Notes under the pieces: model-generated
The model's input: the letters and a program-made list of their open reading frames with translations, nothing else
What the model was told of the DNA's origin: nothing
The model's database searches: none
Source: Niastella koreensis GR20-10
Lineage (GTDB): Bacteria > Bacteroidota > Bacteroidia > Chitinophagales > Chitinophagaceae
Assembly (NCBI RefSeq): GCF_000246855.1
Contig: NC_016609.1
Span: 6,460,744-6,524,743 of the forward strand
Length of the DNA: 64,000 nucleotides
Reading direction: 5' to 3'
Part shown: positions 1 through 64,000 of the stretch, in pieces
Position numbering within the stretch: position 1 is the stretch's first letter
Layout of the letters: each line of letters starts with the position of its first letter
Program-made: the position numbers and the translations under genes

Positions 1-228
1 CTTCATCCTATAGAATTTGCTTTGAGGGACTTGCCCTGCGGGCTGTCTTTATTATCGTACCATCAACTTTTGCGTATAGTCAATGAATACAAACGGGTTC
101 GACTGCTGCTTGCAACTGCAGCAATAACAGTTAAGGGAGGGGCTTATGTAAATAATACAGGGAAATTACATTACGTAGAGTATTCTGATAGTATAACCGG
201 GAATGGTTACGATGTTCATCAATGTTGA
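1..228 (+). pseudogene. possible 3' remnant of an unidentified gene
   Basis: One frame is open from the first base of the window to a TGA at 226-228 and would encode the end of a protein. The sequence matches no family I recognise. A second frame over bases 3-86 encodes a hydrophobic stretch ending in FAYSQ, like a signal-peptide end, and then hits a TGA. This could mean a frameshifted small secreted protein, or chance. No start codon context supports a complete gene inside the window. Treat as unresolved. Confidence 0.2.
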
Positions 229-314
229 AGAAGGGATACATTGACAAAGCAAATTTAGTTGTCGCGATAATTACTGCTGTCCTGGTCGGCTGTTTTTATT
301 TGTTAACATTATAA
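222..314 (+). CDS. putative 30-residue single-span membrane protein
   Basis: An ATG at 222 opens a 30-codon frame ending in TAA at 312-314. The product starts MLKKGYIDKAN and continues with about 19 hydrophobic residues to its C-terminus, so it would be one N-in membrane helix. The ATG overlaps the TGA of the upstream open frame (226-228), an arrangement typical of translational coupling. No family is recognised. The frame is short enough to be chance; the charged N-terminus followed by an uninterrupted hydrophobic segment is the only argument for it. Confidence 0.3.
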   Translation: MLKKGYIDKANLVVAIITAVLVGCFYLLTL

Positions 315-347
315 AAAAGTAAATTGTGAGTAGTGCAGTAATAAATC

Positions 348-391
348 AGCGGCGCAGCTGGCAGAGATGAAATCTGCAAGGCTGCGCCGCT
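348..391 (-). terminator. GC-rich hairpin downstream of the beta-barrel gene
   Basis: The arms AGCGGCGCAGC (348-358) and GCTGCGCCGCT (381-391) are perfectly complementary, with an inner GCAGA/TCTGC stem. It lies 37 nt past the stop of the minus-strand gene at 428-988. The T-tract on the minus strand is weak (TGATTTATTA), so intrinsic termination is likely but not certain. Confidence 0.5.
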
Positions 392-427
392 TTCATTAAA
401 GTGTAGCTTTTTGAAAAAAAGTATTTC

Positions 428-988
428 CTAGTGATGGAACTGGTAGAAAAGACCCAATTGCCATACCCGGTTCTTGAAATCATTGGTGTTGCTTTTCGTA
501 ACATCAGTAAGACCCATGTTATAACGGGCATCCACGCCCAGGCCGCTATGGCTAAGATAGCTGGCGCCAAACACCCATCCAAAGTCGGCGTTACTGAAGT
601 TGTCTACATCCGTTTCTGTATGACCACTTTTGAAACTGGAGGTTGTTAAAATGCCTAACTGGGGTCCGGTTTGTAATCTAAATCCATCGGCAAACATGTA
701 TTGCGCCAACACAGGAACGTTAATATAATTCAATCTTAATTTGCCATCGTTATATTCAGCACCTTGTGTACTGTACACTATTTCTGGTTGAACGGCAAAT
801 GCCCGGGTGAGATGGATATGAGCAAGACCGCCGAGATTAAACCCGGTTTTTGCATCTGCTTTATTGTCGGCATTTTCATCTTTGATATTTGCAAAGTTAA
901 CACCGCCTTTTATACCATACTCAACGTGTTGCGCACTCGCAACTTTAATCAGCAATAACAGCGCTGCTGAAATAATAATTCTCTTCAT
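428..988 (-). CDS. outer-membrane beta-barrel protein (PorT/OMP_b-brl family)
   Basis: The 186-residue product has a Sec signal peptide (about residues 1-19, ending KVASA|Q) and then alternating hydrophobic/polar strands typical of the small outer-membrane beta-barrel family common in Bacteroidota (VEYGIKGGVNFANI at the start, QLGLFYQF at the C-terminus ending in an aromatic residue). Glycines near GGVNFANI and AVQPEIVYSTQG match family landmarks. It should sit in the outer membrane; a specific function cannot be read from sequence. It is monocistronic, with a hairpin downstream at 348-391. Confidence 0.8.
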   Translation of the reverse strand: MKRIIISAALLLLIKVASAQHVEYGIKGGVNFANIKDENADNKADAKTGFNLGGLAHIHLTRAFAVQPEIVYSTQGAEYNDGKLRLNYINVPVLAQYMFADGFRLQTGPQLGILTTSSFKSGHTETDVDNFSNADFGWVFGASYLSHSGLGVDARYNMGLTDVTKSNTNDFKNRVWQLGLFYQFHH

Positions 989-1166
989 AATGCTGGTTTA
1001 ATTTAACAATATGTAATAGTTATTGCAAATGAAATACCACCACACCCTTTCCGCCTTAGCGTTGTTATAACCCATTGAAAAATACAAACTTCGCACTGTG
1101 GAAGATTTGGGGAATATGCGGGTAAATCTGTAGATTGCTTATAATATTTTCTAAAAACAAGCCATT

Positions 1167-1835
1167 ATGGAATCGCATATTGTTAAAATAAAGACCATCA
1201 AACAGGTTACACACGATGTAAAAAGTTTTCGCATGGAGAAACCTGCTGGTTATGTTTTCAAACCCGGGCAGGCAACCGAAGTAGCCATTAATAAAGAAGG
1301 CTGGAAAGAAGAGCGAAGACCATTTACGTTTACCTCATTGAATAACGAACCCACTCTTGAGTTTACGATAAAACGATATGCCGAACATAAAGGCGTTACC
1401 AATCAGCTCCATCAACTGGTGCCCGGCGATGAATTGATCCTGCACGATGTATGGGGTGCCATTGAATTCAAAGGGCCTGGTTATTTTATTGCCGGCGGCG
1501 CCGGCATAACACCCTTCCTCGCCATCCTCAGACAATTACATCGCGACAATCAGATAGCGGGCAACACCCTGTTCTTCTCCAATAAAACCGCAGGCGATAT
1601 TATTTATGAAAGCGAGTTGAAAGATATCCTTGGCAACAACTTTATCAATATCCTAAGTCGCGAACCAAAAGAAGGATATGAAAGCGGCAAGATAGATGAA
1701 CCTTATCTGCGTTCACACGTAACCGATTTTAATAAACATTTTTATGTGTGCGGACCTGATAAAATGATTAGTGACATTAATGGTACTTTAGAGAAGCTGG
1801 GCGCGAAACCGGATGCTGTTGTTTTCGAAAAGTAA
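1167..1835 (+). CDS. flavodoxin/ferredoxin-NADP reductase-like flavoprotein
   Basis: The 222-residue cytosolic protein has the ferredoxin-reductase fold. The N-terminal FAD-binding barrel carries RPFTFTS (51-57), matching the RxYS(T) flavin motif. The NAD(P) domain has GGAGITPF (110-117) and ends with YVCGPDKM (about 193-200), the usual nicotinamide-side motif. There is no 2Fe-2S domain, so it would pass electrons between NAD(P)H and a separate carrier. No partner is encoded next to it. The start ATG gives the usual N-terminal strand pattern of the family. The stop codon is followed at once by an 8-bp repeat array shared with the convergent rhomboid gene. Confidence 0.85.
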   Translation: MESHIVKIKTIKQVTHDVKSFRMEKPAGYVFKPGQATEVAINKEGWKEERRPFTFTSLNNEPTLEFTIKRYAEHKGVTNQLHQLVPGDELILHDVWGAIEFKGPGYFIAGGAGITPFLAILRQLHRDNQIAGNTLFFSNKTAGDIIYESELKDILGNNFINILSREPKEGYESGKIDEPYLRSHVTDFNKHFYVCGPDKMISDINGTLEKLGAKPDAVVFEK

Positions 1836-1937
1836 CTGTTATTAGGTTCTCAGGTTATTAAGTTCTTAGGTTCCAAACCCAATAACTTAATAACCTAAGA
1901 ACTTACAAACTCAATAACCTGATAACTTACGAACTAT
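1836..1937. repeat. period-8 degenerate array with inverted halves between convergent genes
   Basis: On the minus strand the sequence reads as successive octamers (TAGTTCGT, AAGTTATC, AGGTTATT, GAGTTTGT, AAGTTCTT and so on), then turns over near 1873 into the inverted unit (AACCTAAG, AACTTAAT). The two halves can form a long imperfect hairpin. The rhomboid stop codon (TAG, 1934-1936) is part of the first octamer. It fills the whole gap between two convergent genes, so bidirectional termination is plausible. Confidence 0.8.
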
Positions 1938-2710
1938 ATAAATCTTCCTCTGGAAGCCTTCGCCACTCTCTTCCTCGAAATATAATCCTTGCCAAACCAG
2001 CCTACTAATAACAAACCAACAATAAACCCGCCAATATGCGCGGCATAGGCAACACCACCAGCGTCATCGCCGCCTAAAGCGCCTAAGCCGTTCACTACCT
2101 GGAAGGCAAACCAAACGCCTACGGCGATAAAGGCCGGAACCGAAATGATAATAAAGAAGGTAAGCAGATGGACCCGCTTACCGGGGAATAATCGCAGGTA
2201 AGCCCCCAGCACGCCGGAGATAGCGCCCGAGGCGCCCAGGCTGGGGATCAGCAAACTTGGGCCAAAGATCAAAGTGCTGAACACATGGCACAAACTGGCC
2301 AGTGCCCCACATAACAAATAAAAGAAAAAGTATTTTATATGGCCCATCGCATCTTCCACATTATCGCCAAAGATCCATAAATAGAGCATGTTCCCGGCCA
2401 GGTGCGCAATGCCGCCGTGCATAAACATAGAGGTAAATAAGGTAAGAAAAACCGGGATGTTGGTGGGCCCTAAACCCGGGTATTCGGTAACATTCCCGGT
2501 AATGGGATCCTTCTCCATCAATGACTGGGTAACAATATCGCGGCCGGTCAGGATCTCGGCAGGAACGGTGGAATAACCCAGGGTTACCTCGGAGTTATGA
2601 CCCCATCGCTGCCAGTATATAAACACAAATACATTCAACGCTATAAGCAGGTAATTCACTATAGGAAAAGTTTTCCTGTCTCTGTTGTCATCACCAATGG
2701 GAAAGACCAT
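1934..2710 (-). CDS. rhomboid-family intramembrane serine protease
   Basis: The 258-residue polytopic membrane protein has the rhomboid signatures: HGGIAHLAGN (98-107; the histidine/asparagine of TM2), GASGAISG (159-166; nucleophile Ser161) and a late AAHIGGF segment giving the catalytic partner His225. Between TM1 (about 17-33) and the HGG helix there is a loop of some 60 residues, typical of larger rhomboids. It would cut single-pass membrane proteins within the inner membrane; substrates are unknown. The catalytic dyad is intact, so an inactive homologue is unlikely. Its stop codon lies inside the 8-bp repeat array. Confidence 0.92.
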   Translation of the reverse strand: MVFPIGDDNRDRKTFPIVNYLLIALNVFVFIYWQRWGHNSEVTLGYSTVPAEILTGRDIVTQSLMEKDPITGNVTEYPGLGPTNIPVFLTLFTSMFMHGGIAHLAGNMLYLWIFGDNVEDAMGHIKYFFFYLLCGALASLCHVFSTLIFGPSLLIPSLGASGAISGVLGAYLRLFPGKRVHLLTFFIIISVPAFIAVGVWFAFQVVNGLGALGGDDAGGVAYAAHIGGFIVGLLLVGWFGKDYISRKRVAKASRGRFI

Positions 2711-2758
2711 ATCTTTTTACCAAATTTAGGCAAAAGATGTAACGGGTTACTAAATACC

Positions 2759-2838
2759 GGTTGCAGGTTACAAGTTTCAGGTTACAAGGCCTGGGTAGTT
2801 CGTTTTCCCTGCAACCTGTAACCTGCAACCTGCAACGG
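2759..2838. repeat. period-7 array, inverted halves
   Basis: The left half is GGTTGCA, GGTTACA, AGTTTCA, GGTTACA (2759-2786). The right half is the complementary CCTGCAA, CCTGTAA, CCTGCAA, CCTGCAA (2808-2835), separated by about 20 nt. It lies between the TonB receptor's 3' end (stop at 2858) and the 5' end of the rhomboid gene, both on the minus strand. A hairpin with imperfect 30-bp arms is possible and could end the receptor transcript. Confidence 0.75.
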
Positions 2839-2857
2839 CACCATTACCCACAATTCA

Positions 2858-5407
2858 TCACTTTAATGTATAAGTAAGTGTAGTATAATAAAACCCACCT
2901 ATCTGCGGCCCGCCCAGGATAGAATAGTAATAATGGTTCAGGAAGTTGGTGGCGCCCAGTTTTACGGTAAATCCTGTTTTGTTAAATGCGTATTGCGCCA
3001 TGGCATCGGCATTGAAAACCGCCGGAACAGTTCCATTTACCAGGAACGACTGATAGTAGAAATTGCTTTGATACCTGGCCGATAAAGAAAAGCCCAGGCC
3101 CTTGTATACATTCGCGCCTCTTATGCCGCCGTTCACCATCCATTTGGGTGTATTGAAACCATCTTCCAGTCCGTCATTGGCGCTTGTTCTTTTCAACGTC
3201 TGGTAACTGGCATTTCCGAACAGGGAGTAGCGATTATCGATCAGGTACAACAGATCGATCTCGGTGCCATAATTATGAACAATGGTTTTGGAGTTGGTCC
3301 ACAGGCGATAGCGGGCCTGCTTATTTTTATCATACAGGTACGCAGGAATCTGGGCGCTGTCGGTAGTATTGGGTACACTGCCTTCGATCTGGGCAATAAA
3401 GTTTGAATAGAAATTGTAGTAGAAATCCACATCCACCGAGAACCGGCCGTTAAACAGAATGGACCGGTAGCCCACTTCAAAGGAGTGCATTTGTTCCGGT
3501 TGCAGATACGTATAGGTGTTATGCACCAAAAGGCCTTTATTCTTTTCAATGGCAGCGGCCTGGCTCAGTCCGGAGGTATTTACATCTTTATTCACGGCTG
3601 CGGTAAATGCGTCGATAGAGCTTTTCAACCAGGTGTTTTCAAATACCCCATTCGACATCACTTTCAATCCCCCTACCCTTTTTACACCACCGCTGTTGAT
3701 ATTGGAGAACCCTTCAAAGATGCTGGGGAACCGGTAACCGTTCTGATAAGAGAACCGCACAAAATCATTGCGGGTTAACCCGTATACGGCAGTAAGCCGG
3801 GGATTCCATTTCAAATTGAAATATTCATAACCGGTGCCACGCAACACAGCGCTTACCTGCAATTTATCGTGCAGCAATCTTTTTGAGGCTTGCACAAAAA
3901 GACCATAGCTGGTATAGTTTAAATTATGTCCTGAGTCGGTGGGATTGATAAAGTAATTTCCATCAGGTACAATGATATAGTCCCTGAAATCGGCGCCCAC
4001 ATGCAGATCAAAAGCGGTGTGCAATGCTTTACCCAGGTCAAACGATCCTTCGGTATGCACCAGGCGGGCTTTTACTTTTAAGGCCGCGCCAATGTCCCAG
4101 TTATTGATCTCCTGTAATTGTTTCAGTTTGTCTTTAAAAGCATCAGTGCCTGGCTGGTACCTGCCATTATCTGCCGCATCACGGGCCGCGTGCAGGGCGG
4201 CTGCCGCATCTGCTTTTGTTGAATAGGCCGTATTAAATGCATTGGTAAAATCTGCATACCATTTGTTGTTGTCTTTAAAACTCAGGTCCAGGGTTTCGGC
4301 CGCAGAGCGCAGGTTGTAAGAATGGCCGGTATTTTCTGAAGTAATGTATGCCCTTGCCTGAAACAGGGAATTCCTAAACTGCACAATATGCTGTTGCAAT
4401 AAATAATCCTGCAGGCGAAAACGGTTGGAACGTTGATACGTATTGTTCAGAAATGCAGTGCGGTAGGTATAAGAGAGCTGTGAATTTTCTGTAGGTCTGA
4501 AATAAAGCGATACATCACCCTTTACATTTTGCAGGTTGTAATCGGCTACATCGCGCTCGTAATAACCAGTGCGCGCCACCACGTAATTCTTTCCGGCCAG
4601 GGTAAGCGTTTTGCGGTTGGAGGATTCATTGCCATAACCATTTACGGCATCATAAGCCGGGTTATCGGCCCCATATAAATTGGTAGTAGCATTGCCGGTG
4701 GGGAACAGATCGCTCCGGTTATCGGCCACCCAGTCGTAGCCGCGGTTATATCCCGCATTTATTTTAAAAGCCCATTTTGTTCCTATAACCTTTGCCCAGC
4801 GCAGGTTGGTTTCGTTATACAACCGGGCCGATACATCATTGGGGTCGTTTACATGGTTCACGGCAATCTGTTGCTGTATGCTGAACCCCTGGGTGATGAA
4901 TGGATCTTTCGTTGTAAAGTTCGCCAGTCCGTTGGTAGCGTTCATGCCATATAAGGCCGAGGCCACCCCCTGTATTACTTCCACATGATCGATATCCAGG
5001 TCACCGGGTGATAACGCATTGGCAATGGGCGCACCAATATGGGGGCTTTGGTTATCGATATTATCTATCATTTGTACAAACCGCACATTGGTGGTATTGG
5101 AGAAACCCCGGGTATTGATGATCTTAAAACCCATGCCGGGTACGATCATATGCACGCCTTTCATAGTGCCAATGGCATCAAAGAAGTCGTGCCCTGTGGT
5201 CTGTTGTATTTGGGAATTGCTCAGTTTTGAGATGCTTACGGGAGCGGCGAGCTGCTTTTCCTGTAAGCGGGATGCGGAGATAACGATTTCCTGCAATACG
5301 TGTACTTTGTGAGTGGTGTCTGTTTCAGGTGTTTGTTCCTGCGCAAACAGCGTAATAGCCGATAAAGAACACGCTATCACACATAGCATCTTTTTATCAT
5401 AACCCAT
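2858..5407 (-). CDS. TonB-dependent outer-membrane receptor
   Basis: The 849-residue product has a signal peptide ending near TLFAQ, then a short linker, a TonB-box-like segment VLQEIVISASRLQEKQ, a plug domain (PVSISKLSNSQIQQ through VEVIQGVASALYGMNATNG), and a C-terminal beta-barrel ending in TTLTYTLK. Unlike the SusC proteins here it lacks the carboxypeptidase-regulatory-like N-terminal domain and has no SusD partner, so it resembles siderophore, cobalamin or metal receptors rather than glycan importers. The ligand cannot be told. An alternative start lies at residue 7. It appears monocistronic, with a terminator and repeats upstream. Confidence 0.85.
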   Translation of the reverse strand: MGYDKKMLCVIACSLSAITLFAQEQTPETDTTHKVHVLQEIVISASRLQEKQLAAPVSISKLSNSQIQQTTGHDFFDAIGTMKGVHMIVPGMGFKIINTRGFSNTTNVRFVQMIDNIDNQSPHIGAPIANALSPGDLDIDHVEVIQGVASALYGMNATNGLANFTTKDPFITQGFSIQQQIAVNHVNDPNDVSARLYNETNLRWAKVIGTKWAFKINAGYNRGYDWVADNRSDLFPTGNATTNLYGADNPAYDAVNGYGNESSNRKTLTLAGKNYVVARTGYYERDVADYNLQNVKGDVSLYFRPTENSQLSYTYRTAFLNNTYQRSNRFRLQDYLLQQHIVQFRNSLFQARAYITSENTGHSYNLRSAAETLDLSFKDNNKWYADFTNAFNTAYSTKADAAAALHAARDAADNGRYQPGTDAFKDKLKQLQEINNWDIGAALKVKARLVHTEGSFDLGKALHTAFDLHVGADFRDYIIVPDGNYFINPTDSGHNLNYTSYGLFVQASKRLLHDKLQVSAVLRGTGYEYFNLKWNPRLTAVYGLTRNDFVRFSYQNGYRFPSIFEGFSNINSGGVKRVGGLKVMSNGVFENTWLKSSIDAFTAAVNKDVNTSGLSQAAAIEKNKGLLVHNTYTYLQPEQMHSFEVGYRSILFNGRFSVDVDFYYNFYSNFIAQIEGSVPNTTDSAQIPAYLYDKNKQARYRLWTNSKTIVHNYGTEIDLLYLIDNRYSLFGNASYQTLKRTSANDGLEDGFNTPKWMVNGGIRGANVYKGLGFSLSARYQSNFYYQSFLVNGTVPAVFNADAMAQYAFNKTGFTVKLGATNFLNHYYYSILGGPQIGGFYYTTLTYTLK

Positions 5408-5470
5408 ATCTAAGCAGTTGTTTCGTTATTTCCTTAAATACACAACGCGAAGATAGGGGGTTTTAGGTAG

Positions 5471-5504
5471 AGTTGACCAGTTGACCGGTTGACCAGTTTA
5501 CCAG
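5471..5504. repeat. period-8 array (short copy)
   Basis: Four octamers AGTTGACC, AGTTGACC, GGTTGACC, AGTTTACC. It is the inverted counterpart of the array at 5608-5671; the terminator hairpin 5544-5576 lies between the two. Confidence 0.8.
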
Positions 5505-5543
5505 GAAGAAATCCGGGCAGCAGGCAGTAGGCTGAAAAATTTA

Positions 5544-5586
5544 AGGGCGAGAACCAGGAAACCCGGTTCTCGCCCTGTTTTATTTT
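5544..5586. terminator. intrinsic terminator after the SusC/SusD operon
   Basis: A perfect 12-bp stem (AGGGCGAGAACC, 5544-5555; GGTTCTCGCCCT, 5565-5576) with a 9-nt loop. T-rich sequence follows on the plus strand and TTAAATTTTT on the minus strand. It lies about 100 nt past the SusD stop and upstream of the TonB receptor, so it separates the two minus-strand units. Confidence 0.85.
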
Positions 5587-5607
5587 ACATCTCAGTTTTG
5601 CCCGCTA

Positions 5608-5671
5608 TCAACCTTATCAACGCCATCAACTTGTCAACTCGTTAACTGATCAACTGGTCAACTGGTTAACT
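5608..5671. repeat. period-8 array abutting the SusD stop codon
   Basis: About eight octamers built on TCAAC/TTAAC (for example TGATCAAC, TGGTCAAC, TGGTTAAC). The array ends 3 nt before the SusD stop at 5675. Related copies are at 22168-22252, 36590-36640 and 46883-46982. Confidence 0.8.
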
Positions 5672-5674
5672 CAA

Positions 5675-7225
5675 TTACGGGTTTGGAGTTAATTTAGTAT
5701 TCAGGTCTAAATCAGTTTGAGGTATTGGGAACAACAGGTTATGCCCGGTTACCACATGTGAATCTGAAGGCAGGTAGCCTAATTCCTGGCGGATCTTTAC
5801 CCCAAAGGCATTGATCACGGCCAGGGCATTGGTTTTTCCTGAACGTAACAGGTCTTCCCAACGATGGTCTTCAAATGCCAGTTCTACGCGGCGTTCGTGG
5901 AAAATGATAGTTTTCAGCTGCGCCTGGTCGGTAGTGGTAATGGCGGTAAGCCCGGCCCTTGTTCTCACTTTATTTAATGGCACCAATGCATCGGCCGGTT
6001 TGCCCTGCTCGTTCAACGCTTCAGCCAGCAGCAATAAGGCTTCTGAATAACGGTAAACAGGAAAATCATCACTGGAGCCTGTAGTAAACGGCAACGGAGC
6101 ATGCAGGTATTTTTTTATGTACGGGATGCCGATCTTTCCGGCAGCAGGCGTATAATTAAGGATACTTTTAGCAGCTGAATAGGTGAAGTAATAACTGCCA
6201 TCATAGGCGCCTTCAATAATACCTATGGAGGCATCGAGGCGTTTGTCGTTAGCTTCAAAATCCGCAATCAAATCGCTGCTGGGGGTGTTCCAGCCGCCCG
6301 ATCCTGTATTGTCTGTTGTGATGCCGGTTAACAACGTTGCGTTTTTGCTGCGGGGAATAAATGCTATGGAAAGTGGATTGGGGGTAACGCCCGTAGTGGT
6401 GGTAGGCCCGCCCAGGAACTGGATCGCAAACAGTGATTCGGTACCGTTGTTATTGGCCGGTAAAAAAGCATCGGCATAATTGACATACAAACTATAACCC
6501 ATAGCTGGCAGCGTATTCAATAAGGCTTCCACATCGCTCCAGCGCTTTTGCTGGGAATAAACATCGGCCAGCAGCATGGTGGCCGCGCCTTTGGTGGCAA
6601 TACCCGTTTGCGGGAACTTGCCTGGGAGCGCCAGCTCATTCACCGCATCCTGCGCATCGGCAATGATCTGCTGATAAATAGTGTCAACACCTGTTCTGGG
6701 AATAAAAGCGTCATCTGCTTTTTCAACTACCTTCAGGAACAAAGGCAGGGCGCCATATAATTGCACCAATTTATAATAGTTCAGCGCACGCAGGAATTTG
6801 GCCTGTCCGTCGATGCTCCTGCGTACGGAGTCGGAAATATTGGGCGCCTGCAGCAGACTTTGAATGATCACATTGGCGCGACTGATGCCGGTATAACTGT
6901 GCTGCCAGGTAGCATTGGCATAGGCGTTGGTACTGGTATTGGTGAAATCGGCAATATTCCTTCGCTGTACATAGGCCGTTCCCTGATCGGGATATGGCTG
7001 ATAAATAGTGTTATCGCTATGCATTTCCGAAGTAAAAAAATCGTTCACCAGTACATCGCGCAAGGGGGCATACGCCGCTATAATGGCCGACTGGAACTGG
7101 GTTTCTGTTTTATAGAAATTATTGGCCGTATATGTATCAGGAGGCGTGAGTTGTATAAAATCCTTTTTACAGGCCACTGCTCCGCTCAGTAAAAAACCGG
7201 TGATAATAAGCTGTATTCTTTTCAT
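5675..7225 (-). CDS. SusD/RagB-family glycan-binding lipoprotein
   Basis: The 516-residue product has a lipoprotein signal with GAVAC and lipid cysteine at residue 19, followed by KKD, a charged segment like the Bacteroidota surface-export signal. The body shows the SusD order: an N-terminal ITxxNFYKTETQ-like region (DTYTANNFYKTETQFQSAI), TPR-like helices with AKFLRALNYYKLVQLYGALPL, and the C-terminal RyaEvLLllAEALNEQG and ERRVELAFEDHRWEDLLR motifs. It forms the surface lid of the SusC transporter encoded 19 nt upstream. No hydrolase lies in this unit, so the ligand is unknown. Confidence 0.92.
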   Translation of the reverse strand: MKRIQLIITGFLLSGAVACKKDFIQLTPPDTYTANNFYKTETQFQSAIIAAYAPLRDVLVNDFFTSEMHSDNTIYQPYPDQGTAYVQRRNIADFTNTSTNAYANATWQHSYTGISRANVIIQSLLQAPNISDSVRRSIDGQAKFLRALNYYKLVQLYGALPLFLKVVEKADDAFIPRTGVDTIYQQIIADAQDAVNELALPGKFPQTGIATKGAATMLLADVYSQQKRWSDVEALLNTLPAMGYSLYVNYADAFLPANNNGTESLFAIQFLGGPTTTTGVTPNPLSIAFIPRSKNATLLTGITTDNTGSGGWNTPSSDLIADFEANDKRLDASIGIIEGAYDGSYYFTYSAAKSILNYTPAAGKIGIPYIKKYLHAPLPFTTGSSDDFPVYRYSEALLLLAEALNEQGKPADALVPLNKVRTRAGLTAITTTDQAQLKTIIFHERRVELAFEDHRWEDLLRSGKTNALAVINAFGVKIRQELGYLPSDSHVVTGHNLLFPIPQTDLDLNTKLTPNP

Positions 7226-7244
7226 TATACCTGGATTGAAAGAT

Positions 7245-10200
7245 TTATTTGATAGACAGGTTTACACCAAGGGAAAAAGTTCTGGGAATAGGATAGGCAT
7301 TTTCGTCAACACCCACTCCCTGTGTTGGATCGGTATTGCTCACATTAGCTTCGGGGTTCATGCCCGTATACTTAGTGAAAATGTAGGCCTGCTGTATGGA
7401 GGCGTACACCCGGCACGCATTCAGCCAGGGAACGCTTTTCATTCTGATGGTATAACCCAACGCTATATTCTTTAAGGCCAGGTAAGAACCATTCTCTATC
7501 CATTGTGAATTCACCTGCCGTCCCATGGCCGTAGTTCCGCTTTTAGTACGTGGATACATGCCCGAACCAGGTTCATCTACCGAACGCCAGTGGTCAAGCG
7601 CTGCTGCCAAAGGAACACGGCTGCCATCCATATTGGTTTGGTAAGCCCATTTGGCCGCATTCAGAATTTTACCACCTACTGAATACGTCATGTCGATGTT
7701 GAGGTCAAAATTTCCGTAAGCAAACCGGTTCACCAAACCACCGGTAAAAGTGGGTGTAGGATTGCCAATGAACGTACGGTCGTTCACATCGTCAATAACG
7801 CCATCGCCATTGATGTCTTTCACTTTTATGGTACCTATATCAGAATTACCATTGGGATTGCCGGCGGTAACCTGGTATTTGGCGCTCTTGGCCAGGTCGG
7901 CCGCATCTTTGTATAATCCTTCGTATACGAACCCGTAAAACTCACCCAGGTGATGCCCCACCTGCTGGCGGTAATAGTCACTCGAAACGGTAGTATTGCG
8001 GCGAATGAAACCGGGATCAACCAGGTTAGTGATGAGGTTCCGGTCCATTGACAAAATAAGCGTGGTATTCCATTTCAGCTTTCTTCCTTCCAGGTTAACT
8101 GTATTGACAGTGAATTCATGTCCCCACATTTTAAGGGCGCCAACGTTCGAGATGATCTGGGTAAAACCGGAAGAAGTAGGCAGCGGACGCTGTTGTATAA
8201 GACCATCAGTGACCTTATGATAATAGTCGTATGTAAAGCTGATGCGGTTGTCGAAAAGATTAAGATCAAAACCAATATCGAATTGCCTGTTGCGCTCCCA
8301 TTCCAGGATGCTATTGCCCACATTGCTGATGGTTTGGCCCTGCGTTACCACATTGTTTAAGTCGTAATAATAGGTGCCAATGGTAGCCTGGGAAAGATAA
8401 GAGTCAAAGAAGTTGTTACCCGTTACGCCATAGCTTGCACGTACTTTCATGAAGCTGATGGCGGGGATCTTATTCATAAAACGCTCATTGCTGACGATCC
8501 AGCCCGCCGATACGGAGGGGAAATTACCATATTGTTTATCCCAGCCGAATTTCGACGACCCATCGCGCCGCATGGCTACCGAAAGCAGGTATGTTTTTTT
8601 GTAGTCGTAATTCAACCGGCTAATGGTGGACAATAAGGAGTACGCACCGCCGGAGCTGCTGCCCGAAGTGCTGGAGGCAGCGTTCAAATAAGTGAGGTCA
8701 TCACTGGTAAAGCCCGATCCGCTAACGCTGTTGCTGTAGGTACTGAATTTTTGTGCCGAATAGCCCGCCAGCGCTTCTATGTTATGGTCTTTGGCAATTG
8801 TTTTCTTATACACCAGGTAGCCCTCTGCCGTCCACGAATAATTGTCTACCGCCGAGCTTGCACCGGTTGGCTGTCCCTGGGTAGCACCCACTAACCCGCC
8901 CTGGAAATATTTTCTTGTTTCGCCGCCTTTATCAACACCAATATTGGTTTTTACAAATAAGCCGGGAATAACTTCCAGGTTAGCATATGCATTCCCAAGC
9001 AGGCGCGTGGTATAATAGTCGTCGTTGGTGAGGTTATAAATTGCCAGCGGGTTTATATACGACACCATCCCGGGGGATGATACATTACGTACATAACTGC
9101 CATCGGGGTTATAAGGTGAGATCAACGGGCTTGCTTCAAAAAAGCGCTCGAAATACCCGCTCACGCCATCGGTACCCAACCGGTTATTATGGTCAACGCG
9201 GTAGCTGGGCGCCAGGTTCACCCCCATTTTAAGGCGTTCGTTGATAGCCGACACTTCATGGTTGAAACGCGCGCTGTATAACCTGGTGCCATTGTTTATG
9301 ATAACCCCCTGCTGCTCCTGGTAACCAAGCATGAAAAGCGACCTTGAATGTTCACGCGCCCCTTGCATAACCACATCGATATTGTACATGGGGGCAGCAC
9401 GCGTCAACAGCTTGTACCAGTTAGTACCTGCACCATATTTGCCGGGATCTGCGTAGGTAGTGTCATAATCTTTTGTAAACGTGGTGGCCGGTTCATAGAT
9501 CCTGGCGTCGTCTTCGCGCTCCTTCATGAAGGTAGCAAACTGCCGGGCATTCATCATTTTTGGTACGCGCTCCATGGGAATTTTCTGCGTGGCGTAATAA
9601 GAACTTACTTCCACACTGGGGCCTCCCTGTTTGGCATGCCGGGTAGTGATCATCACCACGCCGTTGGCAGCTCTTGACCCATATAAAGCGCTGGATGCGG
9701 CATCCTTCAAAAAGCTGTAACTCTCGATCTCCGCAGGATTGATATTATTGATACTTCCGGTTACCGGTATTCCATCCACCACAAACAACGGCTGATTGCT
9801 GGAAGTAAAAGAGGCGGCGCCACGAACGATAAAACCGATGCCCCGTCCCGGCTGACCACTGGTTTGGTTCACCTGAACACCTGCTACCTTTCCCTGCAAT
9901 TGTTGCGCAAACTGCGATACCGGCATATCCTGTAACGTGGATGATTTCACTTCCGCAATGGCGCCCGATACCAGTGACCGGCGCTGGGTACCGTAGGTGA
10001 CCACCACCTGGTCGAGGATATTGGAGGCAGGCGACATGCGAACAAACAAACTGTTGTTATCGGTGGCAGTTACCACGAATGAACGTTTAATGAAGTTTTT
10101 ATACCCAAAACTTTGCACCAGCACATCGTACTTGTTGCCGGCTTTCAGGTTCAGCATCGCGAAGTTTCCGTTCTTATCGCTGTAAGTGCGTACCGTATCC

Positions 10201-10367
10201 GTAGTTCCGCTTGGGTTCACAGATATTATTGAACCGGCTACCGGATCTCCGCTTTCATCCAGTACCACGCCCGTTATTTTGGCCGATTGCTGGGCCGAAG
10301 CTGGTATACTCAGGAACGCCAGTCCCAGGTATACAGCCCATCTTAAAATCTTGGTTCTTGTTTGCAT
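7245..10367 (-). CDS. SusC/RagA-family TonB-linked transporter
   Basis: The 1040-residue outer-membrane transporter has a signal peptide (ending PASAQQ), a carboxypeptidase-regulatory-like domain (about 28-110, AKITGVVLDESGDPVAG), a TonB box/plug start (ILDQVVVTYGTQ), the plug with FVVDGIPV and SSALYGSRAANGVVMITT, and a long barrel ending GVNLSIK. I chose the ATG at 10367 (MQTRTKILRW): the 14 residues upstream in frame come from a palindromic repeat and do not resemble a signal peptide. No STN signalling domain precedes the regulatory-like domain, although a FecR gene sits just upstream. It partners the downstream SusD. Confidence 0.93.
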   Translation of the reverse strand: MQTRTKILRWAVYLGLAFLSIPASAQQSAKITGVVLDESGDPVAGSIISVNPSGTTDTVRTYSDKNGNFAMLNLKAGNKYDVLVQSFGYKNFIKRSFVVTATDNNSLFVRMSPASNILDQVVVTYGTQRRSLVSGAIAEVKSSTLQDMPVSQFAQQLQGKVAGVQVNQTSGQPGRGIGFIVRGAASFTSSNQPLFVVDGIPVTGSINNINPAEIESYSFLKDAASSALYGSRAANGVVMITTRHAKQGGPSVEVSSYYATQKIPMERVPKMMNARQFATFMKEREDDARIYEPATTFTKDYDTTYADPGKYGAGTNWYKLLTRAAPMYNIDVVMQGAREHSRSLFMLGYQEQQGVIINNGTRLYSARFNHEVSAINERLKMGVNLAPSYRVDHNNRLGTDGVSGYFERFFEASPLISPYNPDGSYVRNVSSPGMVSYINPLAIYNLTNDDYYTTRLLGNAYANLEVIPGLFVKTNIGVDKGGETRKYFQGGLVGATQGQPTGASSAVDNYSWTAEGYLVYKKTIAKDHNIEALAGYSAQKFSTYSNSVSGSGFTSDDLTYLNAASSTSGSSSGGAYSLLSTISRLNYDYKKTYLLSVAMRRDGSSKFGWDKQYGNFPSVSAGWIVSNERFMNKIPAISFMKVRASYGVTGNNFFDSYLSQATIGTYYYDLNNVVTQGQTISNVGNSILEWERNRQFDIGFDLNLFDNRISFTYDYYHKVTDGLIQQRPLPTSSGFTQIISNVGALKMWGHEFTVNTVNLEGRKLKWNTTLILSMDRNLITNLVDPGFIRRNTTVSSDYYRQQVGHHLGEFYGFVYEGLYKDAADLAKSAKYQVTAGNPNGNSDIGTIKVKDINGDGVIDDVNDRTFIGNPTPTFTGGLVNRFAYGNFDLNIDMTYSVGGKILNAAKWAYQTNMDGSRVPLAAALDHWRSVDEPGSGMYPRTKSGTTAMGRQVNSQWIENGSYLALKNIALGYTIRMKSVPWLNACRVYASIQQAYIFTKYTGMNPEANVSNTDPTQGVGVDENAYPIPRTFSLGVNLSIK

Positions 10368-10403
10368 TGTATAATTTCGGTTTTGTGCAATAGGCGGCCT
10401 GTC

Positions 10404-10430
10404 CGCCATCCCGATAGCTATCGGGAGGCG
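10404..10430. repeat. perfect 18-bp palindrome in the SusC leader
   Basis: TCCCGATAGCTATCGGGA (10409-10426), flanked by CGCC/GGCG. It lies between the FecR stop (10464) and the SusC start (10367) on the minus strand, so it would form a hairpin in the SusC leader. The arms recur at 13330-13346 and 24644-24659 with different loops. Confidence 0.75.
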
Positions 10431-10463
10431 AGATAATTTGCCTAAGAGATAACTGATAAATTT

Positions 10464-11504
10464 CTACTGTTTACTGATTACAATACGATCACGCTCTTTT
10501 TTGAATGACAGGTGGTTACTGTTGCAGATCACTTTTAGCGCGAGGTCCAATTCATCGGTAGCCTGGAAATCGCCTGTGAACGACAAACCCTGTACTTCAG
10601 CTTTATCGTATAGGATGGAGGTTTTATAGTATTTGCCCAGCCGCTCAAAAACTACAGCCAGGCTTGTTTTTTCAAAAGAAAGCGCCATGGTGATCTCGCT
10701 TTCGGAGATCCTGTTTGGCAGTTGTTTGCTGCCGGGCATGATGCGGGCAAATTGTTTGGTGGTGGTATTGATCCTCAATTCCTGCCCCGGCGTTAAGTAC
10801 ACTTTTTGTAAGGCCATGCCTGCATCGGCGGTCGCATTCACTACTATTTTCCCTTTTAACAGCCTGATAGAAACAACATGCCGGGTGCCATCTACAATAA
10901 ACCGCGTGCCCAACGCAGTGGTGGCAAAACCATTGGCCGTTACCGTAAAGGGTTTGGTGGAATCATGTGTAACTTCAAAAAGTGCGCGCCCCTGCAATTG
11001 TATATTACGGGCATGGGCTTCAAAGTGCTCCAGGTAGCTGATACTGCTGCCAGGTGTCAACAGTACTACAGAATGGTCGGGCAACGTAAGTGTATCCTCG
11101 CCCGGTTTGGTGTTTTTTCTTGTCACCTGGTTTTCAACCACAGGCTTTTGCGCTACCACCTGTTTTCCGGCAACGGCAGTGACCGGTTTTGTTGAAAGAC
11201 TATTGTATAATACGAGCGTTCCGGTAAGTACCACCAGTGCCGCCACCGCAATTTTTACAAACCGCATCCGCCTCACGACAGCTCCCCGCTGTTGCCCGTA
11301 TTCAGCTAATTGTATATTATTTATTATAGACCTGAACAGCCCGGCCTTGTAGTCGGAAGCCCCGTCGCTATTGTCGTTCTCAAAAAGCGGCCCGCCCGCT
11401 TCTCCCTGTTGCTTATACCAGTTGGCATACTCCTGCAGCTCCTCTTCTGTAGCTGTATTGGTAAGAAACCTGTCGAGTAAATATTGCAACCGGTCGTTGG
11501 TCAT
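10464..11504 (-). CDS. FecR-family anti-sigma factor
   Basis: The 346-residue inner-membrane protein has a cytoplasmic N-terminal sigma-binding region (LQYLLDRFLTNTATEEELQEYANWY), one transmembrane helix (about 84-103, FVKIAVAALVVLTGTLVLY), the periplasmic FecR domain (TLTLPDHSVVLLTPGSSISY through KGKIVV) and a C-terminal DUF4974 domain (ALSFEKTSLAVVFERLGKYY), which resembles the STN fold. It should hold the divergently encoded ECF sigma factor inactive until signalled. It lies upstream of SusC on the same strand and is probably co-transcribed, with a hairpin in between. Confidence 0.92.
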   Translation of the reverse strand: MTNDRLQYLLDRFLTNTATEEELQEYANWYKQQGEAGGPLFENDNSDGASDYKAGLFRSIINNIQLAEYGQQRGAVVRRMRFVKIAVAALVVLTGTLVLYNSLSTKPVTAVAGKQVVAQKPVVENQVTRKNTKPGEDTLTLPDHSVVLLTPGSSISYLEHFEAHARNIQLQGRALFEVTHDSTKPFTVTANGFATTALGTRFIVDGTRHVVSIRLLKGKIVVNATADAGMALQKVYLTPGQELRINTTTKQFARIMPGSKQLPNRISESEITMALSFEKTSLAVVFERLGKYYKTSILYDKAEVQGLSFTGDFQATDELDLALKVICNSNHLSFKKERDRIVISKQ

Positions 11505-11613
11505 GCCCTGTGCTTTTTTTTATTATCTCACAACCCGCCATTTCCCCCCATGCCCTCCCCGATAAAAAAAATCATTTCATTTTAAGTTTACCATATCTTC
11601 ATCATAAGATAAT

Positions 11614-11644
11614 ATTGAGTTTTTTTATATTGCGGATACTTTTG
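11614..11644 (+). promoter_or_regulatory. Bacteroidota-type promoter before the ECF sigma gene
   Basis: ATTG (11614-11617), 19 nt, then TACTTTTG (11637-11644), matching TTTG-N19-TAnnTTTG. Transcription would start near 11651, which is downstream of the early in-frame TTG codons and bears on the choice of start codon. Confidence 0.5.
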
Positions 11645-12265
11645 CTGCCAAATCTGAAAAAAATCTCTAATAGTAGTAACCATACCGCTTCTCTACTATG
11701 GACTGCGATACGACAGGGCGATGAAAAAGCCTTTGAACTGTTGTATAATAATACCGTACTGCCCCTCACCAACCAGGCTTATAATATTTTAAAGGACAAA
11801 GAACTCGTAAAAGACATTCTGCAGGATGTGTTTGTAAGTTTATATACCCGGCGCAACGAACTGCCCACCGACCTGAACATTGTTGGGTACCTGACCAATG
11901 CGGTAAAATATAAAGTATCCACCCATTTGCGCGACCAGCTTTCGCGCCATACGCATCATGTAAACATGCTGAACCAGGAACAACAGACTGCCTTTACCCA
12001 GCCGTTCCCTTATGAACAAAGGGAATTGAAGAACCGCATCCGGGAAAGCATCGATACCCTGCCTGAAAAATGCCGGCAGGCATTTATGCTGAACCATTAT
12101 GGCAGCATGAGCTATAAAGACATTGCGCAGGAAATGGGCATCTCCGTTAAAACAGTGGAGAAACATATCGGAAAAGCCCTGCAGGTTTTACGCAGGGAAT
12201 TGAATGAAGAAAAACTGATCCCGGTTGCGCTGATACTTTTGAGTACACTCCCGCAGAATCTGTAG
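11630..12265 (+). CDS. ECF RNA polymerase sigma factor (sigma-70 family)
   Basis: Conserved sequence starts at SLLWTAIRQGDEKAFELLYNN, giving region 2 with DKELVKDILQDVFVSLYTRR, and region 4 with LPEKCRQAFMLNHYGSMSYKDIAQEMGISVKTVEKHI. This is the Bacteroidota group that pairs with FecR proteins. The start is uncertain: no in-frame ATG precedes region 2, and the frame extends up to a GTG at 11510. The coordinate given is a TTG at 11630; a later non-ATG start is favoured if the promoter at 11614-11644 is real. It is divergent from fecR, whereas such pairs are normally collinear. Confidence 0.88.
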   Translation: MRILLLPNLKKISNSSNHTASLLWTAIRQGDEKAFELLYNNTVLPLTNQAYNILKDKELVKDILQDVFVSLYTRRNELPTDLNIVGYLTNAVKYKVSTHLRDQLSRHTHHVNMLNQEQQTAFTQPFPYEQRELKNRIRESIDTLPEKCRQAFMLNHYGSMSYKDIAQEMGISVKTVEKHIGKALQVLRRELNEEKLIPVALILLSTLPQNL

Positions 12266-12620
12266 CCATTTTCAAACAGGTCACCCCGTTATAACTGCAT
12301 TTGAAGTATTTAATAAAACAATTTAGCCATATAAGCTTGCATCCATAAAATGTTTCTTCTATATTTGCCTCGTTAAAATACAGCAGCTAATAAAATAGTT
12401 GCAAACCCCAATAATCCATGCTATGAAAAACAACTCTTACTTCAAGGCACCGCCCTTCACACACCATTTTATCGTTTTGCTTACTAATTAGCACCGCACA
12501 TTCACGTTCTTAATAATGACCGCCGTATCACACAGTAGCGGTATGGCCGGTTATTGCCCTATACAGAAACCCGACGCAGACATTTTTAATTAACCCCTAA
12601 CTATTAAAAGGAAAATTTAG
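12266..12620 (+). promoter_or_regulatory. 355-nt leader with promoter and a 22-codon ORF
   Basis: A clear promoter is visible: TTG (12337-12339), 20 nt, then TATATTTG (12360-12367). The start would fall near 12374, leaving an untranslated leader of about 245 nt before the lipoprotein gene. Within it an ATG at 12423 opens 22 codons (MKNNSYFKAPPF...) ending in TAG at 12489-12491. Nothing else coding was seen. The mini-ORF may be chance or a leader peptide. Confidence 0.55.
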
Positions 12621-13307
12621 ATGAAAAAGTTATTGATCGTTCTCGGTGTATTTGCAATTGGTTCTTCGCTTGTGTCTTGTAATAAAAAATTAAAAGACGA
12701 CATCAACGACCTGAAAAGCCAGGTAAATGATTTAAAGAATCAAAACGACTCCCTGAAAACTTATAACTCCACTTTACAACAGCAAATGAATGGAGTAATC
12801 AATTCACTGGGGTCTGATGAGCCAATTACTGCGACTACCACTTTCACGGATAATTCAGGAGCTACCAGAACAGTTACCGGTACTTACAGATTCAAGTCAT
12901 CTGATTATTCTACACAAAAAGCGATTAAAAACAGCGACGGCTCTTACGACATTTATGTTGAACGTTTCAGCGACGTAAGCTGGTATGAAGGTGCATGGGT
13001 TAGCTTTAACTACAACCCAACTACCAAGGCAGTTACTAACATAACTGGTGGACAATACTGGAACGACGAAGATCCTTACAGAAACAATGCCTATTATTAT
13101 AGCTCTTACTCTGGTACTGGTCTTACTTTAACTATCACTGTTAATAGTTTTGATACTGCAACCGGCGCCATTTCTTTTAAATTTGCCGGCGCAGGAACAG
13201 CTGACTATACCAACGCAGTTAGCATCTCGTATTCACCTAATCAGGGAAAACCAGAAGCTACCAATTTCAGCTTTGCAGGTAAATTGAGAATTTTTACTAC
13301 AAACTAA
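12621..13307 (+). CDS. coiled-coil lipoprotein of unknown function
   Basis: The 228-residue product has a lipoprotein signal (SLVSC, cysteine 20), then a heptad-patterned helix over about 22-62 (LKDDINDLKSQVNDLKNQND...) and a beta-rich domain with many Thr/Ser/Tyr residues (about 70-228). The anchor-plus-coiled-coil layout resembles trimeric lipoproteins such as Lpp fused to a beta domain; that is an analogy, not a family match. I do not recognise the family. Its codon use is more AT-rich than that of the neighbouring loci. It has its own promoter and a strong terminator, so it is a single-gene unit. Confidence 0.75.
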   Translation: MKKLLIVLGVFAIGSSLVSCNKKLKDDINDLKSQVNDLKNQNDSLKTYNSTLQQQMNGVINSLGSDEPITATTTFTDNSGATRTVTGTYRFKSSDYSTQKAIKNSDGSYDIYVERFSDVSWYEGAWVSFNYNPTTKAVTNITGGQYWNDEDPYRNNAYYYSSYSGTGLTLTITVNSFDTATGAISFKFAGAGTADYTNAVSISYSPNQGKPEATNFSFAGKLRIFTTN

Positions 13308-13324
13308 TTATTTGTAATAGAATG

Positions 13325-13360
13325 GGCCGTCCCGATTACATCGGGACGGCTTTTTTATTT
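13325..13360 (+). terminator. intrinsic terminator after the coiled-coil lipoprotein
   Basis: GCCGTCCCGAT (13326-13336), loop TAC, ATCGGGACGGC (13340-13350), then TTTTTTATTTTGT. The minus strand shows AAAATAAAAAA before the hairpin and weak T content after it, so it mainly serves the plus-strand gene. It carries the TCCCGAT/ATCGGGA arms also found at 10409 and 24644. Confidence 0.9.
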
Positions 13361-13531
13361 TGTACCCGTCGTCCGCGTGCCGCTGAAGCTTTAGCGTAGG
13401 CGGGCAAAAAAACCCGCCGGCAGGTGCCAACGGGTTAGCTCTGATGTATCGGTGAACAAGACCTGTCAGGTGCGCTTCAACATCTTGCCTGACCTGCAAG
13501 CCGGGGCGCACCTGACAGGTCTTATTGTACA

Positions 13532-14284
13532 TTATGAAAAGTAAGTACCGCCGTTGATATCAATATTGGCGCCGGTGATAAAGCTGCTTTCATTACCGGC
13601 CAGGTAAGCTACCAGGTCGGCCACTTCAGTCGCCTGCCCTTCTCTACGTAAAGGTGTTCCATTGGCCACCGCTGTACGTACTTCAGGTTTGGTAAAGGTA
13701 TCATGGAAGGTAGTGGCTATCATGCCCGGGTCTACCGCATTTACCCGGATCCCTTTTGGCCCCAGTTCTTTGGCCATAGCGCGGGTAAACGTTGCAATCG
13801 CACCTTTTGAAGTAGCATAGGCCGATGCGCCAAAACCACCGCCATCACGTCCGGCCTGTGAAGAGAAATTAATGATGCTGCTGCCTGCAGGCATATACGG
13901 CGCCACTTCTTTTGTCATTAAAAAAGCCGACTTCACATTCAATGTGATCACCTGGTCCCAAAATTCTTCATCCATGTCGGCAATGAGTTTACGGGCCACC
14001 ATGCCACCTGCCACATTCGCCAGGATGTGGATCTCATGTCCAAAAGCACGTTTTGTTTCTGTTACCAATCGCACCACTTCTTCGCGTTTGGTGATATCCG
14101 CTTTTACAAGAATTCCTTCCCCACCGGCCTTTTTTATCAATGCGAGCGTTTCTTCGGCCAGTTCCACACTGCTGTTATAATTCACCACCACTTTTGCTCC
14201 TTCCTGTGCCAGCTTTACCGAAACGGCCCTGCCTATATCTCTTGCACCGCCGGTTACTATTGCTACTTTTCCTGTAAGTTTCAT
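13532..14284 (-). CDS. SDR-family reductase, probable DEH reductase of alginate catabolism
   Basis: The 250-residue classical short-chain dehydrogenase has TGGARDIG (11-18) for NAD(P) binding, NVAG (90-93), Ser141/142 and the YATSK active site (Tyr156, Lys160). It is the last gene of the alginate operon. Such SDRs in alginate loci reduce DEH (4-deoxy-L-erythro-5-hexoseulose uronate) to 2-keto-3-deoxygluconate; a KduD-like or generic FabG-like role is possible from sequence alone. Cofactor preference cannot be read safely. It lies 11 nt after the transporter gene. No signal peptide, so it is cytosolic, consistent with import of the unsaturated sugar first. Confidence 0.88.
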   Translation of the reverse strand: MKLTGKVAIVTGGARDIGRAVSVKLAQEGAKVVVNYNSSVELAEETLALIKKAGGEGILVKADITKREEVVRLVTETKRAFGHEIHILANVAGGMVARKLIADMDEEFWDQVITLNVKSAFLMTKEVAPYMPAGSSIINFSSQAGRDGGGFGASAYATSKGAIATFTRAMAKELGPKGIRVNAVDPGMIATTFHDTFTKPEVRTAVANGTPLRREGQATEVADLVAYLAGNESSFITGANIDINGGTYFS

Positions 14285-14295
14285 TATGGATGTTT

Positions 14296-15642
14296 TTAGG
14301 TTAATTCAATACTTTTTTTTGATGTTATAAAGGTTATACATACCCAGGCAATGGGCACCATGGCCGCACCCATTATAAAAAAAGAGGTATAACCGGTGCG
14401 GGTAATTACGGGTACTAACCATGTGGTAATGAGTGTTCCAACCACGGCTGCGGTGCCACCCATGCCGGCTACCGTGCCCACATTCTTTCCATTGAAGTAA
14501 TCGCCGGGCAAGGTTTGCAGGTTGTTGATCAGGAATTGAAACCCAAACAGGGTGATGCTGATCAAAGTGATGGCCAGGGAAATATTGTCTTTTAAATGAT
14601 CGAGATAAGCAGCCACCACAATCAGCGAGGCCAGCATTAAGATAGAACCGATGGTCATGGCGCGTTTTCTGGCTTTGGCGGCGGTCATGCCTCTTTTGAT
14701 ATAGTAAGAAGAAAAGAAACCGCCACTCAAACCGCCAATAGCGGCAAATAAATACGGTACCCAGGCAAAAGCGCCGATCTGTTTCATATCAAAATGATAC
14801 TGCTCTTTTAAAAACGTGGGAAGCCAGGTTACAAACAACCACCATACGGGATCAATAAAGAAGCGCGAACTGATAATACCCCAGGTATTTTTAAACTGTA
14901 ATAATTGCTTCCAGGTATATATGGTTGATTCCGGAACCGGGTTCTTTGTATCGGTATTACAGGCCTGAATGTGCTGCTGTTCTTCTTTGGTGATCCAGGG
15001 ATGTTTATCGGGTGTTTGTTTATTGATCAGCAGCCAGGGAATGATCCACACTATGCCTAATACGGCGATAGCAGCAAACGTGATCTTCCACCCAACGGCC
15101 AGGAACAAATAAGCGATCACCGGGGCAGCCACCACACTTCCCAATGAAGCGCCGGCCCCAAAAATACCCTGCGCAATGGCCCTCTCTTTTGCCGGAAACC
15201 ATTCGGCATTACTCTTGGTAGCGCCGGGCCAGTTGCCTGCCTCACTCACCCCCAGCAAAAAACGAAAGACACTGAACGATAAAATACTTTTGGCCAGCGC
15301 ATGCAGTGCAATGCTGATACTCCAGCCAATAATGGAAACCGTCATCCCCAGGCGGGTGCCAATGGCGTCCATCAGTTTTCCTGTTACAGTTTGACCGATG
15401 GCATAGGCTACCATAAAGAACGTAGTAATAAAAGCCAGGGCGCTTTTGCTGTCGGCATCGGCAATCCCAAAGTCTTTATAAATATAGGGCCACATAAAAT
15501 TGATGGCGCCGCGATCGATGTAATTGATGATGGTAGCCAGCGCCACCAACCCAACTATATACCACCGCAAGCCTTTTATCTTAAATGCCGATTTTGTAAC
15601 CGGAACGCTGGCCGTTTGTTCTATGGGTTGTGTTACTTTCAT
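14296..15642 (-). CDS. MFS transporter, hexuronate (ExuT/ACS) type
   Basis: The 448-residue protein has 12 predicted membrane helices. The N-terminal INYIDRGAINF segment and the GKLMDAIGTRLGM loop match the anion:cation symporter subfamily that includes ExuT and KdgT-type carriers. Its place between the lyases and the SDR points to uptake of DEH or unsaturated uronate into the cytosol with protons. The start codon overlaps the stop of the PL7 gene (TAATG), so the two are translationally coupled. Distinguishing monomer from dimer transport is not possible from sequence. Confidence 0.9.
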   Translation of the reverse strand: MKVTQPIEQTASVPVTKSAFKIKGLRWYIVGLVALATIINYIDRGAINFMWPYIYKDFGIADADSKSALAFITTFFMVAYAIGQTVTGKLMDAIGTRLGMTVSIIGWSISIALHALAKSILSFSVFRFLLGVSEAGNWPGATKSNAEWFPAKERAIAQGIFGAGASLGSVVAAPVIAYLFLAVGWKITFAAIAVLGIVWIIPWLLINKQTPDKHPWITKEEQQHIQACNTDTKNPVPESTIYTWKQLLQFKNTWGIISSRFFIDPVWWLFVTWLPTFLKEQYHFDMKQIGAFAWVPYLFAAIGGLSGGFFSSYYIKRGMTAAKARKRAMTIGSILMLASLIVVAAYLDHLKDNISLAITLISITLFGFQFLINNLQTLPGDYFNGKNVGTVAGMGGTAAVVGTLITTWLVPVITRTGYTSFFIMGAAMVPIAWVCITFITSKKSIELT

Positions 15643-16397
15643 TATTGATGTGTTACGGTCACTTTATAGATCACTACTTCACCATAAGCATCACAGCTTT
15701 CTCCTGCAACTTTTTTCCGGCCCTGGCAATTTGATTGTACATAGGCGCCGGCTTTAAAATAAGCGCCGGAAAAATGCACGGGATAGGTTTCTGCCAACGC
15801 ATCGTTGTAGTAACTTTTCACTGCCCCGTTCGCCACTTCAAACTTTACCCTGAACCGGGTGCCCAATTCATAGTCCCTCGTCAACACAGCGCCATCGGCG
15901 CCATTGTGATCGATGAATAATTTCTTTCCTTCCAGTCTGAACACGATCACATCATCATTAGCATCGTGGATCTGTCCGGCCACGATATGCGGTTTTACCA
16001 CCGGCAGGTGCGTAATGGCCTGTTCAATTTCCATGGTATGTGTACCAGCGTCAGACGACCAGCTGGCGCCGCTTTTTCCATTGTTGATCATTTCGCGCAA
16101 TTCGCTTCGCGGAAAACCGGAGCCACTGGTGGTAACACCACCGCAATTGGCGCGAAACACTACGCCGGTATTGTTCTCATTGTTATGGAACCAGGGATCG
16201 ATCGTATACGTAGCCAGCTTCGGTTGTTTTATTTCATCGGAGGTACCGTTCTTATCTTCATCCAGCGGCGTATTCAGTTTCCAGTTGGTGAGGTTCAGCA
16301 CCGTGGCGGGATAGCTTTCTACGGGCTTACTGATACCTGAGGTAGTTACACAGGCAATCGCGCACAGGGCAATAAGCAATTCGTTCTTTCCTTTCAT
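15642..16397 (-). CDS. alginate lyase, polysaccharide lyase family 7
   Basis: The 251-residue product is a short signal peptide (about 1-20) plus one PL7 beta-jelly-roll. All three PL7 hallmark motifs are present: RSELRE (97-102), QIH (142-144, catalytic His144) and YFKAGAYVQ (213-221, catalytic Tyr in this strand). QIH rather than QVH is often linked with poly-G or mixed specificity; that is a trend, not proof. It carries no carbohydrate-binding module. A cysteine at residue 16 is in a poor lipobox, so periplasmic or secreted release is as likely as lipidation. It would cut alginate endolytically by beta-elimination. Confidence 0.93.
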   Translation of the reverse strand: MKGKNELLIALCAIACVTTSGISKPVESYPATVLNLTNWKLNTPLDEDKNGTSDEIKQPKLATYTIDPWFHNNENNTGVVFRANCGGVTTSGSGFPRSELREMINNGKSGASWSSDAGTHTMEIEQAITHLPVVKPHIVAGQIHDANDDVIVFRLEGKKLFIDHNGADGAVLTRDYELGTRFRVKFEVANGAVKSYYNDALAETYPVHFSGAYFKAGAYVQSNCQGRKKVAGESCDAYGEVVIYKVTVTHQ

Positions 16398-16406
16398 ATA
16401 AGAGGT

Positions 16407-17288
16407 TTATTTCCCAAGCTGTAATTCCTTTAAAAATTTTATGATGGCCTTATTCACTTCTGAGTTTTGATCTGCCGGGAACCCGCCATGTTTTCCACCC
16501 GGCACAGTCATAAAGACTGTTTTCACGCCGGCTGCTTCCAACTGCTTATGCAGTTCAACCGACTCTTCGTAAGGCACTACGGGATCTGCATCGCCATGCA
16601 CAATGAATACTGGTGGATTGTCTTTATTTACATAACTCACCGGCGATACTGATCTCATAAAGGCTTCGTCCTTTGCCTTATCGCCTAACCAGTTGGTGGC
16701 CGATTTACTGGTAATATGCGGACCATACGCCCAGTCATTCACATCGGTAATTCCATATTTGTCTATGATGGCGGCTACGTGTATGTTTTCTATACCCGGG
16801 CAGTTCCCATCAAATCGATGATCATTGGCCAGCAAACCCGCCATCAGGGCCAGGTGCCCACCCGCACTGCCTCCCATGATCACGATCTTGTTTACATCTA
16901 CATTCAGCTCCTTCGCATTTTTGATTATATAGATCAACGCACAGCGGGCGTCTTCTACTGCGGCAGGCGCTTTTGCCTGCGGCGTAAGACGGTATTCAAT
17001 ATTGGCTACCGCAAAACCTGCTTTGAAGAAGGAGTTAAAACCGGTTTGTGATTCCTTGGTGCCGTGGTTCCAGCCACCGCCATGAATGTTTATAACAATG
17101 GGCGCCGGCCCTTTTTCTTTAGGCGCCAGGTACAGGTCCATCCTTTGTTGCCAGCCGCGGCCCTGGGTGTATACCACGTCTATCTGTGAAGTATATCCTG
17201 CCGGATAAGTTACTTTTTTGGCAGAGTCCTGGGCATACGATCCCAGGCAGGCCATTAAGCCCACAAAAATCAATGATGTATATCGCAT
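16407..17288 (-). CDS. alpha/beta-hydrolase esterase in the alginate operon
   Basis: The 293-residue protein has a signal peptide ending GSYAQ|D and an alpha/beta-hydrolase fold of the acetyl-esterase/BD-FAE type: oxyanion motif HGGGW (69-73), nucleophile elbow GGSAGG (139-144, Ser141), a late acid in GDADPVVP and a histidine in GGKHGGF. It lies 9 nt upstream of PL7 in the operon. Esterases are not a core part of alginate loci, so I infer it removes O-acetyl groups that are found on bacterial alginates (Pseudomonas, Azotobacter) and block lyases. It could also act on another ester. Confidence 0.85.
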   Translation of the reverse strand: MRYTSLIFVGLMACLGSYAQDSAKKVTYPAGYTSQIDVVYTQGRGWQQRMDLYLAPKEKGPAPIVINIHGGGWNHGTKESQTGFNSFFKAGFAVANIEYRLTPQAKAPAAVEDARCALIYIIKNAKELNVDVNKIVIMGGSAGGHLALMAGLLANDHRFDGNCPGIENIHVAAIIDKYGITDVNDWAYGPHITSKSATNWLGDKAKDEAFMRSVSPVSYVNKDNPPVFIVHGDADPVVPYEESVELHKQLEAAGVKTVFMTVPGGKHGGFPADQNSEVNKAIIKFLKELQLGK

Positions 17289-17329
17289 TTTAAATCGGTT
17301 TTAAGTGTCGCGGTGATCCAATTGGTCTG

Positions 17330-17668
17330 TTACTTCAAAAAATCCTCCCGGTGGGGCGAGAATGAATCTATCAGCATTCCGGCTTCCAGGCACACGCAAC
17401 CATGTAACACATTTGGTGGTACGTAGTAACCATCGCCTTTGCGAATGATCTTTTTTACATCGCCAATGGTCATTTCAAAAACGCCACTGTCAACATAGGT
17501 TACCTGTGAATGCGGATGCTGGTGCATGGCGCCCACCCCGCCTTTTACAAACTTTGCCTTTACCAGCATAACCTTTTCATCATAGCCGAAGATCTGCCGT
17601 GTAATGCCATTGCCAACGTCTTCCCAGGGTATCTCTTGCTCAAACTGAAACTCATTGCTTTGGATCAT
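17330..17668 (-). CDS. kdgF: KdgF-type cupin, unsaturated uronate ring-opening protein
   Basis: The 112-residue single cupin matches KdgF in length and motifs: HQHPHSQ (49-55) and a second-motif histidine at 89 (PPNVLHG) give the metal site. KdgF speeds conversion of the 4,5-unsaturated monouronate released by exolytic lyases to linear DEH. No signal peptide is visible, so it should be cytosolic. It lies 5 nt downstream of the PL17 gene, whose product is its substrate. That adjacency makes the assignment firm within the broad cupin superfamily. Confidence 0.9.
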   Translation of the reverse strand: MIQSNEFQFEQEIPWEDVGNGITRQIFGYDEKVMLVKAKFVKGGVGAMHQHPHSQVTYVDSGVFEMTIGDVKKIIRKGDGYYVPPNVLHGCVCLEAGMLIDSFSPHREDFLK

Positions 17669-17673
17669 AAGGC

Positions 17674-19815
17674 CTATTTTATAGTAATAAATGATTGTTT
17701 GTTGTTGTACTGCAGGGTAACGGTATAGGTTTTCTTGTTGTACGTAAACTCAAACCCGGTGGTTTCGCTATTGTCGTTTACCAGTTTGATATCTTTTGTA
17801 AGCGGTTTAAAACCTTTAGTGTATTCTGCAATGGGATTGGTTTGCCCATGCGGCTCGGTAATATTGATGAACGTATGCCCGGCTGCCGCCTTCTGTGAAA
17901 TAATAAACCCTTTCTCATTGCGCAGATTGAACTCTGGGTCATTGGCGCCACAGGTTACAAAACACAAACTGGTACCGGTATCGGCCAGGAAGGTAGTGGT
18001 ATAAAACCGCTTATTGTTTAAGATAGTTATCACCCCGTTGGCGGCATTCACTTTGTCGTCGCTGTTTACCCACATATGCTGATACCCATAATTATCACCG
18101 GCTGGCAACAGTTTGGTTTTGTTGGCGTTCACCGGGAAATTGCTGTCGGTTAGCTGGCCCTGGTACCAGAAGGGCAGATCGTACTGATGCGGCGCCTTGC
18201 TTTTTGCCTTGAATACATCTATCAGCAAGGGCATTTGTGCGCCTTCCGGTTTAAACAGGATCGCCGTGCGAACCAGTTGTACGCCTTCAAAGGCATGGTC
18301 TTCTTCGGCGCTCACCACCTGGTATTGCGGGGTGTTGTTAAAGTATATCAGCCCGGGCGCATGTTGATCTCCCGCTTTTTCGTTGGCCTGGTATTGCGAT
18401 TGTTTATCTACCGCGATGGTATTGTGCGCTACAGTTTGTTTGCCCCAGGTATTATTTTCTTTGGTGTAGTTACCTCCGTTCTTGCTTTCGATATTCAGGA
18501 AACGTACTGCCCCATAATCACTGAACACTTCGGTATTGTTATCGTAGTACAAAATGTTCAACCGGTCAAAATGGCCATGCCCCATACCCTGCGAAGCGGC
18601 TTTCATCAGCACACAGGCCTGGTCGTCGTTGCTGCCCGATCTTAAAATACCCAGTCCGCCCCCTTTGCCATCGGCGCCATCGCTTATCCACATGGGTACG
18701 TAGGCGAATGGTTTTGTTTTTCCTTCAGCCACCGCTTTGGCTACTTTCAACCCGGCATCGCTTACAATTACTTTTTGTTGTTGCTGTGCCACATCCAGCA
18801 GGTCGTCGCCGCTCTGCATATCGCTGTAGGCAATATCAACAGCATAGATCATTTCTTCCGTTTCGTAACTTTTATCCTTCATGGCATCGTTTACCGGGAA
18901 GAACATTTTATTGGTGTAGGTACATTGAAGGGCCGTATTCACCGATTTCTTCAACAGGCCATTGCGGTAATCATAGATCTTCAGCTCAGGCTGGTATTGT
19001 TGAATGGTTTTGGCAAATAAGATAAAGGGTAAAATAGCGTAGCGCTGGTAATACGGGCCCTCCGTATAATATCCATCGGGTGAGAACAGCTCATTCAGCT
19101 GGGCAAGAAAGCCGGTTTTGTCGTCTTTCTTACTGCCATGCAAAGCGATATCCACCCAGTCTTTACGGCCACACACATACCCGGTCATGCCAACGGCCGC
19201 TACCGACCAGGTGCCGTGGTTATGGATCTTGTTGAAGATCTCGCCATTCACTTCTGAAAACTCTTTTACTATCGGTTCAAACAAATTGTCTTCTATTTTC
19301 TTCCGCTCTTCGGGTTTCAGGTAATCATAAATGCAATCGTACCCCTGGATCACATATACCTGCCACACACAATCGTTCAGGCTTTGCCAGAACATTTTAC
19401 CCCCGGGCGTATCCTTGCGTTTGGGGTGCCGCGGCCAGGTATTATAAACAGCAGCATATTGAAACAGGATGTCTTTTACGAAGCGCGCATATTGTTCGTC
19501 TTTCGTGATCTGCCAGGCAATGCCGCAGGCCAGCACGTTCTGATAATTCTTTTTGTGTTGTTCATGGGTAGTGCCGCCACCGGCATCATGCGGCACCGGT
19601 ACGTCTATGGGACTTTTCAATGCTTTGTCCGCATCTTTTTTCACTTCCTTCCACGACTGTTGCAACAAAGGGAATCTGGAAACGCCATTGCGCACCTCGT
19701 CAATTTTCTGTCTTGTCAATAAGATAGATGGATGTTGCTGTGCCATGGTGCTGTTAAACAGTCCCGCGATCAACATTGAAATAATTCCAATTCTTTTCAT
19801 TCCTGGCATGCGCAT
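17674..19815 (-). CDS. oligoalginate lyase, polysaccharide lyase family 17
   Basis: The product (713 residues from the first ATG; the signal peptide MKRIGIISM... starts at residue 6, ATG at 19800) has an alginate-lyase alpha/alpha-toroid followed by the heparinase II/III beta-sandwich. NH in KIHNHGTWSV (Asn199-His200) and the tyrosine-rich YYTEGPYYQRYA (249-260) match the catalytic region of PL17 enzymes such as Alg17C. The GMGHGHFDRLNILYYD motif is the usual metal-site strand of the sandwich domain. PL17 is exolytic and yields unsaturated monomer. It lies between PL6 and KdgF. The signal peptide ends MAQQ, suggesting a periplasmic enzyme. Confidence 0.93.
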   Translation of the reverse strand: MRMPGMKRIGIISMLIAGLFNSTMAQQHPSILLTRQKIDEVRNGVSRFPLLQQSWKEVKKDADKALKSPIDVPVPHDAGGGTTHEQHKKNYQNVLACGIAWQITKDEQYARFVKDILFQYAAVYNTWPRHPKRKDTPGGKMFWQSLNDCVWQVYVIQGYDCIYDYLKPEERKKIEDNLFEPIVKEFSEVNGEIFNKIHNHGTWSVAAVGMTGYVCGRKDWVDIALHGSKKDDKTGFLAQLNELFSPDGYYTEGPYYQRYAILPFILFAKTIQQYQPELKIYDYRNGLLKKSVNTALQCTYTNKMFFPVNDAMKDKSYETEEMIYAVDIAYSDMQSGDDLLDVAQQQQKVIVSDAGLKVAKAVAEGKTKPFAYVPMWISDGADGKGGGLGILRSGSNDDQACVLMKAASQGMGHGHFDRLNILYYDNNTEVFSDYGAVRFLNIESKNGGNYTKENNTWGKQTVAHNTIAVDKQSQYQANEKAGDQHAPGLIYFNNTPQYQVVSAEEDHAFEGVQLVRTAILFKPEGAQMPLLIDVFKAKSKAPHQYDLPFWYQGQLTDSNFPVNANKTKLLPAGDNYGYQHMWVNSDDKVNAANGVITILNNKRFYTTTFLADTGTSLCFVTCGANDPEFNLRNEKGFIISQKAAAGHTFINITEPHGQTNPIAEYTKGFKPLTKDIKLVNDNSETTGFEFTYNKKTYTVTLQYNNKQSFITIK

Positions 19816-19823
19816 TAACTATT

Positions 19824-22067
19824 TTATTGGCTGTATGTGTTATGGCTACCGGTTGCCTTGTTAAAAAAGGAACTCACCCGGCCGCTTTTATTAAATGTGC
19901 AATAATCTACGGTCAGTTTATCCCAGCTCATTTCTTCAAACCAGATGCTGCGTCCGCCGGCCCCGCTGTTGTTGAACACGCAGTTGGTTACCGAAGCAGT
20001 TTGAACGCCCAGCAGCTTTACCACACATCCCTGCATACGGTTCTCCACTTCTTTAAAGGAGCAATGATCAATAGTCACATCCGGGCCGGTGGTACTTTCA
20101 TCGTTACCGCCACGGTATACGTTGATGGCGGTGCTGAGCATATTGGTAAAGGCACAGTTTTTTACCACCAGGTGTTCTACGTTGTAAATGCCCTTATCGT
20201 CTTTCTCGGCAGCAAAGTCGACGCCCGTTCCGGAATTGTGATGAAATAAGCAGTTAGTAATGATCACGGAATCGGCATAGGTGCTCTTAGTGCCTTTTAT
20301 ACAACTGAAATTGCTTTCATTGAAATTGAAGAACGTACAATTGTTTACCTGCAGGCGGTAATGACTGTTCATGGGTTTGGTGGTAGTGCTGATGGCCGAC
20401 TGCACATCGCCATAACTTTTGTACGCGCTGTTGAACTGAATGTTTTCCACCGCAGCGCTGCCGCCATTCTCCAAAAGAAAAAAGGCGGGCAGGCTTTTCT
20501 CAGTGGTACTCACCAATTGGGATTGTACTTTAGGGTTGCTTCCTTTTATGGTTAAAAGGGTACGGATCACTACCGGTTCTTCCAATTGATACAAACCGGT
20601 ATCGGTAAGCATAATAATATCGCCTGCATTGGCTTTGGCAACAATAGCAGGCAGTTCCCTGCTTTGCGCTGCGGAAACAGAATATGTTACAGGGGCAGTT
20701 AGTTTTGGTTGAGTTGGTTTGAACCAGGCAGCGCCGGTTTTATGTTCATCCATCCATGCTAATACGTCCCTAACCCCATCGGTGGTACTCCCGGAAAAAG
20801 CAATACGTATATTTTTAAACTTTGATATTCTTATAGCTGGATATTCGAGATGGATAAATTCTTTATTTGTTGGCTGGGATGCCCCATTGAATGTATTGTG
20901 TTTGAATACTATCCCTCCATCATTATTGTCATCTTTATATAAAGAACCACCATCTACACTGATAAAATTATTACTGAAGATTACGTTACGGGGAGGCGCT
21001 GTACGTTCAGGGTCTTTACCGGCGCCAAACTCAATACTTTTACAATTAATAAAGGTGTTATGGCTTATAAGCACATTTTTTACTTGTACATAGCGGTTCG
21101 GCAATGAATTAGGCACCCCATTCAGCACGCTGAATCCAGAACGAAACCGCTCTCCAGCCAACTGGAAGAACAAATTATCACTTACAGTATGGCCGGGATT
21201 GATAATGCGCACCCCACCGGTATTGGGTTTGTTGTTACCGATAAATATATTTCCGGTTACTGTATTGCGCTCGCCATGCCGCAATACCAGTCCGCCTTCG
21301 CATTCCCAAAAAGTATTGTAGTTTATTTTGTTATCGCCGCTTTTTATAGATACTACTTCCACCTCCCCATTACAACGTTCAAAATAGTTATGGTGAATAT
21401 TCATGCGGGAAGATGTTAAAGAATACCGCGACACCCCTACCCTGATGGTCTCCCCGCCATTGGAACCCAGCGCCAGCCGGCCATTAAAATAGTTGCTATC
21501 CAGCTCATGGTAGTTTTGCTGACTGCGTTCATCATTCAATTCTACAATAATGGTTGGACCGCTGGTTAACTTATTTCTAAACGTACAGTGGTCTACCCGG
21601 TTATGCTGTCCCCAGAAAATCACCCAGCTTTCCGTATCAAAACGACCGGGTTTGTTATAGCTGTCAAACACACAATTGGTGAGCCGGCAGTTATTGGCCA
21701 GGTGGTCATTGTCTTTTCTGAATTCCACCGTAGCGCCTTTCTCGGCAAAACCATTTGCAAACAAGATCCCCGACACTACCACATGATTACTGCCAAACTG
21801 AATAAACGAATTACCCGTAAACTCCACCGCTCCCGGTTCCGCCGCTGCAATCACCACCGGCTTTTCCTTGGTACCGCTTGTTTCAATCTGCAGCGCTACG
21901 TTATTCCATTTGCCTTTCTCCAGTAAAATAGTGTCTCCTGGCTGCACTTTTGCCAACGCTTCCCGTAGTTGTTGAGGATTGCTAACCGGTATGGTAGCAG
22001 CTGTAAGCCGTAAGCTATAAGCCGTAAGCAAATACAAAATACCAATACAAATTCCTTTTGTTTTCAT
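19824..22067 (-). CDS. chondroitinase-B-like alginate lyase, polysaccharide lyase family 6
   Basis: The 747-residue protein is a signal peptide plus an N-terminal PL6 beta-helix and a second C-terminal beta-helix (from about 460), the two-domain layout of full-length PL6 alginate lyases. The Bronsted base/acid pair is present as Lys242 (SIKSGDN) and Arg263 (LVLRHGERN), with the acidic NGEVEVV calcium strand just before. The two-helix form is often exolytic or MG-active; specificity is not certain here. Oddly, the signal-peptide codons 13-24 are made of a 7-bp tandem repeat (units GCTTACG), at 21995-22029. Confidence 0.92.
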   Translation of the reverse strand: MKTKGICIGILYLLTAYSLRLTAATIPVSNPQQLREALAKVQPGDTILLEKGKWNNVALQIETSGTKEKPVVIAAAEPGAVEFTGNSFIQFGSNHVVVSGILFANGFAEKGATVEFRKDNDHLANNCRLTNCVFDSYNKPGRFDTESWVIFWGQHNRVDHCTFRNKLTSGPTIIVELNDERSQQNYHELDSNYFNGRLALGSNGGETIRVGVSRYSLTSSRMNIHHNYFERCNGEVEVVSIKSGDNKINYNTFWECEGGLVLRHGERNTVTGNIFIGNNKPNTGGVRIINPGHTVSDNLFFQLAGERFRSGFSVLNGVPNSLPNRYVQVKNVLISHNTFINCKSIEFGAGKDPERTAPPRNVIFSNNFISVDGGSLYKDDNNDGGIVFKHNTFNGASQPTNKEFIHLEYPAIRISKFKNIRIAFSGSTTDGVRDVLAWMDEHKTGAAWFKPTQPKLTAPVTYSVSAAQSRELPAIVAKANAGDIIMLTDTGLYQLEEPVVIRTLLTIKGSNPKVQSQLVSTTEKSLPAFFLLENGGSAAVENIQFNSAYKSYGDVQSAISTTTKPMNSHYRLQVNNCTFFNFNESNFSCIKGTKSTYADSVIITNCLFHHNSGTGVDFAAEKDDKGIYNVEHLVVKNCAFTNMLSTAINVYRGGNDESTTGPDVTIDHCSFKEVENRMQGCVVKLLGVQTASVTNCVFNNSGAGGRSIWFEEMSWDKLTVDYCTFNKSGRVSSFFNKATGSHNTYSQ
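21995..22029. repeat. period-7 array inside the PL6 signal-peptide codons
   Basis: On the coding strand the units are GCTTACG, GCTTATA, GCTTACG, GCTTACA, GCTGCTA. They encode LTAYSLRLTAA, a working hydrophobic core, so the array replaced or created part of the secretion signal. Confidence 0.75.
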
Positions 22068-22084
22068 TTCGACATTTAAGATTC

Positions 22085-22122
22085 AGGCCTCCCCCCGGCC
22101 CCCTCCGGTGGAGGGGGAGGAA
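22085..22122. repeat. GC-rich REP-like hairpin (CCCCCCGG...GGAGGGGGAGG)
   Basis: CCTCCCCC and GGGGGAGG arms around GGTGG. Near-identical sequence at 36458-36497 lies inside the DUF5009 gene, and a shorter relative follows the second SGNH gene at 32428-32454. Confidence 0.7.
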
Positions 22123-22167
22123 TACAGCCTCATTATAATATTTAACCTAATAACATTTTTAGCCTTT

Positions 22168-22252
22168 ATCAACTTCGTCAACTCTGTCAACCTCCTGGTT
22201 AACCGGTCAACTGGTTAACTGGTCAACTCTACCCACTATATCAACTTCACCT
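22168..22252. repeat. period-8 array abutting the GntR stop codon
   Basis: Octamers on TCAACT/TTAACT with an internal CTCCTGGTTAACCGG. The final residues of the GntR protein (KLI) and its stop codon at 22236 fall inside the array. Confidence 0.75.
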
Positions 22253-22958
22253 CTTTACTAATCCTAAAGATGTCATCTAAATGTGCCGCCATTGCTGCAC
22301 CCGCCGCCTCCGCATCCTGGTCTGCAATCGCCTGCAAAATCTCATGATGCTCCGCCATGGCCTTTACCCCGCGGTTATCGCCACAGATCTTTTTCTCCAC
22401 TATGTTGCGGATGATATCAGGCAGCAGCATCAACAGCATGCTTTCAAACACCGAGTTTTTGGTGGCATTGGCAATGCGCAGGTGAATAAACATATCTTCC
22501 TGGATGGCGTCCTGTTTGTTGTTTACTTTATTGTCGTAATCCTCCACAGCGCTGCGGATCATTGCCAGGTCTTCATCGGTGCGGCGCATGGCTGCCAGCC
22601 TCGCCGCATTGATCTCCATGTAATACCGGGCTTCTATCAAGGCGGAGAAATCGTCTTTATTAAAATTGATGATATCTGTGAGTACGCCCTCGATCATTTT
22701 TATGCTGTAGCCCGATACATAGGTGCCGCTCTGGGGCGAAGTTTTCAGCAGACCGAAAAACTCCAGCTTGCGAATGGCCTCACGCACATAACTTCTACCC
22801 ACACCCAGTTTTTCGGCCAGTACGCGCTCGGCCGGTAACCGGTCGCCCGGTTTTAACTGCCCGGAAACGATCAGCTGTTTTAATTGTTGAATGATCTTGT
22901 CGGCAGGACTTTCAAACTCTATGCTTTTTATACTCTGTATAATATCTGCGGTATCCAT
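22236..22958 (-). CDS. GntR-family (FadR subfamily) regulator of the alginate locus
   Basis: The 240-residue cytosolic protein has an N-terminal winged helix (about 18-85; PGDRLPAERVLAEKLGVGRSYVREAIRKLE) and a C-terminal FCD ligand domain (about 95-225) with the metal-site pattern of three histidines (HLRIANA, AEHHEIL, AAHLDDI). FadR-type regulators of uronate pathways respond to KDG-like intermediates and bind TGGTnnnACCA-type sites. Two such sites lie on the SusC promoter at 29566-29591, so I infer it represses the operon in which it sits. The gene is between the surface lipoprotein and PL6 genes. Confidence 0.92.
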   Translation of the reverse strand: MDTADIIQSIKSIEFESPADKIIQQLKQLIVSGQLKPGDRLPAERVLAEKLGVGRSYVREAIRKLEFFGLLKTSPQSGTYVSGYSIKMIEGVLTDIINFNKDDFSALIEARYYMEINAARLAAMRRTDEDLAMIRSAVEDYDNKVNNKQDAIQEDMFIHLRIANATKNSVFESMLLMLLPDIIRNIVEKKICGDNRGVKAMAEHHEILQAIADQDAEAAGAAMAAHLDDIFRISKEVKLI

Positions 22959-22997
22959 AATACGTTGTTTATTACAAGGTGTAAGGTTACTGATTTT

Positions 22998-24587
22998 TTA
23001 TTGTTCTTTCATAATGTCGAATGTAAGGGTAGACGTGCCCTGGTTGGGCGACGCTACTATGTTGATCGCATTCACTTTGATCAGGATATTCTTTGTTGCT
23101 CCGCTACCACCGGCCGGTGTCATTTTTGCCCAGATGATGGAGCCTACCCCAAAGGTAGTGTTGTTAGGCGCATTGGCAGTTGGGGCAGATACCCCGGTGA
23201 AAGTAGCATCGCTCATATCGGTGATGGTATTGCTGTTGAATTTATTGGCCACCGCGGTCTCTGCAGAACCGGTTCCCAGCACCCGGAACACAGTCTTCTT
23301 CAGGGTACTGGAAGTTGGCGTAGCCGGCGCCCAGGAAGTACCGTTACATTTAAAGGTGGCCAGCGTGGAGGCGGAAATATTTGCCGGGTTATTGAAAGAG
23401 ATCGCCAGCGAACTGTTGGTAAAGATGGCAAAATCAATCTTTGCATGGGTGCTGGCATCATTCACCACATCGCATCCGCCAATAAGCGGCGCCGCGGTTT
23501 CGCCGGTAAAGAAACAGGTGGCGGAATTGACGGCAGCAGTGCCCTGCGACATCATGGTCATGTTCTTCCAGTAATAATAGGACAATATTTTAACCGGTAC
23601 GGAGGCATTGTTCTGACTGTTACCGGCGTCTTTGGCTACCAGTTTGGCCGCAGTAACATTTGTTGCATAGCCAAAACCTGAATAGGTAAAGCTGTAGTTG
23701 TACTCGTTGCCGGATGAACTGGTAAGAACTGGTGTAACCGTTCCCTGTAAAGTTTCACCAGTGTTGGTTACCGCATACATGCTTACTGTGCTGAGCGGTG
23801 TATAGGATTTCAGCGTACCAGAGATATCCGGTTTACCATCGGGCAATGCGGTTGGCAGCTCGGTAACACTGAAGGTGATCACCGGTTTGAAGGGAATGTT
23901 TACAAACTGGATGATGGACTCCGTTTTCAAGCCATAAATATCTACCGCAATCACCTTTAACTGTCCGGCGCCATCGCCATAGGTATAATTGTAATTAAGC
24001 GCCAGTTCTTTGCTTCCATTGGCCAACACGCTATCGAGGTTGGCGAAATTACCATTGCGGTTATCGGCATAATAGATTTTTGCCAACCCGGTTTCGCTGG
24101 TGGCTTTACCGGTGATGGCCGTAGAAGCGGTTAAGGACGGCGTAAGGCTGGTAGGCAATCCCGTGATCACGGGCGCATTGGGATCGAAGTAACTGATCTT
24201 AATTATTTTTTCAAAAGAGGAATTATTATCCTGCACACATAACAGCTTCAGCCCCTTTACGCCGGCGAGGTTAATCCCCGCCCACGAGGCGGCTTTCACC
24301 TCAAATTGATAAGCCCGTCTGCTTTCTGCAGCAGGAAAATCAACCTGGATCAGTGTATCCTGTTTGCCATCGCGTTGCAGGTAATAATAGATCACGCCCA
24401 TGCTGATGGTAGCGCTGACAGAACCGCTCACGCTCGCCTGGGGTTGAAACCCTTTTAACGCTACGTTGTACACAAAATCTGGACTGGTTACGGTTCCATC
24501 GGGTTGAACAATATCTTTTTTATGACAGGCCAACAGCGTTATAATTGCTGCGACTATTATTATTGATGACTTATATATTTTTTCCAT
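22998..24587 (-). CDS. surface glycan-binding lipoprotein (SusE/F position) of the alginate locus
   Basis: From the ATG at 24587 (MEKIYKSS) the product has 529 residues, with a lipoprotein signal LLAC (cysteine 21) followed by HKKD. The body is all-beta, with repeated Ig-like segments (PVITGLPTSLTPSLTASTAITGKATSETGLAKIYY; IPFKPVITFSVTELPTA) and a C-terminal domain with FKCNGTSWAP. I know no named domain for certain. Its position right after SusD and its layout fit a surface glycan-binding protein that captures alginate. A start four codons earlier would weaken the signal peptide. A TCCCGAT/ATCGGGA hairpin lies in the gap to SusD. Confidence 0.8.
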   Translation of the reverse strand: MEKIYKSSIIIVAAIITLLACHKKDIVQPDGTVTSPDFVYNVALKGFQPQASVSGSVSATISMGVIYYYLQRDGKQDTLIQVDFPAAESRRAYQFEVKAASWAGINLAGVKGLKLLCVQDNNSSFEKIIKISYFDPNAPVITGLPTSLTPSLTASTAITGKATSETGLAKIYYADNRNGNFANLDSVLANGSKELALNYNYTYGDGAGQLKVIAVDIYGLKTESIIQFVNIPFKPVITFSVTELPTALPDGKPDISGTLKSYTPLSTVSMYAVTNTGETLQGTVTPVLTSSSGNEYNYSFTYSGFGYATNVTAAKLVAKDAGNSQNNASVPVKILSYYYWKNMTMMSQGTAAVNSATCFFTGETAAPLIGGCDVVNDASTHAKIDFAIFTNSSLAISFNNPANISASTLATFKCNGTSWAPATPTSSTLKKTVFRVLGTGSAETAVANKFNSNTITDMSDATFTGVSAPTANAPNNTTFGVGSIIWAKMTPAGGSGATKNILIKVNAINIVASPNQGTSTLTFDIMKEQ

Positions 24588-24643
24588 ATGGACTTTCACT
24601 ACTTTAATGAACCATGTATTGTATTTCCCATTATCACCACCTG

Positions 24644-24659
24644 TCCCGATTTATCGGGA
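24644..24659. repeat. TCCCGAT/ATCGGGA stem-loop between susD and SGBP genes
   Basis: Perfect 7-bp arms with a 2-nt loop (TT). Third copy of the element seen at 10409 and 13330. In an operon leader it may stabilise the upstream mRNA or lower downstream expression. Confidence 0.65.
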
Positions 24660-24683
24660 TTATCGAATTATCACATTATCACA

Positions 24684-26252
24684 TTAGAACCCACTGTTTT
24701 GGTCTATGTCAATCTCGTTATTGGTATCCAATTCCCGCTGGGGTATTGGCAGCAGGGGCCGGGTTATAATGTTCTGCTGGAGGTCGGTCAGCAGCACGGC
24801 CGGTTTGAACTTTTTATAATGCGCATCGTATTCCGACGCATAGTACCCCTGCATGGTGGTCACAAACTGACCGGTACGCGTAATGTCGAACAGGCGGTGG
24901 TTCTCAAACGCCAGCTCAATCCTTCTTTCATCCAGTAATTTGATAAGGAAGGTAGTACTGGTGATCGCTTCTGTACCTGATGCCGGGTACTGATAAAAAG
25001 CGGCCGAGAAACTACCGGTACCGGGATATACCCCTGCGCCCGCCCGCGTGCGGATGCGGTTGATAATGTCAACCGAAACAGGATCAAAACCCAGCGCTTC
25101 CGCTTTCATCAGCAACACATCGGCAAACCGGATCACCGGGAAATCGTTTTCCGCATCGTTCTTCAACATTACCGGCGACAGGAATTTCTTTACATAATTC
25201 AGCGTATTGTATTTATCAATGGTAGCCGCTTTGCGTTTATCGGCAAAACCTGTTGTGGGAACAATGTATTTGGAAACCATATTATCGGTAGGATAATTCA
25301 ACCCCGAACCGTTCCCGTTTAAAATGGCGCTGCCACTGTTCAATGCGGCAAAGGAATTGGCCATATAATTACCCAGGCCCAGTCCACCCGCCTTATACCG
25401 TACAGCAAAAACAATTTCCTTATTCATTTCATTGCCGATGCTGAACACATCGGCATAGTTGGCCAGCAGGTCGTAACCGCTGTTGTTGATCACATCATCC
25501 AGCAACGGCAGGGCATCGGTTTTGCGGTTAGCGGTGAGGTATACTTTTGCCAGCAGCGATTTGGCAGCCCAGGTAGTTGCCCTGCCCAGGTCTTCCTGCG
25601 CCATGGCGCTGTAGTTTTTCGGCGTCATCCAGTCCTTCGCCGCCTGCAGGTCGGCCGTGATCAGTTTATAACATTCTTCTACGGAGGAGCGGTTGATCGA
25701 TTTCAACGCAGCAGGATCTTCTGACCGGGTAAGAATAAACACCCCGCCAAACAAACGCACCAGGTTAAAGTAGTGGTACGCTCTGATGAACAGGGCCTCA
25801 CCCGCCAGCTGTTTGCGTTGCACGTCGTCCATTTGCGCCGTTGGTTCGCCCAGGGTGATCTGTCCGTTGGCATAATCCACGCCCAGGCTTCTGAGTACAT
25901 AGTTGGCGCTGCGGATATTTTTATAGGTATAGTACCAGTAGTTATACACCTGGCTGTGCGAGGAGTTCTCCAGGTAGGTATTCAAATCGTTCAACTCAAT
26001 ATTGGCTACCGAGGTACTGCCCGGCGATCCCTGTTTGGAAACATCGGACCGCAGTTCGGTCATCATCCATTCTGTTTCCAATGGTTTCTGCATGCCATTG
26101 TAACAACCGGTGAGCGCTACTTTTACTTCGTCATAATTATGGTAATAGTTCTCAACCGTTACATTCGATTGTGGTTTAAGATCTATGATCCTGTTACAGG
26201 CGCCAAGGCCTGCAACGAGTGTTATTATAGAGAGTTGTTTGAACCAATTCAT
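24684..26252 (-). CDS. SusD-family alginate-binding lipoprotein
   Basis: The 522-residue product has a lipoprotein signal GLGAC (cysteine 19), the N-terminal NYYHNYDEVKVALTGCYNGMQ region, RKQLAGEALFIRAYHYFNLVRLFGGV in the TPR-like part, RFADVLLMKAEAL and LLDERRIELAFENHRLFDITRTGQF at the C-terminus, all in SusD order. It pairs with the SusC encoded 26 nt upstream. Given the PL6/PL7/PL17 genes downstream, its ligand is inferred to be alginate or its oligomers. Confidence 0.93.
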   Translation of the reverse strand: MNWFKQLSIITLVAGLGACNRIIDLKPQSNVTVENYYHNYDEVKVALTGCYNGMQKPLETEWMMTELRSDVSKQGSPGSTSVANIELNDLNTYLENSSHSQVYNYWYYTYKNIRSANYVLRSLGVDYANGQITLGEPTAQMDDVQRKQLAGEALFIRAYHYFNLVRLFGGVFILTRSEDPAALKSINRSSVEECYKLITADLQAAKDWMTPKNYSAMAQEDLGRATTWAAKSLLAKVYLTANRKTDALPLLDDVINNSGYDLLANYADVFSIGNEMNKEIVFAVRYKAGGLGLGNYMANSFAALNSGSAILNGNGSGLNYPTDNMVSKYIVPTTGFADKRKAATIDKYNTLNYVKKFLSPVMLKNDAENDFPVIRFADVLLMKAEALGFDPVSVDIINRIRTRAGAGVYPGTGSFSAAFYQYPASGTEAITSTTFLIKLLDERRIELAFENHRLFDITRTGQFVTTMQGYYASEYDAHYKKFKPAVLLTDLQQNIITRPLLPIPQRELDTNNEIDIDQNSGF

Positions 26253-26278
26253 AATTCCAGATTTTTCAAATGGCCACG

Positions 26279-29200
26279 TTAAAAATTAATGTCTATCCCC
26301 AGGGTTACGGTTCTTCCTATCGGAAACCCGCCGCGCTGGTAACCGTCTATCAGCGGCGAAGAATAGGCGCCGGAGATTGTTCTGGCTTCCGGATTGATAC
26401 CCCGATACGATTTTGACATCATGTAAAACAGGTTCTCACCGGCGGCATACATGCGAATACCGTTTAACTTCAATCGTTTTACCTGTTTGGCTGGTAAGGA
26501 GTAACCAAGCATGGCGCTGCGCAAGGCAACATAGGAACCATCTTCAATTACATAATCGGTCAGCATCCAGTCGCTGCCCGTGCTGGAATACGGCGTTTTA
26601 CCATCACCGGGGAAAGCAGCGCTCACCCAGCGGCCGGCCGTGTTGAAATTTTTATTGTACCATTTTGATTCGTTGTAATACGCATCGCCGTTCAGGATAC
26701 TGGCGCCCTGTACGCCCTGGATCACAAAGCTGAGGTCGAACGATTTGTATTTGATCGTATTGGTAACGCCCCAGGTAAAATCAGGAAAGGGTTTGCCCAG
26801 CACGGTGCGGTCATTCTCATCTATGATCTTGTCGCCGGTCACGTCTGCAAACTTCAGCCCGCCGGCTACAAAGTATTTCGACATGGCGCTGGAATAACCG
26901 GCCGCTTTTGCATCTGCAATTTCCTGGTCAGATTTCCATACGCCATCGGTTTTGTAACCAAAGAACTGTACGGAGGGGCTGCCCACTACAGAGGCATATA
27001 TTTCGTTGCGTTCGCCATAATTATATTGATAGGGTTCGCCGCCCATTTGCAACAACTTATTGCGGTTACCCGAAATGTTGAGGCTGGTTGACCATTGCCA
27101 GTTCTTATTGCGCACATTCACCGACGATACTTCCAGCTCCATCCCCTGGTTGCGCACTTTACCAATGTTATTCCAGTATTGATTAGAACCGGAGAATGAC
27201 ATGGCGGCCTGTTTGTACAAGAGACGATCGGTTGTGCCATTATAATACTCGATGCTGGCGGTAATGCGGTCGCCAAACAACCCGATATCGATGCCCGCAT
27301 CGTACTGGAAGGTGCGTTCCCAGGTAAGTACGTTGGGCAGCACATCGTTGTTGGCGGCCAGGCCACTGGTCATTGTTCCGGTACCGGCGCCAAAAGAATA
27401 ATTGGCCAGGTTCAGCAGCTCGAGGTACGAGAAGGGTTCAATTTTATTATTACCGGTTGCGCCATAACTGCTGCGGATCTTCAGGTTGCTTAACCAGTGC
27501 AGGCCCTCCATAAACGGTTCACCACTGATGCGCCAGCCGGCCGATACTGCGGGAAAGTAACCGTACTTCTTACCCGCGGGAAAATAACCGCTGCCATCGG
27601 TACGCATACTGGCCGAGAACAAATACTTGCCATCATAGTCATAGGTGACCCTGCCCAGGTAAGACAACAACCCGATCGGTGTTTTTTGGGTGTATGTATT
27701 GGACAAATCAATCGACGAGGTCTGGTTTAGGGTTTGAATATCGTCGCTGGGCAGGTTCAATCCTGTGAGCTGGCTTTCATTGATATTGGTCTTTTGCGCA
27801 GTGAAACCTACTACTGCAGCAATGTTGTGTTTATTTTTTATGCTGGTGTTATAGTTCAACGTGTTCTCCCATAACAGGTCGATGTACTTTTTGGAATAGT
27901 TAGTACCCTTATTTACATCGCCGTCAGCTTTCGCGTTCTTTTTTGAAAAGCTGTTTGTCTCCACATAATTGAAGTACGCGCTGGCCGAAGTTTTGGCCGA
28001 CAAACCTTTCATCAGGTCAACAGTAAGATCGGCGCCTGTCAATACCCGGTAGTTATCGGTAAAACTGCTGTTCCGGTCAGCAATTGACTTAGGGGTATTG
28101 TTGCTGCTGGAGAAGGGGATCACCTTGCCATCGGTTACGCCGGGGTCGGTGGCGCTGTTGTAGTAAGTGCCATCGGGCATATAGCCCTGGTAAATGAGAT
28201 TGCTGAAATGCCCGGCCTGTGCCCAGTCGCCCGGTTGCAGGTTGGCCCATTGCGGATTTTGTTTTACAAAGGCGGCCGTAGCAGCGGTATGTTTTACCGG
28301 CAGGCCGGAATAAAAGCGATAGTAATCGGTAAAGTTGGCAGCAGGAGCTTCAGCCCTTGAGTAAGAGGGGTTGAAATTTACATTGAACTTCACTTTCGGG
28401 CTCAGGTTCCCATCGATCCTTGTTTTAAAGTTCATCCGGTTCAGCGAGCTGTGCGCCATAATGCCCTGGTCGCCCTGGTAATTGCCCGACACATAATAAC
28501 GCAGGTCTTTACCACCGGATACGCCTAACTGCACATTGTAGATGGAGGCGTTTTGCATAGCTTCATCCTGCCAGTTGGTGCCATCGCCATTGCGCAGCAC
28601 GCTTTCCACCAGGTACCGCGCTTTTTCCTGCGGAGTGAGGAGATTTTGGTTACTGGCAGTTACGGTAGGGTCTTTGGCGCGCATGGCCGCTTCGTTGTAC
28701 ATTTTCTCCGTGTACTCCGTAGTGCTCATGATGGGGTTCAGCTTGTAGGGTGATTTCACGCCGTAATAAGCTTTCAACCCATATTTGGGCCTGCTGGATT
28801 TGCCGCTTTTGGTTGTAATGATGATAACGCCATTGGCCCCGCGCGAACCGTAAATGGCCGCCGATGCCGCGTCTTTCAACACCTCTATGGATTCCACATC
28901 AAACGTACTCACCATCGCTAACCCATCAGGTACGGGGTGACCATCCACTACCACCAGCGGGTCGGCATTGGCGCTGATGGAACTTAAACCGCGCACGCGA
29001 ATGCGGGGGCTCGATTGTACCTCGGAGCTAACATTCTGAACAGTTACCCCGGCAATTTTACCAATGAGGGATTTATCTAAACTGGAGGTAGGAATTTCGT
29101 CGAGGTTTTCGTTCTTCACTTTTGACACCGCGCCGGTAAGGTGCGATTTGCGTTGCTGGCCATACCCGATCACCACAATATCATCGAGCACCGCCGCCTG

Positions 29201-29530
29201 CACCTGCATTTGAATGGTGATGCTGGTTTTGCCATTCAGGTCAACCACCATGGCTTTATAGCCCACGGCGCTGGCCATTAATCTGGCTTTGGCACTATTT
29301 ACTTTAATGGAGAAGATTCCTTTGTCGTCGGAGCTAACGCCTGCGTTTTTGGAACCAAACACCGTGATGGACACACCCGTGATTGGTTTACCAGTTTTTT
29401 CATCGGTGATCTTTCCTTCTACCGTTTTCTGCGCCAGGGCTAGTAGACTGATAAAAAGAAAAAGGGTGGTTGATAAACAGCGCTTTAGCAGTCTGTTTTT
29501 TGGGGTCGTCATTGGCAGTTTGTTTTGCAA
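26279..29530 (-). CDS. SusC-family TonB-linked transporter of the alginate locus
   Basis: The 1083-residue protein has a signal peptide (FLFISLLALAQ), a carboxypeptidase-regulatory-like domain (KTVEGKITDEKTGKPITGVSI), a TonB box region (VLDDIVVIGYGQQRKSHLTGAV), a plug with LVVVDGHPVPDG and SAAIYGSRGANGVIIITT, and a barrel ending TLGIDINF. A second ATG at residue 7 (29512) is an equally good start. It is the first gene of the alginate operon; its promoter and twin operators are at 29566-29619. It imports alginate oligosaccharides across the outer membrane with its SusD. Confidence 0.94.
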   Translation of the reverse strand: MQNKLPMTTPKNRLLKRCLSTTLFLFISLLALAQKTVEGKITDEKTGKPITGVSITVFGSKNAGVSSDDKGIFSIKVNSAKARLMASAVGYKAMVVDLNGKTSITIQMQVQAAVLDDIVVIGYGQQRKSHLTGAVSKVKNENLDEIPTSSLDKSLIGKIAGVTVQNVSSEVQSSPRIRVRGLSSISANADPLVVVDGHPVPDGLAMVSTFDVESIEVLKDAASAAIYGSRGANGVIIITTKSGKSSRPKYGLKAYYGVKSPYKLNPIMSTTEYTEKMYNEAAMRAKDPTVTASNQNLLTPQEKARYLVESVLRNGDGTNWQDEAMQNASIYNVQLGVSGGKDLRYYVSGNYQGDQGIMAHSSLNRMNFKTRIDGNLSPKVKFNVNFNPSYSRAEAPAANFTDYYRFYSGLPVKHTAATAAFVKQNPQWANLQPGDWAQAGHFSNLIYQGYMPDGTYYNSATDPGVTDGKVIPFSSSNNTPKSIADRNSSFTDNYRVLTGADLTVDLMKGLSAKTSASAYFNYVETNSFSKKNAKADGDVNKGTNYSKKYIDLLWENTLNYNTSIKNKHNIAAVVGFTAQKTNINESQLTGLNLPSDDIQTLNQTSSIDLSNTYTQKTPIGLLSYLGRVTYDYDGKYLFSASMRTDGSGYFPAGKKYGYFPAVSAGWRISGEPFMEGLHWLSNLKIRSSYGATGNNKIEPFSYLELLNLANYSFGAGTGTMTSGLAANNDVLPNVLTWERTFQYDAGIDIGLFGDRITASIEYYNGTTDRLLYKQAAMSFSGSNQYWNNIGKVRNQGMELEVSSVNVRNKNWQWSTSLNISGNRNKLLQMGGEPYQYNYGERNEIYASVVGSPSVQFFGYKTDGVWKSDQEIADAKAAGYSSAMSKYFVAGGLKFADVTGDKIIDENDRTVLGKPFPDFTWGVTNTIKYKSFDLSFVIQGVQGASILNGDAYYNESKWYNKNFNTAGRWVSAAFPGDGKTPYSSTGSDWMLTDYVIEDGSYVALRSAMLGYSLPAKQVKRLKLNGIRMYAAGENLFYMMSKSYRGINPEARTISGAYSSPLIDGYQRGGFPIGRTVTLGIDINF

Positions 29531-29565
29531 TCGTTGATGAAATGGTCGGTTTCAGTCACAAAAAA

Positions 29566-29591
29566 TTGGTTAACCAATATTGGTTGACCAA
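29566..29591 (-). promoter_or_regulatory. tandem GntR/FadR-type operators
   Basis: TTGGTTAACCAA (29566-29577), a perfect 12-bp palindrome, and TTGGTTGACCAA (29580-29591), one base off. They are centred 14 bp apart. The second overlaps the -7 element of the promoter, and the first covers the likely start point. The shape fits the TGGTnnACCA consensus of the FadR subfamily, of which one member is encoded in the same operon. Confidence 0.75.
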
Positions 29592-29619
29592 ATATAGAGT
29601 ATACTCCACACTAAGCAAA
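29589..29619 (-). promoter_or_regulatory. Bacteroidota-type promoter of the alginate operon
   Basis: Read on the minus strand: TTTG (29619-29616), 19 nt, TATATTTG (29596-29589). This matches the TTTG-N19-21-TAnnTTTG consensus exactly. The start point would be near 29582, giving a leader of about 50 nt. Confidence 0.75.
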
Positions 29620-29734
29620 TTTATTTTAGTGAATTATGCGATATGGGAGTGAAGGAAATGTCTAAAGAACTGATAATATGCTAATTGAAAAACAAAAACG
29701 TTTTACAGGAACGTCCCGGAAAGGCGTTTTAAAT

Positions 29735-29785
29735 TAAAAAGGGTGAATCCTGGCCAGCTGCCGGGGACTCACCCTTATTTAAAAC
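29735..29785 (-). terminator. intrinsic terminator of the 30-48 kb minus-strand operon
   Basis: AAGGGTGA (29739-29746) pairs with TCACCCTT (29769-29776), with further pairing inside (TCCTGGC/GCCGGGGA). On the minus strand it is followed by TTTTTAATTTAAAA. It lies 37 nt past the DUF4434 stop codon and before the alginate promoter. Confidence 0.85.
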
Positions 29786-29812
29786 ACTAAAACTTACAAC
29801 GTATAAAGCATG

Positions 29813-30748
29813 TTACTTTAAGCCAGCAATATATTCGCGGTACCGGTTATACAGATGGCCGGCCTGCAGGTAGGCTGACTGCGGGCTCATAAAATGTGAA
29901 AACTCAAATGTGATCGCCTTATCGTACCCGGCGCGGCGCGCCGCTTCCAGCTTCAACCGCAGTTTTTCAAACTTGATAGGCAGAAATTTTATCGGCATAT
30001 CCCGGTCGAACGATTCTGCATTCGTCCAGCATTGCAGGCCAAACCGGTCGGCCATTTTTTTATTGATGGCAAAAAAATCGTCCAGCTCATGGTAATCTAT
30101 ATGCCCGTCCTGGAAGGCCACTGCATCAACAGCGCCCTGGATGCCGGCAAAGATCTCGCTCCATTCCTGCTCATGCTCCTTTATAGAAACCGCATCTTCT
30201 TTAGTGAGTGTGGAAGATGCCGCCATCACTGCTTTCTTCCCATCTATCCAGGGCGAAATAAGGGTGGGCAGCCCATTGCTCACCTGTTTGCATTGCAGCC
30301 CCAGGGTTTTAAATGCCTCGGTAGCGCCTTTCGTTTTCCGGCTTATTTCCATGCTCAGGTACCAGCCTTTGAAACTTTTATGATGACCATATTGTTTCCA
30401 TACTTCGTCTATTACAAACCGATTGCTGTCAATTTCATGTTGCATATTGCAGGTATCCCAGTACTTACCACTATCGTATAAGCCAAAATAAAAGTTCATC
30501 CCCAGTTCATCGGCCAGCTGCAGGAACAACTGCACCAGATCAACCGGTGGTTTATAACAACCCTGTTCGTTTATTAAATAAACAGAGGGGTATGTAATGA
30601 ACCGGCGGTAGCCACTGCGAATTAAAATAACGGTATCTATACCAATGGCCTTCATGTATTCAAAATCGCGCCGCCATTCATCAGCGCCCCAGTTTTGATG
30701 GGGAATGTCGTGACTGATCTCATCTATAAAGGTGCCCGTGATCTTCAT
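29813..30748 (-). CDS. DUF4434-type TIM-barrel protein
   Basis: The 311-residue cytosolic-looking protein (no signal peptide) matches the DUF4434 pattern: KITGTFIDEISHDIPHQNWGADEWRRDFEYMKAIGIDTVILIRSG at the start, NFYFGLYDSGKYW, GWYLSMEI and a late GYDKAITFEFSHFMSP. DUF4434 proteins are thought to be glycosidase-like TIM barrels; activity is unproven to my knowledge. Candidate carboxylates are Glu in GWYLSME and Glu in ITFEFSH. It is the last gene of the operon. A cytosolic enzyme here would act on an imported product of the sugar symporter. Confidence 0.75.
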   Translation of the reverse strand: MKITGTFIDEISHDIPHQNWGADEWRRDFEYMKAIGIDTVILIRSGYRRFITYPSVYLINEQGCYKPPVDLVQLFLQLADELGMNFYFGLYDSGKYWDTCNMQHEIDSNRFVIDEVWKQYGHHKSFKGWYLSMEISRKTKGATEAFKTLGLQCKQVSNGLPTLISPWIDGKKAVMAASSTLTKEDAVSIKEHEQEWSEIFAGIQGAVDAVAFQDGHIDYHELDDFFAINKKMADRFGLQCWTNAESFDRDMPIKFLPIKFEKLRLKLEAARRAGYDKAITFEFSHFMSPQSAYLQAGHLYNRYREYIAGLK

Positions 30749-30760
30749 AATGCACTATAA

Positions 30761-31630
30761 TTATTTTTCCTTGTTAAGCATGAAGTGGGTTGCTTTTATT
30801 TTGTGTTGGATGGCCTGCTGCATGAACCTGTTCATTTCCGTAAACTTGCGGAACATATAGTTGCTTACTTCATGGCCGCTCTCCTGGTACGAATACAACA
30901 CTACCGGCCAGTTTCTTTTTTGCAGGTCATCGTACAGGGTACGCGCGCCAAACATAATCATCCAGCCGGGGTCAACCGCTTTACAAAAGTGGTGGGCGGC
31001 TGTTGTATATGGTACCAACTGATCATTGATACCATGCATCATAAAAAGTGGCACGGGTACATGGTTGTATACCCTGTTTATGTCGAGCACAGCACCGGAG
31101 AATGACAGTACACCCGCATACCGGAACGTTTTGTACAGATCGTAAGCGGTATCCTGTTTACGCGTAAAAGGATTGAACACCAGGTTCAACACGGTTTCTG
31201 CACCGGCACTGCTGCCGGCGATAAAGAGTTTTGAAGTGTCAACCTGTAATTCAGCGGCATGGTTTATCAAATAGCTGGTTGCATCACGTGCATCTTCCAC
31301 CGCCTGTTGCACCGCTTTTAATTTTTCCGGCACCCCTATATCGCAGCCAAAGCTTTTCCCTTTCAGGTATAACCGGTATTTAATTACAAATACATTATAC
31401 CCCAGCTTTGTAAGGCCATCTGCCATCGGTTGCTGGTTTACGGGATCACCACCAGTAAATGCCCCGCCATGTACAAACAGCACCGACATCCCATTGGGCT
31501 TTGTAACCGGTTTATACCAGTCGAACCACAGGGTGCTGGTATCTTTTTCGGCATAGGTAATACGTACCGGCTTTTGCGCCTGAATTGCCAATGCACTCAA
31601 CAACAAAGCAAGCACCACATACAGTTTCAT
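30761..31630 (-). CDS. secreted alpha/beta-hydrolase, esterase type
   Basis: The 289-residue protein has a signal peptide (to AIQAQ) and a BD-FAE/acetyl-esterase-like fold: HGGAF (54-58), GSSAG (139-143, Ser141), a late GINDQLVPY acid region and the SGHEVS histidine. It lies between the DUF4434 and SGNH genes with gaps of 12 and 3 nt. Together with the two SGNH proteins it makes three esterase candidates in one operon, so the substrate is probably heavily acylated. Peptidase-like activity cannot be excluded. Confidence 0.82.
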   Translation of the reverse strand: MKLYVVLALLLSALAIQAQKPVRITYAEKDTSTLWFDWYKPVTKPNGMSVLFVHGGAFTGGDPVNQQPMADGLTKLGYNVFVIKYRLYLKGKSFGCDIGVPEKLKAVQQAVEDARDATSYLINHAAELQVDTSKLFIAGSSAGAETVLNLVFNPFTRKQDTAYDLYKTFRYAGVLSFSGAVLDINRVYNHVPVPLFMMHGINDQLVPYTTAAHHFCKAVDPGWMIMFGARTLYDDLQKRNWPVVLYSYQESGHEVSNYMFRKFTEMNRFMQQAIQHKIKATHFMLNKEK

Positions 31631-31633
31631 ACC

Positions 31634-32368
31634 CTATAAATATTTTTTCTTCTTTAGAAAATCAACCCATAACACATAACCAGCCGGCCGCAGGTGAATG
31701 CCATCAGCCGTCAATTCTTTTTTCAGATCGCCATTGGCATCGGCAAACAACTCATGCAAATTGATATAAGGTACATGATATTGCGCCGCCACCTGTTTTA
31801 TTCCTTCATTCAACTGCAAAATACTGTCCTTCTTGTTTTTCAGGTAGGCTTCTTTTGTGTAGGGTTCATACAGGGGCAATACACTCTGCACGTAGATCTT
31901 TGTTTTTGGCGTATGACTGGTAAGGTAACTTAAGATGCGGTGATAGTTATTAAGGATCACTTCTTTTGGCAATCCCCGGCTGAGGTCGTTTATCCCGATC
32001 AACAAAAACAATTTCTTCGGTTGTGCGTTGGCCACTCCTTCCAACCGGGCCAGTACACCAAAGGTATTATCGCCTCCAATACCCCGGTTCATAATGGGCT
32101 GGCCGGGCAACAACTCACCCCAGGCACCCCGCTCAGTAATACTATTCCCTAAAAATACAATGGCATTTTTAGGTGGGGTAAGACTGTTGAAGAGCTCCAT
32201 ACGGCCCTGGTAATAGGTATTGTTGTAGTTACTGTCTATTTTCCTGGGTTGATCCTGAGCCAAAGCTGGCAGCCCCAGAAATAATAAGAGGCTTATTCGG
32301 GAAACGTGAAAACCGCTAAACGCAAAACGCTTAACGCTGAACGCAAAAACAATAAGAGATCGAAACAT
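31634..32368 (-). CDS. SGNH/GDSL-family esterase (copy 1)
   Basis: From the ATG at 32368 the product has 244 residues. The SGNH blocks are FLGNSITERG (nucleophile Ser), NRGIGGDNTFG (Gly), LIGINDLSRG (Asn) and TADGIHLRPAGY (Asp/His). The SGNH fold covers sialate and other carbohydrate O-acetylesterases. It ends LKKKKYL, like its neighbour, so the two are tandem paralogues. Its signal-peptide codons carry a 7-bp repeat (32304-32350) encoding VFAFSVKRFAFS. An upstream ATG at 32398 would add ten residues and is less likely. Confidence 0.87.
   Translation of the reverse strand: MFRSLIVFAFSVKRFAFSGFHVSRISLLLFLGLPALAQDQPRKIDSNYNNTYYQGRMELFNSLTPPKNAIVFLGNSITERGAWGELLPGQPIMNRGIGGDNTFGVLARLEGVANAQPKKLFLLIGINDLSRGLPKEVILNNYHRILSYLTSHTPKTKIYVQSVLPLYEPYTKEAYLKNKKDSILQLNEGIKQVAAQYHVPYINLHELFADANGDLKKELTADGIHLRPAGYVLWVDFLKKKKYL
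32304..32350. repeat. period-7 array inside the SGNH copy 1 signal-peptide codons
   Basis: On the coding strand the units are GTTTTTG, CGTTCAG, CGTTAAG, CGTTTTG, CGTTTAG, CGGTTTT, CACGTTT. They encode most of the N-region and part of the hydrophobic core of the signal peptide. Confidence 0.7.
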
Positions 32369-32427
32369 ATAATAAACTTTAAAGACCCATCCTGACAATG
32401 GGGTTGCATTTTATAATTGTCAATTGG

Positions 32428-32454
32428 CTTCTCCCCCTTTAGGGGGCCGGGTGG
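32428..32454. repeat. GC-rich REP-like element after SGNH copy 2
   Basis: CTCCCCCTTTAGGGGG followed by CCGGGTGG. It directly abuts the stop codon of SGNH copy 2 (32455). It is related to 22085-22122 and 36458-36497. Confidence 0.65.
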
Positions 32455-33135
32455 TTACAGATACTTCTTCTTTTTTAAATACGCTGCCCATGCCAGATAC
32501 CCCGCCGGCTTGCAATGCAGGCCATCGGTGGTATAGGGTGCGGGCATTTGCCCCTTTTCATCAACAAACACCTCATGGTACAGGTCAATGAACGGACAAT
32601 TATACTTTTGCGCTACCTGTTTCAACCCGTCATTCAATCGCCGGATCTTTTCATTACTGATCTTTGCATAGATGTTAGCCAGCATGGGCTCCGCCACCGG
32701 CAATACACTTTGCAGATACAGGGTTGATTTTGGCAATGCCGTTCTTAACGTGGCCGCTATACGGTCATAATTGGCTACAATATATTCAATGGGCACACCG
32801 CGTTTCAGATCATTTACGCCAATCAGCAAAAAGATCTTTACCGGTTTCAATGCTATTACCTGGTTCAGGCGGTTGTATACGCCCCAGGAATTATCGCCAC
32901 TGATGCCCCTGTTCACTACATTTATGCCGGGCAGGATCTCACTCCAGGGACCGGCTTCCGTTATACTGTTTCCCAGGAACACCACAGGCTTTGGCGCAGG
33001 GTGCAACTGATCGAAGAACTTCATCCGTTCTACATAATAACCATTGGCATAACTGCTGTCAACCGGTTCTGTTTGCGCCAATGCAGCGCCCGCAGCCATC
33101 ATCAGGGTGAGTAAAAGGATCAAACGTTGTTTCAT
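32455..33135 (-). CDS. SGNH/GDSL-family esterase (copy 2)
   Basis: The 226-residue secreted protein has a signal peptide to AALAQ and SGNH blocks FLGNSITEAG, NRGISGDNSWG, LIGVNDLKRG and TDGLHCKPAGY. Side by side with copy 1 it is clearly homologous over the whole length, with roughly half the residues shared by eye and the same LKKKKYL end. Both keep all catalytic residues, so they may act on different acyl positions. The start ATG overlaps the symporter stop by 4 nt (ATGA), which indicates coupled translation. Confidence 0.88.
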   Translation of the reverse strand: MKQRLILLLTLMMAAGAALAQTEPVDSSYANGYYVERMKFFDQLHPAPKPVVFLGNSITEAGPWSEILPGINVVNRGISGDNSWGVYNRLNQVIALKPVKIFLLIGVNDLKRGVPIEYIVANYDRIAATLRTALPKSTLYLQSVLPVAEPMLANIYAKISNEKIRRLNDGLKQVAQKYNCPFIDLYHEVFVDEKGQMPAPYTTDGLHCKPAGYLAWAAYLKKKKYL

Positions 33136-34967
33136 GCCGCTGTAATTTTAAGCCTGTTGTACCAGGTGAATTTTAAAACAACCATACAGGTTATCCATAC
33201 ACTCATGGCCATAAAGCCATAACTTATAAAGCCAAACACAAAGAAGATGGGCATAATTACCATGCTCATTTGCCAGCAAATACCAATCAGTACATTGAAC
33301 ATATCCCATTTAAACTGGCGGTTGGGTTCAAAGGCGGGCTCTGTTTGTTTTACCCATTGCAATACGGGTTGCCAAAAACCCCAGGGTTTGGTATTGGTGT
33401 AAAATTGGGTGAGCACTTTTTTATCGGGCATGGGTGTTACCAAACAACCGATAACACTCGCAGCCATCGACAGTACCAGGATAATAAAGAAGGAGATCAG
33501 GGTGCTGATACCGCCGGATGCGTTGCTTATCCAGGCCATTAATTTCGGTACAAAGGTGGCTGATAACAACCCGGCTACCATTCCTGCAAAATACCCGTAG
33601 CCATTGAAACGCCACCAGATCCATTTCAACACATTGGCGGCAGCATAACCACCATACAGGGCCGAAGAGATCCATAAGGTGAGTGAACTGAGTGAATTGG
33701 CGAACAAGCCAAAAAAGCAGCCAATAGCGATAATAGTTATGGAGGTAAGGTAGCTGCACTTTACATAGTGACGCGGCGACTCATTTGGCTTGAAATATTT
33801 TTTATAGAAATCATTTACCAGGTACGCAGGGGCTGCATTTACAAAGGCAGAAAAGGTGCTCATAAAAGAAGCCAGCAATCCGGCCAGCACAATACCACGA
33901 ATACCTGCCGGCAGGTAATTGCTTACCACCTGGCTCAGGATCACTTCAAAATCGGGCTTTGACTGTCCCTGTAATGTTGGCATAAATGAATTGAAGGCAA
34001 TCAGGGTAAGCGCGCTTACCATCATAAACAGGGGAATGTATAATACCAGGTTGGTAAAACCGCTCAGCTTGGCTGCTTCCCAGGGTTTCCGTGCACTGAG
34101 GATACGCTGCATATCAAAACCTGGTACAGGGCCGGCCAAACTGGCAAAGATGCCTTTTCCGATCATCATCAGCACCAGGGCGCCAAACCAGCTGAAACCA
34201 TCTTCAGCTATTTTATCATTGGCCTGTGAAAAGGTATTGTCCCAGTTGATATTCAGTTTCCATTGTGGCCAGAAGGAAGCCCAGCCTTGCGGCAACTGCT
34301 GATGCAGGTGGTCGTAGTTAACGCCTTTTACCGCAAAGATCACTACCAATATACAGCTCACTACCAGGATGCCATATTGCAATACTTCAGTAGCCACTAC
34401 GCTGTACATGCCGCCTTTTACAGTATATAAGGTGGTTAACATTACAATGACCAGGGCATAGGTTTGTTGATTGGTCAATACAGCATTGGAAATATCCCAG
34501 GGCAGAATACCCGCGGCAAACTTTCCGATACCAACAAATACATACCCAATAAAACCGATCACACTTATAATTGCAAAGATCACAACGATCATATGTGCCA
34601 GGCGGCCGCTGCGGTCGTCGCCAAATCGTTTAATGATCCAGTCGGCGCCGGTAAGCGCGTTGCTTCGCCGGATCCAGATGGCCAGGAAAACCATTACAAA
34701 GATCTGGTTCCAGATGGGCCATAACCAGGGCAGCCAGGCAGCTTTGAACCCATAAATAAATAACAGGGCCACATAAAACGCGGTTCCGCTTACATCAAAC
34801 ATGCCACTGCTGTTGCTGAAACCCAGCCAATACCACTTGATGTTGTTATCGCCCAGGAAATAAGACTGCATGTTCTTTGATGCTTTCTTCGAGATCCAGA
34901 AGCCCAGGCCAATGATCACCAGCAGGTACAGAATGATAATAATAATGTCAAGGGTTGATAAATTCAT
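33132..34967 (-). CDS. sodium:solute symporter (SSS family), sugar type
   Basis: The 611-residue protein has about 14 membrane helices. The N-terminal LDIIIIILYLLVIIGLGFWISKKASKNMQSYFLGDNNIKWYWLGFS and the GPVPGFDMQRILSARKPWEAAKLSG region are SSS landmarks. It resembles members found beside glycan loci of Bacteroidota that import monosaccharides with sodium. No ABC or MFS importer is in the operon, so it is probably the inner-membrane route for the released sugar. The sugar itself cannot be named; its neighbour is an AGE-type epimerase. Confidence 0.9.
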   Translation of the reverse strand: MNLSTLDIIIIILYLLVIIGLGFWISKKASKNMQSYFLGDNNIKWYWLGFSNSSGMFDVSGTAFYVALLFIYGFKAAWLPWLWPIWNQIFVMVFLAIWIRRSNALTGADWIIKRFGDDRSGRLAHMIVVIFAIISVIGFIGYVFVGIGKFAAGILPWDISNAVLTNQQTYALVIVMLTTLYTVKGGMYSVVATEVLQYGILVVSCILVVIFAVKGVNYDHLHQQLPQGWASFWPQWKLNINWDNTFSQANDKIAEDGFSWFGALVLMMIGKGIFASLAGPVPGFDMQRILSARKPWEAAKLSGFTNLVLYIPLFMMVSALTLIAFNSFMPTLQGQSKPDFEVILSQVVSNYLPAGIRGIVLAGLLASFMSTFSAFVNAAPAYLVNDFYKKYFKPNESPRHYVKCSYLTSITIIAIGCFFGLFANSLSSLTLWISSALYGGYAAANVLKWIWWRFNGYGYFAGMVAGLLSATFVPKLMAWISNASGGISTLISFFIILVLSMAASVIGCLVTPMPDKKVLTQFYTNTKPWGFWQPVLQWVKQTEPAFEPNRQFKWDMFNVLIGICWQMSMVIMPIFFVFGFISYGFMAMSVWITCMVVLKFTWYNRLKITAA

Positions 34968-35074
34968 GCGTCTTTTATTAAGCTGCCAATTAGTTTAAAA
35001 TTTACCGGCTGAACTTCCCCTGAAGTATCAACCGGCTTTCTCAGGATCGGATACTGGATTTTATGCTTACTCAA

Positions 35075-36529
35075 CTATGTTTTCCATTGCCACCCTTTTT
35101 TGGTGAATACCACTGTTATAATTGAAACAATACCTGTAAATAACAATCCACTCACTACTCCACCCGCTATATTTTTTTGCATGCCGGTATACAGTTCATA
35201 ACCGCCGCTCACGTGCAGCAACGGCAACAGCAATAAGTTACCGGCCACGTAAGCAACCATCGGATTTCTTCCATTATTACTGAAATAACCGATTATTCGC
35301 TTACCTATATTCGTCAATTGTAACCCTTCAAAAGCCATCAACATAAAAAAGGCCAGTCCGGCAGTAACAAAATAATAACTGAACGTAGAGGGGTCTTTTT
35401 TTATGCCGCCTTCCCAGGCTTCAAAAAAAAGTCCCAGCAATAACAGGTAAGCGCCAGCTGTAAAGAACCGGTGAATAAGAGAAAGTTGTTTTTGTGGTAT
35501 TTGATACAGGATAAAATAGCAGGCGGCGCAACAGCAACCCGTTATTGTTACATTGAGGTTCGTATGCCGCCCTAGCAGCAATATTACATTCGCCACTATA
35601 ATTAACACCGAGAGTGCTGCCATTTTTTTTATTGTTTGCGGCGGCAATTCATCCGCTTCCGGTTTATTGCTACCCGCATCCGCTACCAGCCAGTCGCCTG
35701 CCAGCGTACCTGGTATTATAATGAACAAATATTTCAGGTAATAGAACTTATACATCCAGCCGGCCGGCGACCATTGCATTACCATTTCGTTCCAGCTTCC
35801 GGGCGTTTTGGCGCCCAGGATAATGGCCATCAGAAAAGGTAAAAGGGCAATCCGCCAGGCCGGTTTGTTTTGGGTGAACCACCAAACGATGGTGCCAAAC
35901 AGCGCCATATTGGCCAGCACCAGAATGATAATATCACTCCGGTATAATGAAAATCCATTTCCATCTTTAAAAGGCAAAAACAGCAACAAACAACCCGCTC
36001 CGGCAAAAGCCAGCGTTCTTATTACCAGCCACCGGTTTTTGTACAGGGTGTTGGCCGGTATATACCACTGAAAGAACAACAACACGAACGATACCAGCTG
36101 CAGCACATAATGCCAGCTTTCCGGTTCTTTGCTCATACTGCGCGCATGCATCGTGAACAGCGCAAAGAACACAAGGCCTGCAAAGCGCCGGATAGCCGTA
36201 TATAACACCATGGCTGTTCCGCTTCCTTCCTTCACTTTTTTATGCAGGGCCAGCGGAATGGCAGCGCCCATACTGAACAGGAAGAAAGGGAACACCAGGT
36301 CAACCCAGGTAATGCCCGGCAACTCCGGGGTATACACATGCCCGGGCGGTGGCGTTTGTGCATGGTACATCCAGGCAGGCAAAATGCAAAAGGCAATGCT
36401 GCTGGAGAGTACCATCGCCAAAATGGCGAAGCCCCGTAATGCGTCTAAACTTTTGTTGCGGCCTCCCCCCGGCCCCTTCCCGTGGAGGGGGAGCTGGGCA
36501 TCCTCGCGTGAATTCTTTAACCTCATCAA
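35075..36529 (-). CDS. DUF5009-type membrane acyltransferase-like protein
   Basis: The 484-residue protein has about 11-12 helices and starts its conserved part at NKSLDALRGFAILAMVLS, the signature shared by DUF5009 and heparan-alpha-glucosaminide N-acetyltransferase relatives. GMYHAQTPPPGHVYTPELPGITWVDLVFPFFLFSMG-like sequence, with the WVDLVFPFFLF motif, follows. It probably moves an acyl group across or within the membrane; direction and substrate are unknown. Residues 8-23 (DAQLPLHGKGPGGGRN) are encoded by a GC-rich repeat copy, so the N-terminus is of recent repeat origin and no better start codon exists. Confidence 0.82.
   Translation of the reverse strand: MMRLKNSREDAQLPLHGKGPGGGRNKSLDALRGFAILAMVLSSSIAFCILPAWMYHAQTPPPGHVYTPELPGITWVDLVFPFFLFSMGAAIPLALHKKVKEGSGTAMVLYTAIRRFAGLVFFALFTMHARSMSKEPESWHYVLQLVSFVLLFFQWYIPANTLYKNRWLVIRTLAFAGAGCLLLFLPFKDGNGFSLYRSDIIILVLANMALFGTIVWWFTQNKPAWRIALLPFLMAIILGAKTPGSWNEMVMQWSPAGWMYKFYYLKYLFIIIPGTLAGDWLVADAGSNKPEADELPPQTIKKMAALSVLIIVANVILLLGRHTNLNVTITGCCCAACYFILYQIPQKQLSLIHRFFTAGAYLLLLGLFFEAWEGGIKKDPSTFSYYFVTAGLAFFMLMAFEGLQLTNIGKRIIGYFSNNGRNPMVAYVAGNLLLLPLLHVSGGYELYTGMQKNIAGGVVSGLLFTGIVSIITVVFTKKGWQWKT
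36458..36497. repeat. GC-rich REP-like hairpin within the DUF5009 coding start
   Basis: GCCTCCCCCCGGCCCC and GGAGGGGGAGC around TTCCCGT, nearly the same as 22085-22122. Here it is translated as part of the DUF5009 N-terminus. Confidence 0.75.
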
Positions 36530-36589
36530 TTTTACATTTCAAGTATATCAACTGTATCAACCCTATCAACCTACATAAGCTTATTCTTA

Positions 36590-36640
36590 CTCATTAACCC
36601 GTCAACCTGTCAACCTGTTAACCTGTCAACTGATCAACTC
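36590..36640. repeat. period-8 array abutting the GHL10 lipoprotein stop codon
   Basis: Units TTAACCCG, TCAACCTG, TCAACCTG, TTAACCTG, TCAACTGA, TCAACTCA; a weaker relative (ATATCAAC, TGTATCAA) extends back to about 36545. The stop codon at 36639-36641 is part of the last unit. Confidence 0.8.
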
Positions 36641-38042
36641 ACTTCTTTATCCCCGCCGCTACCGCATCCCACAAGGGCTGCTTTAATTGATTGGTTTCCG
36701 GTGCATACATGTGCACTACATCAAACAGCATCACACCGCCTGTTGTATTATCGATAATATATTTGATGGCGCGCGTTAATTCCGATTTGCTCGACCAGTT
36801 CAGGTTACCCATATCCACACTGCCATAATGCGGCACCTTGTTTTTGGTGATGTATTTGATACCGTTGATCGATCCTTCGATACTCCACCAGTGGTACTTC
36901 AGGTTAGCCGTGGCGCTGTTCTCTGATAATAAGATCTGGGTAAAATAATTACCGGTCATCAGGATGTCGAGCTGTTCGGCATACCCGGTTTCATTGTACC
37001 TGGGATAAGCCCAATCGAAGCGGATGGTTTGATCGCCGAACGGATCGTAATCCTGGCTCGCCCAGTTAACACCTACCTGGTAATAGGTACCATACCACGC
37101 CCCAACATATACGCCAAACTCCACATTCGATTTAACCGCTTTCACCGTGGCACGGGCCTTTTTAAAGAAATCGTAAATAACCCCTGAGCGGTACAATAAC
37201 CATTTATTAAAATACTTGCCGGTAACGTTGGGTAGTACCGAACCCGCGCTTTCCTTCCAGCTGGCTACAATGTCTTTGGGGAAGTTCATGTTAGCCGCTG
37301 TATTATCCTGAAACCTGTCCTGCAAAAAACTGATGAACTGGTTTTTACTGAAATCTGAAAAATCGGCATAAATATCTGCATAGCGGGCATAGTCCAGAAT
37401 AAGGCCATCTACATTATACTTTGTTACGATCTCCTTTATTATGTTCAGGGCCCGTTCCTGTACGGCAGGCTGCGCCGGGTTTACAAACCCATTGCGGCCG
37501 GTGCTGGTAATAGACACCCGGTTCCCGTTTACATCGCATACAATGGATTCGTAATTGCTTTTGAATGCCGCATTATCATACAGTGTTCCCATTCCCCGGC
37601 TGGCGTCACCTTCCACAAAGGTTACCGTGGAAGCATAGATCTTCATGTTCCGTTTGTGCGCTTCATCCACCATAAAAGCCACATAGTCTACATTGGGCGT
37701 AAAACTTTTTCCGCCAATTGAAGTATACTGCGTGGTATAGGCGCTGGGATACATGGTATACCCCGCGCTGCCTTTTACATCCATCACCAGCCCGGTAACG
37801 CCTATGCTCTTTAAGGTATCGAGTGTTTTCCTGATCTGGGCGGTATCATTGAATCTGCCCGTTGTGCCATACACGTTCGAGCGGCAATCTACCCAGGCCA
37901 GCACATTACGCCGGCGTACGGTATCGGCAATGCTGCCATCGGTACCACCTGCATCGCCTGAAGCGCCGTTCTTTTTACAGGCTACGGTGGCCAGCAGCAG
38001 CACGGCTACCAATATATTCATTACATGAGCTATTTGTTTCAT
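36639..38042 (-). CDS. GHL10/DUF187-type TIM-barrel lipoprotein, putative glycosidase
   Basis: The 467-residue product has a lipoprotein signal (LATVAC, cysteine 22, then KK). The rest follows the glycosyl-hydrolase-like GHL10 pattern: VLAWVDCRSNVYGT..., DTLKSIGVTGLVMDVKGSAGYTMYPS, VDYVAFMVDEAHKRNMKIYAS, then KYNVDGLILDYARY and a late RFDWAYPRYNE. Asp in DYARY and conserved Asp/Glu in later strands are candidate catalytic residues. The family has no firmly assigned activity that I can cite. As a likely surface lipoprotein beside SusC/SusD, it is the best candidate for the first glycan-cutting step of this locus. Confidence 0.82.
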   Translation of the reverse strand: MKQIAHVMNILVAVLLLATVACKKNGASGDAGGTDGSIADTVRRRNVLAWVDCRSNVYGTTGRFNDTAQIRKTLDTLKSIGVTGLVMDVKGSAGYTMYPSAYTTQYTSIGGKSFTPNVDYVAFMVDEAHKRNMKIYASTVTFVEGDASRGMGTLYDNAAFKSNYESIVCDVNGNRVSITSTGRNGFVNPAQPAVQERALNIIKEIVTKYNVDGLILDYARYADIYADFSDFSKNQFISFLQDRFQDNTAANMNFPKDIVASWKESAGSVLPNVTGKYFNKWLLYRSGVIYDFFKKARATVKAVKSNVEFGVYVGAWYGTYYQVGVNWASQDYDPFGDQTIRFDWAYPRYNETGYAEQLDILMTGNYFTQILLSENSATANLKYHWWSIEGSINGIKYITKNKVPHYGSVDMGNLNWSSKSELTRAIKYIIDNTTGGVMLFDVVHMYAPETNQLKQPLWDAVAAGIKK

Positions 38043-38060
38043 GTTGTATTGTTTTTAGGA

Positions 38061-39755
38061 TTAAGGAGCGTATTTGGTGAATTCGTAAGCCATAATACCG
38101 CCATTGGTCAGTAACATGTATACACACACTCTTTCGCGGTCGTCGTTCAGTACCGTGCAAATATCTCCTGCCCCATTGCCATTGGCACTGGCGGTTATGT
38201 CGTTGGCATCGGGCGAAGCAAATACCCTGAAGTCTTTGAACCCGGCCGCCGTTGATGTAAGCCCTATATTGGAGCTTTTTGTAACATCGAACAGGCTAAA
38301 GCCCGCCTTGCTGTTGGTACCATTGGTAAACCGTTGAACCGCCAGGAAACTTGCATTGTTGAACTGGAAATAATCCATGGCCATGTGGTTGAGGCCAATG
38401 ACCGCTGTTTCTGAAGTGAACGCTACGGACCGGCTGTTACTGGCCCCATTTACCAGGGCTATTTCTCCTGCATAGTTTACAAAGTAATCGCCATTGGCAG
38501 TGGTTGAAGCCGGTTGCGCTTCGGCGTAGAACGACCAGGTAGTACCACCGGCCATTGTTTGATAAGCTAATGGCGTTGGCGTATTATTTACCATGGTACC
38601 ATTGGTCACCTGCCAGCTGTAGGTAATATTCGACACACCGGCTGTAGCGTCGAGGATCGCGTTCTTGTTTACATCGCCATATACATTTATCCTTCTGCCC
38701 ACTCCTCCATCTCCGGTTATGGCAGCCGGGTTGTTATTCGTCCACTGGATCAGCTTTACCGGGTTTACATCAAACGGATCATTGTATTTGTATACATAGA
38801 ACACAGAATTCTTCGGCGCCCAGGAAGAAATCAGGATGTGGCCGGCCGAGTCGTTGGCAATGGCAAAGCTGCGCAAGCTGCCGGGCGGCACTGCCATATC
38901 CTGCACATACGCCCCGGTTTTACGATCGTATATTTTAAAAGTAGATGGTGTGGTGCTTAATGCCAGCACCAGGTAATTTCCACTTACCGCCATGGAGCGG
39001 TTGTTGTCATTGGTGGTGAACCCGGTGATATTGACTGCATCCTTTTTCCACAACAGGCGGCTGATACCTACTCCATAGTTCAGTTTTACCGGATCCAGCG
39101 CTTTGAACGTATAGGTACGTTTTGTTTTATCGTTACCGGTTACGGTATATGGAACGGTTTTATTCTGTGACAGATCAATAACAGAGCCATCGGTTATGCC
39201 TTGTATTGCATGCGGGCTCACGGTAGTGGTCAGTTTCACTGCCGATACATCGGTGCCGGGTACCACATAAAATTTTACTTCGTTGGTGGTGTTATCAATT
39301 ACGCCATCGATGGTTTGCGGCACACCGTTTTCCATATAGGTAAAAGCAGCTGTGCGCAATACCAGGTCGGCCACATTACGTACTACCAGTACATAATTGC
39401 TTACTTCACCGGTTCCTGATGTCACCGTCAAATGCAGCGGCTCGCGCACATCCATGGGTGAACCCAGTTGCGGCGTTATTTTGGCGTCGGTTGAAATAGT
39501 AGTACGGATAATAATTTTTGACAGATCGGTCGGGTTATTTGAATCTGGCTGATAGAAATAAGGCACATCTATATAAATGGTATCATTACTATACCGGGGT
39601 TCAAACAACCGGTTACCGCCAAACCCTTCGATGGTCGCATACACATCGCTGAGGGCTTTTCCGCCCTGCCGGGGCACGGCATCAGCTTTGCGACAGGAAG
39701 AAGCCAAATTTGTAACTATTGTTGCTCCCAGTATATAGAGAAATATTTGTTTCAT
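38061..39755 (-). CDS. DUF5018-type surface lipoprotein, putative glycan binder
   Basis: From the ATG at 39755 (MKQIFLYIL) the product has 564 residues, with a lipoprotein signal (LASSC, cysteine 21, then RKAD). Two Ig-like segments resemble DUF5018 (ITPQLGSPMDVREPLHLTVTSGTGEVSNYVLVVRN; YVVPGTDVSAVKLTTTVSP with KTKRTYTFKALD). They are followed by a beta-propeller-like C-terminal half (NRSMAVSGNYLVLALS, FAIANDSAGHILISSW). It fills the SGBP position after SusD. The domain call is by eye. Confidence 0.75.
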   Translation of the reverse strand: MKQIFLYILGATIVTNLASSCRKADAVPRQGGKALSDVYATIEGFGGNRLFEPRYSNDTIYIDVPYFYQPDSNNPTDLSKIIIRTTISTDAKITPQLGSPMDVREPLHLTVTSGTGEVSNYVLVVRNVADLVLRTAAFTYMENGVPQTIDGVIDNTTNEVKFYVVPGTDVSAVKLTTTVSPHAIQGITDGSVIDLSQNKTVPYTVTGNDKTKRTYTFKALDPVKLNYGVGISRLLWKKDAVNITGFTTNDNNRSMAVSGNYLVLALSTTPSTFKIYDRKTGAYVQDMAVPPGSLRSFAIANDSAGHILISSWAPKNSVFYVYKYNDPFDVNPVKLIQWTNNNPAAITGDGGVGRRINVYGDVNKNAILDATAGVSNITYSWQVTNGTMVNNTPTPLAYQTMAGGTTWSFYAEAQPASTTANGDYFVNYAGEIALVNGASNSRSVAFTSETAVIGLNHMAMDYFQFNNASFLAVQRFTNGTNSKAGFSLFDVTKSSNIGLTSTAAGFKDFRVFASPDANDITASANGNGAGDICTVLNDDRERVCVYMLLTNGGIMAYEFTKYAP

Positions 39756-39787
39756 TGTTGAAGATTTATTATTCTTTGTAATCAGCA

Positions 39788-39828
39788 ATAGACAATTGGC
39801 AAATTGTCTATTGTCAATTGCCTATTGA
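39788..39828. repeat. period-7 array abutting the SusD stop codon
   Basis: On the minus strand: CAATAGG, CAATTGA, CAATAGA, CAATTTG, CCAATTG, TCTATTG. It includes an inverted CAATAGACAATT/AATTGTCTATTG pair. It starts 2 nt after the SusD stop (39830). Confidence 0.7.
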
Positions 39829-39829
39829 T

Positions 39830-41536
39830 TTACCATCCTTTGATCTGCGTCAACGCCTGGTTGTTCTGCAATTCAGTTGTTGGAATAGGAATGTAATACA
39901 ACGCGGGGGTGAACTGGCGGTTGGTATTATCACATGACACTACTTCATAAGTGGTGCCGGCGCCTGAACCGGTGATCCTGTGCCCGGTGAATTTTACGCC
40001 ATTCAATACCAGATGCGCCTTGCGCCATCTGCGCAGGTCCCAGTACCGGTGACCTTCAAAGGCCAGTTCCACTTTACGCTCATGTTCTATCGCTTCCATC
40101 ATTTGTGCAGCGGTACTGGCGGTGGTGTTGGGCATGCCTGCCCGGTTACGCACTTTGTTCAATGATTGCTGGGCGCCGCTGATATCGTTCAGCTTTGTTT
40201 TGGCTTCGGCGTGGATCAGCAACACCTCTGCATAGCGCATCTCTATCCATTGCTGGGTACTTGCATTCACCACAAAAGTGGTATTGGTGGAGTCGAGCAT
40301 TTTTTTGATGTAATAGCCGGTAACCGTTTTATGCGGTTCGGTAGTGGAAGCATATTCTACAAATCCCTCCGTACCATCGCCAGGCGTGGTATTGAGGGTG
40401 CGGCTTTTCCATTTTGAACCGTTATACAGGATGGTGGCGTAAAAGCGGGGATCGCGGTTATCGTATGGGTTGGCTGCGTGAACCGGGTTGCTCCACAGGA
40501 ATTTGGTGCCGTCAATTCTTTCAAACTCATCTACCATTTCGGCAGTAGGCACGCCATACACCAGGCACTGGCCAGTAGCGTCGCGGGGTGGAGCAAAACC
40601 CAGGTCGTAGGTATGCGTAAGCTGGGGCGCTACATAATCAACCTTGAACAGCGCCTCTTTGGTGTTCTTATTATAGAAAGTATTGGTAAAATTAGCTTCC
40701 AGCGCATAATAGCCCTGGTTAGCCAGCCCTATCACCGCTTCAGCGGCGGTGACTGCATTCTGGTAGTAGGTTTGCGCACTGGCAGCCGGTATACCGGTAA
40801 ATTCATCCTGGTTGAATTGCTTTTTATCGTACTCGGCAATGGAAGCCGCATACAACCAGGTACGTGCCAGCATGCCATAGGCAGCGCCCATAGTAGCCCG
40901 GCCGGTTTTAGTGGATGGCCATTGTTTGGGCAGGTTATCGGCCGCAAATTGAAAATCGGCGGCAATGAATTTGTAGCAATCCTCTTCCGATGAGCGTTGG
41001 TGGTTGTTGGAGCTGTACTGGTCCAGGTTATCGAACAGCACCACGCTGCCATGCAGTTTCACCAGCCACAAATACACATAGCCCCTGATAAAGCGCGCTT
41101 CGGCCTCATACTGTTTTCTTGTACCGTCATCTACCTTGGCGTATTTGTTCAGGCCGGAAATAAATTCATTTACCCGGCGAATGCGCTCATAGCCTGTTTG
41201 CCAGTAGTTCAATTGCGGACCAGCGGCATTTACCCTGGAGGCATCGGTGGCCAGGATGTTCACCGTACCATTACCGGCAACGGTAGATGTATATTTTTCG
41301 ATGTCGGTCAACGCATCGGTAGCATTGCTGTACCCGATGGGGAACTGGCCAAATTGAAACTTCTGAAATTCGGCGTACATGCCGGCAATATAGAGTTCCA
41401 TATTGCTGGCATTGCTGTAGATAGATTCTTCGGTGTAGCGGTCGGTAGGAAAAACATCTACTTTACAGCCGGGCGTCATTGCGATCAATGAAGCAGCCAG
41501 CACCGTACATTTTATAGTTGAGATCATTTTGCTCAT
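39830..41536 (-). CDS. SusD-family glycan-binding lipoprotein
   Basis: The 568-residue product has a lipoprotein signal (TPGC, cysteine 24, then KVD) and the SusD landmarks RYTEESIYSNASNMELYIAGMYAEFQ, QYEAEARFIRGYVYLWLVKLHGSVVL, RYAEVLLIHAEAKTKLN and IEHERKVELAFEGHRYWDLRRWRKA. It is the lid of the SusC encoded 18 nt upstream. A second ATG lies at residue 4. The surface ligand is unknown; see the locus-level finding. Confidence 0.93.
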   Translation of the reverse strand: MSKMISTIKCTVLAASLIAMTPGCKVDVFPTDRYTEESIYSNASNMELYIAGMYAEFQKFQFGQFPIGYSNATDALTDIEKYTSTVAGNGTVNILATDASRVNAAGPQLNYWQTGYERIRRVNEFISGLNKYAKVDDGTRKQYEAEARFIRGYVYLWLVKLHGSVVLFDNLDQYSSNNHQRSSEEDCYKFIAADFQFAADNLPKQWPSTKTGRATMGAAYGMLARTWLYAASIAEYDKKQFNQDEFTGIPAASAQTYYQNAVTAAEAVIGLANQGYYALEANFTNTFYNKNTKEALFKVDYVAPQLTHTYDLGFAPPRDATGQCLVYGVPTAEMVDEFERIDGTKFLWSNPVHAANPYDNRDPRFYATILYNGSKWKSRTLNTTPGDGTEGFVEYASTTEPHKTVTGYYIKKMLDSTNTTFVVNASTQQWIEMRYAEVLLIHAEAKTKLNDISGAQQSLNKVRNRAGMPNTTASTAAQMMEAIEHERKVELAFEGHRYWDLRRWRKAHLVLNGVKFTGHRITGSGAGTTYEVVSCDNTNRQFTPALYYIPIPTTELQNNQALTQIKGW

Positions 41537-41554
41537 AGCTTCCGTTATTTTTTA

Positions 41555-44500
41555 TTAGAAAGTAATGTTGGCTCCGCCGGAGATCATGCGTTGCTGCGGA
41601 TAAAATCCATTGTTTACGTTGGGCATTTCGGGATCGAGGTACTTCAGCTTATCCCAGGTGAACAGGTTGAAGCCTGATATATAAAAACGTACCTGTTTGA
41701 TCTTTGCCGCACTGGTTAATTTGGCAGGCAGGGTATAACCCAGCTGTGCCGATTTCAACCGCAGGTACGATCCGTCGCGGATCCATCCAGAGTTGGCATT
41801 GGCATTATGAGCAGACAGTGTTGCTTTATAGGAACTCAAACGGGGAAAAGCCGCATTTGGATTATCGGGCGTCCAGGCATTCTCCACCAGGAAGTAGGGC
41901 GAGTTACCGAAATTATAGAAGGGTTTGCTGAACGGCGTGTTATCTTCCACCCCGGTTGTAACACCACTCGACCCTTCATACGCACCGGCCAGCAATACAT
42001 CTGCCTGGGCGGCACCCTGTAACAGCGCAGAGAAATCAAATCCTTTATAACGCAGATCGATGTTCAATCCATACATTAATTGCGGCGTGTTGCTGCGGCC
42101 AATAAAGGTCATATCATCGGCACGGGTGAGGCGGCCATCGCCATTCAGGTCTTTAAATTTGAAGAACCCGGGAGCCAGCGTACCACCGCTGGGTGAAATA
42201 CCATTGGCAGCTTCTTTCCAGTTCTGGTACATGCCATCCACTACAAAACCCAGTTTTTCGCCTACGCTGTGACCAACCGTACGTTGCCATTCGGGCAAAC
42301 CCGCACTCTCATTCCGGCGAATGATCTTGTTCTGCGACCAGTTCATGTTAGCGGTAACGTTATAATGAAATTCACCAAAATGATTGCTGTGCCGTAATTG
42401 CAGATCAAATCCTTTGTTATCTACTTTACCATAGTTTACACTGGCAGGGTAATAACCTCCTACTGACAGCGGATACAAATTGGTTACATTGCTGATGATG
42501 TCGTCGGTTGTTTTATAGAACGCTTCCAGATCAACACCCAGCAAGCCATTCCATAACACGGCTTCAAAACCACCATTGGTCAATACAGATGTTTCCCAAT
42601 GAATATTCACGTTTGGCGGAGCGCTGGTGTAAATGGCTGATACCGGGCTACCCCCCATTACCACCACCGGTTTGTCGGTAAGGGAATACGTTTGCAGGTA
42701 AGCAAAAGGAGAAGTGCTTTGTTCATACCCTAACCGGCCTATTGAACCTTTCAGCTTCAGGGAGGTTACGGTTTTGGCTAACTGATCAAAGAATTTTTCT
42801 TTACTGATCACCCAGCCCAACCCAACGGCAGGGAACATATCCCAACGGTTCTTTGGCGCAAACTTCACAGAAGCGTCCCAGCGGTTGGCCAGTTCGAGCA
42901 GGTATTTTTGTTTATAGTTGTAGTTCAACCGGCCAACCATACCGGCACGTCTTTCGATAGTGCTTTTACCGGTTGGCGTAATAAAGTCCAGGGAGGCTGT
43001 ACTGCCGTAATTAATATCCTGGATGTCGGTAATGGCAAAATTGCTGGCGCCTGTTGAAAATACGCTGGTCTTATATTGCGACCATTCATACAATGCCAGT
43101 ACCGATACATTATGATCGCCAAATGAATTATTATAGGTAAGGCTTGGCTGAAACGTTTGCCGGTTGTTCTGGCTGTATGACTGGCGCAGGGTGGTTTTTG
43201 TGATCCCGGGCGGGTTGGCAATTTCTGCATAATCGCCTGTTACCTGGTCGCGGGCGCGGCCCATCATTTTGTAAGGCGTCAGCCAGCTTTTGTTCTCAGT
43301 GCCGTTCTTATCATAGGCCACCATCAATTTACCTTCCAGGCCTTTTACCCAGGGTATTTTTACATTGGCGGTGAGGTTACCAAGAAAGACGTTCTTTGTG
43401 GAGTTCTGATAACCCGATCTGTCAACCGCAGCTAAGGGGTTCACCCAACCGGCTCCGGAATTATACCCTACCGGTAATCCATTGGGCGCATACATAGGCA
43501 TGTTGGGTAACATGCGCACCGCCTGGTAAAATGGGTTCATGTAGGCTTCATTATCCGGAAGTATCCCCGGCGTGGCGCCCTGCTCCTGACGAAGGCCCAG
43601 GTCCATGGCTACGGATAAGATCTCATTCACCTGTGCGTCTATATTGGTACGCACATTGTATCTTTTGAAATTGGTATTCTTTACCACCCCTTCCTGGTCA
43701 TAATAACCCAGGGTGGTGAAATATTTTACTTTGTCTGAACCGCCGCGTACGCTTACGTTGTGTTGTTGCGAAACTGCGTTCTTACCGGTGAGCTGCCCCA
43801 CCCAGTCGGTATTACCCAACAGCGGATTGGTATTGGTACCATTGCGCACCGCCTCTATCTGTTCTTTTGTATATACGGGCGCCACTAGGTTGGCCCCCAC
43901 ATGGTCGTTGTAATCGTTATCCATCTCGATGCCCTTGTTGTACCATTCCATATAATCGGGACCGTTCAGGAATTTAGGGAACCGGGTATTGGAGTTTACC
44001 GTAGCCGCGCCATCATAGGTGATGGTGGGTTTACCGCTCTTCCCTCTTTTTGTGGTAATGAGAATGATCCCATTGGCAGCCTGTAAACCATATACGGCTG
44101 TAGATACCGCATCTTTTAAAAAGGTGATGCTTTCTATTTCATTGGGATCGAGGTTACCAAAGTTATCGCGCTGTACGTTGTCGATAATTACCAGCGGGCC
44201 TGCATTTACATAACTACCCACGCCCCGGATGCGCAGGGTAGCATCGTCGTTACCCGGGCGGCCCGATTGCTGCACGGCCACCAGACCGGGCACGCGGCCG
44301 GCCAGCATATTGGTAACGTTCATGGTTGGTGCTTTTTTCAATTCTTCCCCGCTGATCTGGGCTACCGAACCAACTACCGTTCCTTTCTTTTGTTTACCAT
44401 AGGCTACTACCATTACCTCCTCCATATTGTCGGCACTTTGGGTCATGGTAATAGTAATGGGTTCCCCGGCTTTGGCAACTACCATTTTGGGAGCATAACC

Positions 44501-44752
44501 CGACATGGAAACATCGAGCACCACCGTACTACCCGGTGCCTTTAGTGAAAATTGTCCTTTTGCATCTGTTACAGTTCCGGTGGTGGTTCCTTTTATCAAT
44601 ACAGAAACCCGTTCAAGCGGACTGCCGTCCGCAGTGGTTACTGTACCTGAAACCGTTTGTGACTGGCCAAATGAAATGAAGTGGCACAGAAGAAAAATAG
44701 CGCTTAAACATAGTGCGCGTACTGCTAACAAATGATGCCGCAATTGTCTCAT
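41555..44752 (-). CDS. SusC-family TonB-linked transporter
   Basis: The 1065-residue protein has a signal peptide (LCHFISFGQ), a carboxypeptidase-regulatory-like domain (QTVSGTVTTADGSPLERVSVLI), a TonB box region (NMEEVMVVAYGKQKKGTVVGSV), a plug with LVIIDNVQRDNFG and STAVYGLQAANGIILITT, and a barrel ending SGGANITF. Only 43 nt separate it from the oxidoreductase gene upstream, so it is read from a promoter further back. It has no STN domain. Confidence 0.93.
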   Translation of the reverse strand: MRQLRHHLLAVRALCLSAIFLLCHFISFGQSQTVSGTVTTADGSPLERVSVLIKGTTTGTVTDAKGQFSLKAPGSTVVLDVSMSGYAPKMVVAKAGEPITITMTQSADNMEEVMVVAYGKQKKGTVVGSVAQISGEELKKAPTMNVTNMLAGRVPGLVAVQQSGRPGNDDATLRIRGVGSYVNAGPLVIIDNVQRDNFGNLDPNEIESITFLKDAVSTAVYGLQAANGIILITTKRGKSGKPTITYDGAATVNSNTRFPKFLNGPDYMEWYNKGIEMDNDYNDHVGANLVAPVYTKEQIEAVRNGTNTNPLLGNTDWVGQLTGKNAVSQQHNVSVRGGSDKVKYFTTLGYYDQEGVVKNTNFKRYNVRTNIDAQVNEILSVAMDLGLRQEQGATPGILPDNEAYMNPFYQAVRMLPNMPMYAPNGLPVGYNSGAGWVNPLAAVDRSGYQNSTKNVFLGNLTANVKIPWVKGLEGKLMVAYDKNGTENKSWLTPYKMMGRARDQVTGDYAEIANPPGITKTTLRQSYSQNNRQTFQPSLTYNNSFGDHNVSVLALYEWSQYKTSVFSTGASNFAITDIQDINYGSTASLDFITPTGKSTIERRAGMVGRLNYNYKQKYLLELANRWDASVKFAPKNRWDMFPAVGLGWVISKEKFFDQLAKTVTSLKLKGSIGRLGYEQSTSPFAYLQTYSLTDKPVVVMGGSPVSAIYTSAPPNVNIHWETSVLTNGGFEAVLWNGLLGVDLEAFYKTTDDIISNVTNLYPLSVGGYYPASVNYGKVDNKGFDLQLRHSNHFGEFHYNVTANMNWSQNKIIRRNESAGLPEWQRTVGHSVGEKLGFVVDGMYQNWKEAANGISPSGGTLAPGFFKFKDLNGDGRLTRADDMTFIGRSNTPQLMYGLNIDLRYKGFDFSALLQGAAQADVLLAGAYEGSSGVTTGVEDNTPFSKPFYNFGNSPYFLVENAWTPDNPNAAFPRLSSYKATLSAHNANANSGWIRDGSYLRLKSAQLGYTLPAKLTSAAKIKQVRFYISGFNLFTWDKLKYLDPEMPNVNNGFYPQQRMISGGANITF

Positions 44753-44795
44753 ACAGTTACTTTGGTTAAAAGTGGAGGTTACAAATTTTTATGGC

Positions 44796-46643
44796 CTACT
44801 TCAGTGAGCCTGAAATAGTGATCGTTTGCTCAAAAGGATGAAGGTATTGGGTCAATAGTATGGCAATGGCACGCCTGCTTAATTGATCTGCGGCGCCGGC
44901 GCTCTGAATGCCGGCGCTTTGCAAATCACTTATAGCCTGCGGCTCTGATATAACAATACCGGTCTGCTTTGCGATGTTTACGAACTCCGTCAACGTGCAC
45001 ATGTTGCCGGAAGCAGCCCAGTAAGTATTTAATTGAGGATAGTATGACCGAAGACCCTTTACCAGTTCATAGGCAGGCATGGGTTGTTCGGGATAGAACC
45101 AGGTTTGATTGGCCCACATATACGGCACACCGGTTCCTTTTAAAATACCCGTGGCGCCAATTTTCTGAATAATGGCAAAATGTTTATCGGTAACCGGTAC
45201 ATCTATGAATGGCATAATGTACCCATTGGCTTTCAGGATCTGTTCCTGTACGGCGCGAACCGGCAATTGTGCAGGCTGTAGTTTTTGCTGCACACACAGG
45301 GCGGCCATAACACCTGCCGCCTGCCCCAGCTGCATCACCACCGGTTGTAAGCGGGTAGCCCCGTTTACGATATTGCTTACGCTGATGCTTTTTTCAGCCA
45401 CAATTAAACCATCGATGCCTTGTGGTATCAGGCTGCCCATGGGCACGTTGTACGAAGGCACTTTGATCTTTACAAAATCAATGGCTGGTGCGGCTGTATT
45501 TTTGAGATGGTGATGGTCTATAGTATAATCGCCTACTGCAATACCGGTACGATACAGGGGATTTGCCGTTTCATAAGGCGTAGCCACATGTGGCAGCGTA
45601 AAGGTGACCAGCCCTTTTATGCGTCGCGATTCCCGGTGATACGGGATCATGGGTAATTTATCGGGCGTGGTAAATTCATCATCGGCCAGTCCCAGGTTTT
45701 TATAACCCAGTACGGTTTGCAGATAATATACAAAGCGCAGGGTATGCAGCCTGGCTTCTTTCAGGGCCTGCTCCCTTTGCGTCGGTGTTTTTTCAATGAG
45801 GTTGAGGTAATAATCATTGCCGCATTTGGGCCAGTTGATCATGTACTTGTTATGCGGCAGGCGGCCATACTGCATCATCCGGTAGCAATTGTTCTTCGGA
45901 CTGTCGAACGAGGCGGGATCGCTTACATCACAACTGCAGGCAAATTTGCCGGCGTCGTACCCGGCAGGTTTGGGAATGGTTTTATCGGCTTTAGGGCCGT
46001 AATCTTTTAATACCGCTACATAGGTAAGGTCCTGAATAATGTTGTTGGCCTGTTCCGGCGCTTGCTCTTCCCCGGTATCGTGCCTGCTATCCATTCCTAT
46101 GCGGTAACCGGCGCCGGCAGCGGCGGCTACATCGCCCAGTTCGGTGGCGTCTATTAATATGGCAGCTGTTATTGTTCGTTGTTTATTGCCCTGCATTACC
46201 GTAACGGTCCATTGTTGCTGGTCGCGTTTTACCGAAAGCCATTTTGTATTCAGCCATACCTGTAATGCTTTTTCGGCGGCGGTCATTTTTTGAAGCAGTT
46301 CATTGCCGGTGTGCGGTTCAAACAAGGTATTGCTTACCCAACCGGTTTCTACTGAATCGGCGCCCCCATAATAGTCATACAACTGTTTTCTGAATTCGCC
46401 CCACAAGCCTGCAGGCAGGCGATGGTTGCCATCGATGGCCGATACGCCTGCAGCCGTTAACATACCACCCAGCCAGTTGGTTTCCTCTACTATTACGGTA
46501 TTCACTCCCAGGCGGGCGCACTGAATGCCGGCCATAGTGCCACTGGCCCCGCCGCCAATGATCAGGACATCTGTTTTGTAAACAGATTGTGCTGTCATCA
46601 GCAGACTGTTAAGCAGAAGTATCAGCAGTTGTATGTATTTCAT
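44796..46643 (-). CDS. secreted FAD-dependent oxidoreductase
   Basis: From the ATG at 46643 (MKYIQLL) the product has 615 residues: a signal peptide to MTAQ and then a Rossmann motif VLIIGGGASGTMAG with VEETNWLGGMLTAAGVSAIDG, characteristic of the FAD-dependent oxidoreductases seen beside Bacteroidota glycan loci. ATELGDVAAAAGAGYRIG and GLIVAEKSISVSNIVNGATRLQPVVMQLGQAAG are the family's later motifs. Export of an FAD protein implies Tat or folding outside; no twin arginine is visible. It could oxidise or oxidatively open a sugar, or cleave a glycoside by a redox route. The substrate is unknown. Confidence 0.85.
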   Translation of the reverse strand: MKYIQLLILLLNSLLMTAQSVYKTDVLIIGGGASGTMAGIQCARLGVNTVIVEETNWLGGMLTAAGVSAIDGNHRLPAGLWGEFRKQLYDYYGGADSVETGWVSNTLFEPHTGNELLQKMTAAEKALQVWLNTKWLSVKRDQQQWTVTVMQGNKQRTITAAILIDATELGDVAAAAGAGYRIGMDSRHDTGEEQAPEQANNIIQDLTYVAVLKDYGPKADKTIPKPAGYDAGKFACSCDVSDPASFDSPKNNCYRMMQYGRLPHNKYMINWPKCGNDYYLNLIEKTPTQREQALKEARLHTLRFVYYLQTVLGYKNLGLADDEFTTPDKLPMIPYHRESRRIKGLVTFTLPHVATPYETANPLYRTGIAVGDYTIDHHHLKNTAAPAIDFVKIKVPSYNVPMGSLIPQGIDGLIVAEKSISVSNIVNGATRLQPVVMQLGQAAGVMAALCVQQKLQPAQLPVRAVQEQILKANGYIMPFIDVPVTDKHFAIIQKIGATGILKGTGVPYMWANQTWFYPEQPMPAYELVKGLRSYYPQLNTYWAASGNMCTLTEFVNIAKQTGIVISEPQAISDLQSAGIQSAGAADQLSRRAIAILLTQYLHPFEQTITISGSLK

Positions 46644-46655
46644 TGCAGCTTTCAT

Positions 46656-46959
46656 TTACGTGGATGGTCAATGGTAATGGTCTGGTGCTGCAAGCTTTTG
46701 GCTGCAAGCAATCGTTTGGAATACAAGGCAGAGGGCAGAAGGCAAAGGGCAAAGATGAAAGGCAAACGGCAGAAAGAAATCGACAATCGGCAATTGGCAA
46801 TCGGCAATCCGCGACGCGGCCTCCTTTATCAACTCTATCATCTATCAACCACCTACTTCATTCCCCTAACATTCATCTTTCCCGTTAACCTGTCAACCTG
46901 TTAACTCGTCAACTTCCTTTATCAACCGTGTCAACTCTATCAACTTCCTGGTTAACTGG
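46656..46959. repeat. 304-nt gap built mostly of period-7 and period-8 arrays
   Basis: A 7-bp array runs over about 46725-46809 (GGCAGAG, GGCAGAA, GGCAAAG, GGCAAAG... GGCAATT, GGCAATC, GGCAATC). Octamers of the TCAAC/TTAAC type cover 46826-46852 and 46883-46982 and run into the AGE epimerase gene. No gene or clear promoter was seen in the gap. Confidence 0.75.
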
Positions 46960-48192
46960 TCAACTGATCAACTGATCAACTCCCTCCAGCGTTTTCCAAA
47001 CCTGGTACAACGCCCTTGGAATATGAAAACATCCTTTCCACTTCCCTCCTTTCTGATCCAGCAATACTTCGCCCTGGCGGTTGAGGTAACCGAACCATTC
47101 GCCGTATTGTTCATCACGAAAATGCGCCCAGGTATAGTCGTGTACTTTTTTAAACCATTTCCAGCAGCGTTCATCGCCGGTTAATTGATAGCCTTTCGCA
47201 AGGGCTACCAGCGCTTCGGCATGTACCCACCATAATTTCTGGTCCCACTCCAGTTGCTGCGGGGGATAGCCAAGCACATCCATGAAATAAAGGATGCCGC
47301 CATATTTTTTATCCCAACCGTATTCGAGCGTATGCAGCATAATGTCACAGGCTTTTTTAATCAATGCGGCATCGTTCATACGTTTGCCCAGGTCCATAAT
47401 AAACCACATGGCCTCGATGGTATGACCGGGATTGATAAGCCGGCCTTCAAAGCTGTTGCTGAAATCGCCATTGGGATGCACGTTCTCGAGGATCAATCCC
47501 TGCTCCTGTTTGTAAAACACGTCCATCACTTCACTGATAACGAAGGGCGCCAGTTCATTCACCCGGGCCGTACCAATAATATGTTCCAGCTCCAGCGACA
47601 GGTTGCACAGGATCATGGGCAAACTAAAACTCTTAAGCGGGCGGGTGCCGGGGTAAGCTTTGTTATAAATGCCTTTCCAGTTATGCTGGCGGCGAATGAT
47701 ATTTTCAAAAGTGGTGACTGCAATTTCCTTATACCGGTCGGCAGGGATGGCTTTATCGAGCGAGGCAAAGGCCATGGCTGCAAAGCAATCGCTGAAGATG
47801 TTATAGGGCTGAACCAGGGGTTTGCCTTCAGCGGTAAGGGAGAAGTACCAGTTGCCTTCAGCATCGCGGCCATGTTTCTCCATAAATTCCGCACCATGAA
47901 GGGCCATGTTCAGCCAGCTGTCGTTTTTCTGTACATTATTATACATGTAGCTGAAGCACCATACTTCGCGGCCCTGTAACCACATGAATTTATCGGTATC
48001 ATATACTTTACCATCGCGGCCCAGGCAGGTGAAATAGCCGCCATGCTGTTCGTCTTTACTGTATTTAAGCCAGAAGGGCAACACACTCTCAAGCAGTTCC
48101 CGGCGATAGAGGGGGGCATAATACGCCGGGGTACCTTCGCTGGCGGGCATAGTCTCCGCTACAAGGTCTACATTCCTTTCATCAGCAGTCAT
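46960..48192 (-). CDS. AGE-family N-acylglucosamine 2-epimerase-like protein
   Basis: The 410-residue cytosolic alpha/alpha-barrel protein has the AGE/RnBP landmarks LQGREVWCFSYMYN, GRLINPGHTIEAMWFIMDLG and KLWWVHAEALVALAKGY. Members interconvert N-acetylglucosamine and N-acetylmannosamine, or act on glucose/mannose or cellobiose; motifs favour the N-acyl-hexosamine group but do not settle it. It is the promoter-proximal gene, divergent from the ROK regulator. The last residues VDQLIS and the stop codon are encoded by the 8-bp array. Confidence 0.87.
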   Translation of the reverse strand: MTADERNVDLVAETMPASEGTPAYYAPLYRRELLESVLPFWLKYSKDEQHGGYFTCLGRDGKVYDTDKFMWLQGREVWCFSYMYNNVQKNDSWLNMALHGAEFMEKHGRDAEGNWYFSLTAEGKPLVQPYNIFSDCFAAMAFASLDKAIPADRYKEIAVTTFENIIRRQHNWKGIYNKAYPGTRPLKSFSLPMILCNLSLELEHIIGTARVNELAPFVISEVMDVFYKQEQGLILENVHPNGDFSNSFEGRLINPGHTIEAMWFIMDLGKRMNDAALIKKACDIMLHTLEYGWDKKYGGILYFMDVLGYPPQQLEWDQKLWWVHAEALVALAKGYQLTGDERCWKWFKKVHDYTWAHFRDEQYGEWFGYLNRQGEVLLDQKGGKWKGCFHIPRALYQVWKTLEGVDQLIS

Positions 48193-48372
48193 AGTTCGGT
48201 TATTATTTTAATTTATTTTATCTTTGCTGAGTAAATTTATAATTAAATTTATTAAATAGAATATAGTTGATAAAATATTTTTATTTACATAACGAGCATA
48301 AGTACATTTTATACTTAAGAATCATCCATTTACCTTAGACTATTAAAAAAGAATTAAAAACTCACCTTCTCC
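48193..48372. promoter_or_regulatory. divergent AT-rich control region between epimerase and ROK genes
   Basis: On the plus strand TATCTTTG (48219-48226) fits a -7 element; the -33 element is weak. Just after it are two palindromes TAAATTTA (48232-48239 and 48244-48251), 12 bp apart, at the expected start point. AT-rich palindromes of this kind are typical operators of ROK/NagC-type repressors. No clear -7 element was found for the epimerase on the minus strand. Confidence 0.45.
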
Positions 48373-49605
48373 ATGACAGGTCAGCAAAGCATATTTGAAC
48401 TGTTTTCAGATGAGACCACTTCGGGTGTGGCGTATAAGAACAAAGCCCTGAAGCGAACGATCATCAATCACCTCGATGCGCTCGGCAATACCACCATTAC
48501 CGATTTGGCGCAGGCGTTGAACATCAGTGTGCCCAAGATCACCAGCCTGATCAATGAGTTGATAACAGACGGACTTGTAAAGGATTATGGTAAGGTAGAT
48601 TCAAAAGGGGGCAGAAGGGCCAGTATGTATGGATTGGTAGCGGAATCAGGCTTTTTTATTGGAGTGGATGTGAAACATTACTACATCAACCTGGGCCTGC
48701 TTGACTTCAAGAAGAACCTGGTTACTTCAGAAATGCATGTACCCTTTGTGCTGGCCAATACCCGCGAATCGTTCGACCAGCTTATCAAGATCATTCAGCA
48801 TTTTATCGCCAACCTGCCCGTGCAAAGCCGCAACATCCTGGCCATGTGCGTGAACCTGTCTGGCCGCATCAACAGCGAAAGCGGGTACAGTTACAGTTTT
48901 TTCCATTTTCATGAAGAGCCGTTGAGCGCCACCATAGAAAAAGCCATTGGCATCCGCACTTTCCTGGAGAACGACTCCCGGGCCATGGCATACGGCGAAT
49001 TTCACAATGGCATTGTGCGGGAAGAAAAGAACGTGTTGTTTGTAAACCTCGATTATGGCATAGGCCTGGGCATTATGATCGATGGGAAAATATACCGCGG
49101 AAAATCAGGCTTTGGCGGTGAGTTCGGGCATATTCCCCTGTTCTCGAACGAGATCATTTGCCATTGCGGAAAAAAAGGCTGCCTCGAAACGGAGGCCAGC
49201 GGCCAGGCCCTGATAAGGCAGTTCAAAGAAAAGATTGAACAGGGTTCCTCCTCTTCCCTGCTGCCCAACAAATTGCCTGACGATCTTCGCCTCAGCGACA
49301 TCATACAGGCCACCAAAAACGAAGATGTGTTAAGCATTGAACTGATAGCCGGCATTGGTGAAAAGATAGGCCGGGGCATATCGGTGATCATCAATATTTT
49401 CAATCCTGAACTGGTGATCCTGGGCGGCACCCTTGCCGAAACTGGCGATTACATTCGCCTGCCCATCCGCAGCGCATTGAATAAATACTCCCTTAGTTTG
49501 GTAAACAATGATACTCAACTACATATGTCAAAACTCCACGAACTGGCCGGGGTTATAGGAGGCTGTTTGATAGCGAGGGATAAGTTGCTGGCAATCGGGA
49601 CTTAG
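48373..49605 (+). CDS. ROK-family transcriptional repressor
   Basis: The 410-residue protein has an N-terminal winged helix (about 27-75, TTITDLAQALNISVPKITSLINELI), then the ROK sugar-kinase-like fold with GEFGHIP (250-255) and the zinc motif CHCGKKGC (263-270) followed by LE. This is the NagC/Mlc/XylR plan. The ligand is expected to be a sugar or sugar phosphate from the neighbouring locus, and the AGE epimerase makes an amino sugar plausible. Some ROK proteins are kinases; the HTH argues for a regulator. A 7-bp array starts 5 nt after its stop codon. Confidence 0.92.
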   Translation: MTGQQSIFELFSDETTSGVAYKNKALKRTIINHLDALGNTTITDLAQALNISVPKITSLINELITDGLVKDYGKVDSKGGRRASMYGLVAESGFFIGVDVKHYYINLGLLDFKKNLVTSEMHVPFVLANTRESFDQLIKIIQHFIANLPVQSRNILAMCVNLSGRINSESGYSYSFFHFHEEPLSATIEKAIGIRTFLENDSRAMAYGEFHNGIVREEKNVLFVNLDYGIGLGIMIDGKIYRGKSGFGGEFGHIPLFSNEIICHCGKKGCLETEASGQALIRQFKEKIEQGSSSSLLPNKLPDDLRLSDIIQATKNEDVLSIELIAGIGEKIGRGISVIINIFNPELVILGGTLAETGDYIRLPIRSALNKYSLSLVNNDTQLHMSKLHELAGVIGGCLIARDKLLAIGT

Positions 49606-49652
49606 TTTTAAGTTCAGCGTTTTAAGTTTAAAGTTCTGGGTTTCAGGTTTTT
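49606..49652. repeat. period-7 array after the ROK gene
   Basis: Units AAGTTCA, GCGTTTT, AAGTTTA, AAGTTCT, GGGTTTC, AGGTTTT, starting within 5 nt of the stop codon. Confidence 0.65.
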
Positions 49653-49709
49653 CAATTAGTTAGTTATTAGGGTTTTAGGGGCAGTTTTCATTTTTCTGGC
49701 CCCTTTGGC

Positions 49710-50072
49710 GTCCGGATTGTACCGGAATGGGCATGGGATTGTAGCGCAGTACTCAGGGAGTTCTCTGAGGATTGTCTGAGGGTTGTCTGGGAATGGTCTA
49801 AGCACACTAGTATATCCTGAGAATATCCAGAGTGGCTGCAGACAATACCCAGCGCATATCCCTGCCAGTTTGCTACCATTCCACTACGCTCTGAACCGGG
49901 ATCTATTGGATAACACTGCCGGGATTGAGCAGGGACTCAGCCGGACCACGTTCGCAAATGCTGGCCAAATCCTTCGCAAATTTGCGAAGAAACCTAAGGG
50001 CCGTCTAAGAGGAGTTGCGAAGGAGTTGCGAAGAAACCCTCACAATCATTTAACTATCATTAAATTATAGTA
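49710..50072. repeat. degenerate 11-bp periodic array of about 33 units
   Basis: Cutting the sequence every 11 bp from 49710 puts related words in phase: GGATTGT at units 1, 3 and 6; CTGAGGATTGT then CTGAGGGTTGT; ATATCC at units 10, 11 and 14; CAAAT in units 23-25; CGAAGAAACC twice, exactly 44 bp apart; ATCATT in two neighbouring units. Neighbouring units are more alike than distant ones. Since 11 is not a multiple of 3 this is not coding, and an open frame at 49783-50070 is rejected for that reason. Confidence 0.6.
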
Positions 50073-50520
50073 GTCCGTTTCTCCAGCTAACCAGTTGGCC
50101 AGTTACCTCATCTCAACTGAAGCAGGACAACAGGGAATTATTCACTATAGCGTTATAGAAAACTTTAGCAATAGGTTTTGGAACAAAATACCGAAAGTGA
50201 TATTTAAATAGAAATTAATGATTTCTATATCGATATAGAAATCGATACAGATTATTCATTCATATATTCCTCTACAAGGTTAGCTGACCTCCCTTCATTT
50301 AATCAGGTTTACATGTAAATTGAAGGCCTCCCGGCAACAGGCGGCCGGTAAAATCCGGCAACCGGGTCCCGGTCTATTGTAGCTTGTAACAACTTCCGCT
50401 TTTAACTCATTTTAATTCTAAAAAACAGGGCATCTACCCTGATATTTATAAATATTATAATTATGTTTGTCATAATTAATAATAATTTTTATTTACTTCA
50501 TCTTTTTTATACTAATTATT
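50073..50520 (+). promoter_or_regulatory. palindrome-rich upstream region of the secreted-protein gene
   Basis: Visible elements: GATTTCTATATCGATATAGAAATC (50220-50243) written as two 12-bp arms, a perfect 24-bp palindrome with a third TAGAAAT arm at 50209-50215; TTTACATGTAAA (50308-50319); ATATTTATAAATAT (50442-50455); and AATTATG-TTTGT-CATAATT (50459-50477). The last contains TATGTTTG (50462-50469), a good -7 element. No gene is seen. A LacI-type repressor encoded downstream is the obvious candidate to bind one of these. Confidence 0.55.
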
Positions 50521-51729
50521 ATGAACCTGTTTCCCAAAAGGTCAGTTTCCATATATACTATGGCGCTCGGCGCCTCCCTGTTGGTTCAAACCGCTATTCA
50601 GGCCCAGGGTCCTGCCATCGATACAGGATTAAATAAGAAATTACTGGCCGCTCCCCAGGGTTCTATAGTTGAACTGCCGGGACTGTTAACTGAAAAGCTT
50701 CCGATGAACGCTTATCAAAAGATTGTGCAGCCTGGCCCGCAGTACCTGATCTCCGATGATCCTGAATACATTCGGGTTCCTGAAGGCGTTGCCTTTCGGG
50801 AAGCCGTTGAATCAGGTTCCGTGCGGTTGTACGTGTATAATGTGAATGGCGTGAAAGAGCCGGAAAAGATCAACACCAAAATAATTGCGGTCATAAAAAA
50901 TACAGGCAAAGCACCCATGCATTTGCGGATGCTGAAATTTTCTTCGCAAAAACCAACCACCAGTTACTTTTATGCAGGCAAACAGGGACTGGCCGACTTT
51001 TTTGCTTCTACTCCGCAAACCACTATCCGCACCATTCAACCCGGCAGTATCCTGGCAATAGATCCGGCGCATGAAAAAAATATTGTCAAATACGATGAAC
51101 TGGTGCATGGCTTCTATGAATTTGTGATTGACCAACCTGGTGAAGTAAGCGTATTGCAAACGAACACCACTTCTTCCACCGCCGCCTCATTTGCCCGCAT
51201 CACCAATGTGCTGCCTTCAAAAAGCCAGAGCGGCGCAGGCCGGGGCATTTTTGGGGTAAGCAATTACCGGTTGTTAACGCAGAACACCATCGAAACCAAG
51301 GATGGCGTTTCGCAGATCATTGTGGCCGATGGCAAACAGGATGGCTGGGTGCTGGGTAAAGAAAGCAGCAGCGGCCGCATTGCTACCCTGGCCGGCAACT
51401 ACGGCGTATTGTATAACATGGAAATTAAGTGGAAGAGTACCGATGGCCGCGGTTTGGCCCTGGTTACCTGGAACGCCCGCAGCGATAACAACCAATGGTG
51501 CGGTGCAATGGCCAACACCATGGTGGTGAGCAAAGGCAAGTTCAAAGAAGGGATCATTCAATTACCTGCCGATAAACTGGTTACCAGGAAAGCGCCGGAA
51601 GCCGTGCTGATACAGGTGTTTCCGCCGGCAGCCAACGGTGAAGAACAACTGATAAAGCTGACCTATTCACCTCCAGGCGCCAGTTGTTTGCCCACTCCGC
51701 TGGTATTTATACCAGTAACCATGGAATAA
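50521..51729 (+). CDS. secreted protein of unknown function
   Basis: The 402-residue product has a signal peptide (to IQAQG) and no domain I recognise. It looks all-beta in two parts: residues about 40-230 with SVRLYVYNVNGVKEPEKINTKIIAVIKNTGKAPMHLRMLKFSSQKPT, and about 240-402 with GVSNYRLLTQNTIE and GNYGVLYNMEIKWKSTDGRGLALVTWNARSDN. Two beta-sandwich modules would be consistent. It has no catalytic motif I can point to. It is followed after 66 nt by a LacI regulator on the same strand and preceded by a palindrome-rich region, so it may be the sole target or one of few targets of that regulator. Confidence 0.75.
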   Translation: MNLFPKRSVSIYTMALGASLLVQTAIQAQGPAIDTGLNKKLLAAPQGSIVELPGLLTEKLPMNAYQKIVQPGPQYLISDDPEYIRVPEGVAFREAVESGSVRLYVYNVNGVKEPEKINTKIIAVIKNTGKAPMHLRMLKFSSQKPTTSYFYAGKQGLADFFASTPQTTIRTIQPGSILAIDPAHEKNIVKYDELVHGFYEFVIDQPGEVSVLQTNTTSSTAASFARITNVLPSKSQSGAGRGIFGVSNYRLLTQNTIETKDGVSQIIVADGKQDGWVLGKESSSGRIATLAGNYGVLYNMEIKWKSTDGRGLALVTWNARSDNNQWCGAMANTMVVSKGKFKEGIIQLPADKLVTRKAPEAVLIQVFPPAANGEEQLIKLTYSPPGASCLPTPLVFIPVTME

Positions 51730-51743
51730 TTTTTCAATCTGAG

Positions 51744-51785
51744 GCCTTTCATGCATAAATATTAATTAATTTATGCGTGAAAAGC
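51744..51785. promoter_or_regulatory. long inverted repeat before the LacI gene
   Basis: Arms TTTCATGCATAAAT (51747-51760) and ATTTATGCGTGAAA (51769-51782) match at 13 of 14 positions around the spacer ATTAATTA, and GGC/GCC extend them. No T-tract follows, so an operator is more likely than a terminator. It fills most of the gap between the secreted-protein gene and lacI. Confidence 0.6.
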
Positions 51786-51795
51786 CCAGGTATTC

Positions 51796-52806
51796 ATGGA
51801 ATCAGTGAACATAAAAAAGCTGGCCCAGCTTCTTAATTTATCAATAGCTACCGTATCAAAGGCATTGCGTGATAGTTACGACATTAGCCAGGAAACCAAG
51901 GACAAGGTATTGGCCCTGGCCAAAGAGTTGAACTATCAGCCTAATCCCCATGCCAGTTTTCTGCGAAAACAGAACAGCAAAACCATCGCCGTCATTATAC
52001 CGGAGATTGCCAATAACTATTTTACCCTGGCCATCAATGGCATTGAATCGGTAGCCCAGGAAAAAGGCTATCATGTGATCATTTATTTATCGCACGAAGA
52101 TTTTCACCGCGAAGTGGCCTTTACCAAATTATTACACACCGGCCGGGTAGATGGCGTGCTGATCTCCGTTTCCAGCACTACAACTGATTATACTCATTTG
52201 CATCAGTTGCAGGACAAAGGCCTGCCCATCGTTTTCTTTGACCGGGTTTGTGAGCATTTCAACACCGTAAAAGTTACTACCGATGATTACCAAAGCGCCT
52301 ACCTGGCAGCCAGTCATTTAATAGAACAGGGTTGCAAACGCATTGCCCACCTGGCTATTTCTCAAAGCCTGTCTATTGGCAGTAAAAGGGCCAAAGGCTA
52401 TCTACAGGCCCTTCAGGATAATGGCATTACGCCGGCTGCATCGTTGTTGATCGAATGCACCAATGATGATGAACAGGATGTTAAACTGATTAGAGATCTG
52501 TTAGAACAACAACAACCTGATGGCATCTTTGCTGCCATTGAACGCTACGCCATTGCCGGTTATGAGTTGTGTGACTTGTTGGGTTTGAATATTCCCGGTG
52601 ATGTAAAGATCATTAGCTTTAGCAATCTGCAAACGGCCTCGCTGTTAAATCCTTCCCTGTCTACCATTACCCAGCCTGCTTTTGAAATGGGCCGCGAAGC
52701 GGCAAGTATGTTGTTGAAGAAGCTGGAGAAGAAAAATTTTCAGTTGCCTGATGAGAGTATTGTGATTCAATCGAAGTTGATTGCGCGGAAGTCGACTATG
52801 AAATAA
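51796..52806 (+). CDS. LacI-family transcriptional regulator
   Basis: The 336-residue protein has an N-terminal LacI helix-turn-helix (3-55; NIKKLAQLLNLSIATVSKALRDSYDISQETKDKV) with the hinge-helix region PNPHASFLRKQ, and a periplasmic-binding-protein-like ligand domain (from about 60, KTIAVIIPEIANNYF). It probably regulates the secreted-protein gene upstream and itself through the inverted repeat at 51744-51785. The ligand is unknown. Its stop codon is followed immediately by a 7-bp array. Confidence 0.92.
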   Translation: MESVNIKKLAQLLNLSIATVSKALRDSYDISQETKDKVLALAKELNYQPNPHASFLRKQNSKTIAVIIPEIANNYFTLAINGIESVAQEKGYHVIIYLSHEDFHREVAFTKLLHTGRVDGVLISVSSTTTDYTHLHQLQDKGLPIVFFDRVCEHFNTVKVTTDDYQSAYLAASHLIEQGCKRIAHLAISQSLSIGSKRAKGYLQALQDNGITPAASLLIECTNDDEQDVKLIRDLLEQQQPDGIFAAIERYAIAGYELCDLLGLNIPGDVKIISFSNLQTASLLNPSLSTITQPAFEMGREAASMLLKKLEKKNFQLPDESIVIQSKLIARKSTMK

Positions 52807-52879
52807 GTTCAGAGTTCCTAGTTCAGAGTTCATTTCTCTGTTTTTCATTTTTCATTCTTCATTTCTTTGTCCTCTTCAT
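52803..52879. repeat. period-7 array joining two convergent gene ends
   Basis: Units AAGTTCA, GAGTTCC, TAGTTCA, GAGTTCA, TTTCTCT, GTTTTTC, ATTTTTC, ATTCTTC, ATTTCTT follow one another without a break. The array fills the gap and enters the 3' end of the flavoprotein gene, encoding its last residues (KEMKNEK). Confidence 0.75.
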
Positions 52880-54464
52880 GATACTCCATCTCCGTATTGA
52901 TAGACCAGATATTTGATTTATCGGCAATGCCGGCAACGATGTTGTCTACTGCCGTCATAGCAGTAAGCATGGAGTGGTCGGAGTTGTTGTATTTGTGCAT
53001 GCCGTTGCGGCCGATGAGATATAAATTTTGAAGACCGTCAACAAAATTCCTGATAACATCAAAACGGTCGTAGGTGCCAAAGTAGGCCGGATAGGTTTTT
53101 TCCATCCGCAGCACGGTGGCATCCAACAGGTCTTCCTTCCGGGCAAGTCCGATCTTCTCCAGTTCGTTGATGGCGGTTTCCTTAATTACTTCTTCGCTCT
53201 GGTTCCAGAACTCGTCATCCCGGTTGCAAAAGTATTCCATCCCAATCCAGCTGGTGGTGGGGTCTTTTACCAGGAAAGGACTCCAGTTATTAAAGATCTG
53301 CAGGCGGCCCACTTTTACATCTCTCTCCTGCACATAGATCCAGGTATCATCGAGGCTAAGATTTTGATAACTGCCTGTAGATTTATTGGGAACAGAAAAT
53401 TGCTTTAATAATAAACCTACCGTAATAAAATCGCGGTATAACAAACCAGCCGCAACTTCCCGTACATCGTCCGGTACGCCTAACATGCCACCAATCAATT
53501 CATTTACGGGCATGGTAGAGAAAAAGTAATCGCCTTCCCAGGTTTTCGATTCCCCGGTTTCTGCATTTACGGAGTGAACGGCTGTAACGCCGCCTTTATG
53601 ATTGTCTAAACTTGTTATCTTTTGATGGAAGATGATTTCACCGCCCATGCTTTCGATCTGCCGGGCAACTTCTTCCCACAATTGGCCGGGTCCCAGTTTG
53701 GGATACAAGAAGCGTTCGATCTGGCTGGTCTCTACATTTTTTTGCGCAATATCCCGGATGTCGTTGTTCTTACGCTTCAGTGCATGCGCTATTGCCTTGG
53801 TAATGGATACGCCTTTGATCCGCTGCGCGCCCCACTCTGCAGAAATTTCGTTACAATTAACGCCCCAAACCTTTTCGGTATAATCTTTAAAGAAGGTTTT
53901 ATATAAGGTTTTACCAAACCGGTTGATCATGAAGTCTTCCAGCGTTCTTTCTTTCCGCCGCGGAAACAGCCTGGCAAAGGTGTAAGAGAAGCCAATTTTT
54001 ATAGTACGCCAAAGCCCCAGTTTGCGCAGGGTACCGGCCGACAAATTGAGCGGATAATTAAAGAACTGACGCAGGAAATAGATGCGCGACAACCGGCGGC
54101 GCAACAGCATTACCTTGTCCTTGTCAACAGGCGCTTTGCCTGCCGTTTCAGCAGGATATAATTTACGCGACCGGTTTTGATAGTTAATATTTACTTCGCC
54201 CTCGGTTGTTTTATCAAGCGGCATAAACTGGAACCACCAATCCATTACCCTGTCTGATTTTGAGAAGAACCGGTGTCCGCCGATATCGATGCGGTTGCCT
54301 TTGTAGTTTACGGTCTTGGAGATGCCCCCGATGTCCCCGGTTTTTTCCAGGATGACGGGTTTTATGTTTGTGCGTGTAAGTAGTTCGTACGCAGCTGTTA
54401 AACCAGCCGGTCCTGCACCAATAATAATCGCTTTCTTGTTGAGTTTAACAGTGTCGTGTTTCAT
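52845..54464 (-). CDS. UDP-galactopyranose-mutase-like FAD protein
   Basis: The 539-residue cytosolic flavoprotein has the FAD motif [16 protein letters not shown], then [32 protein letters not shown], the pattern of the amine-oxidase/UDP-galactopyranose mutase/protoporphyrinogen-oxidase group. The C-terminal [21 protein letters not shown] resembles the second flavin motif of UGM-like proteins. It is longer than true Glf (about 370-400 residues), so it is probably one of the larger UGM-like enzymes used in surface polysaccharide or lipid sugar pathways. It is divergent from a GT-C-like membrane gene, with 35 nt between starts. Confidence 0.83.
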
Positions 54465-54499
54465 GAAATAGGGGTGTGAAAGTAATATAAATTTTCCAC

Positions 54500-55867
54500 G
54501 TGTTTATGTTTTCTTCTTTACATTTGAACATGTTACGCATCCCCACCCGACCCCGGACAACATTTTTCCAACTCATTGCTGTTGTTCTTTTTGTTTCCTG
54601 GCTGGTTTTACTTTGTGTTCAACCTGTGAAACTTTCGCCCGATTCCGATGGGTACCTGGAAACGGCCAATCACCTGACTGATAATTCTACCAGCCGGCCT
54701 TTATTATTTCCGCTTTTACTTCGCATAATAAACACCCTGCACCTGAAACAAAGCATTGTTTGTTTCTTTATCAATATCCTGAGCCTGCTGAGTTTCTTCC
54801 GGCTTTGCGGCCCCAACAAAAAACTATTTTCGCTAACAAATATTGGGATCCTCATCGGGTTTTTCCTGCTGCCCGCTACCTGGAGTTATTGCGGCGCCTG
54901 TTTAACGGAGTCCATTCTGTTTGCAGTAGAGATCTGGATCGTTATTTTCTTATCCTTACTTTTTTTTCCCAAACGTCCTACATCCCTGGTATCGATTATT
55001 ATATATTCCCTGGCCATCGCCCTGCTTGGCACTTTGTTAAAACCCTGGATCATGCTCTTCGTTGTGGGCTGCAGTGTGTTGTTTGCCGTGATGGCCTTGT
55101 TCGGTAAAGCATTCCGCACTGCCAGAATACCAGCCTTAGTGCTGTTTATTATAACTACCGGCGCTTTTGTCTTCAGCTATAAGTACAATATGAGCAAGAG
55201 CTCTTCTTCAGCCAATATCGTGTACCTGCTTGCCAACTCCAATAAACTGGATGAGCTGAAAGCAAGAGTCCAGGACAAGAAAGGCCTTACACCAGAAGAA
55301 GCCCGTTTTACCAGCCGGGTTATTGACGACATTCAATTGCTTAAAGACCAATACAACAGCGACCCGCTAATAGCACCGATGGAGGCATTAAAGGTGCTGA
55401 AAGTTAACGACAAAGCTTATGCGGATACGATAAACAGGGCATTTAAGATTGCTTACTTCCAGAGAAGTAAAGACGCAATCAACCTGGTGGGTTTGTCTGT
55501 TGAAAGATATGTGCAGGACACCCAATTAGGGCTTACCTGTCTTGACATTTGTTATGGCCCATTTATAACTATCCTTAAAAAGAACGGCGTATACTTTGCC
55601 ATTGCCCTTGCCGGGTTAACCCTTATTTACTGGTTTATCCAAAGGCGCAGGAAAACGGGCCCTGCAGTCAAAAGGCCATTATCCCTCTTTGGTAAACAGG
55701 TACTTATTTTTGCTGGCATCCTTCTTTTTACTTCCATCTTTTTTGCCTTGTTCCTGGCTGTTTCTGGTGGGATTGAGTTAAGACGCACGGTTTTGCCGGC
55801 AGTTCTTTTCCAACTGATAGCCATCAGCTACCTGATGATCAACAGACGTGAATTACTGAAGGCTTAG
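54500..55867 (+). CDS. polytopic membrane protein, possible GT-C glycosyltransferase
   Basis: The 455-residue protein has about 10-11 membrane helices. After the first helix a periplasmic loop holds [18 protein letters not shown], where the acidic DSD resembles the catalytic loop of GT-C glycosyltransferases (ArnT/PMT type). This is by analogy; no family match is certain. A soluble segment of about 110 residues (about 233-345, [26 protein letters not shown]...) lies between helices. A later ATG at 54530 (MLRIPTRPR) is an alternative start. Its stop codon overlaps that of the convergent LacI gene. The divergent flavoprotein suggests a shared role in an envelope glycan. Confidence 0.72.
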
Positions 55868-56898
55868 GTACTCATCCGCCTGATCAGTTCTACCGGTACT
55901 ATAATAGGTTCCGGCGACAACACATCATTGCCGTTGTCGTTCTTCAGGCGTTTCAGTACTTCCATTACTATCACCTTGCCAATTTTCACGGGGAATTGTT
56001 CTATGGTGGTTATGGAGGGACTGATGATGGCTGAGCGCGGATCGTTGGAGTAACCGACGATGCGCAAATCCCCGGGAATTTTAATGCCTACTTCCTTGGC
56101 GTATTCGAGCACCGTAATGGCGGTTACATCGTTGGCGGCCATGATGGCATCGGGGAATGGCGCCTTTGCAAACAAGCGGTACATGGTTTTACGGGCATTG
56201 TCGGCCGTTAACTCGTGATAAAACACCCAGTCTTTATGAATAGAGATCTTATGCTGGGTCATGGCCTTTTCAAAACCGGCAAAACGATCGATATAAATAT
56301 TACAGGTAAGCGGTCCCGAGATATAGGCAATGCGTTTGCAACCTAACTGGATCAGGTGGGAGGCTGCCAGAAAGCCACCGCGAAAATCATCACCCTTTAC
56401 AATACACGCGGGATAAGGCTGCACCGGCACCCGATCATAAAACAGTACCGGGATATCGTTCTCCGTTAAAATATCAAAATGACTGAAGTCGTTTGTAAAT
56501 AAAGTGCAGGCGGCAATCACCGCATCAACCCGGGACGCATATAACGTTCGCGCCAGGTCTTTTTCCATTTCAATAGAATCGTTCGACTGGCAAATGATGA
56601 GGTTATAACCATGCGCATGCAAGCCGCTCTGGATAGTGGTGATCACTTCGGTATGCACAAACATCGAAAACTTTGGAACGATCAACCCTACCGTATTGGT
56701 TCTGTTGGTACGCAAGCCCGAAGCCATTATATTGCGGGTATACCCGGTTTTTTCAACAAAGGCCATTACCCGGTTACGGGTAGTGGTATGTACATGCGGG
56801 TGATTGTTCAGAACCCGGGAAATGGTTGCTGGCGATAATTTCAGCGCTTTGGCTAACTCCTGGATGGAATTCTTACTGGTCTGCTTGGGGGTCTTCAT
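55864..56898 (-). CDS. LacI-family regulator of the heparinase-like locus
   Basis: From the ATG at 56898 (MKTPKQTS) the product has 344 residues; an ATG three codons earlier (56907) is possible. The helix-turn-helix (about 9-60; NSIQELAKALKLSPATISRVLNNHPHVHTTTRNRVMAFVEKTGYTRN) is followed by a sugar-binding domain (TNTVGLIVPKFSMFVHTEV; RIAYISGPLTCNIYIDRFAGF). It is divergent from the heparinase II/III-like gene, with operator-like sites in between, so it very likely controls that gene and itself. Its stop codon overlaps that of the membrane protein gene. Confidence 0.92.
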   Translation of the reverse strand: MKTPKQTSKNSIQELAKALKLSPATISRVLNNHPHVHTTTRNRVMAFVEKTGYTRNIMASGLRTNRTNTVGLIVPKFSMFVHTEVITTIQSGLHAHGYNLIICQSNDSIEMEKDLARTLYASRVDAVIAACTLFTNDFSHFDILTENDIPVLFYDRVPVQPYPACIVKGDDFRGGFLAASHLIQLGCKRIAYISGPLTCNIYIDRFAGFEKAMTQHKISIHKDWVFYHELTADNARKTMYRLFAKAPFPDAIMAANDVTAITVLEYAKEVGIKIPGDLRIVGYSNDPRSAIISPSITTIEQFPVKIGKVIVMEVLKRLKNDNGNDVLSPEPIIVPVELIRRMST

Positions 56899-56903
56899 TG
56901 ACT

Positions 56904-57010
56904 GCAATCGTTTACGGAAATTTCAATGGCTTAAGCGCTTCAAACTTGGTAAAAATTGATGGAATCGTTTTCAGAATAAGATGATTTATTTACTGAAACG
57001 TTTTCGTAAA
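56904..57010. promoter_or_regulatory. LacI-type operator cluster between lacI and heparinase-like gene
   Basis: TTAAGCGCTT (56931-56940) has the central CG palindrome of LacI/CcpA-type operators. Three further words share an ATCGTTT/AACGTTT core: AATCGTTTACGG (56906-56917), AATCGTTTTCAG (56963-56974) and GAAACGTTTTCG (56995-57006). The last is close to a palindrome. The cores are 57 and 33 bp apart. Confidence 0.55.
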
Positions 57011-57123
57011 AAAGCGGGCGGCAGGCGCAACTGTTTTTGTGTGGCAGTCCATCTTAAAGGGTTAAATTTAACGAGCGCCCGCCAATGACGCCGGGCAGGC
57101 TTCACCTAATTACTTACTGCTAT

Positions 57124-59070
57124 ATGAAAAAAACGATGCTTTTCCTGGCCATCCTTGGATGGCACCTGCAAACAACCGCACAGCAAAACCTGTTGAGTGC
57201 AAAGTATACTACCCAGCAATTGCAGGAAATACTAATACCGCTGGCCAAATGGACACCCTTTCCCCGCATTACCGACCGGGCCGGCTGGGTTAAGGTAGAT
57301 GAGGCCACCATGCAGGGCTGCATAAAACAGGCTGCCGGTTATCTTACTTATCAATGGCCTTCCATTCCGGCCACCACTTCCCTGCTTATTGAGCGCACCG
57401 GCGACCGGGCCTCCTACGAACGAATCAGTTTTGAAAAACGCTTTGTGCTTGGCACGTTGATCATGGCCGAGGTATTTGAAAACAAAGGCCGGTTTATAGA
57501 CCCCATTATCAATGGCATCTGGAGCATTTGTGAAGAATCGTGGTGGGGCGCCTCTGCTCACCTGCCGCGTGATAAGGACCACTCCGGACTGATGGATGTT
57601 TCGCAACCTTTTGTGGAACTGTTCGGCGCCGAAACGGTTACCTACCTGGCATGGGCTGATTACTTTTTGGGTGACAAACTGGATGCGGTATCGCCCCAGA
57701 TCAGAAAACGCATTTACTATGAAACCAATAACCGCATCTTTCAACCGCTGATGAACAAACCGCATGGCTGGATGGCCGCCTCGGCAAACGGGCGTCCGCC
57801 AAACAACTGGAACCCGTGGATCTGTTCCAACTGGCTGAACGCCGCCCTGCTGCTGGAAAAAGACGCCACCAAACGCACGGCCATGGTAGCTAAACTACTG
57901 AATGTGCTGGACCAGTTTGTAAATCCCTATCCGCAGGATGGGGGTTGTGATGAGGGCCCGGGCTACTGGGGCGCCGCCGCGGCTTCGTTGTATGATAATA
58001 TCTCCATGCTGAACCTGGCCACCAATAATGCCTTCACGTATGTATACGAAAATGAAAAAGTAAAGAATATGGCCCGCTTCATTTACCGGGCACAGATAAG
58101 CGAGCAATACTGGCTGGATTTTGCCGATGCCGATCCGCAACCGGGTATGGCTGCCAGTATGATCTACCGCTTTGGAAAAGACATTCACGATACCAGTATG
58201 ATGCAGTTTGGCGCTTATTACCGCCGGCCTGATGATGGGCATATAGGCCGGTTCCATTTTTTCAGGAACCTGTTTGAAATGTTTATGCAAAACGAATTTC
58301 AACAATCGGCGCAAAGCCTGCCCCTGCCTGCCGATGTTTGGTTCCCCGGCATCCAGGTAATGATAGCCCGCGATAAGAACGGCAGTACCGACGGCTTGTT
58401 TGTAGCCGCCCAGGGCGGTCACAACGATGAAAGCCATAACCACAACGATGTGGGCAATTACATTGTTTACTATAATGGCGGACCAGTGCTTATAGATGTT
58501 GGCCGCGGCACCTACACCCGGAAAACGTTTAGCGATAAACGCTACGACATCTGGTTCAACTGTTCCGACTATCATAACACGCCCACCATCAATGGCGCCA
58601 ATCAACTGCCCGGCGCCAAATACAAGGCGGAGAACGTTGCGTATAACAAAGGCAAGTCGTTTGCGGAATTGTCGCTGGACATCTCACATGCCTATGCCGA
58701 ACAAGCCGCTGCTACCAGCTGGCAACGCTCCATCAGGCTGAACCGCGGTAAGAATGTGGTAGTGAAAGATATTTACAAACTAAACAGCACCAACAGCATT
58801 ACCGAACACCTGATGACCTGTTACCCCGCCGAGGTTAGCAAACCGGGCGAACTGGTTATACATTGCACGCCTCAAAAAGGCGATCCAAAAGACATGGTTA
58901 TTCAATACAATCCCAAACAAATGCAACCAACTGTTGAAAAGGTAGCTTTAACTTCCATGGAGGACGTAGGCGTAAAAGAAAAATGGGGTGATAATATATA
59001 CAGGATCAATTTTACAGTTACTGCTCCCAGGACAAATGATGCTATTGAGTTAATTATTGCACCGAAATAA
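57124..59070 (+). CDS. heparinase II/III-like polysaccharide lyase
   Basis: From the ATG at 57124 (MKKTMLFLAILG) the product has 648 residues: a signal peptide to TTAQ, an alpha/alpha-toroid (about 30-380; NNWNPWICSNWLNAALLLEKD, YPQDGGCDEGPGYWGAAAASLYDN) and a heparinase II/III C-terminal sandwich with GGHNDESHNHNDVGNYIVYYNGGPVLIDVG. The HNHND motif and the Tyr-rich GPGYWG are catalytic-region hallmarks. The exact PL family and substrate (glycosaminoglycan, alginate, other uronate polymer) cannot be fixed. The in-frame ATG 39 nt upstream would precede the signal peptide by 13 residues and is rejected. It is the only degradative enzyme in this locus within the window. Confidence 0.87.
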   Translation: MKKTMLFLAILGWHLQTTAQQNLLSAKYTTQQLQEILIPLAKWTPFPRITDRAGWVKVDEATMQGCIKQAAGYLTYQWPSIPATTSLLIERTGDRASYERISFEKRFVLGTLIMAEVFENKGRFIDPIINGIWSICEESWWGASAHLPRDKDHSGLMDVSQPFVELFGAETVTYLAWADYFLGDKLDAVSPQIRKRIYYETNNRIFQPLMNKPHGWMAASANGRPPNNWNPWICSNWLNAALLLEKDATKRTAMVAKLLNVLDQFVNPYPQDGGCDEGPGYWGAAAASLYDNISMLNLATNNAFTYVYENEKVKNMARFIYRAQISEQYWLDFADADPQPGMAASMIYRFGKDIHDTSMMQFGAYYRRPDDGHIGRFHFFRNLFEMFMQNEFQQSAQSLPLPADVWFPGIQVMIARDKNGSTDGLFVAAQGGHNDESHNHNDVGNYIVYYNGGPVLIDVGRGTYTRKTFSDKRYDIWFNCSDYHNTPTINGANQLPGAKYKAENVAYNKGKSFAELSLDISHAYAEQAAATSWQRSIRLNRGKNVVVKDIYKLNSTNSITEHLMTCYPAEVSKPGELVIHCTPQKGDPKDMVIQYNPKQMQPTVEKVALTSMEDVGVKEKWGDNIYRINFTVTAPRTNDAIELIIAPK

Positions 59071-59080
59071 TAACAGCAGG

Positions 59081-59146
59081 CCTAAAGGTTAAAGCTGAAA
59101 GCCTAAAGCAACACCGCTTTAGGCTTTCAGCTTTGGGCTTTTAGCT
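59081..59146. terminator. period-7 array forming a perfect 19-bp stem between convergent genes
   Basis: The arm at 59091-59109 (AAAGCTGAAAGCCTAAAGC) pairs perfectly with 59116-59134 around a 6-nt loop. Both arms are themselves built of heptamers (AAAGCTG, AAAGCCT). It lies between the stop codons at 59070 and 59156 and should end transcription from both sides, though T-tracts are short. Confidence 0.7.
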
Positions 59147-59155
59147 TATTACATA

Positions 59156-60193
59156 TTAATCATTATCTACTTTAGGAGTAACCGGATTAAACTCAAACAT
59201 ATTATCCAAATAGAGTGTACCGGTTTGGCCGGTTAACACAAAGGCCCGGTTCTTTACGGTAAAGGCAACAGCGCCTTCGCGGGTCCTGGCTTCAAAGCCG
59301 GTATACTCTTTCCAGGTATCTGCATCGGCATCGTAAGCCCAGGTACTGGCGGCATACGATCCGTTTATACCCGTGGCGATATACGCATATTTATCCCGGG
59401 TAAAGGCTACGGCATTCTGCCTGGCAATAGTTGTATAGTGATCGTCGTAGGAATCATTGCTGAAATTATACAAAGGACGTTTGGTGGTCCACTGGTTATG
59501 ATCGGCATCGTATTCGTACAGTTCTTTTTGAACTTCGGAATTATTGGTGCCGGTGACTAAATAACCTTTATTGTTTAAGGTAAATGCAACGCCCTGGTAG
59601 GTCTTGTGTGCAAAGCTGGCTTTTTCTTTCCACTGAAATCCCCTGGGCTGGGTAGGATCAAATTCAAAACAATCATTAAATGCCTTGTTGCCATCATAGC
59701 CGCCACATACATACGCTTTGCCATTAATTACAAATGCCGCTGCATCATACCGGGCATCGCCAGGCAGTGAATCTTTTTCCGTCCAGCTATCTCCCACCGG
59801 ATCATACTCCCAAAAGTCTTTCAGGTTATCATCACTTTTAGTATCACTGTGGTAACCGGAGCCTACATAACCTTTTCCATTGATGGCAAACGCTACCGCG
59901 CTGTTGCGGCCCATGGATGGAACCGGTGCTTTTTTGGCCCAGTTCCCATTGGTTACATCAAAGGCATACATATCGTTATAGTTGCCGTTTTTTGATACGC
60001 CCGTTAATACATAAGCGATATCATTAATAACAAACGATACGGCTTCGCTTCTTGAATCGCCTCGGAAATCGGGGGCGGTGCTCCAGTTGCCGGTAATATT
60101 ACCGGAGCTGTCATTGGGCTTATGACAAGCCATCGTAATACAGGATACGCACATGATAAATAAGAGTACAGGTTGGGTGTAACTTTTTCGCAT
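59156..60193 (-). CDS. kelch-repeat lipoprotein
   Basis: The 345-residue product has a lipoprotein-like signal (ITMAC, cysteine 23) and six kelch blades, seen as repeats of the type NDMYAFDVTNGNWAKKAPVP, LKDFWEYDPVGDSWTEKDSLPG, FNDCFEFDPTQ, QKELYEYDADHNQWTTKRPL, ASTWAYDADADTWKEYTGF and LDNMFEFNPV. Each blade is preceded by a VAFxINxKxYVxxG strand. A six-bladed beta-propeller results. Kelch lipoproteins in glycan loci may bind ligand or act as sugar mutarotases (NanM-like); there is no direct sign of catalysis. It follows the DUF4466 gene after 228 nt. Confidence 0.85.
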   Translation of the reverse strand: MRKSYTQPVLLFIMCVSCITMACHKPNDSSGNITGNWSTAPDFRGDSRSEAVSFVINDIAYVLTGVSKNGNYNDMYAFDVTNGNWAKKAPVPSMGRNSAVAFAINGKGYVGSGYHSDTKSDDNLKDFWEYDPVGDSWTEKDSLPGDARYDAAAFVINGKAYVCGGYDGNKAFNDCFEFDPTQPRGFQWKEKASFAHKTYQGVAFTLNNKGYLVTGTNNSEVQKELYEYDADHNQWTTKRPLYNFSNDSYDDHYTTIARQNAVAFTRDKYAYIATGINGSYAASTWAYDADADTWKEYTGFEARTREGAVAFTVKNRAFVLTGQTGTLYLDNMFEFNPVTPKVDND

Positions 60194-60323
60194 ACTTAAT
60201 AAAGTTTGCTTAAAACTATCCCGTTAGTTTACTAATGGCGTCTTAAAATCGATTACTTAGTTGCGTTTATGGATTGAAGTGGAGATTAAATCTGTTAGTG
60301 AGGTTTTGTCATGAAAAGTTGCA

Positions 60324-60426
60324 TAGTGAGTTGTCAGTAGTGAGTTGTGAGTGAACTCGCGATTATTCAGAAATCTGACAAGTCGGGAACCCACTCACAA
60401 CTGACAACTCACAACTGACTACTACA
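60324..60426. repeat. period-7 array with inverted halves after the DUF4466 gene
   Basis: Left half 60324-60356 (GTGAGTT, GTCAGTA, GTGAGTT, GTGAGTG) and right half 60389-60426 (ACTCACA, ACTGACA, ACTCACA, ACTGACT). The DUF4466 stop codon at 60422 is the edge of the right half. Confidence 0.75.
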
Positions 60427-61411
60427 ATGTATACCGCTTAATACCAACCACCGCATTCTTGGTAGTAGTACTGGCCGTGTTAAAATAAACGTAGGCGCGG
60501 TATTTATGATCGGTGGTTTCTACCCATACGCCGGCTTCCTGTTTCAGGTTGATGGCGTAATTGGGATCGTTTGTCATATTCAGTTGCTGAAAATCGGGGT
60601 CGTCTATATAGATCCCATACTGCATCTGCGCCAGGTTGTAATCCTGCAGGTTAAATACTTTTCTTACATAGGTGCTTTTGTTTACGCCGGTGGGCAGGGT
60701 AACACCCGGTAAATATTGCGGATCGGCGGCAGGCGATACCAGGGCGAAGTTAAAGGCGCTGGTGGTAATGTTGCGGTACAGGTAAACCAGGTCAATGCTG
60801 CCGGCCCTGGCGGCGGCATCCGCTGCATTGTACGCCGCCATATCAGCGATGGAGATGTACATCAGTCCGCCATCGGTAAGATTAATCCCTTTTTTCATGT
60901 CCATTTTTGCAATGGTATACGGTCCCATTTTATACGAGACCGTTTCACCATCGCTGCTTTGAGCTGAAAAAGTAAAGGATACGGATTGTCCACGGGCCTG
61001 TTCAGGAATTACATAGTAATACCGCAGCGTAGCTGCATTGGTGTCTTTATTAAAGGTAACGGTGGTTACATTTTTACTGGTTACGGACGCGCTGCCTACG
61101 GGGATGCCTATATCAACCCCGGAATTATTCGTGTAGTACGAATTATTTTCCATCCAGGTGCCAACGGCACCATCGATGGAAGCTTCCACGGTGGCATTGG
61201 TAAGCTTGCCTTTTTCGGCAATGATGGCCATGGCATAGGCAAACTCAATGGTTTGGCCAACTATATTAGGCCCCTGCGTTCTTTTTATACAATCGTTTTG
61301 CAGCGTATCTTTTGGCGTGGGGATCTTGTAGTCCTTTTTGGTACAGCTGCTTAATGAAAACAGGCCCCCGAGTAGCAGAGTGCTTATTGTATTTATAAGT
61401 TGAAGTCGCAT
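60422..61411 (-). CDS. DUF4466-type lipoprotein
   Basis: The 329-residue product has a lipoprotein signal (SLSSC, cysteine 23, then TKKD). The body matches the DUF4466 pattern known from heparinase-containing Bacteroidota loci: NDCIKRTQGPNIVGQTIEFAYAMAI, ATVEASIDGAVGTWMENNSYYTNNSGVDIGIPVG, then VVGIKRYTL at the end. It is predicted to be a surface lipoprotein that assists glycan capture. The family assignment is by recall. The order SusC, SusD, small lipoprotein, DUF4466, kelch runs in one direction. Confidence 0.78.
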   Translation of the reverse strand: MRLQLINTISTLLLGGLFSLSSCTKKDYKIPTPKDTLQNDCIKRTQGPNIVGQTIEFAYAMAIIAEKGKLTNATVEASIDGAVGTWMENNSYYTNNSGVDIGIPVGSASVTSKNVTTVTFNKDTNAATLRYYYVIPEQARGQSVSFTFSAQSSDGETVSYKMGPYTIAKMDMKKGINLTDGGLMYISIADMAAYNAADAAARAGSIDLVYLYRNITTSAFNFALVSPAADPQYLPGVTLPTGVNKSTYVRKVFNLQDYNLAQMQYGIYIDDPDFQQLNMTNDPNYAINLKQEAGVWVETTDHKYRAYVYFNTASTTTKNAVVGIKRYTL

Positions 61412-61434
61412 AGTTTGTATGTTTTTCGTGAAAC

Positions 61435-61521
61435 GTGAAAGGCTGAACTACTGCCAGGATTCCCGACAAATTTCATCCGCGCTGCGGCGGTTTGCCGTTT
61501 CCCGTTTGCCGTTTGCCGTTA
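61435..61521. repeat. period-7 array at the end of the small lipoprotein gene
   Basis: The clear part is 61487-61521 (GTTTGCC, GTTTCCC, GTTTGCC, GTTTGCC, GTTATCG). The stop codon of the small lipoprotein (61519-61521) is inside the last unit. Upstream to 61435 only traces (GTGAAAC/GTGAAAG) are seen. Confidence 0.65.
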
Positions 61522-61914
61522 TCGTGGTTGAACAGTTATTAAAACCTGGTACGTTTTGCTGATCTGTCTGTTGCCTGAGATCACGGTATATTGTTTGGGA
61601 TTAGCCAGATCGGAAAAATCAACTTTGCCAACGATCTTGGGATCCAGCTTGCAATCGGTGGCCAGCGTAAACTGCGGGAACAGGTTCTTCAGATCGGTAC
61701 CGAACTGCACGGTCACATTTACCGTTTGGGCAGTAGTATCAATAACCGGCTGCTTGGTCAATACGGTTACATAATCAGCGCCCAGCAATTCAAAATTGCT
61801 TACATAGCACTCCTGCCGGGTTGTTATCAATAAGCCATCGCCGTCTACGGGATGGTCTTTGCTACAAGAGAAGACACTTAGTATTATTAAGGTGCTTATG
61901 ATTATACGTTTCAT
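61519..61914 (-). CDS. small DUF5018-like lipoprotein
   Basis: The 131-residue product has a lipoprotein signal (SVFSC, cysteine 17, then SKD) and one Ig-like domain of the DUF5018 kind: VSNFELLGADYVTVLTKQPVIDTTAQTVNVTVQFGTDLKNLFPQFTLATDCK ends with a KTYQVLITVQPR strand. The layout matches the N-terminal module of the larger lipoprotein at 38061-39755. It lies directly after SusD and is probably an accessory surface glycan-binding protein. Its start ATG is preceded by a T-rich run and a 7-bp array. Confidence 0.75.
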   Translation of the reverse strand: MKRIIISTLIILSVFSCSKDHPVDGDGLLITTRQECYVSNFELLGADYVTVLTKQPVIDTTAQTVNVTVQFGTDLKNLFPQFTLATDCKLDPKIVGKVDFSDLANPKQYTVISGNRQISKTYQVLITVQPR

Positions 61915-61929
61915 TTTTTCTTTTTTTTG

Positions 61930-62004
61930 AGTTCCAAGTTCAGAGTTCCGAGTTCAGAGTTTCGGGTTCAACCTGGAACCTGAAACTTTGAACTGATTAA
62001 CTGG
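61930..62004. repeat. period-7 array abutting the last SusD stop codon
   Basis: Units GAGTTCC, AAGTTCA, GAGTTCC, GAGTTCA, GAGTTTC, GGGTTCA, then an inverted half (ACCTGGAACCTGAAACTTTGAAC). It fills the gap between the SusD stop (62005) and the small lipoprotein start. Confidence 0.75.
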
Positions 62005-63891
62005 TTACCTCCAGGGAACATTCTGCGTCAGATTCGGATTTCTGTCTCTTTCCGATTGCGGGATCTTGAAAATATAATCCTGCTGGTATTCGCGGAAGGA
62101 GGTGTTCTGGAAATACCGTTGCGCCTGTGCCCCCCAGGTATCGTAGCGCCATACACCGGCGGCATTGCCCGGGCCTACCCATCTTGTTTCAATCACGCGC
62201 CAGCGGCGAAGATCGAAGGAGCGTTGTCCTTCCCCGATCAGTTCTACTATTCTTTCCTGTTCAATAGCGTCGAAGAAAACACCGGCACCGGATGTTTTAG
62301 CCGCGGCCAATGGTGGCAGGTTGCCCCTGTGCCGTACTTTGTTCACCAGGTCAATCGCATCGGGCTGCGGACCACCTACTTCGTTGCTGGCTTCGGCATA
62401 CATCAGGTACACATCGGCCAAACGAATTACCGGCCAGGCGTAATCGCCATCGCTCCGGCCCTGCCCGGCATAGTTGCGAACGAATTTGCGGAACACAAAG
62501 CCCGAATTGGAACCATCGGTATTATACGTGATGTAATTCTGGCCGCCGATGGTTACATTGGCGCCCCATGTTTTGTAGATAAAGGGGCACATGCCTGTTG
62601 ACGCCAGGGATACCATGCCCAGGCTCATTTCATAATCCCATTCAATGGTTGATTTACACCGGTAGTCGCGGTTGGCATAACTGGCAGGGTTGACTGCCGA
62701 GTTAACCCGGGTGCGGGCATCTGCCACGGTGGTGGGGTTCAGCCCAACCAGCTTGGGAGCAAAATCACCAGTAGTAAGCAATTGATAACGATCGGCTATT
62801 TCAAAACGGGGCGATACCCAGCATTGTGACCCTTCGTGCGAACGGCCGGCAAAGTCGCGCATCAGTTCTTCGCCCTGGTTGGTGCCGGTGCCGCCATGGG
62901 TAAAATACAGCAGGTTTTCCGGATCGCCATTGGCCTTGGGCGTAAACAAATAATAATAGTTGGGTAATTTATCGGCTTTGCCCAGCGTATCAATATCACC
63001 CGGCTCACCGCCTTTATATAAGGTAAGTCCGAAGTTGGTGGCTACATTTTTAAAATCGGCCGCTGCGGCAGTGAAGGCGGCAGTCGCTTCTGTCGCATTC
63101 TGCGTAAAACCTTCCAGCTCGGGCCAGCCATTCTTTTTCCAGGAACCCCAGTATAAATACACTTTACCACGTAAGGCAAGGGCCGCTGTTTTTGCCATTC
63201 TTCCAACTGCCACGTTGGTAGAGGGTGCCGGCAGTTTGTTATAGGCGTAGGTAAGATCGGCAATAATGGAATCTTTTACCTGGCTGATAGGCATACGGGC
63301 CAGATCACCGATTTCCACATTGGCATCATCTACACTACTGCTCACCGTGTGGCTGAGAAAAGGCACATCGCCCCACATGCTGATGAGTTTGAAATAACAA
63401 AGGGCACGCAACAGGCGGGCTTCCCCTATAATGTTTTCCAGGTTGGGCACCGAGGTGGCGCCTGCCGTTTGCAACATGTTGGTTACATTATCAATTACAT
63501 AGTTGGCGCGGTTAACCCCGCCATACAGGTACTTGAACATTTTATCGAACGAGCCGCCATAACCGGTAGGGTTGTAATTGCCATTATAATACGCATCACC
63601 CAGGCGCAGGTTATTGTTAGTGGCGCTGTTGGTGCCACTGCGGTCGCGGAAATATTCACCCTGGCCATCGAAATAATAATCACGATCGAAGCAAGGCCTG
63701 ATGGAAGCATAGGCTCCCATCAGTGCATACGTTGCATCAGCTTCAGTTTTCCAGTACTGGGATATCAGGATCTCGGTGGTTGGGTCCTGGTCAAGGAGTC
63801 CCTTACGGCAGGCAGTTTGCATTAATACAAAGCCTGCCAGGATAATAAAAACGGGTATTCTTATAGATATAGTTGTATTTCTTTGTTTCAT
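62005..63891 (-). CDS. SusD/RagB-family glycan-binding lipoprotein
   Basis: The 628-residue product has a lipoprotein signal (MQTAC, cysteine 28, then RK) and SusD landmarks: TTEILISQYWKTEADATYALMGAYASIR, NIIGEARLLRALCYFKLISMWGDVPFL, VIRLADVYLMYAEASNEVGGPQPDAIDLVNKVRHR and IEQERIVELIGEGQRSFDLRRWRVIE. It is longer than the other SusD proteins here, through a large insert between the TPR-like part and the C-terminus. It pairs with the SusC whose end lies just upstream, in a locus with a heparinase-like lyase. Confidence 0.92.
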   Translation of the reverse strand: MKQRNTTISIRIPVFIILAGFVLMQTACRKGLLDQDPTTEILISQYWKTEADATYALMGAYASIRPCFDRDYYFDGQGEYFRDRSGTNSATNNNLRLGDAYYNGNYNPTGYGGSFDKMFKYLYGGVNRANYVIDNVTNMLQTAGATSVPNLENIIGEARLLRALCYFKLISMWGDVPFLSHTVSSSVDDANVEIGDLARMPISQVKDSIIADLTYAYNKLPAPSTNVAVGRMAKTAALALRGKVYLYWGSWKKNGWPELEGFTQNATEATAAFTAAAADFKNVATNFGLTLYKGGEPGDIDTLGKADKLPNYYYLFTPKANGDPENLLYFTHGGTGTNQGEELMRDFAGRSHEGSQCWVSPRFEIADRYQLLTTGDFAPKLVGLNPTTVADARTRVNSAVNPASYANRDYRCKSTIEWDYEMSLGMVSLASTGMCPFIYKTWGANVTIGGQNYITYNTDGSNSGFVFRKFVRNYAGQGRSDGDYAWPVIRLADVYLMYAEASNEVGGPQPDAIDLVNKVRHRGNLPPLAAAKTSGAGVFFDAIEQERIVELIGEGQRSFDLRRWRVIETRWVGPGNAAGVWRYDTWGAQAQRYFQNTSFREYQQDYIFKIPQSERDRNPNLTQNVPWR

Positions 63892-63902
63892 ACTGCAGCA
63901 GT

Positions 63903-64000
63903 TTATAATCCTAATTGTACAGACAGGGCATACGATTTAACCAGCGGATACATGTTGTTGTTACTACCCGCTTTTTCGGGATCCAGTCCCCGGAACGAAG
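63903..64000 (-). CDS. SusC-family transporter, C-terminal end only
   Basis: The minus-strand frame from the window edge reads SFRGLDPEKAGSN then NNMYPLVKSYALSVQLGL and a stop (TAA, 63903-63905). The G-L-D-P-E and the final S-V-Q-L-G-L strand are the standard end of SusC barrels. The gap to SusD is 11 nt. The rest of the gene lies beyond the window. Confidence 0.85.
   Translation of the reverse strand, partial: SFRGLDPEKAGSNNNMYPLVKSYALSVQLGL

Follow-up and report, generated by a model that had tools for sequence, protein, structure and literature searches.

That heptanucleotide tandem repeats are over-represented in bacteria has been described under the names STRR and long simple sequence repeats (Mazel 1990 and Mrazek 2007, via the cited portions of PMC4692102 and PMC4679880). 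In Xanthomonas and Nostoc, heptamer arrays lie within 50 bp of stop codons, or overlap them, on the sense strand (cited portion of PMC4692102). In Niastella and some relatives, about one-sixth of the genes that are followed by a gap end in a repeat array of 7- or 8-letter units. The first-pass annotation of the window (the whole 64-kb stretch of DNA that was analysed) had taken such a link to stop codons to be new; the link is real, but it had already been published for Xanthomonas and Nostoc (PMC4692102, same portion).

Genes were called with a home-made codon-score caller, for which stops are exact and starts approximate. The sample of genome G000 comprised 41 stretches (864 kb, 9.6% of the genome); a sample of 244 gaps of at least 30 bp (53 kb) came from the window and 20 other 20-kb stretches of the same genome. 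Zero counts outside Niastella are weak, because most of those genomes were represented by only 20 kb each; one survey of 20 stretches excluded from its count the three that were too short (1-2 kb). In the 244 gaps, segments scoring at least 12 occurred 27 times at lag 7 and 23 times at lag 8, with a further 19 at lag 14 and 14 at lag 16, whereas ten dinucleotide shuffles averaged 0.0-0.1; the expected 7- and 8-bp excess over shuffled controls is thus present. Coding sequence (408 kb) held one segment at lag 7 and two at lag 8. With a looser cut (score 9.5), the 864 kb held 191 arrays in gaps versus 15 within genes. Periods 4, 5, 10 and 13 were nearly absent. Neighbouring units differ at 20% of positions and units 4-6 apart at 30-32%, which sets the arrays apart from the near-perfect copies of STRR. 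Chance or low complexity as their source is ruled out by the shuffle controls and by the stop-linked placement.

Across the 864 kb, an array lies within 10 nt of 81/467 gene ends versus 8/507 gene starts (shuffles, 0-1). The first 464 kb held 68 arrays in same-direction gaps, of which 25 were within 10 nt of the stop, where random placement expects 6.0 and gave at most 18 in 5000 draws; in the same gaps one array was within 10 nt of a start, versus 6.1 expected. Arrays equally frequent at all intergenic positions, the outcome named beforehand as contrary to the stop link, were thus not what was found: stops are enriched and starts are not. Arrays are held by 29/71 convergent, 81/325 same-direction and 13/91 divergent gaps, the divergent being the poorest. 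Fourteen stops had been named as carrying arrays, and at a loose score of 7.5 a lag-7 or lag-8 array lay within 12 nt of, or crossed, 12 of them. The strict array near stop 1934 comes no closer to it than 22 nt, although Tandem Repeats Finder (TRF) stretches it to 1935; stop 49605 has only a weak 7/21-nt repeat on the plus strand at 49619-49635 (score 7.5 at +13; TRF period 21), but the same gap holds clear AGTTCAC-type arrays in the orthologs of G002 and G007. Arrays also occur at two further stops that had been missed, 24684 and 59156. That arrays shift the stop codon was rejected: of 16 array stops compared by eye, about 11 have protein ends that look alike with and without the array. Stop 46960 clearly departs from this, and the picture is different or ambiguous at 1934, 22236, 49605 and 52845.

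Several elements of the window are assigned to the minus strand. A hairpin of 7-nt units (GTTNCAG words) at 2760-2836, with arms 2760-2788 and 2808-2836, follows stop 2858 by 21 nt, and its family also occurs in G009 and G002. Inverted 8-nt arrays of GTTRACNN words at 5471-5671 (5471-5504 and 5626-5671; stop 5675, +3) enclose an ordinary terminator-like hairpin at about 5545-5583. The same GTTRACNN unit forms arrays at 22197-22228 (stop 22236, +7) and 36596-36639 (overlapping stop 36639, -1); the latter gap has GTTRACNN-type arrays in G004 too and another type in G007, and is absent from G002. An 8-nt array of TAATGTGA words at 24659-24686 overlaps stop 24684, and the orthologous gaps in G004 and G002 have no array. 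A 7-nt CAATNNN array at 39803-39827 sits at stop 39830 (+2), its core being common to four species. Two 7-nt arrays, GGCARAG and GGCAATC, occupy 46727-46812 (46727-46754 and 46778-46812) in the gap 46656-46959, remote from the stop, and an 8-nt array at 46948-46981 crosses stop 46960 into the gene, where its units encode the final residues. Stop 61519 (-2) is overlapped by a 7-nt array of GGCAAAC words at 61487-61520, and near stop 62005 (+10) is a hairpin of 7-nt GTTCAGA units at 61930-61994, with arms 61930-61961 and 61970-61994, the second of them weak (score 8.0).

The remaining elements carry no strand assignment. A hairpin of 8-nt units (GGTTATTA and TAATAACC words) at 1838-1935 takes up most of the convergent gap 1836-1933, starting at +2 from stop 1835; G004, G002 and G007 have different word families there. 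A 7-nt array of GTTCAGA words at 52806-52832 lies in a convergent gap of 38 nt between stops 52806 (-1) and 52845 (+12). A hairpin of 7-nt AAAGCCN units at 59083-59158 (arms 59083-59109 and 59116-59158) lies between stops 59070 (+12) and 59156. A GTGAGTN-type element at 60324-60424 (arms 60326-60352 and 60393-60423; stop 60422, -2) has a CTCGCGA...TCGGGAACC core between its arms, and copies of it are dispersed genome-wide. A search of the window against Rfam 15 gave no match above the gathering score.

An inverted partner (score at least 12) was found in the same gap for 103 of the 191 arrays, with 6 in the reversed control and none in shuffles; these arrays are therefore arms of imperfect hairpins. 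These partners rule out a system of direct repeats only, a further direct copy being present in the gap for 29/191. Ten of 24 convergent hairpins reach from stop to stop. The stop-proximal arm is G-rich on the sense strand and the far arm C-rich. For first arrays within 25 nt of the stop, the ratio of G>C to C>G in same-direction gaps was 39:14 in G000, 30:6 in other Niastella, 11:0 in G018 and 7:0 in G030, and in convergent gaps 28:2, 12:0, 11:1 and 3:0, respectively; the far arrays of those gaps gave 8:21, 1:15, 0:7 and 0:5, and array-free ends 89:117, 35:40, 23:16 and 8:14. The polarity is identical in two genera whose repeat words are unrelated. A G3-quadruplex pattern occurs in 1/220 arrays, which rules out G-quadruplex formation, and a G2 pattern in 20/220.

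Most families consist of a nearly invariant core of 3-5 nt with free spacers; cores are steady across 6-17 gaps and in two gaps are kept between species. This analysis assigned 140/191 arrays to 12 templates hand-picked from earlier output, which favours the template letters. About a dozen different cores are present in one genome, and one architecture is common to unrelated vocabularies. The same unit recurs in 149 gap pairs, versus 10 expected, and an array's own mate was its best match in 6/72 cases, so own arms are not more alike than arrays elsewhere. Homogenisation of arms within a locus beyond that between loci was unseen in this general sample, despite joint change at one gap described below. 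Inverted pairing, core-plus-spacer units and polarity are all absent from the first-pass annotation.

In the gap between a helicase-like and an aroF-like gene (aro gap 1), inverted arms are present in 11/11 genomes in three vocabularies, and the words differ between genomes in both arms jointly and in place. Mean arm scores there were 16-20 within one vocabulary versus 7-13 between vocabularies; the arm split maximises own pairing and so inflates within-species scores, but the vocabulary-block means compare different species and gain nothing from this. In gap 2 of the locus the arms matched no better within species than across species (16.8 vs 15.5). Away from the aro locus, arrays are swapped or absent between orthologous gaps: among 59 same-direction species pairs with an array, 13 had different families and 30 had an array in one species only, an upper bound because weak arrays score too low (in gap 1836, for instance, G009 has a GAAGTA-type hairpin that is visible but was counted as none). 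Letters can change between species while hairpin, place and orientation stay, which points to an uncharted shaping or writing of gene ends.

Folding is stronger in the 120 nt that follow array stops than in those that follow other stops (mean z -3.1, n = 59, vs -1.9, n = 49), and classical terminators were found at 11/111 array ends vs 59/329 others (p = 0.051). A T-rich end, as intrinsic terminators have, follows 7/78 same-direction hairpins (other side, 2/78). Sense-strand mismatches in same-direction gaps were G.U in 66 cases vs A.C in 74, so that wobble gives no sign that selection acts on RNA pairing. An alignment of 13 copies of the GTGAGT-type element, namely the window copy and 12 of the 17 listed, five odd or reversed ones being excluded, gave a covariation term of +0.87, slightly on the unfavourable side. 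Rare T-tracts and no preference for G.U pairs give no support for intrinsic termination. In E. coli, a terminator a few bp past a gene was almost wholly repressed (cited portion of PMC4824070); this counts against a 3′-end role, because the hairpins begin at the stop. The arrays had been proposed to shape mRNA 3′ ends, which is possible: stronger folding and fixed polarity speak for it, but the T-tract count and the missing wobble preference do not.

Our preferred reading, to which we give a probability of roughly 0.4, is that these are stop-anchored unit arrays, mostly paired into hairpins, which are rewritten by slippage and template switching, kept as 3′-end structures and tolerated in genomes that lack SbcCD, a hairpin nuclease. 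Unit slippage, with template switching between units and arms, would keep rewriting the words. The transcribed hairpins may be 3′-end structures that halt or insulate readthrough or protect the mRNA end; this activity would be the reason they persist, and would replace classical terminators at some genes. The biological function so ascribed to the arrays is one that we infer from sequence. For this reading are the stop/start contrast, the inverted partners, the polarity, aro gap 1, the cores, the fewer classical terminators, the folding and the lack of SbcC and SbcD matches; against it stand the T-tract and wobble counts, the covariation term, the E. coli result, aro gap 2 and the own-mate count, and also array-poor relatives that lack SbcCD too; moreover, the majority of gene ends have no array and orthologous gaps are often unlike. 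Joint unit change in both arms would agree with the first-pass suggestion that repair or copying makes the arrays.

Possible, though on balance doubtful, is a self-perpetuating by-product without purpose. RNA just past the stop is the first to be free of ribosomes, and G-rich RNA there would hybridise with the template as an R-loop; the exposed strand would slip and make fold-back copies, arrays and inverted arms lengthening until coding sequence halts them. Polarity and abutment at the stop would follow, as would hairpins running stop to stop in 10/24 convergent cases, the joint rewriting of both arms at one gap, the turnover in many gaps and the greater likeness of neighbouring units, and the lack of an RNA-wobble preference agrees. 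Persistence would be helped by the lack of SbcCD: searches of 10 Niastella genomes with SbcD and SbcC models gave nothing at E <= 1e-10 (for SbcC, among the best candidates, at most 18 per genome). That absence is not a sufficient cause, as array-poor members of the family are likewise without SbcCD; G037, G046 and G050 have SbcD and weak GTGAGT-model matches. Plain slippage, however, does not predict fixed cores with variable spacers across loci, and across species in two gaps, and the recurrence of units in 149 gap pairs and the inverted arms kept in 11/11 genomes also weigh against a by-product.

REPs adjoin RAYT genes, and the attC sites of integrons, which border mobile gene cassettes, are acted on by an integrase. 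We think it quite unlikely that the hairpins are palindromic mobile elements of a REP/BIME or MITE-like kind, dispersed by copying about the genome and tolerated chiefly at gene ends. REP/BIME-like dispersal fits the GTGAGT-type element, whose copies at many loci share a non-repeat core and an arm spacing of about 60 or 67 nt; the remaining arms form many short-unit families. The CTCGCGA word is in just 4/123 array gaps (vs 1/364 others) and so marks one family, and a conserved loop core is no general rule; other families do match between loci across loops, e.g. 84% over 142 nt, and hairpin-free sites follow the orthologs of 59070 in L059 and L060. In 9/10 Niastella a hairpin adjoins a single-copy Y1 transposase-like gene, as REPs adjoin RAYT genes, but on one side only, where the aroF-like gene before it also has its stop; Y1's other side is bare, and a second Y1 locus has no hairpin beside it, which leaves a RAYT/REP driver unsupported. 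Y1 scores 53.8 bits with an IS200 model (cut-off 55) vs 24.2 with a REP-transposase model (cut-off 80). Y1 matches occur in G010, G011 and G024, where the GTGAGT model (best candidates scored, at most 59 per genome) finds nothing, and G015 has no Y1 match yet two GTGAGT matches. Mobility also fits poorly with words that change in place at the aro locus and with one architecture across unrelated vocabularies.

The cores with free spacers in most families, and their retention between species in two gaps, would suit a nucleic-acid-binding protein that docks on the arrays and recognises cores spaced 7-8 nt apart. This is a very improbable reading: with about a dozen cores per genome, either many such proteins or a very loose recognition rule would be required. 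We give next to no credence to back-up stops, by which a period not divisible by 3 would place stop triplets in every frame past the gene: all three sense frames are stopped in 46/100 first arrays vs 18 antisense, but the unit-permuted null already gives 34 (sd 4), 18/100 first arrays have no sense stop at all, and the nearly absent periods 4, 5, 10 and 13 would be equally suitable.

If the hairpins shape mRNA ends, as in our preferred reading, many gene ends in a bacterial group would be set by fast-rewritten structures that finders of hairpin-plus-T-tract terminators would overlook. If transcription-coupled slippage produces them instead, gene ends would be repeat-writing hotspots with measurable polarity, and the old puzzle of bacterial heptamer over-representation would become testable. 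We hold it unlikely that a transcription-linked 'unit-writing' process acts downstream of stops in several phyla and passes on an architecture (period 7-8, inverted G-first arms, stop anchor) rather than a sequence; each lineage would then have its own repeat vocabulary, whole hairpins would switch words in step, and the G-quadruplex heptamers of Xanthomonas and Nostoc would be special cases. Quantitative predictions for Term-seq, R-loop mapping and comparisons between strains follow from the replicated polarity and from words changing in step.

In the open-licence PMC literature we found no paper on inverted heptamer or octamer arrays at stop codons in Bacteroidota, or on Niastella intergenic repeats. 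Intrinsic (Rho-independent) terminators are likewise inverted repeats past stop codons, but the hairpins here have a T-rich end in just 7/78 cases, imperfect arms and often a start at the stop itself. REP/BIME elements are also extragenic palindromes in many dispersed copies, but the cited portions of PMC3733652, PMC2817692 and PMC3116915 do not mention arrays of 7-8 nt units. STRR share the excess of heptanucleotide tandem repeats, the hairpin architecture being undescribed in the cited portions of PMC4692102 and PMC4679880. The TAACTGA repeats of Beggiatoaceae, cyanobacteria and five Bacteroidetes (MacGregor 2015, PMC4679880, cited portion) are intergenic heptamer direct repeats too, and 13 sets overlap the stop of the upstream gene; unlike the arrays here, they have one fixed word, lie mostly just upstream of starts in the main genome, and include one indirect repeat vs 169 direct sets. 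Closest are the GGGAATC and GGGGA(C/T)T arrays (Rehm et al. 2015, PMC4692102, cited portion), which are alike in period 7, intergenic location, rarity between divergent ORFs, placement near or over the stop, a G-rich sense strand, inverted pairs in some cases (70 and 75), fixed and freer unit positions, and length and sequence that vary among relatives. The Niastella arrays have the same intergenic tandem 7-nt units at stops (8-nt too) and a G-rich sense strand, and lack G-quadruplex potential. The Rehm arrays have one G-quadruplex word type per genome (same portion), whereas here there are a dozen or more families, periods 7 and 8, a G3 pattern in 1/220 arrays, inverted partners for 103/191, and words replaced between species. 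What is new is the many vocabularies, the hairpins without G-quadruplexes, the concerted word change and the occurrence in Bacteroidota.

The window (G000:C1:6460744–6524743) belongs to a single-contig genome of 9,033,684 bp, G000. For one of its proteins the nearest named relatives, at 79–90% identity, come from Niastella, and the genome is assigned to that genus (Chitinophagaceae, Bacteroidota). The window alone (64 kb) was too short for the statistics needed and was supplemented with 40 more stretches of 20 kb from G000, giving a sample of 864 kb. In its first 464 kb, the 244 gaps of at least 30 bp yielded 27 self-similar segments at lag 7 and 23 at lag 8, with the multiples 14, 16 and 21 likewise represented; dinucleotide shuffles of these gaps yielded practically none. 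Lags 4–6, 10, 12 and 13 gave no segments, lag 3 gave one and lag 9 three, and 408 kb of coding sequence gave one at lag 7 and two at lag 8. Under a looser score the full sample holds 191 arrays across 123 gaps (29/71 convergent, 81/325 same-direction and 13/91 divergent), against 15 within genes. Repetition at lags 7 and 8 belongs to the intergenic gaps. Lag 11 exceeded chance as well, with 7 segments in the sampled gaps and 0.0 in their shuffles; separate period-11 repeats (TCTGAGGATTG, AGGAGTTGCGA) occupy window positions 49764–50033 in gap 49606–50520.

Within gaps, arrays keep to stop codons. An array lies within 10 nt of 81 of the 467 gene ends and 8 of the 507 gene starts (shuffled gaps, 0–1; 864 kb), and arrays reach a density of 0.164 over the 20 nt that follow the stop against 0.006 over the 20 nt adjoining the start (464 kb). 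Of 100 first arrays starting up to 40 nt from a stop, 64 overlap it or start no more than 3 nt past it; at 46960 the array extends into the gene and codes for the protein tail. For about 11 of the 16 array stops compared by eye between species, protein ends are similar whether or not an array is present. The first-pass annotation had reported degenerate period-7 and period-8 arrays at the stops of 14 named genes. That finding is real and stronger than first stated. Most of the named stops were recovered on rescan, with 49605, 52845, 1934 and 62005 the weaker ones, and 24684 and 59156, absent from that list, also carry arrays. The stop linkage had been thought new; heptamer arrays of Xanthomonas and Nostoc already show it, according to the available text of PMC4692102.

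The 191 arrays reduce to 101 distinct consensus units, and 149 gap pairs share a unit, where letter-permuted units would give 10. Twelve templates accommodated 140 arrays. Most families join a core of 3–5 nt, nearly invariant over independent gaps, to 2–4 variable columns: GTTRACNN (17 gaps), GTTNCAG (15), TAATNNG[AC] (13), AAAGCNN (11), GTT[ACT]TTA[AG] (8), CAATNNN (7) and GTNAGTN (7); GGCAAAC-type units are looser. Orthologs of gap 39756–39829 in four species show one change in 75 letters of the ATTG core, with three variable spacer columns, and in gap 2711–2857 (three species) GTT is constant in the arrays examined and the following column shows all four letters. Neighbouring units mismatch at 20% of positions and units 4–6 apart at 30–32%, a sign of local unit duplication.

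Nine-nt repeats (TATCAACNC) adjoin octamer arrays at 36546–36571, 46920–46945 and other GTTRAC loci. Array gaps are enriched in words of the CTATCAACC type, and in two sampled stretches (L009:8811–9062 and L096:14443–14822) they contain repeats about 21 nt long (GAAATCCTGGGAAAACG...), with 78% agreement between the two loci over 148 columns. In another Niastella (G004), stretches L075–L078 have extended (TTCTGCC)n arrays that are almost perfect, as well as one array whose units grade through GTGAGTT, GTGAATC, GTGAAAC and GGCAAAC.

Arrays commonly form the arms of imperfect hairpins. An inverted partner was found in the same gap for 103 of the 191 (local score at least 12), against 6 with reversed uncomplemented sequence and 0 with shuffled surroundings; 29 had an extra direct copy. 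Paired arrays occur in 24 convergent gaps; in 10 of these the hairpin spans stop to stop (within 15 nt at both ends), and in 11 more it comes within 15 nt of a stop at one end. Arrays enclose an ordinary terminator-like hairpin in two gaps, window 5408–5674 and 60134–60421 of G009, another Niastella. A different hairpin that also recurs at gene ends has ACCTGTCAGGTGCGC-like arms but lacks a 7/8 period; it occurs in window 13308–13531 and in G009 and G004 gaps.

Polarity was scored as G against C on the sense strand of the first array within 25 nt of a stop. For G000, other Niastella and the genera of G018 and G030, in that order here and below, G>C to C>G counts were 39:14, 30:6, 11:0 and 7:0 in same-direction gaps and 28:2, 12:0, 11:1 and 3:0 in convergent gaps, while the last array of those gaps was opposite (8:21, 1:15, 0:7 and 0:5). 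The 40 nt past array-free stops showed no G>C bias (89:117, 35:40, 23:16 and 8:14). First arrays also have a purine excess (47:8, 24:11, 10:1 and 7:1), partly background because two of the four samples show one at array-free ends as well (99:99, 48:26, 24:12 and 9:12). The words of G018 (AATTAGG, AAAATTG) and G030 (GATGACG, GATGTTG, GTGAGACG) are unlike those of Niastella, yet architecture and stop placement are the same. Same-direction arrays lay within 10 nt of the stop in 9/23 cases in G018 (random placement, 1.5, with a maximum of 8 over 2000 draws), 7/16 in G030 (2.1, maximum 7) and 5/13 in G016 (2.1, maximum 7), the last having few arrays and a polarity of 3:2.

All eight other Niastella sampled have arrays, at 5–60 per 100 kb (G000, 20). 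Some were found in 5 of 14 other Chitinophagaceae genera (G016, G017, G018, G025, G035; 20 kb each), in one of three sampled from other families of the order (G055) and, at the level of the wider class and phylum, in 5 of 17 usable stretches of 20 kb, each with at least one intergenic array (G060, G063, G069, G083, G104); 50 kb of E. coli K-12 had none. Among 117 family genomes searched, a GTTRACNN triple matched 377 times in G000 and 92 times in G007, another Niastella (both strands), and 1–8 times in five others; a phylum-wide draw of 147 other genomes gave one with a match, a single perfect array. The GTGAGT-type element, with arms about 60 or 67 nt apart (one unit's difference) around a common core at many loci, gave 143 pattern matches on one strand and 128 on the other (34 and 24 when the pattern was read backwards). 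Its covariance model matched 26 of 59 genomes at E ≤ 1e-4 (at most 59 candidates scored per genome), with matches in 10/10 Niastella. A match need not mean the same core, since in L173, a stretch from one other genus, the arm words surround a different loop. Some families have thus been amplified within individual lineages, and one or more have dispersed as copies.

Orthologous gaps of the window were compared with five other Niastella. Divergent gaps had arrays in 0 of 21 species pairs. Pairs with at least one array had the same family, different families or an array in one species only (an upper bound) in 16, 13 and 30 same-direction and 1, 5 and 9 convergent cases. Downstream of the 59070 ortholog the hairpin is missing from two named relatives, and N. 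yeongjuensis carries a different one. Some array positions are old. The gap between a helicase-like and an aroF-like gene (named by eye from sequence) has inverted arms in all 10 Niastella and one other genus, scoring 17–24.5 against at most 13.5 in ten shuffles each, in three vocabularies. Cross-species arm pairing there averages 16–20 within a vocabulary and 7–13 between vocabularies, so the two arms have changed their words jointly. Between AATTTGAT and AAGTTGAT a single letter differs, and the units of a whole array carry it. The following gap has arrays in 9/10 Niastella, its arms no better matched within species than across (16.8 against 15.5).

As function we tentatively favour a role at transcript ends (probability about 0.4). 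Over the 120 nt past the stop, folding is stronger where an array is present (mean z −3.1, n = 59) than at other ends (−1.9, n = 49). Classical terminators were called at 11/111 array ends and 59/329 other ends (P = 0.051; shuffled others, 9/329), and a T-rich end follows the hairpin in 7/78. The main rival, a transcription-coupled process that writes arrays without function, seems to us only somewhat less probable. An alignment of 13 GTGAGT-type copies had changes on both sides in 3 of its 17 predicted pairs, but the covariation term was slightly unfavourable. Selection for RNA pairing, expected to favour G.U over A.C, left no sign in the sense-strand transition mismatches of same-direction gaps (66 G.U, 74 A.C). 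G-quadruplexes were dismissed, the G3 pattern occurring in 1/220 arrays.

Candidate enzymes were also considered. Every Niastella genome carries a single Y1 transposase-like gene (E ≤ 1e-4), always at the locus around the aroF-like gene; the nearest model is IS200, scoring just under cut-off, and G000 has a second, weak match. A hairpin flanks the first gene on one side in 9/10 Niastella, at the stop of the preceding gene. Y1 matches across genomes do not track GTGAGT-model matches. The gene (L165:1435–1863, orthologs L216–L225), kept at this locus in 10/10 Niastella and G011, looks as if domesticated. At L166:1183–2672 are two adjacent genes, the scanned one just under the cut-off of a REP-associated tyrosine transposase model, with no 7/8 arrays beside them. 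The E. coli nuclease SbcCD cleaves long DNA hairpins, and these structures may be permitted where it is absent: SbcC and SbcD models had no match at E ≤ 1e-10 in 10/10 Niastella (SbcC, at most 18 candidates per genome), and SbcD was found in 1 of 24 Chitinophagaceae genomes searched (G014). Against this link, array-poor relatives likewise lack SbcCD, and some SbcD-bearing genomes have weak GTGAGT-model matches.

Stop-linked heptamer arrays are a kind already known; here they are polar hairpins in many vocabularies, rewritable in place. Searches of open-licence PMC turned up no account of 7/8-nt arrays in inverted orientation at the stop codons of Bacteroidota. In the accessible portions of the sources, MacGregor (2015) describes TAACTGA repeats mostly upstream of starts (PMC4679880), and satellite families derived from heptamers are noted (PMC6749651). 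Perfect inverted repeats across bacteria peak 50–80 bp past stops in the part available of PMC13155455, whereas Niastella arrays often begin at the stop. Rehm et al. (2015) report 70–75 inverted pairs among the Xanthomonas and Nostoc heptamer arrays, which their text, as far as available, assigns no function and discusses via G-quadruplex formation (PMC4692102). Like the Niastella arrays, those heptamers are described in the same text as stop-linked, polar on the sense strand and rare in divergent gaps.
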